In this document: piece by piece, positions 1 to 64,000 of the stretch
Numbering within the stretch: position 1 is the stretch's first letter
How the letters are laid out: every line of letters begins with the position of its first letter
Source: Tetradesmus obliquus
Lineage: Eukaryota; Chlorophyta; Chlorophyceae; Sphaeropleales; Scenedesmaceae
Length of the DNA stretch: 64,000 nucleotides
Direction of reading: 5' to 3'
Assembly: GCA_030272155.1 (NCBI GenBank)
Contig: CP126192.1
Location: 8,032,501 to 8,096,500 of the forward strand
Position numbers and translations under genes: made by a program
Notes under the pieces: generated by a model
What the model saw: the letters and a program-made list of their open reading frames with translations, nothing else
Databases searched by the model: none
Told to the model about the DNA's origin: nothing

Positions 1-3000
1 GCAGGCAGGTGAGTGATTAAAGGTGCACGCTGCAGCGCAATGTACTGGCGCGTCTCAGGCACTGCAGCACACAGCCAACACGCAGACAAATGAGTGATCA
101 TAGGAGTAAGCTGCAGCAGGATGTACTGGTGCATTTCAGGCACTGCAGGCAGCCAAGTAAAAGCGCAGACGGTGTGGCTCTAGTTGCCTCAGGATGGTGA
201 TCATAAGTGTGCGCTGCAGCACGATGTACTGGTGCGTCTCGGGCACTGCAGCACACAACATACAGCAGAGACGCAGGCGGTGTAGCTTCAGTGGCCTTGT
301 GTGAGTGTTGTTAAAAAGTAAACTGCTGCACGATGTACTGGTGCGTCTCAGGCACTGCAGGCGGCAGAAGAGCAGATGGATGGAACATTACCAGTGATGT
401 CTGAGCAACAGTATACTGTGTGCATCAGCAGCACATGTGCACTGTGTACAATGGCACAGTTCACGCAGCTGATCATCGACTCCTCCACTGCCCTCTGCTG
501 CTGCTAGCATTATAGCGACATGCAAGCAGCCGCAGCCCAGCGGCCGCCGCCAAAGCCCAGCGCCTCACCCACCAAAGTAAGCAGCAGCAGCAGGGTGACC
601 GCGGCCGTACATGACAAGCTACGTGTTAAACAGCTATTGCTGGCGTCACTACAATGTCTAAGCCACCACTTCATCACTCACCGACAAAGATCAGCAGCGG
701 CAGCAGGATGACTGCCGCATACATGATGACGGCCATGAAGGTGGAGCGCCAGCCAAAGGCCTGAGACAAGCCTCCACCCAGCACAGGGCCTAAGATGGGA
801 CCTGCGGCAAAAGGCAAGTATGGGCAATGAAGGAGTTTGTACAAGATCAGCACGTTTGTGATACAAGCCATGAGGGTGGAGCGCCAGCCAAAGGCCTGAA
901 ACAGGCCGCCACCAAGCACAGGACCCAAAATGGCGCCTGGAGTGACACGCAGGGATTTGAACAGCAATTTATCAGTAAGTAAAGGCCAGAAGGTGGAGCG
1001 CCAGCCAAAGGCCTGCGAGAGCCCACCACCAAGCACCGGGCCCAGGATGGGACCTGCGGCGACAGACAAAAGTGATGAAAAGAGACGAACACCAACAAGT
1101 TTGTGGTGCATGTTCATGACATGAAGATGGAGCACCAGCCAAAGGCCTGGGACAGGCCACCACCCAGCACAGGGCCCAGGATGGGACCTGCAGTTGACAC
1201 ACAGATTGGTGACACAGCAAGCTTGCTTAAGAATCAGGCCTAGTCAGTGCTGTTACTATGCAGCCAAAGGCCTGAGACAGCCCGCCACCCAGCATGAGGC
1301 CCAGACTGAGACCTGCGGCAACGCGCAGGGATTTGAAAACAAACGGCCTAGTCAGCAAGGTTTAGGTACAAGCCGTGAGGGTGGAGCGCCAGCCAAAGGC
1401 CTGGGAGAGCCCGCCACCCAGCACGGGGCCCAGGATGGGACCTGCGGCAATAGGCAAGAATTCGCGATGAACGAGTCTGTACAAGACTAGCACGTTCGTG
1501 GTACAAGCCATGAGGTGGAGCGTCAGCCAAAGGCCTGAGGCAGCCCACCACCAAGCACCGGGCCCAGGATGGGACCTGCAGTGACAGACAAGTGATGAAA
1601 AGAGACGACCAACAACATGTTTTTGGTACATGTTCATGACATGAAGGTGGAGCGCCAACCGAAGGCCTGAGACAGGCCACCACCCAGCACAGGGCCCAGG
1701 ATGGGACCTGCGGTGAAAGACAAGTGATGAAAAGAGACGAACACCAACAAGTTTGTGCTGCATGTTCATGACATGAAGGTGGAGCGCCAACCGAAGGCCT
1801 GAGACAGGCCACCACCCAGCACAGGGCCCAGGATGGGACCTGCGGTGAAAGACAAGTGATGAAAAGAGACGAACACCAACAAGTTTGTGCTGCATGTTCA
1901 TGACATGAAGGTGGAGCGCCAGCCAAAGGCCTGAGACAGCCCACCACCTAGCACCGGGCCCAGGATGGGACGTGCGGTGGCACACCAGGTTTCAAAAACA
2001 GACGCTTAGTTAGCACATTTCTGGTGTAAGCCATGAAGGTGGAGCGCCAGCCAAAGGCCTGGGAGAGCCCGCCACCCAGCACAGGACCCAGGATGGGACC
2101 TGCAGTTGACACACAGTTTGGTGACACAGCAAGGGGCAGGCCTAGTAAGTAAACTTGTTGGTGCAATGTCATGCAGCCAAAGGCCTGAGACAGCCCGCCA
2201 CCCAGCACACGGCCTAGGATGGGACCTGAAAGCACGCATGGTTGTGAATAAAGACAGCCTTGTCAGCAAGTTGTCTTTGACGGCCATGAAAGTGGAGTGC
2301 CAGCCAAAGGCTTGGGAGAGCCCACCACCCAGCACAGGACCCAGGATGGGACCTGCGGTGACACGATTCAAAGATATTGTCACAGGAGCCATGCCTGGTT
2401 AGCAAAGTTGTTGGTGCAATGCTATGCAGCCAAAGGCCTGTGACAGTGTAGGCGGGGTGATGTCTGCCAGCATGCTGTGTTCTGGCAACAGTAAGGGTAC
2501 ACAAATGTCTAGCACAGCATGCACCTATGCACGCTCTAGTGTCTGCATAGCGTCTGCAGGACCGCAGAGCGCTTACCAATGAACATGGGTATGTTAGAAA
2601 TGCCCATGGCAGTGCCCCTGTGTGCAGGTGGAATGATGTCAGCCAGCATGCCGGCGCCTGTGGAACTAAATGCTGCTGCCACGGCACCCTGCAGACAAGC
2701 ACCAGCAGCAGCAATACATTAGCTCAGCGGTTCATACGCATTGATGCAAGACGGGGATGATGTCAGTCAGCATGCCGGCGCCTGTGCTGCTGAACGCTGC
2801 TGCCACTGCACCCCGCAGACAGCACCAGCAGCATCAAACACATGCCATGCTTCACAGGTGGGATAAAGTCAGCCAGAATGCCGGCGCCTGTGATGCTGAA
2901 TGCTGCCGCCCCTGCACCCTGCACAAAGAAAGCAGCAAGGGCACATGGCTGATGTTACGTGGATGTGCCAACAAGTTGGTGTTGGCAGCCCTGTGCTGCT

Positions 3001-3533
3001 GAACGCTGCTGCCACTGCACCCGGCACAGAGCACCAGCAGCAAACAAACAAGGCTGCTGTCAGTCGACTGTGTTAAACATGTCAATGAAGGAAAAGCGTG
3101 TATGTTGTGTGGTGGCGCAATGTCAACAGCATCAAGCACCCCTCACCTGCACCCCCTGAACCCAATCAGAAACTGGATGCTGCGCGAGAAGCAACACGCC
3201 AGGCTGGCACCAATGAGACCCAATGAACTTCCAATAACGACAAACGCCCTCACCTGCACGCCCTTGAATGCAATGAGAATTTGAAAGCTGGGCGAAAATC
3301 AGCACGCCAGGCTGGCACCAATAAGACCCAACAATAACAGGCACCCCTCACCTGCACGCCCCTGAAAGCAATGAGAAATTGGATGCTGGGCGAAAAATAA
3401 CACGCCAGGCTGGCCCCGATAAAGGCCAAGATGCTGCCGATGAAGACTGGCCGCCGCCCAAACTTGTCGGCGCAAGGGCCAAAGAAGAGTACGGCGAGCG
3501 CCACCGCAAACATGTACACTGGCGGCGGCAGCA

Positions 3534-3607
<74 letters not shown>

Positions 3608-4164
3608 AGCAGGGCGGAGCAGGATGCAGGCACTGTCAGCAGTTTGGAGTGTGTTGTTGACAGCAGGATGTGAGCTAGGAGTAGTTGTACTCTTGCAACA
3701 GCCTCAAAGCCTTCATGCTACGTCACTTTAGATGGTTCATGTACACTCCTGTTATTACTGTTCAATGGGTTGATGAATCCCGGCGTGTCATGTGTGTTCA
3801 CCTGTGTTCCTGCAAGTTGTTGTGGACTGTCACTGCTCACCTGCGATGCTGGCGTTGACCAGTGACTCGCTGGTGGCAACAAATCGGTATCTGTTGCGTG
3901 TCGTGTGTGTTCACTTGTATCCCTGCAAGTTGTTGTGGACTGTCACTGCTCACCTGCGATGCTGGCGTTGACCATTGACTCGCTGGTGGCAATAACACGG
4001 TTTCTCTTGTGTGTGTCATGTTTTTTCACCTATGTTCCTGCAAGTTGATGTCGACTGTCACTGCTCACCTGCGATGCTGGCGTTGACCATTGACTCGCTG
4101 GTGGCAAAGTCTGCCTGCAGGGAGCGCAGCGCTGGCAGGTAGATGGTGTCACACAGCGGCACCT

Positions 4165-4199
<35 letters not shown>

Positions 4200-4929
4200 C
4201 AGTTGAGGTGACAACTGAGCTGCTCACTAAGCACTTGTTACACTAAGTAGATCATTGGCAAGGTCAAAACACAGGCAAGGCAGCTACACAGAGTCAGCAG
4301 CGGAATCGCAACTACCACAGCAGCAATAGCCAGTGACGCAGGCAACAGCTGCTGAGCAGGTTGTTCCTCACACACCAGTGTGCTGGCGAGGGCGCTGATG
4401 CACAGCAGCAACAGCAGTAGCTACAGCAGCAGCAGCAGGAGCAGAGGCCTTCTGTTGTTCAGAATCGAGCTTCTGAACGCACCAGTGTGCTAGCGAGGGC
4501 GCTGATGCACAGGTACAGGTAGCGCCGCTTCTTGCTGTGCAGGTCGTAGATGCTGCTGCCGGAGCGCTGCAGCTTGCAGGAGCTGCCCTGCAGCTGCTGC
4601 TGCAGCTCCTGCACAGTCATCACGTGTGCGTCTGCTGCAGCTGCTGCTGCGTCTGCGGTGCTTGCTGTGTGTGTTACTGATGCATCTGCGCCGACGTTAA
4701 TGACGTCATTGACATCACACGTGGCAGCAGCCGGGTCCTTGGTTGGGATGCTTTGCTGGGTTGACGCATCTTTGCTACTGACGTTGTGCTTGGAGCTGCT
4801 GTTGTTGCTGCTGGTGGTGGTGTTGCAGGCAGAAGGAAGGTGCTGGTCCCTGCTGGTGCGAAGCAACATGACAAGTTGGGTGTCACGAATTGACCTCCGG
4901 CATGGTGGGTTCAGAACAATGAGGTTCAC
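1..4929 (-). CDS. MFS transporter, drug:H+ antiporter (DHA)-like; 3' end beyond window
   Basis: Multi-pass membrane transporter of the major facilitator superfamily, probably a proton-coupled efflux carrier; substrate unknown. Exons that join with consistent phase: 4483..4929 (start uncertain), 4069..4162, 3352..3518, 2577..2688, 682..801, then an exon at or left of position 61. The hydrophilic N-terminus is Ser/Thr/Ala-rich. TM1 runs into DTIYLPAL, as in DHA carriers. Exon 3 carries motif A (GPCADKFGRRP) between TM2 and TM3. Exon 4 reads GAVAAAFSSTGAGMLADIIP. The exon 4/5 junction builds motif C (FIGPILGPVLGG), typical of 12-TM antiporters. Exon 5 leads into VPETHQY, which usually ends the first six-TM half, so the second half must lie off the window. 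Nearly every exon is accompanied by tandem partial copies. The ATG at 4929 is only a candidate; further 5' exons are possible. The family call is firm, the substrate unassigned. Confidence 0.8.
21..360 (-). repeat. Four tandem copies of the VPETHQYIVLQ exon segment
   Basis: Four copies of a segment encoding VPETHQYIVLQ follow minus-strand CTGCAG acceptors near 360, 249, 148 and 61. Spacing is about 90-110 bp. It is the exon after 682..801 of the MFS gene; the G left at the end of that exon plus TG completes the Val codon. Which copy is the functional one cannot be decided because the gene runs off the left edge. A diverged copy of the 3' part of exon 682..801 (AAVTLLLLLTLVGE) also sits near 565-610. 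Confidence 0.8.
682..2460 (-). repeat. About 13 tandem copies of the motif-C exon start of the MFS gene
   Basis: Units of about 115-135 bp each hold an intron tail with a CAG acceptor plus about 65 bases encoding GPILGPVLGGGLSQAFGWRS. Copies start on the minus strand near 801, 937, 1057, 1192, 1317, 1445, 1582, 1712, 1844, 1974, 2103, 2230 and 2355, with a remnant near 2430. Only the copy at 682..801 continues into the rest of the exon and a GTGAG donor. The copies near 1317 and 2230 have lost the WRST end. Copies near 1712 and 1844 are almost identical to each other, so amplification was stepwise and partly recent. Confidence 0.9.
2577..4162 (-). repeat. Tandem partial copies of MFS exons 2, 3 and 4
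   Basis: Exon 4 (2577..2688) has its 5' part repeated upstream near 2765-2820, 2850-2925 and 2980-3025. Exon 3 (3352..3518) has its 3' part, with donor, repeated downstream near 3240-3320 and 3140-3230. Exon 2 (4069..4162) has its 3' part (ATSESxVNASIAG) repeated near 3950-4000 and 3839-3885. A diverged copy of the end of exon 1 (LCISALASTLV) lies near 4368-4402. The placement follows one rule: acceptor-side copies upstream of the intact exon, donor-side copies downstream. Confidence 0.85.
3528..3612. repeat. CTG/CAG microsatellite before MFS exon 3
   Basis: On the minus strand an interrupted CTG/CCG run ends in CCGCCAG, the acceptor of exon 3352..3518. Confidence 0.85.
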
Positions 4930-6315
4930 AAATGGTTGACTAGCACAAATGGAAGACTAGCACAAATGGAAGAAAGCTCACATCTTGAAAGTACATGCGA
5001 CCCCAGCTGCAGAGGGTGCTGTGCAACATCAGCTGCCATGCACACAGTGTCCAACATCAGCTGCTCATGCTCAGTCAATTGGAAGTGGAGCTGCTGCTGC
5101 TGCAGCAGCCAGCCCTTCAGTCAGTAACACGCCATCGACTGCAGTTTCAACGGATCCATGGGATTGTATTTACCTCAGTGAACCGTTTGCGGGCCTGTTA
5201 CGGCCCAGCAGTCTTCCTAGCTGCATCACGGGCTGTCGTGCGCAATCGAAGCAGAATCACCGCAGAAAGCAAAGACTGCTGCCTCTGTAATCGTTTATGC
5301 AGAATAATCAATGTGAACAGAAGCGTTTGCCGGGCTCAGGCTGGGCAATCACGTCAAGCAGGAGAGGCAGCAGCTGGCTGATGCTGTGAACTGCAGGATC
5401 CTGTAGCAACGGAAGCAGATAACCGGATAGAGGTTGGTTTCATGCTAGAAAATGTAGTTTCAGTGCGCCGGGAGTCACCAGCTATCATCGCGTCTTGCCT
5501 CAGCCTGGTCTTGCGTAAACTTTGCCGTAAAGGCTACCTGACATGTACAGCACAGCGCAAGCCAGTTCGTGCTGAATGGCATGAATACGTTCAGAAAATG
5601 TTTTGATCATGTACAATTGGGTCACGTCGGTGCTTTGATCAGCCCCCGTTCCAAGGAACAGCAGGTCTGTGCATGTCATCGACAACCTGCAGTGACACAG
5701 GCAACATATCATGCACACCACCATACACTGAGATTTGATGCTACTTTCAGCATCTTATGTATCTATCAGATGTGGTGAAAGCAGCAAGCTGCTCAGGGGC
5801 ACTGGAACTGAAGTGAAATCAGGGTTGCTGCGGGACCCTCCAGGCTGGCACAGACAGAGGCACAAGCAGACAGAGGCCATGCACACGACATAGGCCCGTT
5901 TGAATTTGCGCTCCTAAGAACATTGGTTCTGGTGCGTTTGACACATCCGGTCTATGCTATCGGCAGACTAGAAGGGAAGCAACAACACAAGGCTGCACAA
6001 GGTAAGCATGAAAACCCCCTCCCAAACCCTGGCCACAGTTACACACCCAGCCGGGCCATGCCTGCTTCACAGAGCCCTCCAATTGCAAGATCACAATGAT
6101 AGTGTGGACCTGAAACAAACCAGATACTGCTGTTCACTCGAAAACGCAGAGTGCTACCTCCGTGCTGTGCCTCGTCTTCCGGATGTTCTCGACAACATCG
6201 TAACCGCAGAAACCATTCACTTGTACGATTTCTGTTGAAAAACGCTGTTTCGAGCTTGTTGTAGCTTGGGTGCCTGAGGCAGCACTGGCTGAGCTGCATC
6301 AGCACGCAGACAGCC
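4930..6315. other. Intergenic region between divergent MFS and PHD-finger genes
   Basis: About 1.4 kb lying between genes transcribed away from each other, so it should hold both promoters. No protein family, RNA gene or clear promoter box is recognisable. Undetected 5' exons of either gene remain possible. Confidence 0.4.
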
Positions 6316-7485
6316 ATGCTCGGCAAATTAGTGCTGCTGTCCATCGGCGCGACGGACCTCACTGCTGAAAATATAGTCGTTTATGGCAGCAAGGGACCAG
6401 CAGGCGCCTCTGCTGTGGCTGTAGACCTGCAGGTGCTGCTGCAGCTGCACAAATGCCAACAGGTGAGAATCAGGGCACGTTTGCGGCTTCAAAGGCTACC
6501 CAATCAGACAAGGTTGCCTTTATTCATCTTCAAGGCACTGGAGTGGTAACTTCCAAGGGCTGATCAGCACATGCTGCAGCAACAGCAACAGCACTTGCCC
6601 TGCATGCTGTGTGTACAGGTACACACATGTCGGCTAACAACATGCATGTGTTGCTCGAGTATGTGCTGCTTCGTGGCTTGCAGACACCCGCTACCTCTTT
6701 TTGCTGAAATTAATGTTGCCTGCTGCTGCACTTGCAGGCCTGTGTCACTGTCGGCCTAGGCAGCAGCACCATAGAGGTGCTTGTAACAGCACAGCGGGGC
6801 AGCAGCACTGACAGCGGATCAGACGCAGCGCAGAACGAGCAGCAGCAGCAGCAGGTGGTGTTCAGCTGGAGTGCTCCTAGCCCTGGCAACAGCAAGGCAC
6901 CTTGGACACTGACCATACAGCAGCAGCAGCAGCAGCAACTGCACGCTGCTGCTGCACAGGTGTGTGTGCAGTCAGCTTACCATGTGCTACGCACAGCTGG
7001 CCTATCCAGCAAGCGCCATTTGAAAGCTTGGGCAGGCAGTGTGCTCAACGACCCAACCATCAACCGCCTCGCCTGCTGCTGCCGGCCCTCCGCAGTAGCA
7101 ATGCAGCAGCAGCTGGCAGCACAGGGGCGGTTGCATGCTTGGTCCTGGGCGGGTGCCCCACCTTACAGCATCCCAAGCAGTGCTGTGGCGAAAAAGAAGC
7201 GCAGCTTGCGCAGTGAGGTGCGAAGCTTAGTGGCACTTCTGCGGCAGCTGCGGCTGCTGCCGCTGCTGGTACAGCCGGGCTCGTGTGATGAGTCTAGCGA
7301 TGGAGAGGATGCTGTGCAGACCGGCAAGCAGCAGCAGCAGCAGGAGGCAGCAGAGCAGGCTGTGGCTGGTCAGCAGCAGCCAGAGCAGCCGCCCACAATA
7401 CAAGAAGTGGTGCAGGCGCTGCAGCAGCTGCTGCAGATATTCCAGTGCCCACCAGGCACCTCATCAGTGCAACCTTCATCACCAG

Positions 7486-7526
<41 letters not shown>

Positions 7527-8227
7527 TTCAGCAGCAATGCCATCACAGAGTGGCTGCAGCTGCGCTGCCTCGCGCTGGAAGATGTGGTGGCAGCAGCAGC
7601 AGACCCTGACATAGATGAGAACACTGACCTGTGCAACATATGTGGCGGGGACGGCTCAGACCCTGAGCGGCAGCTCAAATGCTGCGAAGGATGCTGCCAG
7701 AGCTTCCATGCAGGCTGCCGGCCTGCATGGGGCACAGAAGCAGCAGCAGCAACAGCAGCAGCAGCGGCGGCAGCAGCACTAGCAGGCGCATTTGGGTCTG
7801 TGGCAGCACCCAGTGACGAGCAGGGTGCAGCAGAGATCTGCCCATATTGCCAGCTTAGCACAGCAGCAGCAGCAGCAGCAGTAGCAGCTGGTGCTTGTGC
7901 TGGTGCTGCTGCTGCTGCTGCTGACAACAGTGCCATGGCAAGCAGCAGTGAGCAGAAGCAGCAGCAGCAGCAGCAGCAGCAGCACCACCACCAAGAGTGT
8001 GAAGCAGGTGACAAACAGCAATCGCCAGCGCAGCCTGAACAGCCGCAGCTTGAGCATGTGCAGGAGCAGCCATCGGATCTGGCTACTCAGGCACAGCAGC
8101 AGCAGCAGGAGCAGCAGTGGGAGTGCGAGCCAGGTGACGAACAGCCATTGCAAGCACAGCCTGAACAGCAGCAGCTTGATCACGTGCAGGAGCAGCCATT
8201 ACATCTGGCTATTCAGGCACAGCAGCA

Positions 8228-8270
<43 letters not shown>

Positions 8271-8612
8271 GAGGTGTTAGCCTCATCCCAGCAGCCGCAG
8301 TGGCAGTTGCCAGCCTGGGATTGGGAGTGCTCCGGTGACACTGAATCAGTAGCAACTGCTGCAGAGGATGCAGACGCAGCAGCAGCTGGCTATGAGCCTG
8401 GCGACATGGAAGTAGAAAGCACAGGTGCCCAGGTAGCAGCAGCAGCAGCAACAACCGGCCCGGAGGGCTGTGACCCTTGTGCCTGTGCTGGTGCTGGTGC
8501 TGGTGTTGCTGCTGCTGCTGCTGCTGCCGCCGCCAGTGATGGCAGTGGGGGCGCACGTCAGCAGCAGCAGCAGCAGCAGCGGGGCAGCAAGAAGCAGCGG
8601 CAGCGGCGGTAG
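6316..8612 (+). CDS. PHD-finger protein, Gln/Ala-rich
   Basis: Probable nuclear chromatin-binding protein of 673 aa in two exons, 6316..6462 and 6738..8612, joined in phase 0 across a GTGAGA...TTGCAG intron. The recognisable domain is a C4HC3 zinc finger starting near residue 345: CNIC, CCEGCC, HAGC and CPYC. PHD fingers usually read histone H3 tails. Here the last Cys pair is separated from HxxC by an Ala-rich insert of about 40 residues. The remainder is low complexity: Gln runs near 6840, 7330, 7960, 8095 and 8220, Ala runs near 7488 and 7741, and a basic Gln-rich C-terminus. The N-terminal 70 residues are well-formed sequence without a family I recognise. The start is the first ATG in the open frame of exon 1; earlier exons cannot be excluded. 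Confidence 0.75.
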
Positions 8613-8998
8613 TGCTGAGACTGACGGGCGCGCTATCTGCTGGTGCTGCGGGGCTGCTGGCAGCGGCTGCATGCAGTTCTTGTTTTTGTTCAATGCTCTG
8701 CATGCATCACACAGTATTTCCTTGTTGAAAGAAGACATTTGTGGCAGCATAAACATTGGAAGTCATGGTCCATTTTCATGTTCTTTCAGCCTCTCCTGTG
8801 GGGCGCGGGGCCGATGGCGACGTTGCTATCGCTGAAATGGCAAAGATGATTATCGCATCTATGATTGGATGTCATGGTCCAGCTTGCATAGGAAGCACTG
8901 TGGTGTTGAACCAAGTTGCCGCACTGTGCGGGGCCCCAGCGGCTTACGTCTCCTGCAAGCTGTGCAGTTCACCGCAGCTGTGAGAGTGATGTTGCTCT

Positions 8999-9003
8999 TG
9001 TAA
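8999..9003 (+). terminator. TGTAA poly(A) signal for the PHD-finger gene
   Basis: TGTAA, the usual polyadenylation signal of volvocalean and related green algae, lies 386 bases after the stop codon of the PHD gene and before the next plus-strand gene. The spacing suits an algal 3' UTR. No transcript data support it here. Confidence 0.4.
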
Positions 9004-9434
9004 CCATGCTACTGGCGGTGTGTCAAAGGATTGTAGTTGTTTAAGTGTCAGATGCGAGGTTGGACGGCCGCTTCACTGCCAGTCCTGCTGGCAGGGCACA
9101 GGGTGCAGAGCAACACGCCATGTAACTGCTACAAGTGTACTTCCCGGAGAAGTCTTCTCCTGTCCACACGACAAGTTCAACGAGGCTGCTCTTTACACCA
9201 AGTTCAAGGCTCCGGCATTTACAAGACAGGGTAGCATGCAGATAATTATACTCAGCCAGCAGGATGAACAGGACGGGTCTGCTTGTGATCACTGGGTTGC
9301 TGCTACTGGCCAGGTTAGCAGAATGCGTTGAAAGAGAACCTTATCAGGTGTGACGGGTGAAAGAGCGCAGGCGTGGTTGCGAAGATGCGCCATGGAAGTG
9401 CGGTTCGTTCAAGCCCTGGCAATCACGTCTGCAG

Positions 9435-12400
9435 GTGCTGGGCGTACGGCGATCATCAACTCAGAAAGAAATCACCAGGGCGTTCAGGACGTAAGTGCAA
9501 AGCATTTACGCCAGCCATGCTGCGTGGGTGCTCGTACTTGGACAGACCAACTGCTACTGCTGCTACTGCTGCACATGAAGCCCTACATGGCAAGCACAGC
9601 GGCTTCACAGCAGCACGTTTGACTAAAGCTTGTTTTCGGTCAACAGGAACCATCAAGCAACATGCATGGGTTATCTCAGCATGTTGCGCACAGACAGGGC
9701 GATAACAGCAGTAGCACAGTACAGCAATTGTCAGCTGCAGCTGTTTGAACACTGTCTCTTCCGCTTCCTGCAGGCTATCAAGGCAGTACCACCCGGACAA
9801 AAACCCCTCCAAGGATACAACAGCAAAGTTCCAGGAGATATCTGCAGGTATGGGCTGTGCTGCAACAGGAAACAGCAGCCAACAACAGCAAAAACAGAGC
9901 ACGGCAGCCCCACACACCAGCCACGAAGGACCATGGCAGCTACCACTGCATGCAGCCTCCAGAACTTGCAGGAACATAATGTAAGAAACTCCCATTGGCG
10001 TGTAAGCACAATATATATAGGATATCAGCTTGCAGGAGAAGCAGCAGCTGCACAGCAGACCTGGACAAGGCCTAGTGCTGACTCACCACGCTGCACCTGC
10101 TCATGTTGACCGAGTAACACGTGCCATGTTACCATCATGGTACTTTCCAAAACTTGTTCAACATACGAACTCATTCACCTCGTGCTGCCATTGCATTGTT
10201 GGTGTCTTGCAGCGTATGAGTACCTCACCGATCCTGCAAGGCAGAACAAGCCGTGGGAATGGGACTTTTCAGGTGCGACTGGCCACCAGAGCAGCTGCAG
10301 CAGGACCACAGCAGCAGAACGAGGCCAGCATGCAGCAAGATTAGCTGCAGTTGTAGCAGCTATCTCCTAAGCAGCAGCAACAGCTGCGGATACTTGACTT
10401 TCCTGCAAGTTTGCACTTCCTGCAAGCACAAACAACAGCACTTGGCAGTCTTTATTGCACAAGCACGTGTTTGACTTACATGATTGTGGGCCTCCTGCAA
10501 GCATTCAGGGCACGCACTGCATATCATTTCTGAAAGCATGAAAGCAGCATTCACATGTACATGCCAGCGCCTCCTTACAGCCATATCAAAAACGTGCTCA
10601 TCGTGCTGCTGCTATGGCTGCTGCTGCCTGTGCAGAGGGCGCCAAGCCAGGGAAGGGCGGCAGGGGCAGGCGGGGGCCATACAGCGCATACGATGCATTC
10701 GATGCCTTCCAGGGCACATACCACTTTGGTGAGCAGCAGCTGCTAGTGCACCCGTTGATGGACATACTTGGCAACATACATGCTTGTTTGCTGCAGCTGT
10801 ACTGCTTGTTGCGCATGTCGCCATGCAGGTGTTGTCTGCCTGGCATTGATACAGCCACCCCGATCCGTGCTGCTGCTGTTTGTGACTTTTTGTGCCGCAG
10901 TGCTGGACTTGGACCCCATGCGGATCATTGGGATAGGGCGGACTTGGTTTGACCAGCACAAAGAGAAGCACCAGCACACGTGAGTTTGTCATGTGTTGCA
11001 GGCAGGCAGTATAACGCAGCAGCAGCACAGCAGCAGGGCTTAACATGCTGATATCTCCAGCCAATCATGTACAGTGCTGCAAGCGGTCAGTTCAGCTAGC
11101 CTGTTCAACATGCTGCTGTCGTCTGGCCTGCGTGTGTCCTGTCTGAAGTGCACTCTAATCTGCGACATTCTGACTTCATTGCTTGCACGCAAACACATTG
11201 CTCGTCTTTCCTCAGACATACCCATCACGATTGCCATCGTGCTGTACTCTTACGGGTGCATGCCTGTATGTTGTGCTGCTCAGGTATGACACGCTGTGGC
11301 GCAGCAGCGTTGATCGCGCGGTTTGCCATGCGCTGCAGTCAGGCTGGAAGCTGCCGCGGGTGCTGGAGCCGCCCCTGATGTACCTGGCCAAGCAGAAGGT
11401 GAGCTGCTGGCTTGTACATTGTGTAAAGAGTAGATGTGTAATAGTTGTTCTACATTACACACTATACTGTAGCTACCAGGTCTGCAACACGGGCTGCTGG
11501 CTGGAGCTGCCCCTGATGTATATGACTAAGCAGAAGGCGAGCTACAGTATTGAATAGAAGTTGAGGTTAGTAGCTAGGAGCTTTGCCACACTGGAGGCGC
11601 AACAGTCAGGCTGGCGGCTGCCGCGCCTGCTGGAGCCGCTCTCATGTACCTGACAAAGCAGAAGGTGAGCTAGAGAATCTGATAAAAAGTTGAGGTTGGT
11701 ACCCAGTAGCTATGCCACACTGTCGTCTAGAACAGCTGGCTGGAAGCTGCCGCCTGCTGGAGCCGCCTCTGATGTACCTGCCGCAGGCTGGGATGTAAGC
11801 ATAGTTGCAAAAGCCAGCACCACTACCTGCTTAAAAAAAGAAATGCAAATGCCAGCGCTTCTACCTGCTATATGCAACTACTGCCAGCTATGCAGCATGG
11901 CCCGCTAGCTACGCAATACAGCCTGCAAACAACATATGTGCCATGCATACTACTTGTTTGAGTAGTTTGAATAGTTCGTTATGCACCTGCACCAATGTAT
12001 CACTTGCAGTTCATGACGGGTGCCGGGCCTGCAATGCTTCCTGTCCTGCAGATCATCACAGATAAGGCAGGCCAACTGCACCTGCTCTTGATACATCTGC
12101 TAATCTTGCCGGCTGCCTGGCCCTACCGTGCCTCCTGTCCTGCAGATGATATACTACACAGCAGGCCAGTGGCGAGCCTGGCCCTGCAGCGGCATTTTGC
12201 TAGAGCTAGGGTTTTGGGTGGCGCGCCAAACCCCGTGCCTGCAGTACGCTGGCGGCAGCAGCAGCAGCAGCAGCACGGAGGCAGACAGCTCGACAGGAGG
12301 AGGTGATGGCAGTGCAGGACGGTACTCAGCAGATGGTGCCAGAGAAGACAGCAGCAGCAGCAGCAGCAGTAGCAGCGCCTACTCTGGGGCAGTGACAGAC

Positions 12401-14449
12401 GAGGAGCGGCTCGTGAAGCTGCAGCAGCAGCTGCACGCGCACCGCAAGCTGCGGCAGCAGCTGCTGCAGCCTTCAGCAAAGGCACAGCAGCGCAGCAGCG
12501 CTGGCAAAAGCAGCAAGTCCTCCAGCAGCAGCAAGGGCCGCAGCAGGAGTGGCTCCATCATGCTGGATGGCTTCACTGCTGACCTGTCGCAGCTGCAGCT
12601 GCTGCAGGGGCGGCTGCTGTGGTGGGCGCTGCTGCTGGCCGGCTGCTACCTGCTGCTGCATGACAGGCAGATGCTGCTGGCTGGCTTTGGGCTGGTAGTG
12701 ATTGGGCTGTGGAGCTTTTTCTGGGGCGTGGGCGGCTCTGAGGGAGCAGTTGAGGCGCTGCAAGCGGCCGTGGATGCCAACAGCTGGTTCGGATGGGCGG
12801 TGAGTGGGGTTCAGGTTTTTGCTGCAGGTTCTGCCTTTAGGCAGGTTTAGTTGATGGTTTGGTGCTTGCTTGCAGTCGTCCGTGTGTGCTTGCGCGACTG
12901 CTGGGTGGTCAGGCTGGTCTTGCTGTGTAAATCTGTCATCAAACAAGCAAGTACTACTTTGCGCACTGCGTACTACGTTGCGCTGCAGCACCAAACTGCT
13001 TTGCAAGCCTCTTCTCTTTGCTTGACTGCTGCACCACTGACGCCTGGCTGCTGCCGCCCTGCCCTGCCTGTCCGTGCCACCCACCACCAGATCGGCGTGT
13101 GGTACACGGCTGCCTGTGCAGCACTGTGCCTGCTGCTGCCGCTGGTGCTGGCGAGTTGTGTGCTGCTGCTGGCCACATGGCTGTGGGCTGCCGTCTCCTG
13201 CAGCAGCATTGCGATGACGCCCTGCGTATCACGCATGGGCTTGTCGCTGTGGATTGGGCTGCAGATGTGGCTGTACTCTAATGGAGAGCTGCTGCGAGGT
13301 GTGTGTCAGCTGCAGCAGGCTGCGAACGCTGTTGTATGTAGCTGCAGCCGTTCAACTAGTTCTGCTACTTCAGCTGCCAGCAGATTTGCTCGTCTGTCGC
13401 CGAATGCAGCTGTTGTTGCGTGTTTCCTGCATTCTCAGCTGGAGGAATGTATGCTTGCATGTCCTGCTGCCAGCTGATTACTTCTTGCTACTGCTGCTGC
13501 TGCTGCTACTGCCTGCGAAACTCTTTCTGTTGCTGCTGCAGGCGGCGCAATAGCAGTCGGTGTCTGCGCTGTGCTCTACAAGCGGCCCAGCCTGGCTATC
13601 TGGTGGGTGTCCATGCTGTTCTCGCCTGTGCTGTTCAGCTGGCACCTGCTGCGGTTCATGGCGCTGTCTTGGGGCCACTGGCTAGGCCTCACACAGAGGT
13701 CCCCAGAGCTTGCTGCAAAGATTGCGGCAGCGATTACAGCACGTCAGGCGCAGATGCAGCTGCGAGACGGGCAGCCGCAGAAGCAGGAAGAATCGCGGGG
13801 AGGCACAGTCAACGGCGCTGCAGCAAGCTCAGAAGGCCCGCCTGTCACCAAGGGCAGAAAGATGATCGGGCCAGGCAGCAGCCCGTATAGCACAGCAGCA
13901 CCCGCAGCTGCGCCGGCAGCAGCAGCAGCAGCGTCTCCTGCTGCTGACTTTGGCAGCGCGGCAGCATACCCGCTACGCAGGACGGGTTTGCGCCGCGCCA
14001 CACGGGCTGCACGTGTTACAGTCTGGAGTATATTCAACGGCCCCTGGTGGCCTGCTACCTTCAGGCCAGAGGATCTCGCCTTCACCTGCTACTGGTGGAT
14101 CCGCATGGTGGGCTGGGTGCTGCCCTGGCGGGCTCTGACGGCTGCCGTGATCGCGATCAAGATCGCATTTGCGGTGGCGGCGTTTGCGGTGGCGGCGGCT
14201 GCATTTGGGGTACCTGGAAGCTGGATGACTGTAGGGAGGCTGGTGCAGCTAGTGCTTTTGAGGCTGGGGGCTGGCGCTGGTGTGCTGTGGGTGGGCTCGT
14301 GTGTGCTCGATGACCTGGCGAGGATCATAGATCCCATGAAGTGGGCGAAGCGGCAGCAGCGGCGGCTGCAGAAGCAGCGACGGGGGCAGGCGAAGCAGCG
14401 GCAAGGGCCTGATGGCAGGGCTCGGGCTGAGTCTCCTGCACTGAACTAA
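9435..14449 (+). CDS. Multi-pass membrane J-domain (DnaJ-like) protein, 5' exon(s) unresolved
   Basis: An Hsp70 co-chaperone fused to a membrane anchor. Exons with consistent phase: 9435..9490, 9774..9847, 10213..10272, 10636..10728, 10901..10979, 11284..11398, 12146..12799, 13091..13298, 13542..14449. These give 748 aa from the first exon listed. The J domain is split over three exons: VLGVRRSSTQKEITRAFR, then LSRQYHPDKNPSKD with the essential HPD loop, then AAYEYLTDP. A Ser/Gln-rich segment follows (about 12250-12550), then hydrophobic segments near 12600-12730, 13100-13280, 13550-13680 and 14090-14310, so at least six membrane spans, and a basic C-terminal tail. The start of helix I and the initiator ATG must lie in an exon before 9435 that I could not define. 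The organelle is not evident. The overall architecture matches no family I can name. Confidence 0.7.
11284..11800 (+). repeat. Decayed tandem copies of a J-protein exon end
   Basis: The 3' part of exon 11284..11398, encoding SGWKLPRVLEPPLMYLAKQK, recurs downstream near 11490-11536, 11600-11667 and 11730-11790. The copies carry substitutions and small deletions that break the frame. A copy of the start of the next exon (12146 onward) lies upstream near 12030-12080. The orientation relative to the intact exons follows the same rule as in the other genes. Confidence 0.75.
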
Positions 14450-15420
14450 GGGATTTCCTATACCATGATCTTGGCGTTACAGCATTGATAACGGTGTTGA
14501 TCAGATAGCATTCCATGTTCCTTGTGGTCGAGGGTAATGCAGCATGTGGGAAGATTGTCGATCCTCCTTTTCTGCTCATCTGTACTTCAAGTACACGTAC
14601 TTGAAAGTACCGCCGGTACTTCGGAATCCCTCTTGAAGTCGCATCAGCAGCAGCTGCTGCATTAAGTCAGCAAACAGGCCTGTGTTTGCGCGCATGGGTC
14701 AGCTGCACAAACGCCGGATCATGCCATATGCTGTATGGGGCTCAGAAAAGGGTTGAGGGCAGCCTGCACAGTGTGTCAACCTCAAGCTCGTGATGTAAAT
14801 CGCAATACCGTGTTAGCGCTGCCCGCTGCCATGTCACATAAGTCCATTGCCCAGAACAAACTACAGTGGAAGGGACACCATCATCATCATGTTACCCATC
14901 AAGCCATAGCATCAACGCCATCGGCCCCGCGCCCCAATGGAAGGGACACCATAACAATGGGGCCCTGCGGCAGGCAGCGGCTGCCAGCATCATGCGGCGG
15001 CGCGCTGCTGCCTTGTGAATGCAGCGCATACGTGCACAAACAGACCGACACAATGCCAAACTGACGCTCACAGCATATCCAGCAACAATCCCAGCATGTG
15101 TGCACATGCAGCTCCGCACTAACCGCTGCGTAGTTGTGCATGCTGCACGCATTACATACACAGTCTGGGAATTAAATCCTTGCCCACTAGGATGTCACGG
15201 CCACCGTGGCTCTGTCGGCGGCAAGACTGTGGCAGGATGCTGGTTGCCACTGGTTGTGGTGCATGCACTCCGAGACAGTGCCAGGTGCAGCAAGCTGCAT
15301 CAGTTAATAACCAATTCTGCACATATCCAAACGGCTCGCGCGCTCGTGCCTGCAGCTGTCCAATGTATTGCAGTGCACGCATGTCGCCACCTCACGGTGC
15401 ACTGAGGCGACAACGTTACC
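14450..15420. other. Intergenic region between convergent genes; short hairpin and dispersed repeat
   Basis: No gene is recognisable. An imperfect hairpin of two GTACTTnAAG-type arms lies near 14582-14612. The segment AATGGAAGGGACACCAT near 14937 repeats almost exactly near 14867. A 21-base string (CGCCATCGGCCCCGCGCCCC and one more base) near 14919 recurs in reverse complement near 8800, just behind the PHD gene, so it is probably a small dispersed repeat. Confidence 0.4.
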
Positions 15421-15439
15421 ATCAAAGTCGTGTTGTTGG

Positions 15440-16004
15440 CACCTCACAGGTAGAGCAAGGCTGACAACATGATGCCGCGCCGCAGCGTCTCGTTACTTTC
15501 AACAAAGCGCTGCGCCTGCATCAGCATGAAGCACGCTGCACATATCCGGACGGCTCGCGCACGTGCCGCAATCTGCCCGCAGCTGTCCGATGTACTGCAG
15601 CGCACGCATGTCACCACCTCATGGTGCACTGAGGCGACAGCGTTATAACAACAAAGTCATGTTGTTGGCACCTCATAGGTAGAGTGAGGCGGAGAACATG
15701 ATGCCCCGCCGCAGTCTCAATGCTCTCAATGAAGCGCTGCGCCCGCACAGATGACAAATGCCAACACGCATGCCGATGTTTGTATTGCAGCACACCTGCC
15801 AAAGGCCCAGTAAGCTGAGCCACACAAGCATCACAACGGTGGCTGGTAACCACCTCTCACAGGCATAGCAGAGGCCGAGCACACGGTCTTTGCTGTTCTC
15901 CTGCCACCGCCTCACAGGTAGAGCGAGGCGGAGAACATGATGCCGCGCCGCAGGGTCTCATTGCTCTCAATGAAGCGCTGCGCCAGCGTCTCGTCACCAA
16001 CAAC
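15440..16004 (-). repeat. Three tandem copies of the MTR4 terminal exon with 3' flank
   Basis: The last exon (15912..16004) recurs downstream near 15660-15740 and 15448-15530, with the flank around CACCTCAyGGTGCACTGAGGCGAC repeated in each. The period is about 215-240 bp. The downstream copies still read close to RRGIMLSALLYL or [12 protein letters not shown] but carry substitutions. They lie after the stop and so would be 3' UTR or alternative terminal exons. Confidence 0.85.
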
Positions 16005-16006
16005 CT

Positions 16007-16042
<36 letters not shown>

Positions 16043-18522
16043 GCAGCAACAGCAGCAGCAGGTAGCCCGTTGAGCTTTGGTTGTTTACCAGGGACTCACT
16101 TCATTCACTCTGGTGCCAGCAACGAGGCAGCTTGGCACACACCAGCCAGAAGCAGCAAGCACTGGCAGCACGTGCGATGCATGGGGAGCACCAGAGCGGC
16201 ACCAGAAGTCATGACAGTTGACATACTTTACCAGATGTTTCTGCTTGAAAAGAGGCCTGGAGGGTGCATGCTAATCTGGCTGCCGGCATAACCCTGCACT
16301 CCCGCGTGCAAGACTGATGTGTCCTTATCGCTCACTCAACTGCGCTGCGCGCGCCAGCTGCTGCATTAGCTCATCATCATCGTCTGCTGCTGAGCTCATC
16401 ATCGTTATCATCATCAACGATGTTAAATCAAATAAGCCACAGCTCACCTGTGCTGCGCGCGCCAGCTGCTGCATGAGCTCGTCAAGGCGGCGTGCCACGC
16501 GGATGATGCTGCCCTCAAAGATGTCCGTCATGCCAGCCACCTGCATTGCACAAAAACAACACACTCTAATAAAAAAAACAGTGCAGTCACATTGGACTTC
16601 ATTCGTCGTGTGCCGCGCACATGGTGCAGGTGGTTAGTTCTGCACCACATGGATGACGCTTGTCCCAAATTGGCTGCTGTTGTTCGACCACTTCAGCGCA
16701 AGGCATCACAATGTTGTCAATCCTCCCACCTCTGCGAAGCTCTTGCCCTTGGACCAGTTGTAGAAGACGTCCATGAGGCTGGGCCGGAAGCCCCCTAGGT
16801 ACTCCTCCTCGTCCACCTCCAGCCCGGCCTCGCGCGATATTGACGCAATCCCGCGTGCGGCGTCCTGCAGGCCCAGCAGTAACGTGTGTTAGTGACAATG
16901 TAATACATTTGAAACTGACGGCCGCCCAGGTACTCCTCCTCATCCACTTCAAGGCCGGCCTCGCGAGAAATAGAGGCGATGCCGCGTGCAGCGTCCTGCA
17001 AACACAACACGAGCATGTTATGACATGGTTGTTAGGGTTCTGGACAAACCCGGAGGTACTCCTCCTCATCCACTTCGAAGCCAGCCTCGCACGATACTGA
17101 CGCAATCCCGCGCGCGGCGTCCTGCACGCAAGCAAGGAAGATTGTTGGTCAACATGCACTTCATGGATCTGCCCAGGTACTCCTCCTCAACCACCTCGAG
17201 GCTCGCCTCGCGTGATATCGACGCCATCCCGCGTGCGGCGTCCTGCAAACGCAACACGAGCATGTTATGACATGGCCGTTAGGGTTTGCGACAAACCCGG
17301 AGGTACTCCTCCTCATCCACTTCGAGTCCGGCCTCGCGCGAAATAGATGCGATGCCGCGTGCGGCGTCCTGCATGCAAGCAAGAAAGGATGTTGGTCAAT
17401 GGGCAGTGTGTATGAATCAGAAGCTGCCCAGGTACTCCTCATCATCGACCCCAAGTCCAGCCTCGCGAGAACTAGATGCGTATGTTAGTGACAACGTACA
17501 CATTTGAAACCGATTGCCGCCCAGGTACTCCTCCTCATCAACTTCAAGGCCCGCCTCACGAGAAATAGATGCGATGCCGCATGCGGCGTCCTGCAGGCCC
17601 AGCAATAACGTGTGTTAGTGACAATGTAACATATTTAAATTGACGGCTGCTCAGGTACTCCTCCTCGTCGACTTCAAGGGGAGCCTCGCCGAATGCAACG
17701 CGATGCCGCGCGCAGCATCCTGAAGGCGCGCAAACTGTAAATGAGCCGTGGGTTGCTGTAGTGAGATGTGAAAATCATTGGTACAGCTGGAATGCTGACG
17801 ATCACCAATGCACTGTCGCTTGCTGTCACAGCATCTTGCAACAGCCAGAGAACCACAGCCGGCGGCAGCCACCACAGCAGGCAGCAACATCCCCCAGCGG
17901 GATTTGTCAGGCTCAAGGCTTTTTGCCTTCAATTGCAGCCTACGCCAGCATGCCAGGGCATGCCAGGGCATGATGAACAAGTAAATTGATTGGCTCACCT
18001 GGAGCTGCCGCAGCGGGTCTGCCAGCTGCTTTGTGATGGCCACCTCCTCATTGGTGCGGTCTGTGGGCGTGAGGCAGGACACCAGCGCCAGCAGCTGGTG
18101 CTTGTCCAGCCCGTGGAAGCAGCCGTTGAACATGAGCTCTGCAGGGCGGGCAGAATGATCATTCAAAAGTTGACTGTTATCTGACATCAGCATCTCTGTA
18201 GCGCAGGCCGAGGGGCAAACGGTTTGATAAGCTTGCAGCAAGCGGAGCAACGAGATATCCTGCAATGCATACAGCGAAAAAGCAGCCGCAACAGACAGCA
18301 AAGCGCTACCTGCTATTGGATCATATGTACATGCACCGGCCACCCAAACATTGACGTTGAAAGTCAGCTCACCCACGGTCAGCAGCTCGTCTGCTGTGTC
18401 GATCTCGCAGGCTGCGCGGCCTTTCAGCAGCACGGTGCCGTCAGCAGCCACGTGCCCCAGCCGCCGCAGCACCTGCAGCCTCGCCTTGCTCTCCGCCCTG
18501 AAACTGGCCAGCAGCGTGCCCT

Positions 18523-18558
<36 letters not shown>

Positions 18559-18633
18559 ATGGTTTGTGTGTCCGCATACAAAAGTGCAGCCTCGCCTTGC
18601 TCTCCTCCCTGAAACTGGCCAGCAGCATGCCCT

Positions 18634-18687
<54 letters not shown>

Positions 18688-21309
18688 ATGGTTTGTGTGT
18701 CCGCATACAAAAGTGCAGCCGAGCCTTGCTCTCCTCCCTGAAACTGGCCAGCAGCGTGCCCTGCATGACAGGCAGCATGACGTCACATGTGTTGTTGTTG
18801 TCATAAAATGTTTACAGACGACCAGATGTGCAGCACCTGCAGCCGAGCTTTGCTCTCTTCCCTGAAACTGGCCAGCAGCGTGCCCTGCAGGACAGGCAGC
18901 ATGACATCAGATGTGTTTATTGTTGTCATGAGATGTTTACAGACGACCACAAGTGCAGCACCTGCAGCCGCGCCTTGCTCCCCTCCCTGAAACTGGCCAG
19001 CAGCGTGCCCTGGCGGCAGCAGCAGCAGCAGCAGCGGGAAAAGCTCTTGACGCTGGTAACTTCAGCCCGTTCCCAGCCTGCATGATACATTTATCCTTAA
19101 AACTGCTTACACTTGGTCGAGACAAGTGCAGAAAACATGTTCACTGGCTGCATGAGCCGCATGCAGCAACTCCCACCTTGAGCTGTGCCTTGAGCTCTGC
19201 TGCGCGCTCGTCCAGTGCAGCTTTCTTGGCGTAGAGCGCAAAGCGCTCACTGTCGCGCTCCGCCTGGAACACTGCAGCAGCAGAAGCAGCAGCAGCAGCA
19301 GCAGGTAGGTGCCAGCTATGTAACATACGAAGCACAGCGGCAAATGCCCGCAGCTGCAGTCTGAGGCTTGCAATGGTGCTGGTGCTCGGTTGCTGCTGAA
19401 AGTGCCAGCCAGCGACGTCGACGCCTCAGGGTTTGAGACAACCTGCTGGTTGGCTGCTGCTGCTGCTGCTGATGCTGCACATGTTAATGCTAGACTGGCT
19501 GACTGTTTGATTTGACTGCAGCTGCTGCCTTTGGCTCACCAGGGTTCTTGACCAGCTGCTGCCCCAGCTGCTGCTATGCTGCTGCTGCTGCTCATGTAGC
19601 TGCTAGACTGGCCATGTTGGCTGCATCCGCTGCCTCAGGCTCACCAGGGTTCTTGACCAGCTGCTGCTCCAGCTTGTTCACGTTGGCCACAGCAGCAGAC
19701 AGCTCCTCATCACCTGCAACCCCAGCAGCAGCGGCAGCAGCAGCAGCGTGGAATCAGCACACAACGCGGCAGCGGTGTGGGACAACACACAGCTGACACA
19801 GTGTACAAAGAGCGAGTCACTTTGGCGCCATGCGTTGCCACACAGCAGGCTCATCGCCTGCACAGCCAACAGCGTGACGCTGTCAGCGTGAATGTATCAG
19901 CGCAACATTTCAGCTCAACTGCTGCACTTCTACCCAGACAGCCCCATGTCTCCAACCGGGTCCAATACAACTCACCCACACGCTCAACCCCCTGCCAACA
20001 CAGTCATGATGCTGGGCATCAGCTCACGCACACCTGACAGCCCCATGTCCTCAACCAGGTCCAGCAGCAGCAGCAGCAGCAGCAGCAGACATGCCCCCCC
20101 CCCCCCTGCACACTCGCTTCTCGTGCAGCTCACCATCCAACCTCAACTGTTGCTACCCCTCACCTGCCAGCCCCATGTCCTCCACTGGGTCCAGCAGTGG
20201 CAGGCCAGCCGGGTAGCGCTTGGCCATGTCCTGCAGGGCAGAAGACACAGGCAAAAATAGCAAACTCAACACAGTGCATTACGTCGGACTGTTGTGGTGA
20301 GTAAAAGACACATACAGGCATCCATACACGCTTCTGCGACACACCTCTTGACATAACCAAGCGCGATCTGCCCCACCTGCTACAGTCTGCAGGAAAGGCA
20401 CGTAATGCAGCAGCGTGATCCAGAGATCACACCGCACCCAACAATTATGATATGAGACATGGCTAGTGAGATTCGCGCAATGTGTCAAACCCAGTCTCTG
20501 CTTCTCTATGCAGATCTATCTGCTACTCCCACCTGCAGCACGCACAGCAGGCGCGGCGCAGCAACCCCGAGGTTCCGCAGCAAACTTGGCTGATAAGATG
20601 CATACTTTTTTATTCTAGATTGCTTGATTTGCTTGCAGAAGCTGCTATATCCCTGTTCATCTCACCTGCAGCACGCACAGCAGGCTCTGCCGCGCCTCAA
20701 AGGGCCTCAGGTGCTCCGGCAGGCCCACCCGTAACACAGCACAGCACAGCACAGCAGCCACAAAACCCCTTGTGCAACGCCCGTACTGGCGACGAGACAT
20801 TGCGGGTGACTTCTCCGCAGCGAGTTCAAGAAAAGAATGTTGTACATTCACTCTCTGCATGTCTCTGCTGCAGTCAAAATTTGCAAAGGTTCCAGCCATG
20901 CTGCTTCTCTCACCTGTAGCACGCAAAGCAAGCTCTGCCGTGCCTCAAAGGGCCGCAGGTCTTCCGGCAAGCCCACCCGTAACACGCTGATGCCTGTTAC
21001 TAACGTTAATGACACAGGCAGCACCGCCATCTCAGCAGCCGGCGGCTGCTGCTGCTGCTGCTGCTGCTGCTCGCTGCCCTTGCCTTTGCTGCCTTTCTTG
21101 CCGCCATCTGCTGCTGCTGCGGTTCCATTGGCTGCACTGCCGCTGCTGCTGCTGCCTGCCTTGCTGCTTCCTGCCAGTCCTACAGGAGCCGGTTTTGGCT
21201 GGCCCTCTTTCAAACTGCCTGCTGCAACCGGCAGCAGCAAATCAATGATGTAGTTTGCTGCTGCATCGTCAACTGCATCTGCTGCTGCTGCTTCTGCGCT
21301 GCCGTTGGC

Positions 21310-21348
<39 letters not shown>

Positions 21349-24300
21349 GTGGGCGCTGGGTTTGCGCAGTACACTGACCACAATGCCCCATCCCCACTCA
21401 TCCTGCAACCAGGTGATACAAAGTCAGCAGACGAAGCATGTCAGCAGCAAAGGTGCACGGGTGACAGCTCAAAACGCATCACACTGTGAAGCTGTGCATG
21501 TTTGCTGAGAAGAAGTACAGCTGCTGCAATCATAATGACGCCACACAACAATTGACATGCAGCTAGCCATGGCTGGCATGACAGTGACGCATAAAACCAT
21601 CAACAGCCGAACCCCGATTGAGAACAGAATCAAACCCTCTCACTGTGCCCTCCTTGACGCGTATCAGCCGACCCGGCTGCAGGAAAGCTAGGCACCTGTC
21701 AGGTGCCTGGATGGCTGCTGCAATGCAGGGACGCATAAAATAGCACAACATAACACAACATCACATGACAGCTGCACAATTCAACGCAGCGCTACATAGC
21801 ACAGCAGCAGCTGCTGCTGCAGCTACACCTACACCATAAATCACCCAGTCCAACCTAGCTAAGTCCTCTCACCGCGCCCTCCTTGACGCGTATGAGCCGT
21901 CCCGGCCGCAGGAAAGCCAGGCACCTGTCGGGTGCCTGGATGGCTGTTGCAATGGCGCCCTCTGCTGCTGCCAGCTGCCCCCGCAGCGCCTTGTACTCAG
22001 ATATGGCGGCCTGCAGGCACAGCAGCAGTTCAGCAGCAGGCATAACAAGCGAGCTGAGAAACAGCAGCAAGAACCAGCTGCCGACGCAGGCAAGGACATC
22101 ACCATGCAGCCAACCAAGGCACTGTGGATATGCACTGTCTAGCTGTGTTGCTAAAGGTTATCGACGCACATGGTTGCAACAGTGCTACTCCTGCCTGGCA
22201 GCTTTGCTGTACCGCGACCATACACAGCTGGCACAAGCACTCCCGGCGGCGCAGCATAAGCCTGAGAACAAGAGACACCAGCAGTGCTGCAATCACAAAC
22301 AGACCAGCCGCCGCCTCACACCTGCCCCTCCAGCTGCAGCTGCTCCGACTGGGCCTCAATCTCCTTCAGCTCAGCCTCCATCTGCAAAAATAACAGAGAC
22401 AGTGACAGTGACAGTGACAGCAGCAGCATGAGCGTGACAGAGCAAACAGTGTGTAGATGAAGCAACACGTGATGGTTTTGTTCAAGGTCATGGAACGCAC
22501 CAAATACCTACAAGGTAGTCAATTGTGTGCGCTGCGCACTGCCCGTCATCACAGTCTAGATGGTGACAACCTCACCTTGGGCGTGGCCTGCTCCTGCTGA
22601 AACTCCTTGAAGCTGGTTACACAACAACGATTCACACAACGCAACATAGCCAGGTGCTATCCCTGACACACACCGCACAGCTCACCTGAGGCATGGCCTG
22701 CTCCTGCTGGAACTGCTGGAAGCTGCTAGCGCCACACGGCTAGACCTACGGCAACTGTGACTGATGCAACAGAGACAGGCCAACAGCCGCACCTGAGGCA
22801 TGGCCTGCTCCTGCTGGAACTGCTGGAGGCTGTTTGCAATCACGCACGCTGCCATTGGAATGCAATTCAAACCCTACAGCAAACTCTCAAAATCCTAAAT
22901 ACACTCTTAAAGCCTCACCTGGGGCATCGCCTGCTCCTGTTGGAACTGCTGGAAGCTGTTTGCGATCACGTACTCCAGGTCGTGCGTGCCGCCCTCCACG
23001 CGCTTCATGAGGTTGAGCAGCGTGTAGTAGCTGAGGCGGAAGCTGCTGAGAAGGGGGGAGGGCTTGCCCTGCTCATGTTGTGTGGCGGAGTGCAGTTGTA
23101 CAGTGCAGCAGCATTCACAAGTTAAACAAAGCTTCATCAGGTTCAGCAGCATGTAGTAGCTCAGTCGGAAGCTGCTCAGCAGGGGAAAGGGCTTGCCCTG
23201 CAGCAGCAGCAGCAGCAGTGGCGGGAGTGGCGGCTTAAGCAGCAGCAGCATGAAGTTGAGCAGCGTGTAGCAGCTTAAGCGGAAGCTGCTCAGCAGAGGC
23301 GAGGGCTTGCCCTGCGAGCAGCAGCAGCAACAACAGCTCTCATAATCACACGAGCCATCAACAAAGGCCCCGCAGCTGCACGATGCCCTTGCAAACGACA
23401 AATGATCATCTTGCATCCAGCTGCTTGGTCAAAAACGTAGTGATCCCTCACACCACTAGCACCCCCCAACACCTGCACCATGCCCTTCACACCCAGCTGC
23501 AGGATTCATGTTCTAAGCCTTGTGTTGAGTACAGGCCTCGCAGCCGCCCCCACCTGCACCATGCCCTTGCAGGTCTCCAGTTCCAGGCTCTCATCAGCAC
23601 CCAGCTGTTACACTTGTTCACATGAAAGTCACAAAATAATATTGAAGCCACGCCGCACCTGCACTATGCCCTTGCACGTCTCCAAATCCAGGCTCTCGTC
23701 CAGGCACACGATGACCGTGCCGCGGTCGTCCTTGCCGCACACATGCAACACATGTGCAGTACTCGCCCCACCCACCCAAGGATGGGGACGCGAAACCAGA
23801 TGCCAACGACAGGCTCACACAGGCAGGCTGATACATGAAGCCAGCCGCACCTGCACGATGCCCTTGCAGGTCTCCAGGTCTAAGCTCTCATCCACGCACA
23901 CGATGACCGTGCCGTGGTCGTCCTTGCCGCGCCGCCCCGCGCGCCCGCTCATCTGGATGTACTCGCCGCTGCCGATGTACCTGCGCAAAATGACAATATT
24001 GTAACACAAATGTAACAAACTTTGACTTCAGACAGCGCCCACTCATCTGGATGTACTCGCCGCTGCCGATGTACCTGGAAATTCATCAGCATCAGTGTTA
24101 CAAGGCATGACGACCATCATCAGAGCGCCAGACAGTTAAACCGCTGCAGTTGCCTTGGAATACGACGTGCTTGACGGGCGCCGCGTAGCTGCGCTACATG
24201 TGCATGGATTTTACAGAGCCTTGCTGCACTGATGATGTATGAAAGCAATGCATGTGTTGATAAGTGACGCGACAATGGAGGCGGCAGCAGCAAATTCAAG

Positions 24301-24514
24301 GCACACCGTTCCGCCTGGCCTTGAACTGGTTGAGGCTGCACCAGAAACAACACTCTCACAACAGCAGCAGCAGCAGCAAGCAGGGCGCACCTTTCCGCCT
24401 GGCCGTCAAACTTTTTGAGGCTGGAGAAGATGACTGTGCGCGCGGGCATGTTGAGGCCCATGGCAAAGGTCTCCGTGGTGAACAGCACCTTGATCAGGTT
24501 CTCCTGCAAGCAAA

Positions 24515-24551
<37 letters not shown>

Positions 24552-27500
24552 TCAGACAGTGTTACCTGGCTGCCCGCTGGGGTGCATGCCTTGCTTGAGC
24601 ATCAATAGGCAGGAGCCAACACGGGCCAATGACACCAGCTGCACCCACCTGGCACAAGATCTCGATGAGCTCCTTCAGTACAGGCAGCAGCTGTGTGTGT
24701 ACAAAGCTGGCTCCCTGACACCCCCAGCACCCAAAAAGAAACCCAACAGCAGCTACATTCTGGGTCAACGCCTGAACGCCAAGGGAGCTGCGTACAGCCG
24801 CACCAACCTGGAACAGGATCTCAATCAGCTCCTTAAGGATCGGCAGCAGCCCGCTGTGGTGCACGCCAATGCCGCGTTTGAGCATCAACAGACAAAGGCC
24901 CACAAGACCAGTTCCACGCACCTGGAACAGGAGCTCAATGAGCTCCTTCAGGATCGGCAGCAGCCCGCTGTGGTGCACGCCAAAGCTGCGCTTGAGCATC
25001 AACACACAAGGGCAAACAAGGGCCCAGTTATTATAGGATGTTCACGCACCTGGAACAGGATCTCAATGAGCTCCTTCAGGATTGGCAGCAGCCCGCTGTG
25101 GTGCACGCCGATGCCGCGCTTGAGCATGCGCATCATGCTCTGCAGCGCAGGCAGCTGCCGGTCCTCCTCACTGAGCACCTGCAGCATGTTGGTGTAGACC
25201 TGCAGCAGAAACCGGCGAGCAGTCAAGTAGCATGTAGAGGTTTAAGGTTTGGGAGCAACAATAACGGGCTTACAAGCTATTGTTGCAAAAGCTGCCGGTC
25301 CTCCTCGCTGAGCACCTGCAGCATGTTGGTGTACACCTGCAGCAGGGAAATGCAAGCAAGCCACTTGGGTTGACGGATTAAGGATTGAGGTTTGGCATCG
25401 CAGGCAGCTGCCGGCCCTCCTCGCTGAGCACCTGCAGCATCTTGGTGTACACCTGCAGCAAGTGACACAAAGCAGGCAATATATATTCAGAGTTGATAGG
25501 TTGTAAAGTCCAATGTTTGGGGCTTTGGGCAGCTGCCGGTCCTCCTCGCTGAGCACCTGCAGCGTGTTGGTGTCCACCTGCAGCAGCCACACGTGTTCAA
25601 AGGTGAGCAAGCAGGGATAAAGCAATTCACAGTCACAGTGATCTTCTATCTGCTCACCTCTTCAATCGCTGCCGCCTCGTCTGCGTCAGCAAAGCTGAGG
25701 TTGCCCATGTCAGGTTTGGCGCAGGCCAGGCTGTACACATCTGTACAACACCTGATAGGACCACAAACAATTTGAAAAAACCCCTCTCACCTCCTCAATT
25801 GCTGCTGCTTCGTCAGCGTCAGCGAAGCTCAGGTTGCCCATGTCGGGGTTGGCGCAGGCCAGGCTGTACGACACATAGCAATTCAGTTACATCTTCATGT
25901 CTGCTCAACTCTTCTATCGCTGCTGCTTCATCCGCATCAGCGAAGCTCAGGTTGCCCACGTCAGCGTTGGCATGCACCACAACGCCACGCATGCCGTACG
26001 ACACCCGACAGGACCACAAAAACTTCTCACCTCTTCTATCGCTGCTGCCTCGTCAGCGTCAGCGAAGCTCAGGTTGCCCATGTCGGGGTTGGCGCAGGCC
26101 AGGCTGTACGCCTCGCACTCGCGCCTGGAGAAGCTGAACACGATCAGCGGCTCCATCTTGTAGCTCTGCAGGCTGCCCACCAGCCGCATCAAGTGGTCCT
26201 GCAGGAAAATACAGGATGAATTAATTTCACATCTTTGGCGGGAAGCATTGGCGCCTGCTGAAGCTGAACACGGGCATCAACTCCATCTTGTAGCTCTGCA
26301 GGCTGCCACCAGCCGCATCAGGTGGTCCTGCAGGCAAAATAGAAAAAAAAAGGGTGAAACCTTGGGCAGGAAGCACTCGCGCCTGCTGAAGCTGAACACG
26401 ATGAGCGGCTCCATCTTGTAGCTCTGCAGGCTGCCCACCAGCCGCATCAGGTGGTCCTGCAAGGCGCATCAACGTGATACAAAGGTTGTTGATGTAGGCG
26501 GGAACAGTGGTCCTGCTGAAGAGGAACACGATGAGCGGCTCCATCTTGTAGCTCTGCAGGCTGCCCACCAGCCGCATCAGGTGGTCCTGCAAGGGTTTGA
26601 ACATAACTCAATTGGTGAGCCTTCAAAAAGGGCGGGAGGTATAGTGCAAAGGTAATTATACATTTGCCAGCATGACAGGGCAGTCGTTTTGAGCTGCAGG
26701 CGTGGCAGTCGGTGTGTTATGAAGGTGGATGCGCTGCTCGCAGGACTGCAGGAGACCATTCGCAACAGGTAGCCCTGCAAGTCAGTGTGCACAAGTGCAG
26801 CTGTTCCAGCGCCTTTAACAGCTGCATGGTATTGGCAATGATGCAATGCAGCAATCAACTCACCGTCATCCTGCTCCTGCGCATGGCTGGGCTTGTTGAA
26901 TGCACCGCTGCAGTTCTTGGCCTACAGGAGCTGCGGTAATTTTTCACTGTGAACTCACCGTCATGGCCTCCTGCTTCTGTGCATGGCTGGGCTTGTTGCC
27001 GCCGCCGCGGCCGCCTTCCGCCCTGCCCCTGCCCCTGCCACGCCCGCGGCCGCCGTCCCTACCTGCAAGTGGCAGCGAAGCAAACTGATATAAAGCAGGG
27101 CGATTTAAACTGTCAAGCAATGCCACCACTGGAGCCATGCCAAGAGGCCTTGCTGAGTCAGCTACTGATAGCAGGTGGCTTGTAGCCATAAGCATAAGGC
27201 TTGTGCAAATCGTGCGCACATCCAACAGCTCCTATTTGAAAGCTTGAAATTCGACAAGCTGTGGCACAAGTGCCTGCACATGAACATACACCTCTACACA
27301 CTTCTCACCTCCACGGCCGCCTCTGCCGCCTCCTGCTGCTGCGTCATCTGCTGCTGCTGCGGCTGCGCCTCTTCCCTCCGCCTCGATTTCAAACACGGCG
27401 CGCATCTTTTTGAAGTTCTCCTCCTTGAAGCCCTTCTCATCCAGGATCTGAACACGCAGTGGCAACAGCAGAGCAGCATGCACAAAGTTCAGATGGAAGC

Positions 27501-30500
27501 CTGCTCTCTCCATGAACAGTGCATGCTCTTTCCAATTTCAACGCCCTTCTCATCTAGAATGTGAACATGCATCAGTTGCAAAGCAGGATGTATGACTACT
27601 GAACAACGCCTCTGCTGCACATTGTACATGCCCTGGCCCGCCCAGCACCGCAAAGTAGTGCAGCGGCGTGGGCCAAGTGCTGACCATCTCGTCCAAGAAG
27701 ATTATTTATACTGCACCAACTAAAAGCTCACCTTGTACATGCCCCGCCCGGCCACCGGCACCGCAAAGTGGTGAGGCATTGAGATCAGCGATTTAGAAAA
27801 GTTGAAAACAAGACCGCTGCCGCACCTTGTACATGCCCTGGCCCGCCACCGGCACCGCGAAGTGGTGCAGCGGCGTGGGCCGGAAGTCTGTGTACACCAC
27901 GTGGCAGGGCTGCTTGTGCAGGTGCGCCACCCAGCCGCTGAACTCCTTTGCGTTAGACAGCGTGGCGGACAGGAAGACCTGCGGCACATGGGAAATTGCA
28001 GTGGTTGCAAGTGGTTTGCAGGGCATGAGGCGTGCAAGTGCGCCACCCAGCCGCTGAACTCTTTTGCGTTAGACAGCGTGGCAGACAGGAAGACCTGCGG
28101 CACAACAGAGATTGCAGTTGTTGCGAATGTTGTCTTTGCGAGACATCAGGCATGCAGGTGCGCCACCCAGCCGCTGAACTCCTTTGCGTTTAAAAGCGTG
28201 GCGGACAGGAACACCTGTGGCACATGGGAGGTCGCAGTTGTTGCGAATGTTGTTTGTGCGAGACATCAGGCATGCAAGTGCGCCACGCAGGCGCTGAACT
28301 CTCTTTTGCATTTGACAGCGTGGCGGACAGGAAGACCTGCGGCACGTCAACAGATGCAGTGGTTGCAAGTGGTTTGCAAGGCATGAGGCGTGCAGGTGCG
28401 CCACCCAGGCGCTGCACTCTTTTGCGTTTGACAGCGTGGCAGACAGGAAGACCTGCAGCGGTGTATTGGTATGACGGAGGAGAGTTGCATGTTGGTCCTG
28501 GCACCAGTGGTATAGATGCAGTGAATTGACAGCACATGCAGGGCGGGATGGCAGTGCCTTTGAAACAATGGCACCAGAAGAACAATCAAGATTTGTCGGA
28601 GGCGAAACAAAAGTTATGCAAGAAGGGGCTTTGCAGCAACAACCACATGACCCACACAGCATTTTCTAAAAGATGGCAGCAGGAAGCAGCAGCTGCAGAG
28701 TATGGCTCAGCGCTGACTCACCATTTTGACGTCATCCTGCAGGAAGATTATGGTCTCCTCCCACACCACGCCACGCTCGCGGTCCTGATCAGTACAGGCA
28801 CAGAAACAGGCAGAAAGGCAGGCAGGAAGGCGGCAGCATCAGCACCTAACACGCTTGTTTAGCTGAAGTTTAGACGGCATTGACGGCACCTGCGTGTAGC
28901 GCACCTGGTTGAAGAGATGGCCACCACACGTAGCAGCTTGCTGCCCCTGTCAATCATGCTGCACATGTAATCATAATTATGCTACTTTTACTCATGTTTG
29001 ACCAGCGTTGACCGCCCGCACCTGCATGCAGTGCACCTCGTGGAAAATGACCCAGGCCACCTTGCACAGCAGCTCTCTGCCCTGTCAATCACGCTGCACA
29101 TTTTGTCATCTTTCATTCTACTTTGACCCATGTTTGACTCACGTTTGACCGGCATTGACCACCCGCACCTGCATGTAGTGCACCTCGTCGAAGATGACCC
29201 AGGCCACCTGCGCAGCAGCTCGCTGCCGCAGTAGATCATGCTGCACACCAATCATCTTTCACTCTACTTTGACTGATGTTTGACTCAAGTTTGACCGGCG
29301 TTGACCGCACGCACCTGCATGTAGTGCACCTCGTCGAAAATTACCCAGGCCACCTCGCGCAGCAGCTCGCTGCCGCGGTAGATCATGCTGCGCAGGATCT
29401 CTGTCGTCATCACGATGCAGTTGGCGTTGGGGTTTATGCTCACGTCGCCAGTCATCAGCCCCACGTCACCAAACTCCTCAGACAGCTCCCTGCAGCAGCA
29501 GCGGCAAAATTTGTCAGACAGCTCCGTGCAGTACTGCAGCAACACATCAGAACAGACTGAAGGCCAGAGGGGCTGTTCATAGACGCGCAGGCACAATAGA
29601 CGCGCAGGCACAGTAGAGGTGTGGCGCATGCACTAGCTTAGCACCACGTCAGGCGTGTGCAAAATGGCGCCACTCCTTTAATCCTCAACAGCTGCTCAAA
29701 CAGCTGCTGTACTTTGTTACACCTGCTGTTACAAATTTGAATTCAGTTTTCAGTGTAACACACCTGAACTTCTGGTTGCTCAGCGCCTTCAGCGGGCTGG
29801 TGTACACCACGCGCTGCTTGTCCCTGAAAGCCATGGCTATGGCATACTCTGCCACCACTGTCTTGCCGGCTGAGGTGTGGGCAGCAACCAGCACAGACTC
29901 ACGCCGCTCCTGCAAGTTTGCAAGCACATGAATCCTGGTATGTATGCAGATCCATCACGCATGTGTGTGGTGCCCTGCAGTTACTCATGACCTTCTGACC
30001 GGTTGTAGGGCAAACGAAGCAACACACTGGTCAACGCCCCACATCCCTGCATGCTGCTATGCGTTGATGTGCAAATGTAGGTGAATTGAAAGCGCCACGT
30101 TGCTCGTAGCATCTGCGCCTGCCGCTGCTGCCGCTGCTGCCGCTTCAACACAGCTTTGCTGCCGCAGCAAGCCTGCTGTGAGCCATGCACAACAGGCCCA
30201 ACACACCGCTACTGCTGTAGCTGCTGCAGCTTCAACCCAGCTTTGCTGCTGCAGCATGCATTTGTGAGCCATACACAACAGCCCCCACGCACCAGGCATG
30301 CCACTGAGGTCTTCTGGAAAGAGTCCAGCTCAAAGGGGTAGGTCTTTGCAGGAGGGCCGTTATAACACGGCTCCTGCAGCGTTCCTGCAAGCCGGCATTG
30401 CGTGGCAGGGAGCACACACGCAGTAAGCCTAACAAGAGGGCACCCATCTGCATGGATACAGCTCCTGCAGGTGTTGCTCTTTGTATTCAACCTCTGTAGA

Positions 30501-31338
30501 CTCTGCAACAGCAAGTCCTGGATATGCCCACCATAGAAGACCACTGTCTGCTGCTCTTTGTTCAGTGCCCAGCACACCAACATCCACTTGCTTACACTGC
30601 TGTTGCTGTTGCGCTGCTGCTGCTGCTCGCTTGCACAGCTGGGTCAAACATTTGACTCCAGCGTCTGCTGCTCTGTGCTCAGTGCTTCGTGCACAGCACA
30701 CCAACACTAGTTTGCACTGGTGTTGCTGTTGCTGCTGCTCGCGTGCGCAGCTGTGTCAAACATTTGACACACAGCGTCTCTGGCTCTGTGCTCAGTGCTC
30801 AGCGCTCAGCACACCCACATCCACTAGTTTGCACTGGTGTTGCTGTTGCTGATGCTGCTCGCGTGCACAGCTGGGTCAAACATTCGACTCGCAGCGTCTG
30901 CGGCTCACTGCTCAGTGCTCAGTGCTCAGCACACCAACATCCACTAGCTTACACTGGTGTGGCATTTGCATTAGAAAGCTCTTGCTGCTGCTACTCACCA
31001 TGCACAGCTGGGTCAAACGTTTGACTGGCAGGGTCAAACCCTTCTGGGATTGCCACCTGGTGGCTGCTGGTGGCTGTGGGCTGCTGCTTGGCCTTCTTTT
31101 TGATTGGTGCCAGAGAGGGCTCCCGCACTACTTCATCGTGCTTGCGCTTTGCTGCTGCGCGTGTTGCTGCTGCAATGGCGCGGCCCTCTTCTGTGCCGTC
31201 TATCGGCTGTGTGGGCTGCGACATTGCTGCCACGCCGCTGCTGCTGCCACTGCTGCCACCGCTGCGGTACGTGGGCGCAGCTGTAAGTGATGATGATGCT
31301 ACTGCTGCTGGCTGGACTTTTAATTGCGTGGACGCCAT
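15912..31338 (-). CDS. MTR4: Exosome-associated DExH RNA helicase MTR4 (SKI2 family)
   Basis: Nuclear 3'-5' RNA helicase that feeds RNA to the exosome for rRNA processing and surveillance. 24 exons with unbroken phase give 1149 aa: 30999..31338, 30293..30384, 29764..29909, 29315..29489, 28722..28784, 27826..27978, 27309..27447, 26959..27062, 26031..26198, 25050..25199, 24391..24503, 23851..23980, 22919..23068, 22322..22381, 21873..22010, 20914..21402, 20164..20230, 19645..19713, 19177..19271, 18373..18520, 17999..18138, 16730..16864, 16448..16540, 15912..16004. Walker A AHTSAGKT is near residue 154, DEVH near 245, SAT near 276, and motif [11 protein letters not shown] near 557. Then come the arch, with a Gln/Ala insert, and the DSHCT domain ending ASLYL, the standard MTR4 terminus. 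A Gly/Arg-rich insert (exons 7-8) and the Gln/Ala insert (exon 16) explain the extra length over the usual 1000-1070 aa. SKI2 is less likely, given the [11 protein letters not shown]-terminus and the exact C-terminus. Confidence 0.95.
16005..16062. repeat. CTG/CAG microsatellite forming the MTR4 exon 24 acceptor
   Basis: On the minus strand a run of CTG units ends in CTGTAG, the acceptor of the last MTR4 exon (15912..16004). Confidence 0.85.
16797..17725 (-). repeat. Eight tandem copies of the MTR4 [24 protein letters not shown] exon start
   Basis: Acceptor-plus-exon-start units repeat at about 121-131 bp. Exon starts on the minus strand lie near 16864 (the intact exon 22), 16995, 17121, 17242, 17368, 17590 and 17719, with a truncated copy at 17425-17475. 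Only the 16864 copy runs on into the remaining 21 codons and a donor. Most copies keep a CTGCAG-like acceptor and an open frame through DEEEYLG, so they could act as competing 3' splice sites. Confidence 0.9.
18373..19015 (-). repeat. Five tandem copies of the MTR4 [15 protein letters not shown] exon start
   Basis: Exon 20 (18373..18520) begins with [16 protein letters not shown]. Four further copies of this start lie upstream near 18590-18632, 18715-18766, 18838-18890 and 18960-19013. Three are preceded by CTG/CAG tracts serving as the acceptor tail; the tracts differ in length (about 11 and 16 units at 18521-18555 and 18632-18684). Confidence 0.88.
22574..23310 (-). repeat. MTR4 exon 13 copies on both sides
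   Basis: The intact exon is 22919..23068. Its first part ([22 protein letters not shown]) recurs upstream near 23125-23200 and 23240-23313. Its end ([13 protein letters not shown] plus donor) recurs downstream near 22795-22850, 22684-22730 and 22574-22615. The exon is thus flanked by copies of its own two edges. Confidence 0.88.
23465..24075 (-). repeat. MTR4 exon 12 (helicase motif VI) copies
   Basis: The intact exon is 23851..23980. A copy of its start ([11 protein letters not shown]) lies at about 24035-24075. Copies of its end ([14 protein letters not shown] plus donor) lie near 23655-23740, 23550-23600 and 23470-23500. The 23655-23740 copy still encodes a recognisable [22 protein letters not shown]. 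Confidence 0.85.
24645..25585 (-). repeat. MTR4 exon 10 copies on both sides
   Basis: The intact exon is 25050..25199. Its start ([16 protein letters not shown]) recurs upstream near 25285-25340, 25404-25456 and 25530-25580. Its end ([22 protein letters not shown]) recurs downstream near 24925-25000, 24810-24880 and 24650-24690. Several copies remain open and close to the parent in sequence. Confidence 0.9.
25655..26595 (-). repeat. MTR4 exon 9 copies on both sides
   Basis: The intact exon is 26031..26198. Its start ([26 protein letters not shown]) recurs upstream near 26245-26335, 26370-26460 and 26515-26592. Its end ([15 protein letters not shown] plus GTGAG donor) recurs downstream near 25912-25990, 25795-25870 and 25660-25735. 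Copy lengths and spacings of about 115-140 bp match the other arrays. Confidence 0.9.
27623..28460 (-). repeat. MTR4 exon 6 copies on both sides
   Basis: The intact exon is 27826..27978. Its start ([21 protein letters not shown], containing the SAT helicase motif) recurs upstream near 28035-28100, 28155-28220, 28275-28345 (frame-disrupted) and 28390-28457. Its end ([16 protein letters not shown] plus donor) recurs downstream near 27728-27780 and 27623-27690. Confidence 0.9.
28885..29489 (-). repeat. MTR4 exon 4 (DEVH box) decayed copies
   Basis: The intact exon is 29315..29489. Downstream copies of its end lie near 29165-29260, 29020-29095 and 28890-28960. The nearest copy has lost two bases between the codons for LLR and [11 protein letters not shown], so its frame is broken. 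The further copies carry more changes. Decay increases with distance from the intact exon. Confidence 0.88.
30600..30998 (-). repeat. MTR4 exon 1 end copies in intron 1
   Basis: Three units of about 105-115 bp repeat the end of exon 1 (QTFDPAVH) near 30627-30660, 30737-30770 and 30850-30885, each with a flank rich in CTCAGTGCTCAGC and CACACCAACATCCACTAG. They lie downstream of the intact donor in intron 1. Confidence 0.8.
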
Positions 31339-34213
31339 TGCAAAACGAAGTAGGGTTTATCAGAGCGTGCATGTCGAGGTAATGTGCTTGCATCCAACAG
31401 AGGCAAGTGCACTGTCACAAGGAGGAGCAATTGCTGTGTAGCAGAAAGGGTAGTAATTGCTGTATCGGAGCACGCATGCAGCGCATGTCGATGGCGGCAC
31501 CAAGCAAAGGTGCGTGCTTGACATCTAGCCACAAAAGATGCCATGCCTGATTCAAAAAGACAGAGCTCAGGCATCCACGCACATAAGAATCTGCTGGTGC
31601 CACATGGCTGTCACTGCAACAGTGTGATGCAGCAGCTGCTGGAGTGGCAAACGCCTATAAGGATAACTGTACCATGGCGTGGATTGCTTACTCTCACCTT
31701 TAATCAAGGGATCGTCACCCAAGCACGTCTGCTATGCGGTCCAAGGGGAGTATGGAGAATGAAACTGCTGCTGTCAGGAGCAGTTGACACAGCACAGCTG
31801 CCTGACAACAGAGCGCGTGAAGCGACAACACAGCGATCTGTTTTGCTTTCAGGCGTCTCCACAAGTCGTAAGATGCTAACAGAGCGAGCGTGTTCTTTCG
31901 CTGAGTGGCTGCTGGTCTCCACAGTCAGGCACGACGGAAAACGGCCACAACACAAACATTGCCCCTGAAACACATCTGTCCGCGGTGGGCACAGCCAGAG
32001 GACTTCTGCATGGGGAACGCGAAACCCTAGACATGCTCTTGTTGTCAGTAACATTGTTACACGCTAGTGATCCAACGACAGACCCTGCCCTGACGGCCAA
32101 GATGTCCTAATAAACTGCGCGAGGCAAGCCGTAATGAGCTTGGAGGCGTGCTGCGAAGATGCAGTGGTTGCAACATGCCGTGGAGGTGTTCACGCCAAGG
32201 GCATCATGCAGTGCTGCTGTACTGCGAGTGTCACTCCTCAAGTCCAGGGCCCATGAAAAACTGTCTATTTGTGGTCTCAGACCACGCTGTTGTGCCTCAT
32301 ACCATCTAATACGAGGAGCCAAAGGCGTGAGCACTGACTAGGCACGTCGCACACGTGAGGGGCAGTGCCCCAGTACTCTTCAAACAAAACACCTCCAAAA
32401 GCAAAAGACTCCGTGCACTGAGCACAAAGGCTGCGAACGGCGCAGCAATAAAGGGGAGCAATTGCAACAAGGGAGAAATGCACCCTGCTGTGCCTTGTTC
32501 CTGCTGCTGCAGCTGCTGTCACAGCAGCTATCCAGCCGCTGAGCACTGCTGGCAGGTGGCACATGATCCACACTACCAGCAGCAGCAACAGCGTGCAGAG
32601 GCAGCGCGAAATAAAATAAAGGAGAAAGTTGATCGCAGCGCGGCAGCAGCAATGTTCGAGGCGTAGCAACGCAGCAAACGCAAGCCAGTCCGACGGCAAC
32701 AGGTGCCTTTCGCGTTCGAAGCACACGCACAGCCAGCATGTTGAAGGAAACATACATAAGAAACATTAGCTAGCTCAAAAAATGCAAGCGAAAAACGATC
32801 CAAGGGGCAAAGAGAAGGTAGGGCTGTTGCTAGGGCTTGCTGTATACCCTAAACCTGTGACGAACACTCAGAGACAGCGAAGCCCCGGAAATCCCTTCAT
32901 GAACTAAAGTTCATTACGGGTAGGAAGATTTGCGCCATTGCACCATGTCGAGCAGATGCTGTGCAAATGGCTGGCACAATGACTGCCGAGCTGACCTAGT
33001 CATGACCTGGTCATGAAAACTTCTGGTTGAACCAGCTGACGGCGATGTGCTGTCGAGTGCTGTAATGTGATGTGTGAGAAGGTCACATAGTTTTTTGCAA
33101 AACAATCACGAGTGCTGCTCACTATACAAGCCCAGTATTGCTGCAAACACGCGCACAGCACAGGCGCAAAAGGACGGGCCTGCAAGCATGCATTTAAGTG
33201 ATGCATCAGCTACGCTGATCACAAGTCGTGTGCAAAAAAGTGTGATTGCGCCGCTGCCTGCACCAGATTCAAAGCTGGTTGATCACGCGCACTTGCTGAT
33301 GCCAAACTAGCCGTCACAGTCAACCAGCATTGGCATCTGGAAGATGACATGCTGCATGTGTGTGGCCTTCTCAAAACACTTGCAGGACAGCAACTCAGGC
33401 AAGCCTATTAAGGCTGCGCAATGCACTGCACATGCCCTGGCACGTAAAACGATACATTTATATATACGGTGCATACAGCTGTCATATCCACACAACCAAT
33501 TCAGGCAGTACATGTGGGTGTCAGCATCCCTGCGTGTATCCTGCAAGTACAATGCGCGTTGGTGCTTTAAACCAGAGGCATGCAATTGCACAGTCTAACC
33601 ATACCCATGCAAGTCCATCTGTACAAGGCATGCAGGGCGCAACATTCTCCCCAGCAACACATACGCAGGGCATGTGCTGCTGCAGTGATGCTTGCAGGAT
33701 ATGCATGCTAGCATCCCCAACAACCGCCATCCGCATACACTACTTGCACCAGCATGTGGCCCTCCAAGCCAGATGCATTTGCCCTAGGACATTGGCCACA
33801 ACTATGCAGATGAAATAGGGAGGAACAATGCTGCTGCTGTTGCATAACTAAGATGCTCTGCCCTCATGCCATACCTGGTCCTGGTATGTATGCCAGAATG
33901 AGGATTGAGCAGCCAGCTGAACAATACTCTACACCAGACTCCTGCCATGACAATAGCCTTAACATATATACAATAATAAATTATCACTGCCTTGCAGCCA
34001 CTCTGCTGCGGACATGCAAGCAGCGCAACCACCACATGCCTCTACCGTCGGACGCAGCCTGTGAACAAGCAACCCGTCAGGCACGGCAGCACCTAGCTGC
34101 TACTCTACTAGTCTGACAAACATCCTGCCTCAGCATCCTGCCTCAGTACATGTGAATGAAACAAAGAAAGAGACGCCTGTCTGCGCTGCATGTTCGTTTC
34201 GTCTTTGAGTGGG
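31339..34213. other. Region upstream of MTR4, no gene recognised
   Basis: Both strands were read for exons. Only short ORFs without recognisable families were found, many of them Cys- or Ser-rich readings of triplet runs. The MTR4 promoter should lie just above 31338. An undetected gene in small exons cannot be excluded. Confidence 0.35.
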
Positions 34214-34576
34214 TTACTGTGCCAAGCGGCGGCCTCCCTGAGCGCCTGCTGCTGCAGCTGCTGCCGCCTGCTTTGCTGCTGCGCGTGCTGCGATCTTTGG
34301 CGCCTCCCGGGCCATCATCTTGACATAGTTTGCGTAGATGCAGGTCTCTGTGGTGGCACCCTCGCACAGGCACACTGCACGTGGTGCTCCCGTGTTGACA
34401 GCCTGGATGTGCAGCTTACGGCACTGGCAGTTCCTGCCCGCGCTGCCATCTACATTGCGCTGGCAGCACTCTGCATCTGAGCTGCAAGTAGCGCAGGACT
34501 CCGTGCATTGGCTGGCTGCGGATGCTGCCAGCAGCAGGCACGCGAAAGCCAGCAGGGCCACCTGGGCAGCAGTCAC
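34214..34576 (-). CDS. Small secreted cysteine-rich protein
   Basis: An intron-less ORF of 120 aa. Residues 1-22 form a clear signal peptide (a hydrophobic core LLAFACLLLAASAAS). The following 60 residues hold ten Cys in the order CxxxCxxC, CC, CxC, CxC, C, compatible with five disulfide bonds. An Ala-rich tail ends in RRLAQ. The protein is probably exported to the cell wall or medium, or into the endomembrane lumen. I do not recognise the family. The ATG at 34576 is the natural start because the signal peptide begins there. It stands alone between two gene-poor stretches. Confidence 0.55.
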   Translation of the reverse strand: MTAAQVALLAFACLLLAASAASQCTESCATCSSDAECCQRNVDGSAGRNCQCRKLHIQAVNTGAPRAVCLCEGATTETCIYANYVKMMAREAPKIAARAAAKQAAAAAAAGAQGGRRLAQ

Positions 34577-36212
34577 AGCAGCAGGCAGCAGCAGACAGGC
34601 AGCAGTGACTCAGCGACCCTGCGATGAGGCGGTGTGGTCGTGAAATTCGGACTTCACTTAAAAGTGTGGATGATGAAAGCGTTTGATATGTATGTCATGA
34701 TTCTGGCTGCTATGATTCCGGCGATTCAGGTGGATAGTGCCGTCATTCAGCAAAAGGCCGCCAGATCGCCTTCACACCTTGGTAACGGTCCTCATCGTCT
34801 TCAAATCTACGGTGATTTGCTGCTGGATGTTCAGAGCCCTGCTGCTGTGGCTGGGCGACCGGGGTTGGCAGGAAATCTACCGTCAAGCAGCGGCCAGGAC
34901 GTGTGAGGAGCGTAGCGTCAGAGATAGCACTTAAGAAATATAGCGAGGAGACTTTGGAGTTCGACACTTGGCCGGTAGGTCAAGCTGGGAACGTCAGTGA
35001 CACAGTGTCACCCAGCTCAAACTCTGCCAGCCAGCCAGCCATCAGCACCAGCTAGCCACTGCTGCAATCCGCCGGTGATGTTTGTGGACATTTGACTGGC
35101 AGAAGAGAACCTCTTGCAATTCTTGTGCACAAGTCACGGATGAGAGCCCGCCAGATTGCTGCTCCCTCACCGTAGCATTGGCTCAATCTACAGACGGATC
35201 TGCCAGTGAGGTAGGATGGGGAGTCTGTACGCACTACGTATGCTTCCAAGTGTCACAATTCCCTACATGTCACAGTCGCTACACTCTTAGAGTCATTTAG
35301 GCAGTGCCCATGTTACTCTGGCACGCCCAAGCTGCCGGCCAGAGTCTGCTGTGCCAGTGGCAAGCTTCTGCAACAAACAATCCGGCTCAGAGAGGCGCCC
35401 CTGTGTTTCCAGTAGCTGCAGTATTCTGTAGCGTGAGCAGCTACATCATGATGATAGTAATGATAGCAAACTGGCCATGCGCTATGCGCCCCAAGCAAAA
35501 GCAGGTGGTTGGGCCTCAGCAACAGTAAATGGTATGACAAGTGCACTCAGTCGCCCGCCCACTATGATGACGGGCGAGGTTACCGTAACAAGAGGCTCTT
35601 GTAACTTCCAAAATGTGAATGTGATGACCCATGGTGATCACGCCTTGACAGTGCATTGGTGGGCTTGCCAGGCGGGCACCAGCCCTGGCATTCACAGCTC
35701 ATGATGCTGTGAATCTGGTCAAACGTATCAGAGTACAGCTGCCAGCACATGGCTTGTGTGCTGCCCACACACTGTGGCAACTTCTGAAGGCCACTGGCAA
35801 CTGGTCTCCGCACAAGTGGCTTGTGTGCTGCACACACAGCCATTGGCTGACCTTGAAGGTCACAGGCGACTGGTCAACTTGACAGTCAACACGCCGCCTC
35901 AACATGCAACTACTGTACTGCTACCCGACCAAACCCAGCACAGCAACTTCAACGTTGCACAACTACTTTAGTATAGATGAAACCAATAACACTGCAGATG
36001 TTGCAGGGCGTCAAGTAAAGGCTGCTGAATGAAACAACCAGCAGCATGCGGTCCAACAGTCAGATGCGTCTTTAATCAGTGTGACATTCACAATGCTTGT
36101 CGGCCGTTGACAGCAGCAGTCCTGCGAGTGAATCATGTGCTTTGTATGCAACGCAACAATCTTCAGGCCTTTAACGGCGATACTCAACACCATCAACCAA
36201 TTCATGGTACAC
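34577..36212. other. Intergenic region with a short imperfect tandem repeat
   Basis: No gene recognised. Near 35690-35880 a unit around GGCTTGTGTGCTGCxCACAC followed by GGCCACTGGCAACTGG or GTCACAGGCGACTGG occurs twice. Function unknown. Confidence 0.35.
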
Positions 36213-37514
36213 TCAGACAGACCCCTGCAGCAGCTGCTGCTGTTGCTGTCGCAGGGCAAACTGCTGCTTCAAGAAGTGCATCATAGCACTTTGCATCGCT
36301 GCCTTGACTTGTGACTGCTGAGTCATGCCCCCGCCAGCAGCTGCAGCAGCAACCGGGGACAGCTGCAACACGCCAGGCGCCTGCACGGCACGCACAACTG
36401 GCGCTGACCTGCAGCGTGGCTGCTGCTGCTGCTGCTGCATGCGCAGCTGCTGCTGCTGACTTGCGGCGCTTGCAGGCCTGCCGGCTGCCACTGGCTGCGC
36501 ATGCAGCAGCTCAACCAGTGTTGCTGCAGCAAGCAGCTTCTCATCTGTTGCTTGATCGTCCTCATCTGTCTCCGCTGCTGGTGCTGCTGCTGCGGCACTG
36601 GCTGCCACGCCAGCAGCTGCCTCTGCAGGCACATGCGCAGCGGCCCCAGCGCTGCCACCGCTGCTGCTGGGCGAGCTGTTGCCGGCGGCAGCAGCAGCAG
36701 CAGCAGCAGCAGCACCAGCAGATGATGCAGCATTCTGCACTGCAGCCGGTGCTGCTGCATGTCGTGCCAGGCTCTGCGGCAAGGCATGCATGGACGGCGG
36801 CAGCAGCGGCGCGAGCTGCGGCACGCCACCAAACGCCAGCGGTGCCAGAGGTGTCTCCACTGCGTCATCTTCATCCTCCTCCTCTTCTGTTGTCACATCA
36901 TCGTCACATGGCTGCAGCAGGTCCTGGTAGCAGCTCACAATCTTGCGCACGCGCGGCGCTGCGGCGCCTGCAGCTGTTGCTGCTGTCTTCGCCTTCTTCC
37001 TTGCTGCATCTGCTGCTGCGGCAGCTGCTGCTGGTGCCGCAGCTAGCTGCGCTTGTGCTGCGGCGGCAGAGTTGGCTCCGGCTGCTGTGCTGAGGCTAGG
37101 CATGCGCAGCTTGCGGAGCTTGCAGGCTTCCAGCAGCAGCTGCTGCTGCTGTAGCTGCAGCTGCATCTGCTTGCTGGGCAGCTGCTGCAGGTGCTGCTTC
37201 TGCTGCTGCTGGCCACCTTGTGGCATTACCATGCCAGGCACCATCACTAGCATACCATTTGGCAGGGCTGCAGGAAAGTAACGCACTGCACTGCACATAC
37301 CGGCTTGCTGGGCGGTCCTTTTGAGTGCTGTGCTGCCAGCTGCTGCTGGCCCTGCTGTTGCTGATGCCTTCTGGTACTGCTGGGCCATCAAGCTGTAGGC
37401 TTGCAAGTGCTGCTGCATCACCAGCTGCTGCTTCTGCTGCTTGGTTGTGCCAGGAGCAGCATCAGGCATGCTGGCGACCATTGCTGTTTGAGGTGGCATC
37501 TCTGTTACGTCCAC
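36213..37514 (-). CDS. Gln/Ala-rich probable nuclear protein
   Basis: An intron-less ORF of 433 aa. Residues 22-130 are Gln-rich with scattered Leu and Met. Residues 145-190 are Ala-rich with the basic patch ARKKAKTAAT (about 171-180), a possible nuclear localisation signal. A conserved-looking segment RVRKIVSCYQDLLQPCDDD is followed by an acidic run (TEEEEDEDD, about 209-217). Long Ala runs and Gln tracts continue to the C-terminus. The composition resembles transcriptional coactivator or chromatin-associated proteins, but no folded domain is recognisable. The start at 37514 is the first ATG. The long uninterrupted frame, with an acidic/basic pattern that repeats alone would not create, supports a real gene. 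Confidence 0.55.
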   Translation of the reverse strand: MDVTEMPPQTAMVASMPDAAPGTTKQQKQQLVMQQHLQAYSLMAQQYQKASATAGPAAAGSTALKRTAQQAGMCSAVRYFPAALPNGMLVMVPGMVMPQGGQQQQKQHLQQLPSKQMQLQLQQQQLLLEACKLRKLRMPSLSTAAGANSAAAAQAQLAAAPAAAAAAADAARKKAKTAATAAGAAAPRVRKIVSCYQDLLQPCDDDVTTEEEEDEDDAVETPLAPLAFGGVPQLAPLLPPSMHALPQSLARHAAAPAAVQNAASSAGAAAAAAAAAAGNSSPSSSGGSAGAAAHVPAEAAAGVAASAAAAAPAAETDEDDQATDEKLLAAATLVELLHAQPVAAGRPASAASQQQQLRMQQQQQQPRCRSAPVVRAVQAPGVLQLSPVAAAAAGGGMTQQSQVKAAMQSAMMHFLKQQFALRQQQQQLLQGSV

Positions 37515-39592
37515 TCAGCTGTGCCTGATCAACCCAGCACTGACGTTGCTTCTTCAGATAGTAGAGCTCCGTCTGCAGGATTAAGTATCGAAGCACCAAC
37601 GGCAGCAGGATGAGGAAGGCGGAGTCAGAAACAGACGGTTCAGCACATTCACACCTGGTCAAGATTGGACCCAGCAGGGCTGTTGCAGTGTCAGTTACTG
37701 TTGGCAGCATGCACCACCCTCAGGCGCACGCCGAAGGCAAAAAAAGCTGCAAATTGGATCAGAAAACAATCTGAATGGCTGCCTTTGACGCAAGCGAAGC
37801 ATGCAGGAGGGCAGGCCCGTCAACAACGCGCCAACAACGCTGCAGCAGCAGTCACCCACTATTCACACTTTGGAACGTTCAATTCCTTCAGCGTAGGTAC
37901 CTAACAACGTTTTGTTTGGGACTGGGGACTGTGTTGCGGGCTGGACAGCTGTTGCAGTTTGAAGTGGAGAGCCTGACTGCAGGTATGCGATGCTTTTTAT
38001 AATCACAGCTTGATGACTGGCACATGACAGCTTATCGGTGGCTCTGCATCGAGCAGCAGTCAAGTCCACGCTGTACCGGTTAAAAACGCTGCTACAGCCA
38101 CGCCTGCTGACACAGCCCCGGCGCTGTTGCGGGCATGCTCGGCCAGAAAAACGCTGGATTTGGCGTTTGCAAGACAATACTGTTACTGCAGGGACGGAGG
38201 AACACTAGCGCCGGTCCCGCGTGGTGCGGAACGTGGCACTGATCAACAGACCACATCCACCCCACTGAACAGTCAGTCTGTCTCAGCGTCCACCATGAAC
38301 ATCTCGTCAGATGCTGCCACCTGACCTTTTCACTGCAGTACAAAATCCTGGAACAGCAGCTCTGTGGCAATTCATAATAGTCAAAGAGTCAGTTCGACCA
38401 GGGTTTAAAAAGGTGTCAGCATGTGGTCACCACAATCAAGTGCAGCACTGCTCCTAGTCAACACTGTTGACGTGGCACATCGTGGCTTGAAACAGTGAGT
38501 TCACGCACTTATCATAGCTGCACTGCAGTGCCGTCTTGCAAACCAGGCATGAGCATCAGTATGATCATCAGGCGAAGCAGCTCTGCAGGTGGACAACTCA
38601 TCAAATTGGAGGTGAATTACACAGCAGTCCCAGTGCCGCAGAGCACCGGAGCAACCAGTAAACACCCAGAAACAATCGGTCCTCACTTGCTGCCAGCCAC
38701 CAGTGGCAGATGTAAAGCACCACCTCTCCTCGAGAGATTGCACCAACGTGCACTCTTCTCTAGAGCAGGTCACCACAGTTGCAGAGCACACAACTCGAGC
38801 TGCCCATGCACGGCTGCGTGGAGCAACTTGAAGGCACCCCATCAGCGCCTAGCAACAGCTGCCGCGCACTGCATTGCAGCTGCTGCTGCCGCCTCACAAG
38901 CGTGCCTCTGCTCATTATGCACTATCTGATGCTTCAGGCGCTGTGTTGCTATGGTTCATGCACACTTGTGAAGGTTGAGATGCCTAGCTTGTATGAATGA
39001 GCAGACACAGCACTAGCTGCCATGAGCAGCTGCACCCAATACAGAGCGCAGCAACAGAAGCAGAATACAGCCCAGCACTGCGTACTGTGCAACATCTTTC
39101 TTGCAAGCGAACTACACCTGCTACGACGCCTTAACAGAGAAAGACACTCCCGTTGCAGGCGCACCCAGCCCCCCCTACTACACCCCGGTTCAACCAGTCA
39201 ACCCTGAAACCTGCGCGACGCTGCAATGCACAGCAAACACTCCGCTGCTTGATGAGGCAGCTTTGCACCCACACGCTGCACACATGCACACTCCTGCTGC
39301 TGCTGTGCTGGTATGCTGCTGCTGGAGCAGCAGGCAGCACACCATTCAAACACACAAGCAGGTCAACTCTCACAACAGCAGCAACGACGACGCTGGTGCA
39401 GCGTCGCTGCAGCAGACCCAGCGCACTCAGCTATTGCATCATGCTGTGCGCATATGCTTAGCCTCAACGCTGCGCAATCGACAGCTACTGCAGACAGCTG
39501 CAGCTGAAGGCACGTGCCCAGCTGTCCGCTGCCGAAGCAACGCTACACACTACGGTATATGACATGTTCTCCCGACATGTTACACAACGCGC
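37515..39592. other. Intergenic region, nothing recognised
   Basis: About 2.1 kb between the Gln-rich gene and the 3' end of CHLP. Only short ORFs with no family resemblance are seen. The promoter of the Gln-rich gene is expected just above 37514, and the CHLP 3' UTR just below 39593; a TGTAA on the minus strand lies only about 10 bases after the CHLP stop. Confidence 0.35.
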
Positions 39593-42500
39593 TTAGACAG
39601 TGGCGCGGGCCTGGAACTCCTCTGTTGCCTTGCTGCCGAAGTTGACGTCAACGGACTTGCTGTCTGCTGCACGCAGTGCGTTGGCGCGCACAATGCTGGC
39701 GACAGTGTTGACCAGCAGCTTCACGTCGTCCAGGGGGTTGCCTGCAGGACAGGTGGGTTTGACTTTGTGTTAGTTTGACCAGGATTGGTTTGACCAAGCG
39801 TGACAGTAACAGCAGTTGCCTTGCAGGACGCGCTGCATCATGCTATCTTCTGACAGAAGTCTGCGCTGCGTAACCGCATAGCACGCAGCAGGCCTGCTTA
39901 CGCATCCACATGCCGCTGCTGCAACCCCAGCTTTGCACACAAATAAACAGCTGAACAACCAACAGCAAACAAATAAACCAACCTGGCACCACGGTCTTGT
40001 ACAGGTAGCTGTCGAAGGTCATCTTCTGCACGTAGCTGTCCTCGCACATCTCCACAAAGGCCTCGCGTGCGGGGTTGCTGCGGTAGAAGACCTTCTGCAG
40101 GATGTCCAGCACCTTGTAGGTGGTCCAGTACTTGCGGTCCCACCTGCAGCAGTAGCAGGGGTGATGCTGGTGGTTAGTTTGCTGCTTATCGCCATCCAAA
40201 ACTTGCTGTGCCATGTTCTCTGGGCGCACCACAAAAAAAAACCGGGTCTAGACGCAGCTGTAATGCTGGCACAACTAAGACGATTGTGCCAGCAAGCAAA
40301 CAAAGCCCAAACATGCAGTCAAACTCTGGTCAAACACCGGTCAAACTCACTTGTCCAGGTACACGCGGATGGCGGACTCGCCGCACATCTTCTTGCCGTT
40401 CTCGCTGGCCTCCACGATTGCCTCAGCACACATGCGGCCAGACTTGGCTGCAAAGTAGATGCCCTCGCCGGAGCACTTGGTCACGTAGCCGGCAGCATCA
40501 CCGACCAGAGCCACGCGGCCCTTGCAGCGCCGCGGGCGGGGGTGCTCGGGGATGGGGTGCGCCTCCACCCTGGATGTTCGGAATGGAAGATTTTGGAAGG
40601 CGGAGCACAGGCAGCAGAGCATGTCAGCCAATGGACAGTGCAAGTCGCGTCCGTAGATGTCATGCTACCTGACACCGGGGGAGCACAATTCTGCTGCTCT
40701 TAACGCACCCAACACCTGAAACTAATCTACTACTTCTGCATTAAACCATCAACACCTTGGAACCCCACCTGATGATCTTGCCGCCCTCGGTCTTGACCTT
40801 TGCCCTGTCGCGGGTGGCCTGCTGGTACTGCTTGATGGCGGTCTTATTCACCACTGTGCCGGTACCCACAGCCACGTGGTCGTACTTGGGAAACACCCAG
40901 CCGTAGAAGTCCGGGGACACGTCATCGCCCACGTACATCTCAGCCAGGTTCTCGTAGTACTTCATCTTGTCGTCTGCAGATCAGGAGAAAGTCCACATCG
41001 TGAGTTCACAGTGGCTGCGCATGCAGTTGTCAGCCACGTACATTTAAGCCAGGTTCTCGTAGTACTTCATCTTGTCGTCTGCAGATCAGGATAAAGTTCA
41101 CAGCATGAGTCAGTGGTTGCGCATGCAGTTGTCACGCGCATACATCTCAGCCAGGTTCTCGTAGTACTTAAAATAACTTGTCGTCGTCTTCATGGCAGAG
41201 ACAGTTGACAGCGTGACTTCACAGAAGTTTGATCTTCTTGGCCACGCGGCTGTTGGCGCCATTGGCACTCATGACACTTAGAAATGCAGCCAAATGACAA
41301 GATAACATGTCAACAACACCGATGCAACGCACCTGGGATGCGGATGCGCTCCTGGAAGGCGATGGCGTAATCGTACTCGCCAGCGTCAATCTCCTTGGCC
41401 ACGCGGGAGTTGGCGCCGTCAGCACCAATCACCAGGTCCACCTCCAGGGTTGCGGGGGTGCCGATCTTGGAGCCCTCGGCGTAGCCGTTGTAGTGGATGG
41501 TGATGGGGCCGTCAGCCACTGCAGCAGCAGCAGCAGCATGAAGATGAAGTGCTTTGTCAGTTACCTCATCGGTACTGATTGGCAGGTCAATGGGAGCCAT
41601 CTGCCACTGCAAAGCAAACTAGAACGCGAAAAACAACACGACAGCGTGCATGTATTGAGACGCTGCACCTGTGTGGATGTCCTGCCTGCAAAACAGCCAG
41701 CACAAACCACCCTCCTAACACCTGCCACAGATCAACCTGGCTGCTCGGCCTACCAGGCTGCTCCATCTTCATCAACAGGCCATTCACAATCTTGGCGCCG
41801 TCCTTCTCCGCGCGCCCTCCCTCCCAACCACAACTAATACACAATCAACAAATCGTTTTATCCTGCAATGTTCCTGCAATATTCAATCCTGCAATCAACC
41901 CAATCAAGCCCACCTGGCTGCTCCATCTTCATCATGAGGCCGTTGATGATGTTGGCGCCGTCCTTCTCTGCACGCTTGCGCAGGTAGTCGTCCATGACCT
42001 CGCGCCTGCACATGCCGATGTACTCGGTCTCGCTCAGCGTCTTGCCCACGTCCACCTCGCGGTTGCTGGGGCTGATCATCTTCATCTTGGTCACCTGTAT
42101 GGTGCATGCAGACACACATCATCATAAGCGGCAGCGAAGCAGGAATTGAAAGGGCGTGTGTAGAGTGGAGCCCAAGAGCCCACGCATGGGAATGCTTAAC
42201 TCGCTGTAGCGCAAGGCAGCCAGCATAGGAGCAGGCTCATGCTGCATGCCATCAGGCAAGCGTGCATCAGAAGCTGCCCTGCAGCACCACCTGATTTGCA
42301 TCTACAAGTACAGTAGCACCGTTGGGAAATCGAACAACATACTCAAAGACAAACTGTATGTTCCTGCTGTCCTGCGCACCTTGCGGTCAATGATCTCCTG
42401 TGGCAGGTCAAACTCCTGCACCATGCACAGGGGGATGGCACCACCGCATGGCTGCAGGCAGCAGCAGAAGCAAAACAGAACAGCACGCGAGCAGCCGCAG

Positions 42501-43633
42501 CAAAACAAGGATGATGGTGAGATGCTTGTACCGTGCATGCAGAGGACGTCGAGTTCAGTGCAGCAGCAGCACATCCCAGTCAAGTGGCGCTGCAAGGAAA
42601 CGTATGAAGCTGTGTTGCTGTGCCCGCAGATTCCTGCAAAACAACACGAATGAGCCACCATTATGGCTGCAGTACTTACGCTGCGCTTCTGCTGCATAGA
42701 TCATGCTTTGATACATGTCTGCATTGTACAAGCAACAGCCGCTTGTCTGCTACTGTCAGCATTCCTGCAAGCCATCCTACTACAGCACAGGCGCTAGCAG
42801 CCTCACACTCCGCTGACCATTCCTGCAAGCACCGCGGTCCCACGCCTCCCAGCTGTCACCCTCAATTCCAATCTCAGTCCCCAAAAAATAACACACCTTG
42901 CAGTTGTCCATCTTGCGCTCGATCAGGAAGGCCTCCACGCCGCCCTGGGCCAGGGTCTCTGCAGCGCAGGCACCGCTTGGTCCACCACCAATCACTGCCA
43001 CACGGAGCTTGCGGCCCTCTGGCAGCACAGCACCGTCCTTCACTGCTGCTGCCATCACCACCTGTGGCAAAGAGCAGGTGAAGCAGGGTTAGCATGGGGG
43101 TGGGGGGGGGCAGCTGCTGCTGTCTGCAGGGGCTGGGTGGGCGTATTTGAAGTTGGGCAGAAACTGCATGTGCTGGCAGCTGCTGTGTTGCATGGCACTG
43201 AGCTGCTGCGTAGTAACGATGTTTCAGCCAATAAATACTGCTACAGCGGGTGGCGAGTGCATGGCAGCATGCACAACCGGGCTACAAGGGTGTCCCTGCT
43301 GCCACAGCTCTACCTCCCCATGCAGGCGTTGCTGCCGTGATGTCTGCTACATGCACATTCAGCCAGATCCGCTGGATCTACTGTAATTCTAATCATTAAA
43401 TATCAATCGCGACGCTGCAATCCCCGTTCAGTGGCCCCAATCACCATGTTGCTCCTGCGGGATGCGGAGCCACACACGCGGCGAACTGCCACGGGGACCT
43501 GCACAGCGTTGAAGGCACGAGCCTGCACGGCCATCCTCACGCTGCGTGAGCCCTTCACAACGCGAGGGGCGACCACGCCAGCGCGGGCCTGGGCCTTAGC
43601 CACGATCTGCTTCTGTGCTGCCTTGAGTGCCAT
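39593..43633 (-). CDS. CHLP: Geranylgeranyl diphosphate/chlorophyll reductase, plastid
   Basis: A FAD-dependent enzyme that uses NADPH to reduce the geranylgeranyl chain to phytyl, for chlorophyll and for tocopherol/phylloquinone. Nine exons join with consistent phase into 508 aa: 43445..43633, 42897..43061, 42380..42451, 41914..42094, 41333..41518, 40769..40973, 40351..40569, 39983..40143, 39593..39741. Residues 1-60 are rich in Ala, Arg, Val and Ser and poor in acids, a chloroplast transit peptide. VAVIGGGPSG (near 84-93) is the FAD dinucleotide-binding motif. DNCKPCGGAIP, VDLVIGADGANSRVAKEI and GRVALVGDAAGYVTKCSGEGI are hallmark blocks of the family. Length matches known plant and algal enzymes. 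The start is the ATG that opens the transit peptide. Confidence 0.96.
41045..41822 (-). repeat. Partial copies of CHLP exons 4, 5 and 6
   Basis: The start of exon 6 (DDKMKYYENLAEMY) recurs upstream of the intact exon near 41045-41091 and 41139-41190, the latter with an insertion. The end of exon 4 (RAEKDGAxIxNGLxMKMEQP) recurs downstream near 41741-41822. A fragment of exon 5 (GANSRVAK) recurs near 41225-41275. The pattern matches that in MTR4 but with fewer copies. Confidence 0.85.
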
Positions 43634-44269
43634 TTTGACGACTGGTGCAGATAAATTGATCAGCCCAGAGTGGCAAGATGCATGGCTGGGGCCTGTTTTG
43701 GCCCACATCTTGGAGAGATCAGGGTCAAGTAACGAGTTGTCACATGACTGTTTTGTCAACTACAGCGACAGCAAGGCAAAAAATAATAATAGGAAGTGGA
43801 AGCAATTACAATGTGCTATTCACGGATGCTCACGGAGACAGTTGACCAGCAATACATCGCCAGTGCTCGTCGAGGTCGCTTGCACACGTATATAAACGAC
43901 AGACAAAGTAGGCTTGACATGCCTGCTGTCGAATGCCTCGCAATCGCCGACCATGCGCAGTCTGCTGCAACTCCACCAGCCCTGCCATCCAGCCTTTATG
44001 GAGACCTCTCAGCTGCCTAGGTCGAAACGCTCGCAAGCCTCCTCCGCTAGCCTCGCACAATTCCGTGTAAGATCTGCGTTCAGAGCAGCACAGGAGCCAA
44101 GGCACATGTCCAGTCAGATGCAGCCATATGCAGCACCAAAATATCATCCAACACACCAAATCTTCAGGTACCATCTAGCATCTAGCCATCATCATTTGCC
44201 TGAGAGGTCCAGCTGCAGCAGCTGCACACACTTCATTAAATGTAAGCAGACTTGAAAACTAACACCATG
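43634..44269. other. Short intergenic region upstream of CHLP
   Basis: About 640 bases between the CHLP start and the Nudix stop, both genes on the minus strand. It should hold the CHLP promoter and Nudix 3' UTR. No element recognised. Confidence 0.35.
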
Positions 44270-45517
44270 CTAATACCATGCTTCAGGCAGAAGCTGCAGT
44301 ACAGGTTGCTTACTGTCGAGGCTTCTCAGCTTGTGCACCTCCAGCCACTGCACTGCATCCACGTCATCGCTGGCTACTGGCTGCGCCTGAGGGTCCGCAG
44401 CCATCGCAGCTACCTGCAGAGGACGAAGCATATTCATTGTGACCAAACGGCTACTGGCTCAGCAACGCAACACTTAGCATTTGCATGGCGATAGTACCGT
44501 CCGCCATCAAAAGGTGGTGGCAAGAGTTTGCACAATGTCATGACATGGCATCTCTTGGCGGCTGCTCAACGGCTGCCCAAGGGCGCTACAGCTTTATGTG
44601 TAATCTTGGTTTCAACTGCCAGATCAGCACTTGCCTCCACCACCACATAGTGGAACTTGAGCCGCCCGGTGTCATCTGGGTTGATGGAGTCCACTGCTGC
44701 AAAGGGCGTGGGCTGCTGCAGCGACTTGCTGAAGCCCTCACTGGACACACCTGCAGTGGTGCAGCACAACAGTATCTTGTACCTTAGCATAACAGCTTTG
44801 TATCCTGAAATGACACCAGGTGCCTGCTGTACAGCCACAGCTGCCGCAGCGACTTGCTGAAGCCCTCACTGGCCACGCCTGCAGTGGTGCAGCACAAAAA
44901 AAATCGTCCTCTTTTCTCAGTTGCGTTACACAAACACGAAACCAGGTACAGCAAGCACAGCGCTCAATAAGCACAGTTGTACAAGCAGGGCTGCTGCAAG
45001 TCGCTGCAGGCCTGCGTGTCCTGGCGATGGCTGCTGCTGCAGCCGGCCTGGTGGCTTACTGGCAGCAAGGCTGGCATCATTCACCAGTAGTAGCTGCTGT
45101 CACCCTTTACCATTGCGCCAGAGGCCAGTGACAGAAAGGAAGTACGGCGCCTTCCCTTGCTGTTGCCTGCGTTCAACGGCTGGAGTTCCAGCCAGCATTA
45201 TTGAGTTCTTGCAGGGTGTGGCAGCGCACCTTGGTTGTTGCGTATCTGCACTCCAGTCTCCTCCATGACCTCCCGCACCGCACAACTGGCAAGCGTTTCA
45301 CCTGCAGGAGCAGCGGCAGCAGCAGCAGCCACTGGTGTCAGCGATCGTGTGCCTTGGCATGCAAACACGTGCATGCAGTCACCAGCATGCTGCTACTTGC
45401 ACTCCCTGCTTGCATGGCTTTGTTCACAGAAGGTCTCACAGGCATGCAACAGAGGGTACAGCTGCGATAGTACTCCTGAGTCTCAATGAGCCAATGAGAC
45501 CTTCAGAAGGACACACC

Positions 45518-45582
<65 letters not shown>

Positions 45583-45611
45583 GTTGTTGCTGCTGCTGCC
45601 GCCGCCGCCGC

Positions 45612-45653
<42 letters not shown>

Positions 45654-46298
45654 CCCACCTAGCTCCAGGCTGCCGCCAGGGAAGCACCACTGGCCCTTGG
45701 CAGGCTCTTTGGCACGCCGTATAAGCAGCACCTGTAACAAACCGACAGATCAAGGACAGATATAAGAAATCCTGCAACTGCTTTGTTGTTGTGATACACA
45801 GACCACCAGCAGCTGTGTTCCTAGCATGTTTGCGGCTGTGAAGAAAACAAGCACGTGCTATGCTGGCATCCTGCAAGCCTGCTGTTGCTGTGTCAGGTTC
45901 CTGCAACGCCACATTGCCAGCGCTACAGGTATGGATGCAAACACTGGCTAGCCTGCTTAAGAATTTGGGTGTGTACAGCGCCATACCTCTGGTGCCTGGC
46001 CTATTGTAACTGGCTTGCGGAACACTACGACACCAACTCCCACCCGCGGCTCATCTGGATAAGCTCTGCAAGTGGATGCACCCACATTGCCATGAATAAG
46101 TCTAATGACTTATTCGCTATACAAACTCTTTTTCAGCTCAATGAACATGAATCGCATGCAATGGCACCAGATGCAAACCTGGCCAGCTGGCAATGTTGCA
46201 CCAGCACAGCCGCGCTGCTGTGTGCTGCCTGCTGTGCTCACCTGCTGCGTGGGGCACTGCTGGTTGTTATCTGCTGCTGCTGAGTTGCTGCCTGGCAT
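44270..46298 (-). CDS. Nudix hydrolase
   Basis: A hydrolase of nucleoside diphosphates linked to another moiety; the substrate (ADP-ribose, NADH, oxidised nucleotides) cannot be told from sequence alone. Supported exons: 45987..46065, 45659..45731, 45230..45301, about 44617..44750, 44270..44413. The Nudix box is complete across an intron: GGSLELG then ETLASCAVREVMEETGV, fitting Gx5Ex7REUxEExGU. Upstream is a strand VGVGVVVFRKPV, and downstream PFAAVDSINPDDTGRLKFHYVVV and DDVDAVQWLEVHKL, as in COG1051-type proteins. The frame ends QLLPEAWY. The ATG at 46298 (MPGSNSAAADNNQQC, donor after 46242) is a candidate first exon, but its phase does not fit the exon at 46065, so an exon is missing or the start is different. 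A decayed copy of the start of the 44750 exon lies near 44830-44886. Confidence 0.8.
45521..45657. repeat. Long CTG/CAG microsatellite next to a Nudix exon
   Basis: About 135 bases of nearly pure CTG units, broken by a CCG-rich patch near 45582-45612. It begins directly after the donor of the exon 45659..45731 within the Nudix intron. Confidence 0.9.
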
Positions 46299-47303
46299 CT
46301 AGAAGCTATCATGAAACTCGATCTGGCGTTCGCTGTGGACATGCTGCTCCATATGCACCTAGATAGGTGCCCTGTGACTAGCATGGTTGCAGGGTACGAA
46401 CTGCTGTCGTGGCAGCGTGAGCAGGGCGTAGCTTTAGTTCAGTTTGGCTCAGATATCATAATGGAAGCTTTAGTGGGGCACAACTGCGTGCAGCGACTTG
46501 GTGAGACGGTTTGGCAACGGGGCAAGCACCGGTCTCAGCCAAGGACGAACTGATCAATACTGCTATTACAGTGTCCGCATAGCTGTTACTCGTAATGAGC
46601 TCTTTTTTCAATGTTTGGTATTGGCTTTGTTGCTGTCAGGCACTTGTGTCAGGGGTCGAAACCCTTGTGTGGGGTGGACTGTGTGCCACACAGCTACTAC
46701 TGTGGATGCAGTCAGGCGTGACAGATAGTGCTACTTTTTGTGGCGATGCATTCAATTTTGCGTGGCTGATAGGTGATGAGCATCTGGCAATAAGGCTCTT
46801 CCTGATGGCAGAAATGCTCCAGCCTGGCAGGTCACCTGCGGGTGCACCTGAGAGGAGGCTGTGCTGCAGGTGTTTGGCAGTCGTAGCAGGTCGTAGCATC
46901 TTTATTCTTATAAAAGCAGACCAGGCAGACTGAGACTTTGTAACAAAGCTGGTACCTGCAGGTCAAGGAGCTGTAGTTGCGTGAACTGCCTGCCACCAGG
47001 GTCGTAGGAAGCATGGCAGCAATTGCCTCTGCTGGCAAGTTCCCTGCCCCACTGTGGCACGATGACTCCGTGGATCAAACGGTTATAAACAAAAGTCAGA
47101 TTTGTGGAATTTCAAAACACAGAAGCGCACTGCATCACAGTGTCACGAGCCACACGGAACTGGTGTTTTGCACGGCAAAAGCCGCGTTCCAACTCAAGCC
47201 GTTTCGGCACGTGTCATGTTTTGACCCCCCAGCGGTGATCCTAGCAGCATTGCAGGTCTGCAAGAAGGTTTTCATTGCCCTCGCCTTGCTTGATGCAGGA
47301 AAG
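46299..47303. other. Region between divergent Nudix and TauE genes
   Basis: About 1 kb separating oppositely transcribed genes; both promoters should lie here. No coding block or element is recognisable. Confidence 0.35.
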
Positions 47304-50239
47304 ATGAGACGATTTCCAGTGCTGGTTTCACTTGTTGCTGCTGGCTTCGGCCTAATAGCCTTGTATAGCCATTATTACAATCAAGACGTGCACGTTGGCG
47401 CTGACTCGTGGAATTTGGGTTCGTCAGCGTCGCTTTCGCACGCCCAGGCTGCAGGCACCACCAAACTGCAGCTGTGGCCTCTGGACCGCATCGACGTCGC
47501 ATTGTTCCTCGTTATAGCAGTATGTCTGTCTTTAGCTGGAGGTGCAGGGATAGGTGGAGGGGCTGTACTGGTGCCCGTGTTCATCATGCTGCGAGGTGGG
47601 CACTCGGACAGCCTGCTGACAACAATCCGTAATGTATATGCATTAAAACCGCGTCTGTGCTGTAAGTTGTGCCGTCGGAGCATACGTACTGGCGGATCGG
47701 GCAGTTTTTCACGTGGGGAGCACGTCAGCTGTAGTGAGCCTTGCCTGCCAGACAGTGCAGGCTGGCAGGCCTGTGTTTCACGTGTACTGAGCCAGCAGAG
47801 GCATACAACGGACACCTTAGCATGCATCAGTGCCATTTCACTTTCAGACTTGATACTTGTCGGTGTTCGCACCCGCAGGATGGCCCACCTCAACGGCTGT
47901 GGCCATGTCCAACGTCACTGTCCTGGTGAGCAATGCCACAACATTTCCCTCTCTCAATACAGCTGTTTCACAGCAGCTGCAGGTGTACCTACTTGGGTTT
48001 GCTTGCGGTCATCACCCACCTCTGGCAAACATTCAGCCTTCAGAGCACCATCCCTCTTCCCTTACACCACTGTGTGCACTGGCAGGCCCTCGGCGCCTCA
48101 CCTGCCAGGAAACGTGCACTGGCAATTGCTGCAAGTCATGCATCTATAGTCTCACAACCACTGTGCTTCTGGCATGTGACAGGCCACATCTCCCCGTGCT
48201 GCCGCGTCGACTGCCACTGTACTCAGACCCAATGCGGCAGCTTGCCACACTGCATTGGCACCATGAAACAACAGCCATGATTGCAAATAGCAACTGCTGC
48301 TGCTGCTGCCACTGTTGCTGCTGCTGCTGCTGGTGATCTCACCACCACCCTGGCAGGGTGGCAGCTTTGCCAACTTCATCTGCAACGTCAGCCGCCGCCG
48401 GTCAAACGGCGCGCCCACCGTTGACTGGGAGCTGATCCTCATGATGGAGCCCACCACCATTGCGGGAGCACTCTTTGGAGCCATGCTCAACAAGGTGTGC
48501 GACAGAACTTAGAAGCAGGCAGTGCTATTTGTACACGTAGCAACGTGCTGTAAAGCGTCGCCACCTGAAGCTAGGATCCTAGGTCCTCCGGAGGTAGATG
48601 TGCTACTGCAGCAATGCTGGCGCACTGCTCGGCACCATGCTCAACAAGGTGGGCTGCCAAAGGTTTCAATTAATTAATGCAGTTTAACTGGGAGCTGATC
48701 CTCATGATGGAGCCCACCACCATTGCAGGGGCGCTGTTTGGCGCCATCCTCAACAAGGTGGGCGGCAGGTGTGAGATTGTATACGTACTAACATGTTTTT
48801 ATTGATATCACCACTTGTAGTTCAGAGGTAGGTGTGCAACTTCAGCAATACACTCAATTCAGCTGTGCTTTGCATATTTGCTGACAACCTTTTACCTGTT
48901 GTTCCTGCGCCGCTGTGTGTCCGCTGCTGGCCCTGCTGTTGCAGCTGCTGCCAAACTACGTAACCACCTACCTGCTGACTGCTATGCTAAGCTTTATGGC
49001 AGTTAGACTGTACCATAAGGGCCGCCAAGCCTACACAAAAGAGACACAGCTCTTCAAATCAGCACGGCATGCGGCCAGAGCAGCAGCAAAGGCAGCAGCA
49101 GCTGCAGAGCTGCAGCAGCAGCAGGTGCAGCAGGCGCACTCCAACACCAGCAGCAGCACCAGCAGTAGTGTGGGGTTAGCTATCAGGACGACAACAAACA
49201 GCAGGGGTGGGCGCAACGCAGTGAATGCAGCAGCTGCTGCAGCTGCCAGCAACTATGTCGGCAGCAGAGGGATTGCTAGGAGCTTCACTAACAGTTTCAG
49301 CAGACTCTCATCACCTATGATTGTGGTGGCAGATGGCTCAGCAGCAGCAGCAGCAGCAGCAGCAGGTAGTAGCCCAAGGCGGCAGTATGCAGCAGCAGCA
49401 GCAGGACTGATTTCCGGCACACCCCGCTCGCCTTCTCCTTGGCTGGGCAGTAGCAGGGACCAGCAGCAGCAGCAGCTGTATCAGCCATTGCTGCAGCCTG
49501 GTACGCCGCGCGAGCAGGGATTAGCAGCAGATTCTGAAGCGGCGCAGGATGCATTAGATGGTGTGGCAGCGTGGTTGCCAGGCATGCTGCAGAGTGATGA
49601 CACAGCACGCCTTGCAAACCTGGCTGATGTGTCCACGCTGTGCCAGGTGCGGATTGTGCTGGACTGCTGCAGTAATGCATTGGATGGTAATGACACAGCA
49701 CGGCTCGCAAACCTGGCTGATGTGTCCACGCTGTGCCAGGTGCGGAGTTGTAGCAATAGCGCTGAACTGCTACAGAAATCGAAGCCAGCTGCAGCTGTTA
49801 CTGCTGCTGGAGCCATACAGAGGCTAGTGCTGAGCTTTAGCTGATGCATGCCTGTCTGCGTTATGTATCCTGCTCTGAAGGATCACGCGCTGCCGCTGCT
49901 GCTGCTGCTGCTGCTCCTCCTTTTGGTCGCCTGCAGGGTGACACTTTAGGTGACAACGTAGACGCCATGGTGGTGCTGCTACTGTCAAGCGACACACACA
50001 TGTGCTGCTGCTGCTGATGCTGATGCTGCTGCTGATGCTGCTGTGGTTGTCTGCAGGGTGACACTCTGCGTGACAACGTAGACGCCATGGTGGTGCTGCC
50101 GCTGCCGGAGGGTCATTTGCTGCTGCTGCTGCTGCTGCCGCTGCTGCTGCTGCTGCCGCTGTGGTTATCTGGAGGGTGACACCCTCGTGGACAATGTGGA
50201 TGCCATGGTGGTGCATCCACTGTCACCGATAGTGTTTTT

Positions 50240-50282
<43 letters not shown>

Positions 50283-51835
50283 ACTACTGCTGTGGTTGCA
50301 TGCAGGGTGACACTCTGGGTGACAACGTTGACGCCATGGTGGTGCTACCACCTTCAAACACACACTCATGTGCTGCTGCTGCTGCTGTTGCATGCAGGGT
50401 GACATTCTGGGTGACAACGTGGACGCAACGGTGGCGCTGCCACTGTCAAACAACACACACATGTGCTGCTGCTGCTGCTGTTGCATGCAGGGTGACACCC
50501 TCGGTGACAACGTAGATGCAATGGTGGTGCTGCCGCTGCACCAGACCTTCTCATCTTCCTCATCCTCTAGGTCATCCTCAGATGCAGGAGCAGCGCCAGA
50601 CACTGCAGCGGCAGCAGCAGCAGCAGCAGGTGATGTAGAGGCTGGCTGGGATGCTGCTGGCGATGACCTGTCCCAGCCGCTGCTGGCAGCATACCATGCT
50701 GCTGCTGCAGCTGCTGCTGCTCCAGCTGGTGACGAAGTTCACGGCGAGCTGCGCGGCGTCACTGCTGAAGTTCATAGTCACCAGCTGCTGCAGCGGCAGG
50801 TGTCACCAGACCTGCTGATGCATGTGGCAGATGATGACGTTGCCGCTGGGCAGCGTGACGTGGCAGGCAGTTACACTTCATCGGTGCCGCTGAAAGCAGC
50901 CGGAGGGTCGGCAATCAGTGCTGTGTCACACCCAGATCAACCAGGTGGGTGTTGCTTTGTGCGAGTCCTGTCACCAACCAAACGTAGGCTGCTTGCATAA
51001 TCTGAGAACGCACAGATATCCCGCGACGCCGCCTCAAACTTCCTGTTTGCACAACTCAGCTGTAGTGGCAGTAAGCGTGGTGCGTTTGGTCATATTGTGG
51101 GTTTGATGATGTGGCGGCTGGGCAGCGTGACGTGGCAGGCACTTACACTACTATGGTGACGGTGAAAGGAGCAGGGGCTCCCTCGGCTGTCAGTGCTGCG
51201 CCGCACCCTGAGGACTCAGGTGGGTGTTGCAGCAGGGAGTTACCGTGACTACCTGCTGTACGTTTTTAGCACCTGCGCAGAAACTGTGACAACTTTCTGT
51301 TCCTACAAGCCTAACAGCAACGAGCAGTGCCAGTAAGCGACTGGTATGATGGTGGATGATGTGGCGGCTGGGCAGCGTGACGTGGCAGGCAGTTACAACT
51401 CATCGGTGACGGTGAAAGGGGGCGTTGGGTCGGCAATCGATGCTGCGCCTCAACCAGATGTTTCAGGTAGGTGTTGTGCAGGGAGTGATTGAGGGGTTTT
51501 GAAGTGTGTCGAACAGCAACAACATGCCAGCCAGTGCCACTGCCTGTAGCTCTGCTCCTTGCCTGGCATGAGACTCACAATGTCCTGCCACCCTGCATAC
51601 CACCTGCTGCTGCTGCTGCAGCCAAGGCAGTGCAGCAGGAGCCCTGCCTGCCCCTGCCGCACCTGCTGGCGCTGCTGCTGCTGTCGGGCTGGGTTGTGGC
51701 CTCAGATATTGCCCAGGGCTCTGTGCGCTGCGGCAGCTGGCGCTACTGGGCTGTTTACACTAGCGCTCCAGTGTTCAACTGCCATGAGACTCACGCCGTC
51801 CTGCCACCCTGTACACCACCTGCTGCTGCTGCTGC

Positions 51836-51908
<73 letters not shown>

Positions 51909-53361
51909 ACAGCAGCCAAGGCAGCGCAGCGGGAGCCCTGCCTGCCCCTGCCGCACCTGCTGGCACTGCTGCTGCTGTCGGGCTGGGTGGTTGCATCAGA
52001 CATTGCCCAGGGCTCTGTGCGCTGCGGCAGCTGGCGCTACTGGGCTGTCACGCTGTCTGTGCTGGCGCCAATCGCTGTTATACTGCTGGTGTTCAGGCGC
52101 ATCCTGCTGCGGTGAGTTGTAAAGATATACACACTGTGTAGGCAAAATAGTTTCCTGCTTGGTTAATTGCACAAATTGTGGCGCATCCTGCTGCAGTGAG
52201 CTCAGACCCAGGCCCAGTGTCATGTGCGTGGTGTTTGGCAGCTGGCGCTACTGGGCTGTCACACTGTCTGTGCTGGCGGCGATCGATGTGATACTGCTGG
52301 TGTTCCGGCACATTCTGCTGTGGTGAGCTTAGCCCCATGCCCGACACAGCTTTCGTTAGGTTGGTTCTGATAGCCAAGCAAAAGGTTCAGGAGGGTGCAT
52401 ATGGTGTGCAGTAGCTGTTTGAAGCGCTGTTGCAACGGGGCAAGCACCTGTTGATAGGATGTGCATGGTATCGCAGCTGGCGCTACTGGGCTGTCACGCT
52501 GTCTGTGCTGGCGCCGATTGCTGTGATTCTGCTGGTGTTCAGGCGCATCCTGCTGCGGTGAGTTGTAGGAACTTATACACAATGCTTGAGCAAACAGGGT
52601 GCCTGCTCAGTAGCTTGCGCAAGTTGTGGCGCATCCTGCCGAGCTAAGGTTGGCTCCATGCCCAGTGTCATGTGCGTGGTGTTTGGCAGCTGGCGCTACT
52701 GGGCTGTCACACTGTCTGTGCTGGCGGCGATCGATGTGATACTGCTGGTGTTCCGGCACATTCTGCTGTGGTGAGCTTAGCCCCATGCCCGACACAGCTT
52801 TCGTTAGGTTGGTTCTGATAGCCAAGCAAAAGGTTCAGGAGGGTGCATATGGTGTGCAGTAGCTGTTTGAAGCGCTGTTGCAACGGGGCAAGCACCTGTT
52901 GATAGGATGTGCATGGTATCGCAGCTGGCGCTACTGGGCTGTCACGCTGTCTGTGCTGGCGCCGATTGCTGTGATTCTGCTGGTGTTCAGGCGCATCCTG
53001 CTGCGGTGAGTTGTAGGAACTTATACACAATGCTTGAGCAAACAGGGTGCCTGCTCAGTAGCTTGCGCAAGTTGTGGCGCATCCTGCCGAGCTAAGGTTG
53101 GCTCCATGCCCAGTGTCATGTGCGAGGTGTTTGGCAGCTGGCACTACTGGGCTGTCACACTGTCTGTGCTGGCGCCGATCGCTGTGATTCTGCTGGTGTT
53201 CAGGCGCATCCTGCTGCGGTGAGTTGCAGCCATGTAGATGTTGGCTATGCGCTCATCGGCGTGCACAAGTTGTGGTATCTGTATGGTATTGCCGCCAGCG
53301 CAAACCCTATTCAGTGCAAACCCAGATTGCATGTTGCAGATGTAGGCTTGTGACACTGCTG

Positions 53362-53431
<70 letters not shown>

Positions 53432-54280
53432 AGGAAGTACAACCATGACGACTTGGCGCCAGGGCATGTGCTGCCGGAAGGCCAGCTGCACTGGACTGCC
53501 ACCACCACGCTGCTGTACCCTGCCATATGCTCCAGTGCAGGCCTGGTTGCAGGACTGTTTGGTATCGGCGGCGGTGAGTGCTGCTTGCTGTGCAAGTCCT
53601 GCGCACTGGCAGAGCGCACCAGCTTATGCCCATCAAAAAATCAGCCATCCACAAATGCGCCACAGCAGAAGTCAGAGGTGACAGAAAAGTGCCCATGCAG
53701 AGGGGACAGAAGTGACGAAGTGACAGAAGTGAGCTGATTTGTCGCGCGCGCTGCTTACAGCCAGGAACGGCAGATTCTGTCATCCTGTTGTCTTGACAGT
53801 CGACAGCTGTCTGTCCTTCGCTGCAGCTCTGCGCTGCTGCTCTGCGCTGCTGCTTCTGCTGTGAACTGCGCTGCCACGCTGCAGGTGTGGTGATGGGCTC
53901 TTTGATGCTGGTGCTGGCTGTCACGCACATTGCTGCTTATATTTGTTAATGACAGCAACACCCGCCGCTCTGCTCTGTGGTGTGCTGCGTTGCTGCAGGT
54001 GTGGTGAAGGGTCCGCTCATGCTGGAGCTGGGAGTGCCCCCTGACGTGAGTTGAGCTGCTGCAGGCTTGCTTTGCTTGTTGCAGCAGTGATACTGCAGTT
54101 AGCAGCTGCAGCTGCAGCATACCTTTATCTTGGTGCCTGAATTGTGTGTTGAATGCATGTGTGTAGATGCTCAGAGATTCGCAAAGCCATGTATGCCAGC
54201 AACAGTGCCACGCTGCCTGTAAATTTTGCACACACGCAAGCAAGTGCCCATGCATCCCCTGATTGCATGTACTGCTACCA

Positions 54281-54322
<42 letters not shown>

Positions 54323-54697
54323 CTACCGCAGGTCGCTGCCGCCACCAGTGCCACCATGATCATGTTCACCGCCGGTTCAGCTTGCGTGGTGTACTCCCGC
54401 TTCGGCCAGATCCTCGCAGACTATGGGGCGATTCTAGTTGCATTTGGCTTCTGCACTACTCTATGCAGCCAGCTACTCACCTTTGCACTTATCAAAATGA
54501 TTGGCCGGCGTAGTGTGATCGTCTTCATGATGGTCACACTCATGAGCATTGCGTGCGGCATAATGTACGTGCAGAGCGGTTTAGTGACCCGGGAGCTGCT
54601 GCAAAACCCCGGTGAGCTGGGCCGCTTTGGGCGGCTGTGCCCTGAGGGGGAGCCCAAGGGGCTGGGGCAGCTGCTGCGCAGAGTGTTGGCGCCTTAG
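47304..54697 (+). CDS. TauE/SafE-family membrane permease
   Basis: Multi-pass membrane protein of the sulfite exporter TauE/SafE (DUF81) family, thought to move sulfur-containing or other organic anions. Nine exons join with consistent phase to 793 aa: 47304..47595, 47879..47925, 48357..48494, 48945..49646, 50491..50944, 51916..52111, 53434..53573, 53999..54045, 54332..54697. An N-terminal hydrophobic segment follows MRR. The family's two half-repeats are visible: SLAGGAGIGGGAVLVPVFI with TSTAVAMSN in the first, and GLVAGLFGIGGGVVKGPLMLELG with AAATSATMIMFTAG in the second. Between them lies a loop of about 350 residues, rich in Ala, Gln and Ser, encoded by exons 4-5. An alternative end of exon 4 exists at 49739. 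Substrate and membrane are not evident. A TGTAA at 55698 could be the poly(A) signal. Confidence 0.88.
48628..48765 (+). repeat. Copies of TauE exon 3 end
   Basis: The end of exon 48357..48494 (DWELILMMEPTTIAGALFGAMLNK plus donor) recurs downstream near 48690-48761 almost intact, and as a shorter fragment near 48628-48652. The first is open and ends in AAG followed by GTGGGC, a usable donor. Confidence 0.85.
49937..50530 (+). repeat. Six tandem copies of the TauE GDTLGDNVDAMVVLP exon start
   Basis: Acceptor plus exon start is repeated with first bases at 49937, 50057, 50175, 50306, 50398 and 50491. Spacings are 120, 118, 131, 92 and 93 bases. CTG-rich intron tails separate them. Only the last copy continues into the full exon 50491..50944. 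Four or five copies keep a CAG acceptor and an open frame. Confidence 0.9.
50845..51475 (+). repeat. Copies of TauE exon 5 end
   Basis: The end of exon 50491..50944 (AAGQRDVAGSYTSSV through HPDQPG and the GTGGGT donor) recurs near 51112-51222 and 51355-51470 with substitutions. The spacing is about 245 bp. All keep the GTGGGTG- or GTAGGTG-type donor. Confidence 0.85.
51828..51908. repeat. CTG/CAG microsatellite before TauE exon 6
   Basis: About 27 CTG units in the intron, running almost to the acceptor of exon 51916..52111. Confidence 0.9.
52211..53106 (+). repeat. Perfect 448-bp tandem duplication
   Basis: Positions 52211-52658 and 52659-53106 are identical as far as I can compare by eye. 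Each unit holds two copies of the TauE exon 6 end (one with LAAIDVILLVFRHILLW, one with LAPIAVILLVFRRILLR). The next copy (53107 on) begins the same way but diverges within 20 bases. Such identity inside an intron means a very recent event or an assembly duplication. Confidence 0.92.
53361..53433. repeat. CTG/CAG microsatellite forming the TauE exon 7 acceptor
   Basis: About 23 CTG units followed by CAG, which is the 3' splice site of exon 53434..53573. The repeat takes the place of a polypyrimidine tract. Confidence 0.9.
53884..54045 (+). repeat. Two copies of TauE exon 8 start
   Basis: The small exon 53999..54045 (GVVKGPLMLELGVPPD) is preceded by a diverged copy near 53885-53930 reading GVVMGSLMLVLAVTH, with its own CTGCAG acceptor. 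The second matches the family motif and has a donor; the first has no obvious donor. Confidence 0.8.
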
Positions 54698-54908
54698 CCA
54701 TGTTTGAAAGCAATACTCCAGCCATTGCAAATCCAACATCACTTGGTTTGGATCTGGTGTGGAGCCGAAGGGGCTGGGGCAGCTGCTGCAGCAGTTGCTG
54801 CTGCTGCGCAGGGTACAGCCAGCACCCTAGCCATGTTGATGATAGCTGCTGAACCATGAGTAGTTGCGCACTTGGTTTGGACTTGAAGAGTGCGAGGTGC
54901 TGGGGCAG

Positions 54909-54942
<34 letters not shown>

Positions 54943-54965
54943 GCAGGGCACAGCTAGCACATTGA
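54640..54965 (+). repeat. Copies of the TauE terminal exon end beyond the stop
   Basis: The last coding bases and stop (GEPKGLGQLLRRVLAP, then TAGCCATGTT) recur near 54765-54840 and 54888-54965. They lie in the presumed 3' UTR. CTG runs inside the later copies have expanded. Confidence 0.8.
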
Positions 54966-55904
54966 CCGTGCTATGCTTATGCTGAGTCAGCAGCACTGTC
55001 AAGTTTGTACAATATGCTTCTTTAGCCGAGTTGCCTATGGTGGGCGCACACAGCACATGCTGCTGTGATGCATAGCTCAGCAATGCGTGGTGATGTGCTT
55101 TGAGGCACGTGTTGTTCAGGCTGCAAAATGTGGCGATGTTTCTCAGGTCATACAGCGGAGCCCAGAAAGTGTGTATGTTTGAAGCCCTGCTGCTGCTGCA
55201 TTTTGATATCGAGACTGACAGGCATAGATGAATCCTTCTAGGACTAGGAGTTCTGACAACTATGGTTGGTGTTGAGCTGTATATGCTGCATAGTTGCGCA
55301 AAGTAGGTTGCATGGCTATATCTGTGGCAAAACTTGAACTCACAGCATTTGCTGCTCACTCTTGAATGCATGCATGAGCATGTTCGGACCTGCAAACAGC
55401 AGTGCAACATATGCACTGCATTTTGGATGTCTTGCCAAGTGTTACGGTGTTACAGGCTTCGCAGGCGCTCCACATGCGTGTGCAGTCACCGATGCTGATT
55501 TGCATGTGTTGAGAAGAAGAAGAGCCTCTGCAGTTCAAACTGTATGAATGCATATCCGCTTGAACGCATTGATGATTGTGTTGGCTCCAAATGATCTGTC
55601 AGAACCCGCTTTATTGGCTGGCAGCGCCAGCTGCTTGAACTCATGTTTATGTGCCTGTGTGCTTGGCAATCAGGCCTCATGTATAGTGTCAAAAAGTTGT
55701 AACGTGCATGCTGGTCATATATTACACGCAGATGCAACACAATGTGTTCTCTCATATGGAAGTGCTCTGAGTCATTGGAAACCTGGAACCTTGCTCATTT
55801 ACCAGCAAGGATGATTGCTGCCAGTACGTAGCTGCCGACATGGTGTGAAAAACCAAGCACACAGTTGTAACCCAAGTACCGTATGATACAGTATATATTC
55901 CATC
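54966..55904. other. Intergenic region between convergent genes
   Basis: Lies between the plus-strand TauE gene and the minus-strand ORF at 55905. No gene is recognisable. TGTAA occurs on the plus strand at 55698 and 55864, either a possible TauE poly(A) signal. Confidence 0.35.
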
Positions 55905-57401
55905 TTAGCACAACGGCTGCTGCACTCCCCCCACTGGTAGAACCGCTGGTATGAGTTGTTCTTCGATGTTTCCTCCCCCTATGAGCCTCTCGTTGGCTCC
56001 TGACTGGGGTTCCCACTCCTCGTTGAGTGGAGCATGTAATGTAATGTAATGTAATGGTAAGTGCACAACAGCTGCTGCTGTCTGCATGCCGCCGCGCCGC
56101 ACGTAGCGCAGCTCAGGCACCAGCAAAGGCTGTGCCTCTTGGCCTATGTGCTGCTGCAACAGCACCATGGAGCTGCTGTTGCCGTGCAGCAGCTGCTGCT
56201 GCAGCCGCAGAACTGCCGACACTGCTGATGCTGCCAAGCTGCTGTTTGCCTGGATGACCTCTGTTGCAGCTCCTGCTGGCACCAGTACTGGCTGCTCTGC
56301 TTGGCCTAAATGCATGTGCAGCAGCGGTGTGCTGCTGCTGTTGCTGTTGAGCAACAGCTGCTGCTGCTGCAGCCGCAGCACGGCCGACTCTGCTGATGCT
56401 GCTAAGCTGCTGTTTGCTGGCAAGATCTCCATCACAGGTGCTGCTGGCTCGTCAAGAAGCATGTCTGTATCAACACGCATGCTGGCATCATAACAAGCGG
56501 CAGCCAAAGCTGAGGTCTCAAATGCTGCAACAGCACAGGCTGACACCGCAAACTCGGCAGCAGCATCTGCACCGGGCAACTCCACGATAGCAGGGCGTGC
56601 TTTTTTTAAACAATCCAGCTGATGCACTGCTGCATTGCTGCCAGCGGGAGCCCTGCTCAACGTCCCCAGGCACACACTCTTGGACCTCCCTGCTTCAAAC
56701 ATCTCACCCTGGCTTGCCTCTCCCGAAATGCAGCCTAAGAAAGCAGTGATACTCCCAGTTGCATTGGCTGGTGAGGCAGCAGCTCCTGCGCTGCTCGGGC
56801 TTGATGGGTGGCTAGTTATGCAGCTGCTGCTGTAGTGTGCGCTGCCCAGAGGCACTAGCCTGCCTGCAGGTGTAGGTGGCATAGTCACCAAGGCACCAGA
56901 GGCTTGATGTGGCTGCTGCTGTGCCTGATTATCTACTTCTGGTGATGCCAGGCTCCTGCAAGCAGTCTCCTGGGCCTGTTGCAAGCAGTGTGTAGCACCC
57001 AGTGCATGTGTACTGTGGGCTGCCAGTCTGCTGGCAAGGTGGCGAGGAGAGGCAGACCAAGGGGTGCTGGGTCTTGAGGCAGACTGTGTGCTGTGGCTGC
57101 TGGCAGCTTGCTGTGTCTGCTGCTGGGGTGGATGCGGCTGCAAGCTGCTGCCATCTGCAGGAAACAATAACAACATGGTAGAGGTTGCAGTGTGAGAGAA
57201 ATGGCAAGCATGAAAATAACAAGTACAAATGGCAGCAAGCAGAATGTCAAGCACCTGGAGCGCATCACTCGAAATGTGAGTGCTGGCTGGAGGCTTGTCT
57301 GATTTTGAGCTGCTAACTGCCACAGGAGAAGTGACTATTAACAACTGCACTGTCTGCCAAACAGTAGCAATGGCTGCTGCGTCTGCATGGTGCCAGCACA
57401 C
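55905..57401 (-). CDS. Low-complexity protein of unknown function with an internal repeat
   Basis: An open frame of 498 codons, Ser/Ala/Gln-rich. It has no domain I recognise. Near its C-terminus a block of about 50 residues is repeated in tandem and in frame: ILPANSSLAASAESAVLRLQQQQ...HLGQAEQPVLVP and VIQANSSLAASAVSAVLRLQQQL...HIGQEAQPLLVP. This is good evidence of coding selection or of a recent coding duplication. The first ATG at 57401 is unlikely to be the true start. An open, Ser-rich stretch upstream in another frame (57338-57817, starting MEVTQPAEAAADTARSC) may supply 5' exons, with a CTGCAG acceptor near 57160. Exon structure is unresolved. Confidence 0.45.
   Translation of the reverse strand: MCWHHADAAAIATVWQTVQLLIVTSPVAVSSSKSDKPPASTHISSDALQVLDILLAAICTCYFHACHFSHTATSTMLLLFPADGSSLQPHPPQQQTQQAASSHSTQSASRPSTPWSASPRHLASRLAAHSTHALGATHCLQQAQETACRSLASPEVDNQAQQQPHQASGALVTMPPTPAGRLVPLGSAHYSSSCITSHPSSPSSAGAAASPANATGSITAFLGCISGEASQGEMFEAGRSKSVCLGTLSRAPAGSNAAVHQLDCLKKARPAIVELPGADAAAEFAVSACAVAAFETSALAAACYDASMRVDTDMLLDEPAAPVMEILPANSSLAASAESAVLRLQQQQLLLNSNSSSTPLLHMHLGQAEQPVLVPAGAATEVIQANSSLAASAVSAVLRLQQQLLHGNSSSMVLLQQHIGQEAQPLLVPELRYVRRGGMQTAAAVVHLPLHYITLHAPLNEEWEPQSGANERLIGGGNIEEQLIPAVLPVGGVQQPLC
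56036..56056. repeat. TAATG pentanucleotide run
   Basis: About four tandem copies of a five-base unit (TAATG), inside the C-terminal coding part of the 55905-57401 ORF, where it reads HYITLH in part. Confidence 0.7.
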
Positions 57402-57817
57402 TGCGCATGTGACTCATCAAGATGGCAGCTGCCACGCCATAGGCCAGCTGGTGCCTCACCTACTGCCGCATGCACCTGCAACTGCCTGCACATCCCTTGG
57501 CCACTGCAGCTGCCAGCAGCTGAAGAAGAAGGGCTGCTGAATGTGACACACCTCCTGACACCTAACCACTTCCTGGGGCTGGCACTGCTTGCGGTGCTGC
57601 CTGCTAAAGTTTCCATGCTTGCTGCCGCTGTCATTGATGCTTCTGCAGAGCTGCTCCCTCCAGGACAAGGCATGGAAGGATGGCGTGGTAGAAGGCTTTT
57701 GGTATGTGTTTGACATGGATATGAGTCGTCTCCCGTGCTTTCGTAGCACGGAGAAGCATCGCTGCAGGATCTGGCTGTGTCAGCAGCTGCTTCGGCTGGC
57801 TGTGTCACCTCCATGCT

Positions 57818-58354
57818 GTGACTGTTGTGTATGCTGCAAATGAAGTGTGTTTGAACTGTATGCTTGAGAATACTAATTTGATAGTGATGTTGAGGCAGTG
57901 GCTGGGCACTTATGAAGTGCAAGTTCTCGAAAGCCAGGCCTCGTCACTCGCCTTGCAACCTACACCCTCCATGAGCATCGCTTCGACGGCGACTTTCACC
58001 GCAAGGAGTCAAGCCGTTTAGATACCATTGTTGTGCCATTCATTACCTTATCGCACATTGTGCGTCGGCCAGCTGTGTCCTGCGCTGTATTGCCCTCAGA
58101 CTCAAAGGGTGACGCAGTAAGCTGCGACTGAAGACATTTCTGGTTCATTTGCATACCTACTCTGTTTTTTGCCGAGATTTTACTGTGCACAAGTTGCACT
58201 ACCCCACGGCACCTGCTGCAGCAGCATCACCGCCTGCTGTCTGAGCGCAGCCGCTGCATCACCTCCAGCCATTCTCATAAGACTTGAGTTAAAGAACCAC
58301 AGCACATCTCATTGCCGGAGCTGCCATATCGGACACGACGGGAGCTCGCAGCAA
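57818..58354. other. Region between the divergent 55905 ORF and sulfotransferase gene
   Basis: About 540 bases that should contain the promoter of the plus-strand sulfotransferase and possibly that of the minus-strand ORF. Nothing further is recognised. Confidence 0.3.
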
Positions 58355-60061
58355 ATGAAGCCGAAAAAGGCGCCAAAACTAGGACGGCAGCTCCTCGCAG
58401 TGGCAGTGCTGCTGTTGATGGCAGAGTTGGTCTATTCGGATACAGGAAAGCAACCTGGACGCAAGCTGATGTCGCGAGGCTGGCTCATGGACATGCTGCT
58501 GCCAGTGCAGCAGCAGGAGCAGCTGCAGCAGGAGCAGCTCAACCAGGGCAGCAGCAGCAACACAAGCAGCGGCCCCTCTTGCAGTGGCTTCCTCATCGGC
58601 ATTGGCACGCAAAAGGGCGGCACCACAGCAGCGTGGGCATACATCAAGCACAACGCGCACCCGAGCTTACGTGTATCAACGGAGAAGGAGGTCGGCTTTT
58701 GGGACCAAGTGCATGGCTGGTACAAGGGCTGTACACTTGGCGATTACATGATGCTGCTAAACGGCACTATCGAAGATCCTTCAGCAGATGCCCTGCCAAT
58801 GTGCCCAGCTCCCGGGTTCAGAGGGCCGATGTACGCGCAGCACAGCAACCGCCTGCGCAGCAGCAGCATCTGCAACATCAGGCGGCAACTACAGGACGAG
58901 GCCGCAGCAGCAGCGGCAGCAGCAGCAGCTGCGGCGGGCCTGCCGCCACCACCGCCGCCAGCGCCGCCTGTTAGGCCGTGTTCTAACACCTACCCTAAGC
59001 CCTGGTGGTGGTTTTGGGGCGGCTGGCATGACAGCACTGCAGTGTCTGCCCTGCAGTTTGGACATGACGGCATTCCAGCCAACAGCAGCAGCAACAGCAG
59101 CAGCGTGCAGCTTGTTGATGCAGCTGAGGTGGCAGCAGACCCTTTGTTCCATGTGGACATCACCCCAGGCTACCTTTTCGACTCCACAGCGCCACTATGG
59201 GTGCGCTCCATGCTGCCGGAAGCACGGATCCTGGTCATCTTACGGGAGCCAGCCGCCAGGGCAGTTTCAAACTTCAACATGAAATGGCAGAAGCTTCGAG
59301 ATGCGGAGCTCAAGCGCAACGAGACAACAACCATGTCAAATTTAACAGATCAGCAGCTGGAGGCAGCATGGGTGGAGGGCCTAACGGCAAACGCGACTCG
59401 GCAGATGCAGCGATTGTCGGATTGCTATGCTAGGATTGGCACGGATGCGACACGCCAGCCGGAGCGTGCAGCTTGCATGGGGGTTCAGCAGCCGTACAAC
59501 CCTACCTACCAAGCCAGCATGTGGGAAGATGCCATGGTGTGGCAAGGGGTTTATGCAGACGGCTTGGAGCGCTGGTTCAGGCTGTTTCCTAAGGAGCAAT
59601 TCTTGATTTGGCTTAGTGAGGACTTTAAAGCTGATCCTGCAGCACACATGCGGCAGCTGATTGGGTGGCTGGGGCTGGACAAGGCACACATGAACCCTAA
59701 GCTGCTGCCAGGAGCCAAGCAGCTGGCACCGATCCATGTGAGGGAGTACGAAGCAGAGGCTCCAGAGGGACTGATGAGCAGCATGCGGAGGTTTTATGAA
59801 CCACACAATGCGCGGCTGGCGGCGCTGCTGCAGGAAAAGGGCTTTGGCAGCGTTGCGGATCGGCTGCTGCAGCTGTGGGGCCAGCAGCAGCAGCAGCAGC
59901 GGCAGCAGCAGCAGCAGCAGCAGCAGCAGGGTGAGGCCGGTGACAGTGGGGTGATGGCATCACTGCAGGCATCAGCAGCGACAGTGGCAGGGGCAGCTGC
60001 AGCAGCAGTAGGCGCAGCAGCAGCAGCGGCAGCGGCTGAGCCTGTGTCACTCGCCACATGA
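58355..60061 (+). CDS. Type II membrane sulfotransferase (PAPS-dependent)
   Basis: Transfers sulfate from PAPS to a carbohydrate or other acceptor, probably in the Golgi lumen. Single exon, 568 aa. Residues 1-10 are basic, 11-26 hydrophobic (a signal anchor), then a Gln/Ser-rich stem. The 5'-phosphosulfate loop FLIGIGTQKGGTT is at about 79-91. The 3'-phosphate block ILVILREPAARAVSNF is near 290-305. QASMWEDAMVWQGVYADGLERWFRLFPKEQFLIWLSEDF matches the core of the Sulfotransfer_1 fold. An Ala/Pro-rich insert lies near residue 185-210, and a Gln/Ala tail follows the domain. The ATG at 58355 is chosen because it directly precedes the anchor; the frame extends upstream without sense. Unlike its intron-rich neighbours, this gene carries no duplicated segments. 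Confidence 0.88.
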   Translation: MKPKKAPKLGRQLLAVAVLLLMAELVYSDTGKQPGRKLMSRGWLMDMLLPVQQQEQLQQEQLNQGSSSNTSSGPSCSGFLIGIGTQKGGTTAAWAYIKHNAHPSLRVSTEKEVGFWDQVHGWYKGCTLGDYMMLLNGTIEDPSADALPMCPAPGFRGPMYAQHSNRLRSSSICNIRRQLQDEAAAAAAAAAAAAGLPPPPPPAPPVRPCSNTYPKPWWWFWGGWHDSTAVSALQFGHDGIPANSSSNSSSVQLVDAAEVAADPLFHVDITPGYLFDSTAPLWVRSMLPEARILVILREPAARAVSNFNMKWQKLRDAELKRNETTTMSNLTDQQLEAAWVEGLTANATRQMQRLSDCYARIGTDATRQPERAACMGVQQPYNPTYQASMWEDAMVWQGVYADGLERWFRLFPKEQFLIWLSEDFKADPAAHMRQLIGWLGLDKAHMNPKLLPGAKQLAPIHVREYEAEAPEGLMSSMRRFYEPHNARLAALLQEKGFGSVADRLLQLWGQQQQQQRQQQQQQQQQGEAGDSGVMASLQASAATVAGAAAAAVGAAAAAAAAEPVSLAT

Positions 60062-60161
60062 GGCTGGTGAGGTGTGGGGTTTGAAGATTTGTGGCGGCTG
60101 TGGCTTTGTCATGTCTGGTGGCGTGCTGCCTGCCAAGGTTTGTGTGTGATGTTCTAGGAGA

Positions 60162-60199
<38 letters not shown>

Positions 60200-60929
60200 C
60201 TGGCGGCTGCGCGCTGCAGGCAGCATGTGATACAGAGGGCTGCCTGTGAAGCAGGCAGCAGGTAGCATATACATGTGGTAGGAGGCATTACAGTGCATGG
60301 GCAGTAATGTGTACTGGTGAGGGAGCGCTACACTTGTGGTGGTATCGAGGAGAGGGCAGCTGAGCAAGCAGTTGCAAGTCGCAGCATCAGACGCTGTTGG
60401 ACAAACCATGTTTGGGTCGACAGCAGGAACCTAATGACGTTTGCAGGGCTCTTTGCGACATGGATCCAGTGGTGCATAGCTGAGTGATGTACAGTGGTGG
60501 TCATGCTGTACGGTTGTGTCTTCAACAGCAATTAGTATCGCCTAGTGTATGTATCAGTACGTGGGGGTAGCAGGGGCCCTTGCCTGTTGGTATGTTGCTG
60601 GTGTGACTGGAAATCAATCTGTCAGTCGAACTCAATTGTTGTCTTAGCCCTGTTGAAGGGTCCTTGTGTGGGTTGGCAGCTCAACGCAGCCAGCAGCAGG
60701 TGCGTGATGTTTGCCGCTTTGCCTGCGGCTTGCTTAGCTTGCATTTTGCTGCGAACTCATAAAGTTTGCATTTTTGAATGGCACTGCTGTACACGGCTGC
60801 GCTACAGATTACAGTGTGATCAGGCTCTTGGTTTGCAATAAGAAGTGTGCATCATCCAGTTTTTGGTGGTGTGTGGGTAGCGGCCAGAGGATGGTGTCGT
60901 CTGCTGTGACCTCCAGACCTTACCTTTTC

Positions 60930-60934
60930 TGTAA
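60930..60934 (+). terminator. TGTAA poly(A) signal for the sulfotransferase gene
   Basis: A TGTAA pentamer on the coding strand, 869 bases after the stop. It is a candidate green-algal polyadenylation signal; an earlier unrecognised signal is possible. Confidence 0.35.
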
Positions 60935-61900
60935 CAAGTGTTGCCATACAAGTCTGAGACCGGCTATCCTCCTGTAGTACCCCGGGTCACGGCCCGTGAC
61001 GGCCATACCATGCATTGGCGTTGCCGCGTTGGGCTGACTTGCTGAGTTAGTTCGTTGACACTAGTTGCTGCAGTTACGCCCCTTCCATACTACCTCAGCA
61101 CCAATTGCAAGCACGGCATACGCAAAACTGAGCCTAACAGCAGGCACCCAGCTAAACCGCACTTGGCGGCTGGGTACGGTCAAGAGATTCGACTGCAGTT
61201 ACAGAAGCAGCATGGCAGGCATTGTCGCTAGCTGCCAATCAGCAAATTGGTCCAGAGTCACTAACAGTGTTAGACAACCTGGCATGCTGCAGCATGGACG
61301 CAGCTGTGCCCACAGCCTCTAATGCCAAAGCTCAAGCAGCCATAACGCAACAGGCGAGTGTGCCAAGCAAACACTGCCAAAACTGCGGCTGTCATTCAAT
61401 TTGTGTACTGTGCTCTATCTGCTACTAGCCTGTAGTCCATGCCTAGCCCTGAAGAATCAATCTTGGGTTCTGTGCAGGTTTGACCTCTTCTGTTAACGTC
61501 GTAAACAGGAACAAAATGCATGGGGACACACCTGAAGCACGCGAAGCGCACAAAACGTCAGCTGCTGGCACCAGCACTGCCTGTGGCATCATACCGCAAA
61601 CCAGACTGAATCAGGTGCTCATCAAACCCAAAACGATTATGGACGGGCGGTGTGCAGTGTGCAGCAGCCTTTATTTAGCCACGGTTGTCAGTCTTGTGCT
61701 GCGCTGCTCATACACAGAGCCTAAAAAGCACAAGCACACACCAACACAAGAAGGGCTGCAACTAACAGTCGTTTGTAGTATGTTTGAAGACAGTCATTTC
61801 AAGCCGTGCCACGCAACTACATGAGTGTCGCACATGTGGGTCACAACCCTGCCATACCATGGTAGCATGAGCACTGCTACTGCGGCTGCATCAGTGCCAG
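60935..61900. other. Intergenic region between convergent genes
   Basis: No gene is recognisable on either strand. A 114-codon plus-strand ORF near 61480-61824 has no family resemblance and is not called. Confidence 0.35.
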
Positions 61901-61904
61901 CAGC

Positions 61905-62140
61905 TGCTCCGCTTGACTGCTGCTGCCTACTGCCCGGCTGCGCTAGCTACCTCCAGCAGCCGTGCTGCTAGCGCTGAAGGGAAAGCCTCCTGTGCTGCTG
62001 CTGTGTGTGGCTGCAGTGCTGCCTGCAGCTGCCGCGCTTGACTGCTGCTGCCTACTGCCCGGCTGCCCTAGCTGCCTCCAGCAGCCGCGCTGCCAGCGCC
62101 GAAGGGAAGACCTCCGGTGCTGCTGCTGCTGTGTGTGGCT
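61905..62140 (-). repeat. Two copies of the bZIP terminal exon end
   Basis: The coding end with stop near 62052 (ALAARLLEAARAAGQ) recurs near 61905-61990, separated by about 125 bases, with the flanking stretch CCGCGCTTGACTGCTGCTGCC also repeated. The second copy lies in the presumed 3' UTR. Confidence 0.8.
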
Positions 62141-64000
62141 GTAGTGCTGCCTGCAGCTGCTGGTGCGCCTGCAGCAGGTGCTGCAGCCTCTGAGCTTGCT
62201 GCTCCAGCACCTCATTCTCAGCCTGCAACAGAAAAACAACAGCAATGACAACAGCATGCAGCAATGCAGGGTGAATTCTTGGCTGGCTGAACATGCACAT
62301 GAAAATGTGCAGCGCAATTACCTGCAGCTGGCACAGCGGGTCAGGAGCTGCTAGGGCAGCTGATGCCGTTGGTACCAGCGCCAGACTTCATTGTGTAGCT
62401 TGAAGTGCAGATGCCATCATTTTCTGGAGGTTTGCATGCATGCTTCACCAACCGCTAATTGCATGTGCACGCACGCACGCACGCACAGCAAGCACGCATG
62501 CATGCATTGTTGGCTGCAGATGTGTCAAAGTGTGCAGCTGAAGCAATAGCCACACCCCTGCCTGGCCCCTCTCCTGCAGCTGGCCAGTGCTCTGCTCCAG
62601 GCGCTCAATGGCCTCCTTCCTCCTGGCATACGACCGCGCAGCATGCATGCATAATCAACTGCAGCTTCGACTGGCAAAAGCAATAGCATACATCTCCCTT
62701 ACCTGCAGCTGGCCAGTGCTCTGCTCCAAACGCTCAATTGCCTCTTTCCTCCTGGCATATGACCGCGCAGCAGCCAGCCTGTTTGCCAGCTTGCGATCAA
62801 CGCAGCCGCCATCATCGCTGCCAGCTGCTGCAGCCATCTCCGCCACTGCTGCTGCTGCTGCTGCTGCCAGGGATGCGCGGCTGCTCTCTGCTGCAGCTTC
62901 TGGCTTACTGCTAGCTGCTGTGCACGCTGCGGCACCAGCAGCAGCAGGCTTGCCAGCCTTGCGTGTGCGCTTGGTGCCAGCAACAGCAGCAGCAGCAGCA
63001 CCAGCAGCCCTGGCTCTCTTGCTGCCCCGCGTAGCTGCTGTGCGCCGGCGCACGACATTCAAGTCGCTGTCACTGCTTGAAGCCCCCTTACCCTCATCTT
63101 CATGCCCACCTGGATGAAATTCATCCAAGGCATCAGATGCCGCTGCTGCTGCTGCTGCTGCAGTGAAATGTACCTCCGCCTGCCCCATCCCCTGCTCATA
63201 GCAGTCTGCCTCATCGTCAGAGCTTGCAGCAGCAGCTGCCAACGCTGCTGCAGCTGCTGCTGCAGCGCGCCGCTGTCGCACCAGCACAGGATACTGCTCA
63301 CCACCTGCGCTGGCTGCTGCAGAAGCTGCTGTAGTTGGGCCAGCTGTAGCAGCAGGCCTCTTCTCCTCAACAGCCTGCACTGGACAGTGCCTCTTCTTGG
63401 GCAGCACTGCTGCAGCAGCAGTACCTGCTACACCATACTGCTCACCCAATGCTGTATACTGCTGCGCCTGGCCACCAGCTGATGCCTCTGCTGTTGTGCT
63501 GCCTGCAGCAATGCCGCTGCCCGGCCTGCACGCCGTCACTAGCTCACCGCACTGCAAATCCTCCTGCTGCGCTGCCTCACCAACCTCCTGCTTGCTCTGC
63601 ACATGATCACGCAGCAACGAATTGCTCCTTTTGCTGGCAGCTGCTGCAGCGCCTGATCCTGCTGCAGCCTCCTTGCCAAGCCTGCTGCGCTTCTTGCAGC
63701 CTGCCCAAGCCGGTACCTCTGCTGCTGCTGCTGCTACTGGTGTTTTGACACCTGTCACAGCACTGCCGCGGGCACTTGCCACTGCTGCTGCTGATGATGA
63801 TTTGGCTGCTGCAGCTGGCTGGCTTGAGCTATTGCTGCACACCTCTTGCAAGACTCTACTGCCTCGAGCAGCAGCAAGGGCAGCAACAGAAGACGCTGAC
63901 AGCCGTGTTGACTGCTTGCTGCTTGCGGCACCTGCTGCTGAGAATGCACTGCCTGCCCCTGCTGCTGCTTGAACAGCAGCAGCATCAGTGCCGCTACTGC
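62052..64000 (-). CDS. bZIP transcription factor; 5' end beyond window
   Basis: A DNA-binding dimeric regulator. Two exons are seen, 62703..64000 (open to the edge) and 62052..62222, joined in phase 0. The N-terminal part is Ala/Ser/Gln-rich with basic and acidic patches (KKRSRLGKEA; SSDDEADC; a second Lys/Arg-rich block near 62980-63040). The basic region reads NRLAAARSYARRKEAIERLEQ. The leucine zipper spans the intron: Leu residues at exact sevens in ERLEQSTGQLQ then AENEVLEQQAQRL. Position +8 after the invariant Asn is Tyr, where nearly all bZIPs have Arg. The protein ends soon after the zipper (ARLLEAARAAGQ). Target genes are unknown. Confidence 0.85.
62580..62650 (-). repeat. Copy of bZIP basic region and zipper start in the intron
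   Basis: A segment encoding AARSYARRKEAIERLEQSTGQLQ, almost identical to the end of the 62703 exon, lies in the intron downstream of the donor. It ends in CTGCAG followed by GAGAG rather than GT, so the copy has no donor. Confidence 0.88.

What the first reader, a model, noticed from the sequence alone, without database searches (positions are those of the whole stretch)
1..64000. Splice junctions across this window are tandemly amplified by one rule
Seven of the eight genes with clear introns (MFS, J-protein, MTR4, CHLP, Nudix, TauE, bZIP) carry tandem partial exon copies in their introns. Units contain one splice site plus about 40-75 exon bases. Acceptor-side copies lie only upstream of the intact exon, donor-side copies only downstream, as tandem duplication across a junction predicts. 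The intron-less genes and the one-intron PHD gene lack copies. This is seen directly. That it is a genome-wide process making alternative splice sites or new introns (compare the known model of intron gain by tandem duplication of AGGT-containing segments) is inference.
Basis: partly seen in the sequence, partly recalled or inferred. Interest (0 to 1): 0.93.

Follow-up and report, generated by a model that had tools for sequence, protein, structure and literature searches.

The report
Half-exons amplified inside algal introns
In the green alga Tetradesmus obliquus many introns have grown by tandem duplication of the exon-intron border, leaving rows of half-exons with intact-looking splice sites, and these copies change over time almost as if they still coded for protein.

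Summary
The genome is Tetradesmus obliquus (CCT-beta identical over the matched 80%; one contig length equals an NCBI T. obliquus contig). In 80 introns of 17 conserved genes on 13 of 17 contigs, 41 hold tandem copies of an adjoining exon end: 28 donor and 26 acceptor junctions of 160, against 0 of 90 wrong-side and 0 of 160 shuffled. All 17 introns over 700 nt have copies, 2 of 23 under 300 do. Subtracting the arrays gives the array-free length (median 281 against 292). New here: copies keep GT (56/62) or AG (39/41), rarely have a partner splice site, and differ from the true exon mainly at third codon positions (93/79/273 columns). By my argument, neutral copies of one functional exon cannot exceed a 2:1 third-position ratio; 3.17 is observed (CI 2.55-3.95). 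Best reading, inferred: unstable arrays keep exchanging with the true exon, so copies are selected indirectly. Diverged alleles, or translated copies, remain possible. Intron gain is not shown.

The parts
28981..29374 (-). MTR4 donor-side array: true donor after ...[13 protein letters not shown] at 29314, copies at 29168 and 29021
27915..28452 (-). MTR4 acceptor-side array: true acceptor before [21 protein letters not shown] at 27978, copies upstream at 28094, 28214, 28336, 28452
27731..27885 (-). MTR4 donor-side array after ...[12 protein letters not shown] (27825, copy 27731)
26138..26586 (-). MTR4 acceptor-side array before (DH)[18 protein letters not shown] (26198, copies 26327, 26456, 26586)
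25657..26090 (-). MTR4 donor-side array after [20 protein letters not shown] (26030, copy 25657)
25139..25577 (-). MTR4 acceptor-side array before [20 protein letters not shown] (25199, copies 25336, 25452, 25577)
24648..25109 (-). MTR4 donor-side array after [18 protein letters not shown] (25049, copies incl. 24921 and 24648)
23940..24074 (-). MTR4 acceptor-side copy 94 nt upstream of the exon [14 protein letters not shown] (true acceptor about 23980)
23553..23910 (-). MTR4 donor-side array after [20 protein letters not shown] (23850, copies 23658, 23553)
23008..23311 (-). MTR4 acceptor-side array before [20 protein letters not shown] (about 23068, copies 23197, 23311)
22685..22978 (-). MTR4 donor-side array after [20 protein letters not shown] (22918, copies 22792, 22685)
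18460..18884 (-). MTR4 acceptor-side array before the exon with [11 protein letters not shown] (18520, copies 18631, 18760, 18884)
16804..17719 (-). MTR4 acceptor-side array before [20 protein letters not shown] (16864, six further junctions up to 17719)
684..2446 (-). MFS gene acceptor-side array: 13 near-copies around |GPILGPVLGGGLSQAFGW; the lowest-coordinate one lies in the best MFS_1 match
40900..41084 (-). CHLP acceptor-side copy (41078) upstream of the true acceptor (40973)
49936..50538 (+). acceptor-like array (49936 to 50490) in the same region; strand not confirmed
52027..53241 (+). donor-like array with alternating spacing of 211-213 and 235 nt (52111 to 53218); motif clusters also on the other strand

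Best explanation
Segments of about 100-160 nt that straddle a splice junction are duplicated in tandem at the DNA level, repeatedly, in many genes (shown). The true exon stays contiguous with the rest of the exon, so the copies end up inside the intron and are normally spliced out (supported by annotated CCT proteins of standard length; no RNA reads were available). This lengthens introns and accounts for the excess length in the sample (shown). The copies form an unstable array that exchanges sequence with the true exon by unequal recombination or conversion (inferred). A copy with an amino-acid change, frameshift or dead splice site yields a damaged gene whenever it is exchanged into the true position, so in a very large population such arrays are weeded out (inferred). 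Copies therefore keep splice sites and amino acids, change freely at third positions, and let the adjoining intron drift, although they are not normally translated.
For: Copies in 41 of 80 introns with controls 0/90, 0/160 and 6/95. Array-bearing introns minus array span have median 281 against 292 for array-free introns; arrays are 14147 of 40084 intron bases. Variable columns by codon position 93/79/273, ratio 3.17 (CI 2.55-3.95); among copies alone 49/50/143, ratio 2.89 (2.28-3.84); third-position share above that of a 2:1 ratio with P 1e-6 and 0.003. Third positions diverge at the intron rate (353 observed, 312 expected with CpG context), positions 1 and 2 at about 0.3 of it (108 and 85 against 311 and 331). 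Six simulated settings of neutral arrays with one functional exon, exchange included, gave ratios of 1.16-1.42; removing 60% of amino-acid changes from copies gave 3.22 and, among copies, 3.01. Of two neighbouring copies the one nearer the true exon has fewer private position-1/2 changes (42 against 71, P 0.008) at equal third-position changes (83, 84) (pairs within one array overlap, so P is approximate). GT kept in 56/62, AG in 39/41; splice scores of copies are close to those of true sites.
Against: Exchange was not observed, and selection through exchange was not itself simulated: the 60% constraint was imposed. Changes private to one copy (41/47/106) do not exceed the 2:1 bound significantly (P 0.11). 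Surviving amino-acid changes look random (BLOSUM62 mean -0.44 against -0.50 expected, P 0.33) and stops are not clearly depleted relative to missense (5 against 8.1), which fits copies once constrained and then released at least as well. No gradient of constraint along the exon part. The 17 copies with a gap in the exon part and the 8 with a lost splice site show a similar third-position bias. Third-position divergence to the true exon is about 18% whatever the divergence of the intron part, which a simple age model does not predict. One assembly was readable.
Confidence: 0.4

Rival explanations
1. Diverged-allele model: copies are relics of other alleles of the same exon, brought in by unequal exchange between diverged haplotypes or hybridising lineages. 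Each copy coded for protein until it left its allele, then decayed neutrally.
For: A diploid T. obliquus strain with extensive heterozygosity is reported (passages in PMC12636532, and PMC12899622, both citing Biondi et al. 2024). True exon, near and far copies are about equidistant at third positions (17.3, 17.4, 21.0%). Amino-acid changes in copies look random. Two haplotype-swap simulations gave ratios of 2.14 and 5.14.
Against: The annotated CCT-alpha and a near-identical protein from an unnamed source (P0242; possibly an allele or another strain) differ at 1 of 547 residues, far shallower than the copies. Several copies per array each differ, which needs many alleles, not two. In C16 intron 0 one copy differs from the true exon at 9 of 68 sites while the adjoining stretch differs at 7 of 135 aligned bases.
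Confidence: 0.22
2. The copies are translated in place: alternative splicing includes them as micro-exons or alternative ends, so selection acts on their peptides directly.
For: Coding-like substitution pattern; a second annotated protein under the CCT-alpha locus tag duplicates VLESGSVVP and matches 27 nt of a copy exactly; splice sites of copies mostly intact.
Against: Partner splice sites at the far end of copies are rarer than in random intron (2% against 16%, 5% against 22%); spacing is random modulo 3 (37/32/34) and constraint does not depend on it; the micro-exon acceptor scores -17.3; annotated CCT-beta has 532 residues like its relatives.
Confidence: 0.12
3. Plain neutral decoys: random tandem duplications tolerated because they are spliced out, no selection on copies.
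For: Explains position, sidedness, varied breakpoints and intron growth; the exon part is spread widely up to about 90 nt. The class of changes private to one copy does not by itself exceed the 2:1 bound (P 0.11).
Against: Predicts a third-position ratio of at most 2 (simulations 1.1-1.4), observed 3.17; predicts position-1/2 divergence near half the two-lineage intron rate (about 155 and 165 changes), observed 108 and 85.
Confidence: 0.14
4. Assembly artefact.
For: Tandem repeats are a usual place for assembly error.
Against: Copies differ from one another by several percent with a codon-position pattern; contigs are chromosome-sized, and one has the length of the NCBI T. obliquus record.
Confidence: 0.02

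Closest known systems
[quoted passage not shown] 2011 as told in PMC4974935, the potato RdRp case; passages seen)
   Same: Tandem duplication of a segment that carries splice signals; in the potato case also an intron tail plus exon head.
   Different: Here no new intron was seen: copies sit in an existing intron, rarely have a partner site and repeat up to 7 times per junction in the sample (13 units in MFS).
[quoted passage not shown]
   Same: Segmental duplication inside genes.
   Different: There, as cited, duplications containing entire introns; here half-exons with one splice site.
Intronic minisatellites (recalled)
   Same: Tandem units of about 100-150 nt, variable copy number.
   Different: The unit straddles an exon boundary and its exon half changes like coding sequence.
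Concerted evolution of tandem repeats (recalled)
   Same: Array members may influence one another's evolution.
   Different: Only one member of the array is taken to be functional, yet constraint appears on the others.

Membership tests
Intron gain by tandem duplication (AGGT model) | Duplication creates a new intron with both splice sites and leaves the protein unchanged | tested here: not met
   Copies lie within existing introns; a partner site within 60 nt of the far end in 2% (acceptor) and 5% (donor) of copies
Intron gain by tandem duplication (AGGT model) | Intron absent in relatives | not testable with these tools
   No related algal genome could be searched
Tandem duplication across a splice junction | Copies contain intron flank plus exon end and lie on the intron side only | tested here: met
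   54 of 160 junctions, 0 of 90 wrong side; intron part alignable over 30 nt or more in 47 of 103 copies
Tandem exon duplication (mutually exclusive exons) | Whole exons duplicated with both splice sites | tested here: not met
   Median exon part 57 nt, far end mostly without splice site
Neutral pseudo-exons | Near-equal substitution at the three codon positions on the copy branch | tested here: not met
   49/50/143 among copies; private changes 41/47/106
Translated alternative exons | Inclusion in mature mRNA | tested here: inconclusive
   One annotated protein with a very poor acceptor; no RNA reads available

The most novel reading that the evidence does not exclude
Introns of this alga hold spare half-exons that stay under effective amino-acid-level selection, not because they are translated but because they keep being exchanged with the true exon; introns would then act as a reservoir of interchangeable exon ends, and recombination load would be a selective force acting on non-coding sequence across the genome.
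Probability: 0.33. Interest if true: 0.87.

Novelty: new variant of a known kind. Interest (0 to 1): 0.72.

Why it matters
It gives a route to intron lengthening that can be read directly from sequence: in the sample arrays make up 35% of intron bases, and without them introns have the length of array-free ones. T. obliquus has mean introns of 462 nt against 230-302 nt in three other Sphaeropleales and 270 in Chlamydomonas (Table 1 of PMC5966456, passages seen). If the copies are indeed spliced out, the spliceosome must ignore up to seven decoy sites of similar strength beside the right one (about twelve in MFS), a natural test of splice-site choice. If copies are constrained through exchange, selection on recombination load becomes measurable. 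For annotators the copies may be a trap: short reads from exon ends could be placed on them (inference).

Tried and rejected
Codon-usage gene finding in the window was swamped by CAG repeats. Pfam scans of single ORFs named few genes. Whole-exon duplication and cassette exons: rejected, few far-end splice sites; that window next to an acceptor copy is itself intron tail, where donors may be rare anyway. In-frame read-through of arrays: rejected, spacing random modulo 3. CpG hypermutability as the cause of the third-position excess: rejected. The first simulation used too high a mutation rate and was redone. A script stopped with an error after printing the array counts; its placement test was redone. 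The motif scan of the window finds clusters on both strands, so it was used only to locate arrays. Paper searches aimed at this phenomenon or at this genome listed no paper whose title or abstract start describes it; full texts were not read beyond the passages cited. The diploid genome paper (Biondi et al. 2024, Algal Research) did not come up and was seen only as a citation.

Rows dropped: neighbouring Pfam anchors more than 30 residues apart were not tried as introns (25); of 97 anchor pairs tried 80 gave an acceptable GT-AG pair. Of 106 seed copies 103 passed the gapped score before the codon counts.

Full report
WHAT WAS CHECKED. The window is G000:C2:8032501-8096500 of a 104.66 Mb genome in 17 contigs. 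The alga is Tetradesmus obliquus: the joined CCT-beta exons match an annotated T. obliquus protein at 100% over the best local stretch, 80% of the query, and contig C16 (4,414,154 bases) has exactly the length of the NCBI contig that carries CCT-alpha. I placed exons of MTR4 in the window by matches to human MTR4 in three frames, then used Pfam matches of CCT/Cpn60, class I tRNA synthetases and DEAD helicases in the same genome to reach 16 further genes, with 14 fetched stretches and three loci. Even the Pfam list shows the pattern: on C16, CCT matches 45-69, 42-69 and 38-71 lie in a row before the intact 40-101, and 342-376, 348-375, 348-376 follow the intact 325-376.

THE ARRAYS ARE REAL AND COMMON. 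Exon borders were set by frame, Pfam position and splice motif; the motifs are sharp (donor G|GTRMG, acceptor TGCAG|G). Of 97 neighbouring exon pairs, 80 gave a clear intron, in 17 genes on 13 of 17 contigs. With a cut-off of 79% identity over the 24 exon bases next to the junction, 28 donor and 26 acceptor junctions of 160 have copies in the adjoining intron, in 41 of 80 introns. Controls: the same exon ends in the intron on the other side 0 of 90, shuffled introns 0 of 160, exon middles 6 of 95. By intron length: 2 of 23 below 300 nt, 12 of 25 at 300-450, 10 of 15 at 450-700, 17 of 17 above 700. Genes differ: C16 5 of 5, C13 6 of 7, but C2 0 of 7 and C5 0 of 4 (heterogeneity over the 12 genes with four or more introns P 0.006). 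With weaker copies there are 103 at 56 junctions in 43 introns, 1 to 7 per junction, spaced 97-239 nt (5-95%), median 128, random modulo 3; the exon part has median 57 nt.

INTRON GROWTH. Introns with copies have median 683 nt, without 292 (P 3e-9); subtracting the array span leaves a median of 281. Arrays make up 14147 of 40084 intron bases. If the sample is typical this would account for the long introns reported for T. obliquus (462 nt mean against 230-302 nt in three other Sphaeropleales and 270 in Chlamydomonas; Table 1 of PMC5966456, passages seen).

IS THE JUNCTION A TARGET? Sidedness is geometry: any tandem duplication across a junction leaves copies on the intron side. The better question is whether purely intronic arrays are as common. 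Gapped self-comparison finds 28 donor, 25 acceptor and 4 internal arrays. Random placement of segments of the observed size would make 45% internal if ancestral introns resembled the array-free ones, 30% if they were 200 nt. Internal arrays are harder to see: with exon parts masked 16 of 56 known arrays are still detected. Over the powers tried, P lies between 3e-10 and 0.025 in the first case, and between 1.5e-5 and 0.32 in the second. An excess at junctions is likely but not proven.

WHAT THE COPIES LOOK LIKE. They mostly keep the splice site (GT 56 of 62, AG 39 of 41) with scores near the true ones (medians 9.6 against 9.7 for donors, 9.2 against 10.7 for acceptors). They are half-exons: a partner splice site within 60 nt of the far end is seen in 2% and 5% of copies, less than in random intron (16% and 22%).

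THE CODING SIGNATURE. Differences between copy and true exon by codon position are 108, 85 and 353 of about 1950 sites each; counted once per column 93, 79, 273, ratio 3.17 (bootstrap over junctions 2.55-3.95). Among copies alone the columns are 49, 50, 143, ratio 2.89 (2.28-3.84); changes private to one copy are 41, 47, 106. Third positions diverge as much as the intron part; positions 1 and 2 show about 0.3 of it, with CpG context allowed for. This matters because a copy that leaves a single functional exon and then drifts can show at most two third-position changes per change at positions 1 or 2: only one lineage at a time can sit in the functional place. That argument is mine. The excess over 2:1 has P 1e-6 for copy against true exon and 0.003 among copies, but 0.11 for the private class. 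Simulations of birth, loss, overwriting and conversion with one functional exon gave 1.16-1.42.

WHICH EXPLANATION. Surviving amino-acid changes are random in kind (BLOSUM62 -0.44 against -0.50; 5 stops against 8.1 expected), copies with gaps or dead splice sites show a similar bias, and spacing modulo 3 has no clear effect. So translation in place is unlikely. Of neighbouring copies the one nearer the true exon has fewer private changes at positions 1 and 2 (42 against 71, P 0.008) at equal third-position change (83, 84). I favour indirect selection: arrays recombine with the true exon, and a damaged copy is a hazard. I did not simulate that selection itself; imposing a 60% loss of amino-acid changes on copies gives ratios of 3.22 and 3.01. 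A pool of diverged alleles fits several points as well, since a heterozygous diploid strain is on record (PMC12636532, PMC12899622, passages), but CCT-alpha and a near-identical protein of unnamed source differ at 1 of 547 residues. Third-position divergence of about 18% whatever the divergence of the adjoining intron part is not fully explained by either.

ARE COPIES EVER USED? The annotated CCT-beta (532 residues) and one CCT-alpha (547) show no extra peptide. A second entry under the CCT-alpha locus tag has VLESGSVVP twice; splicing in 27 nt of the copy 550 nt downstream reproduces it exactly. The acceptor it needs is very poor (score -17.3), and those 27 nt equal the end of the true exon, so misplaced reads could have produced it. 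It is a lead, not proof. No T. obliquus MTR4 was among the 120 proteins listed.

Noticed in passing
whole window: CAG/CTG triplet repeats are scattered through the window and dominate codon statistics.
   Followed up: partly
window 6714-8609 (+): Long open frame with a 126-nt repeat near 7968-8245, a tandem duplication whose period keeps the frame.
   Followed up: no
window 58121-60058 (+): Open frame of 646 codons with a sulfotransferase domain; the motif scan listed no junction-type cluster in it.
   Followed up: no
G000:C2:8541825 and C2:8545417: Two DEAD-helicase exon matches with identical scores 3.6 kb apart, perhaps a recent gene duplication.
   Followed up: no
DnaJ genes across G000: Several J-domain genes have matches split near residues 33-38, so an intron position may be shared among paralogues.
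   Followed up: no
L039 intron 4 (C16): A minisatellite with a period of 33 nt lies in the same intron as junction arrays.
   Followed up: no
L045 and L052: A CCT and a tRNA-synthetase gene without any copies (0 of 7 and 0 of 4 introns), unlike their relatives.
   Followed up: partly
P0243, OEZ86_010546: Annotated protein with a duplicated nonapeptide that matches an intronic half-exon.
   Followed up: yes
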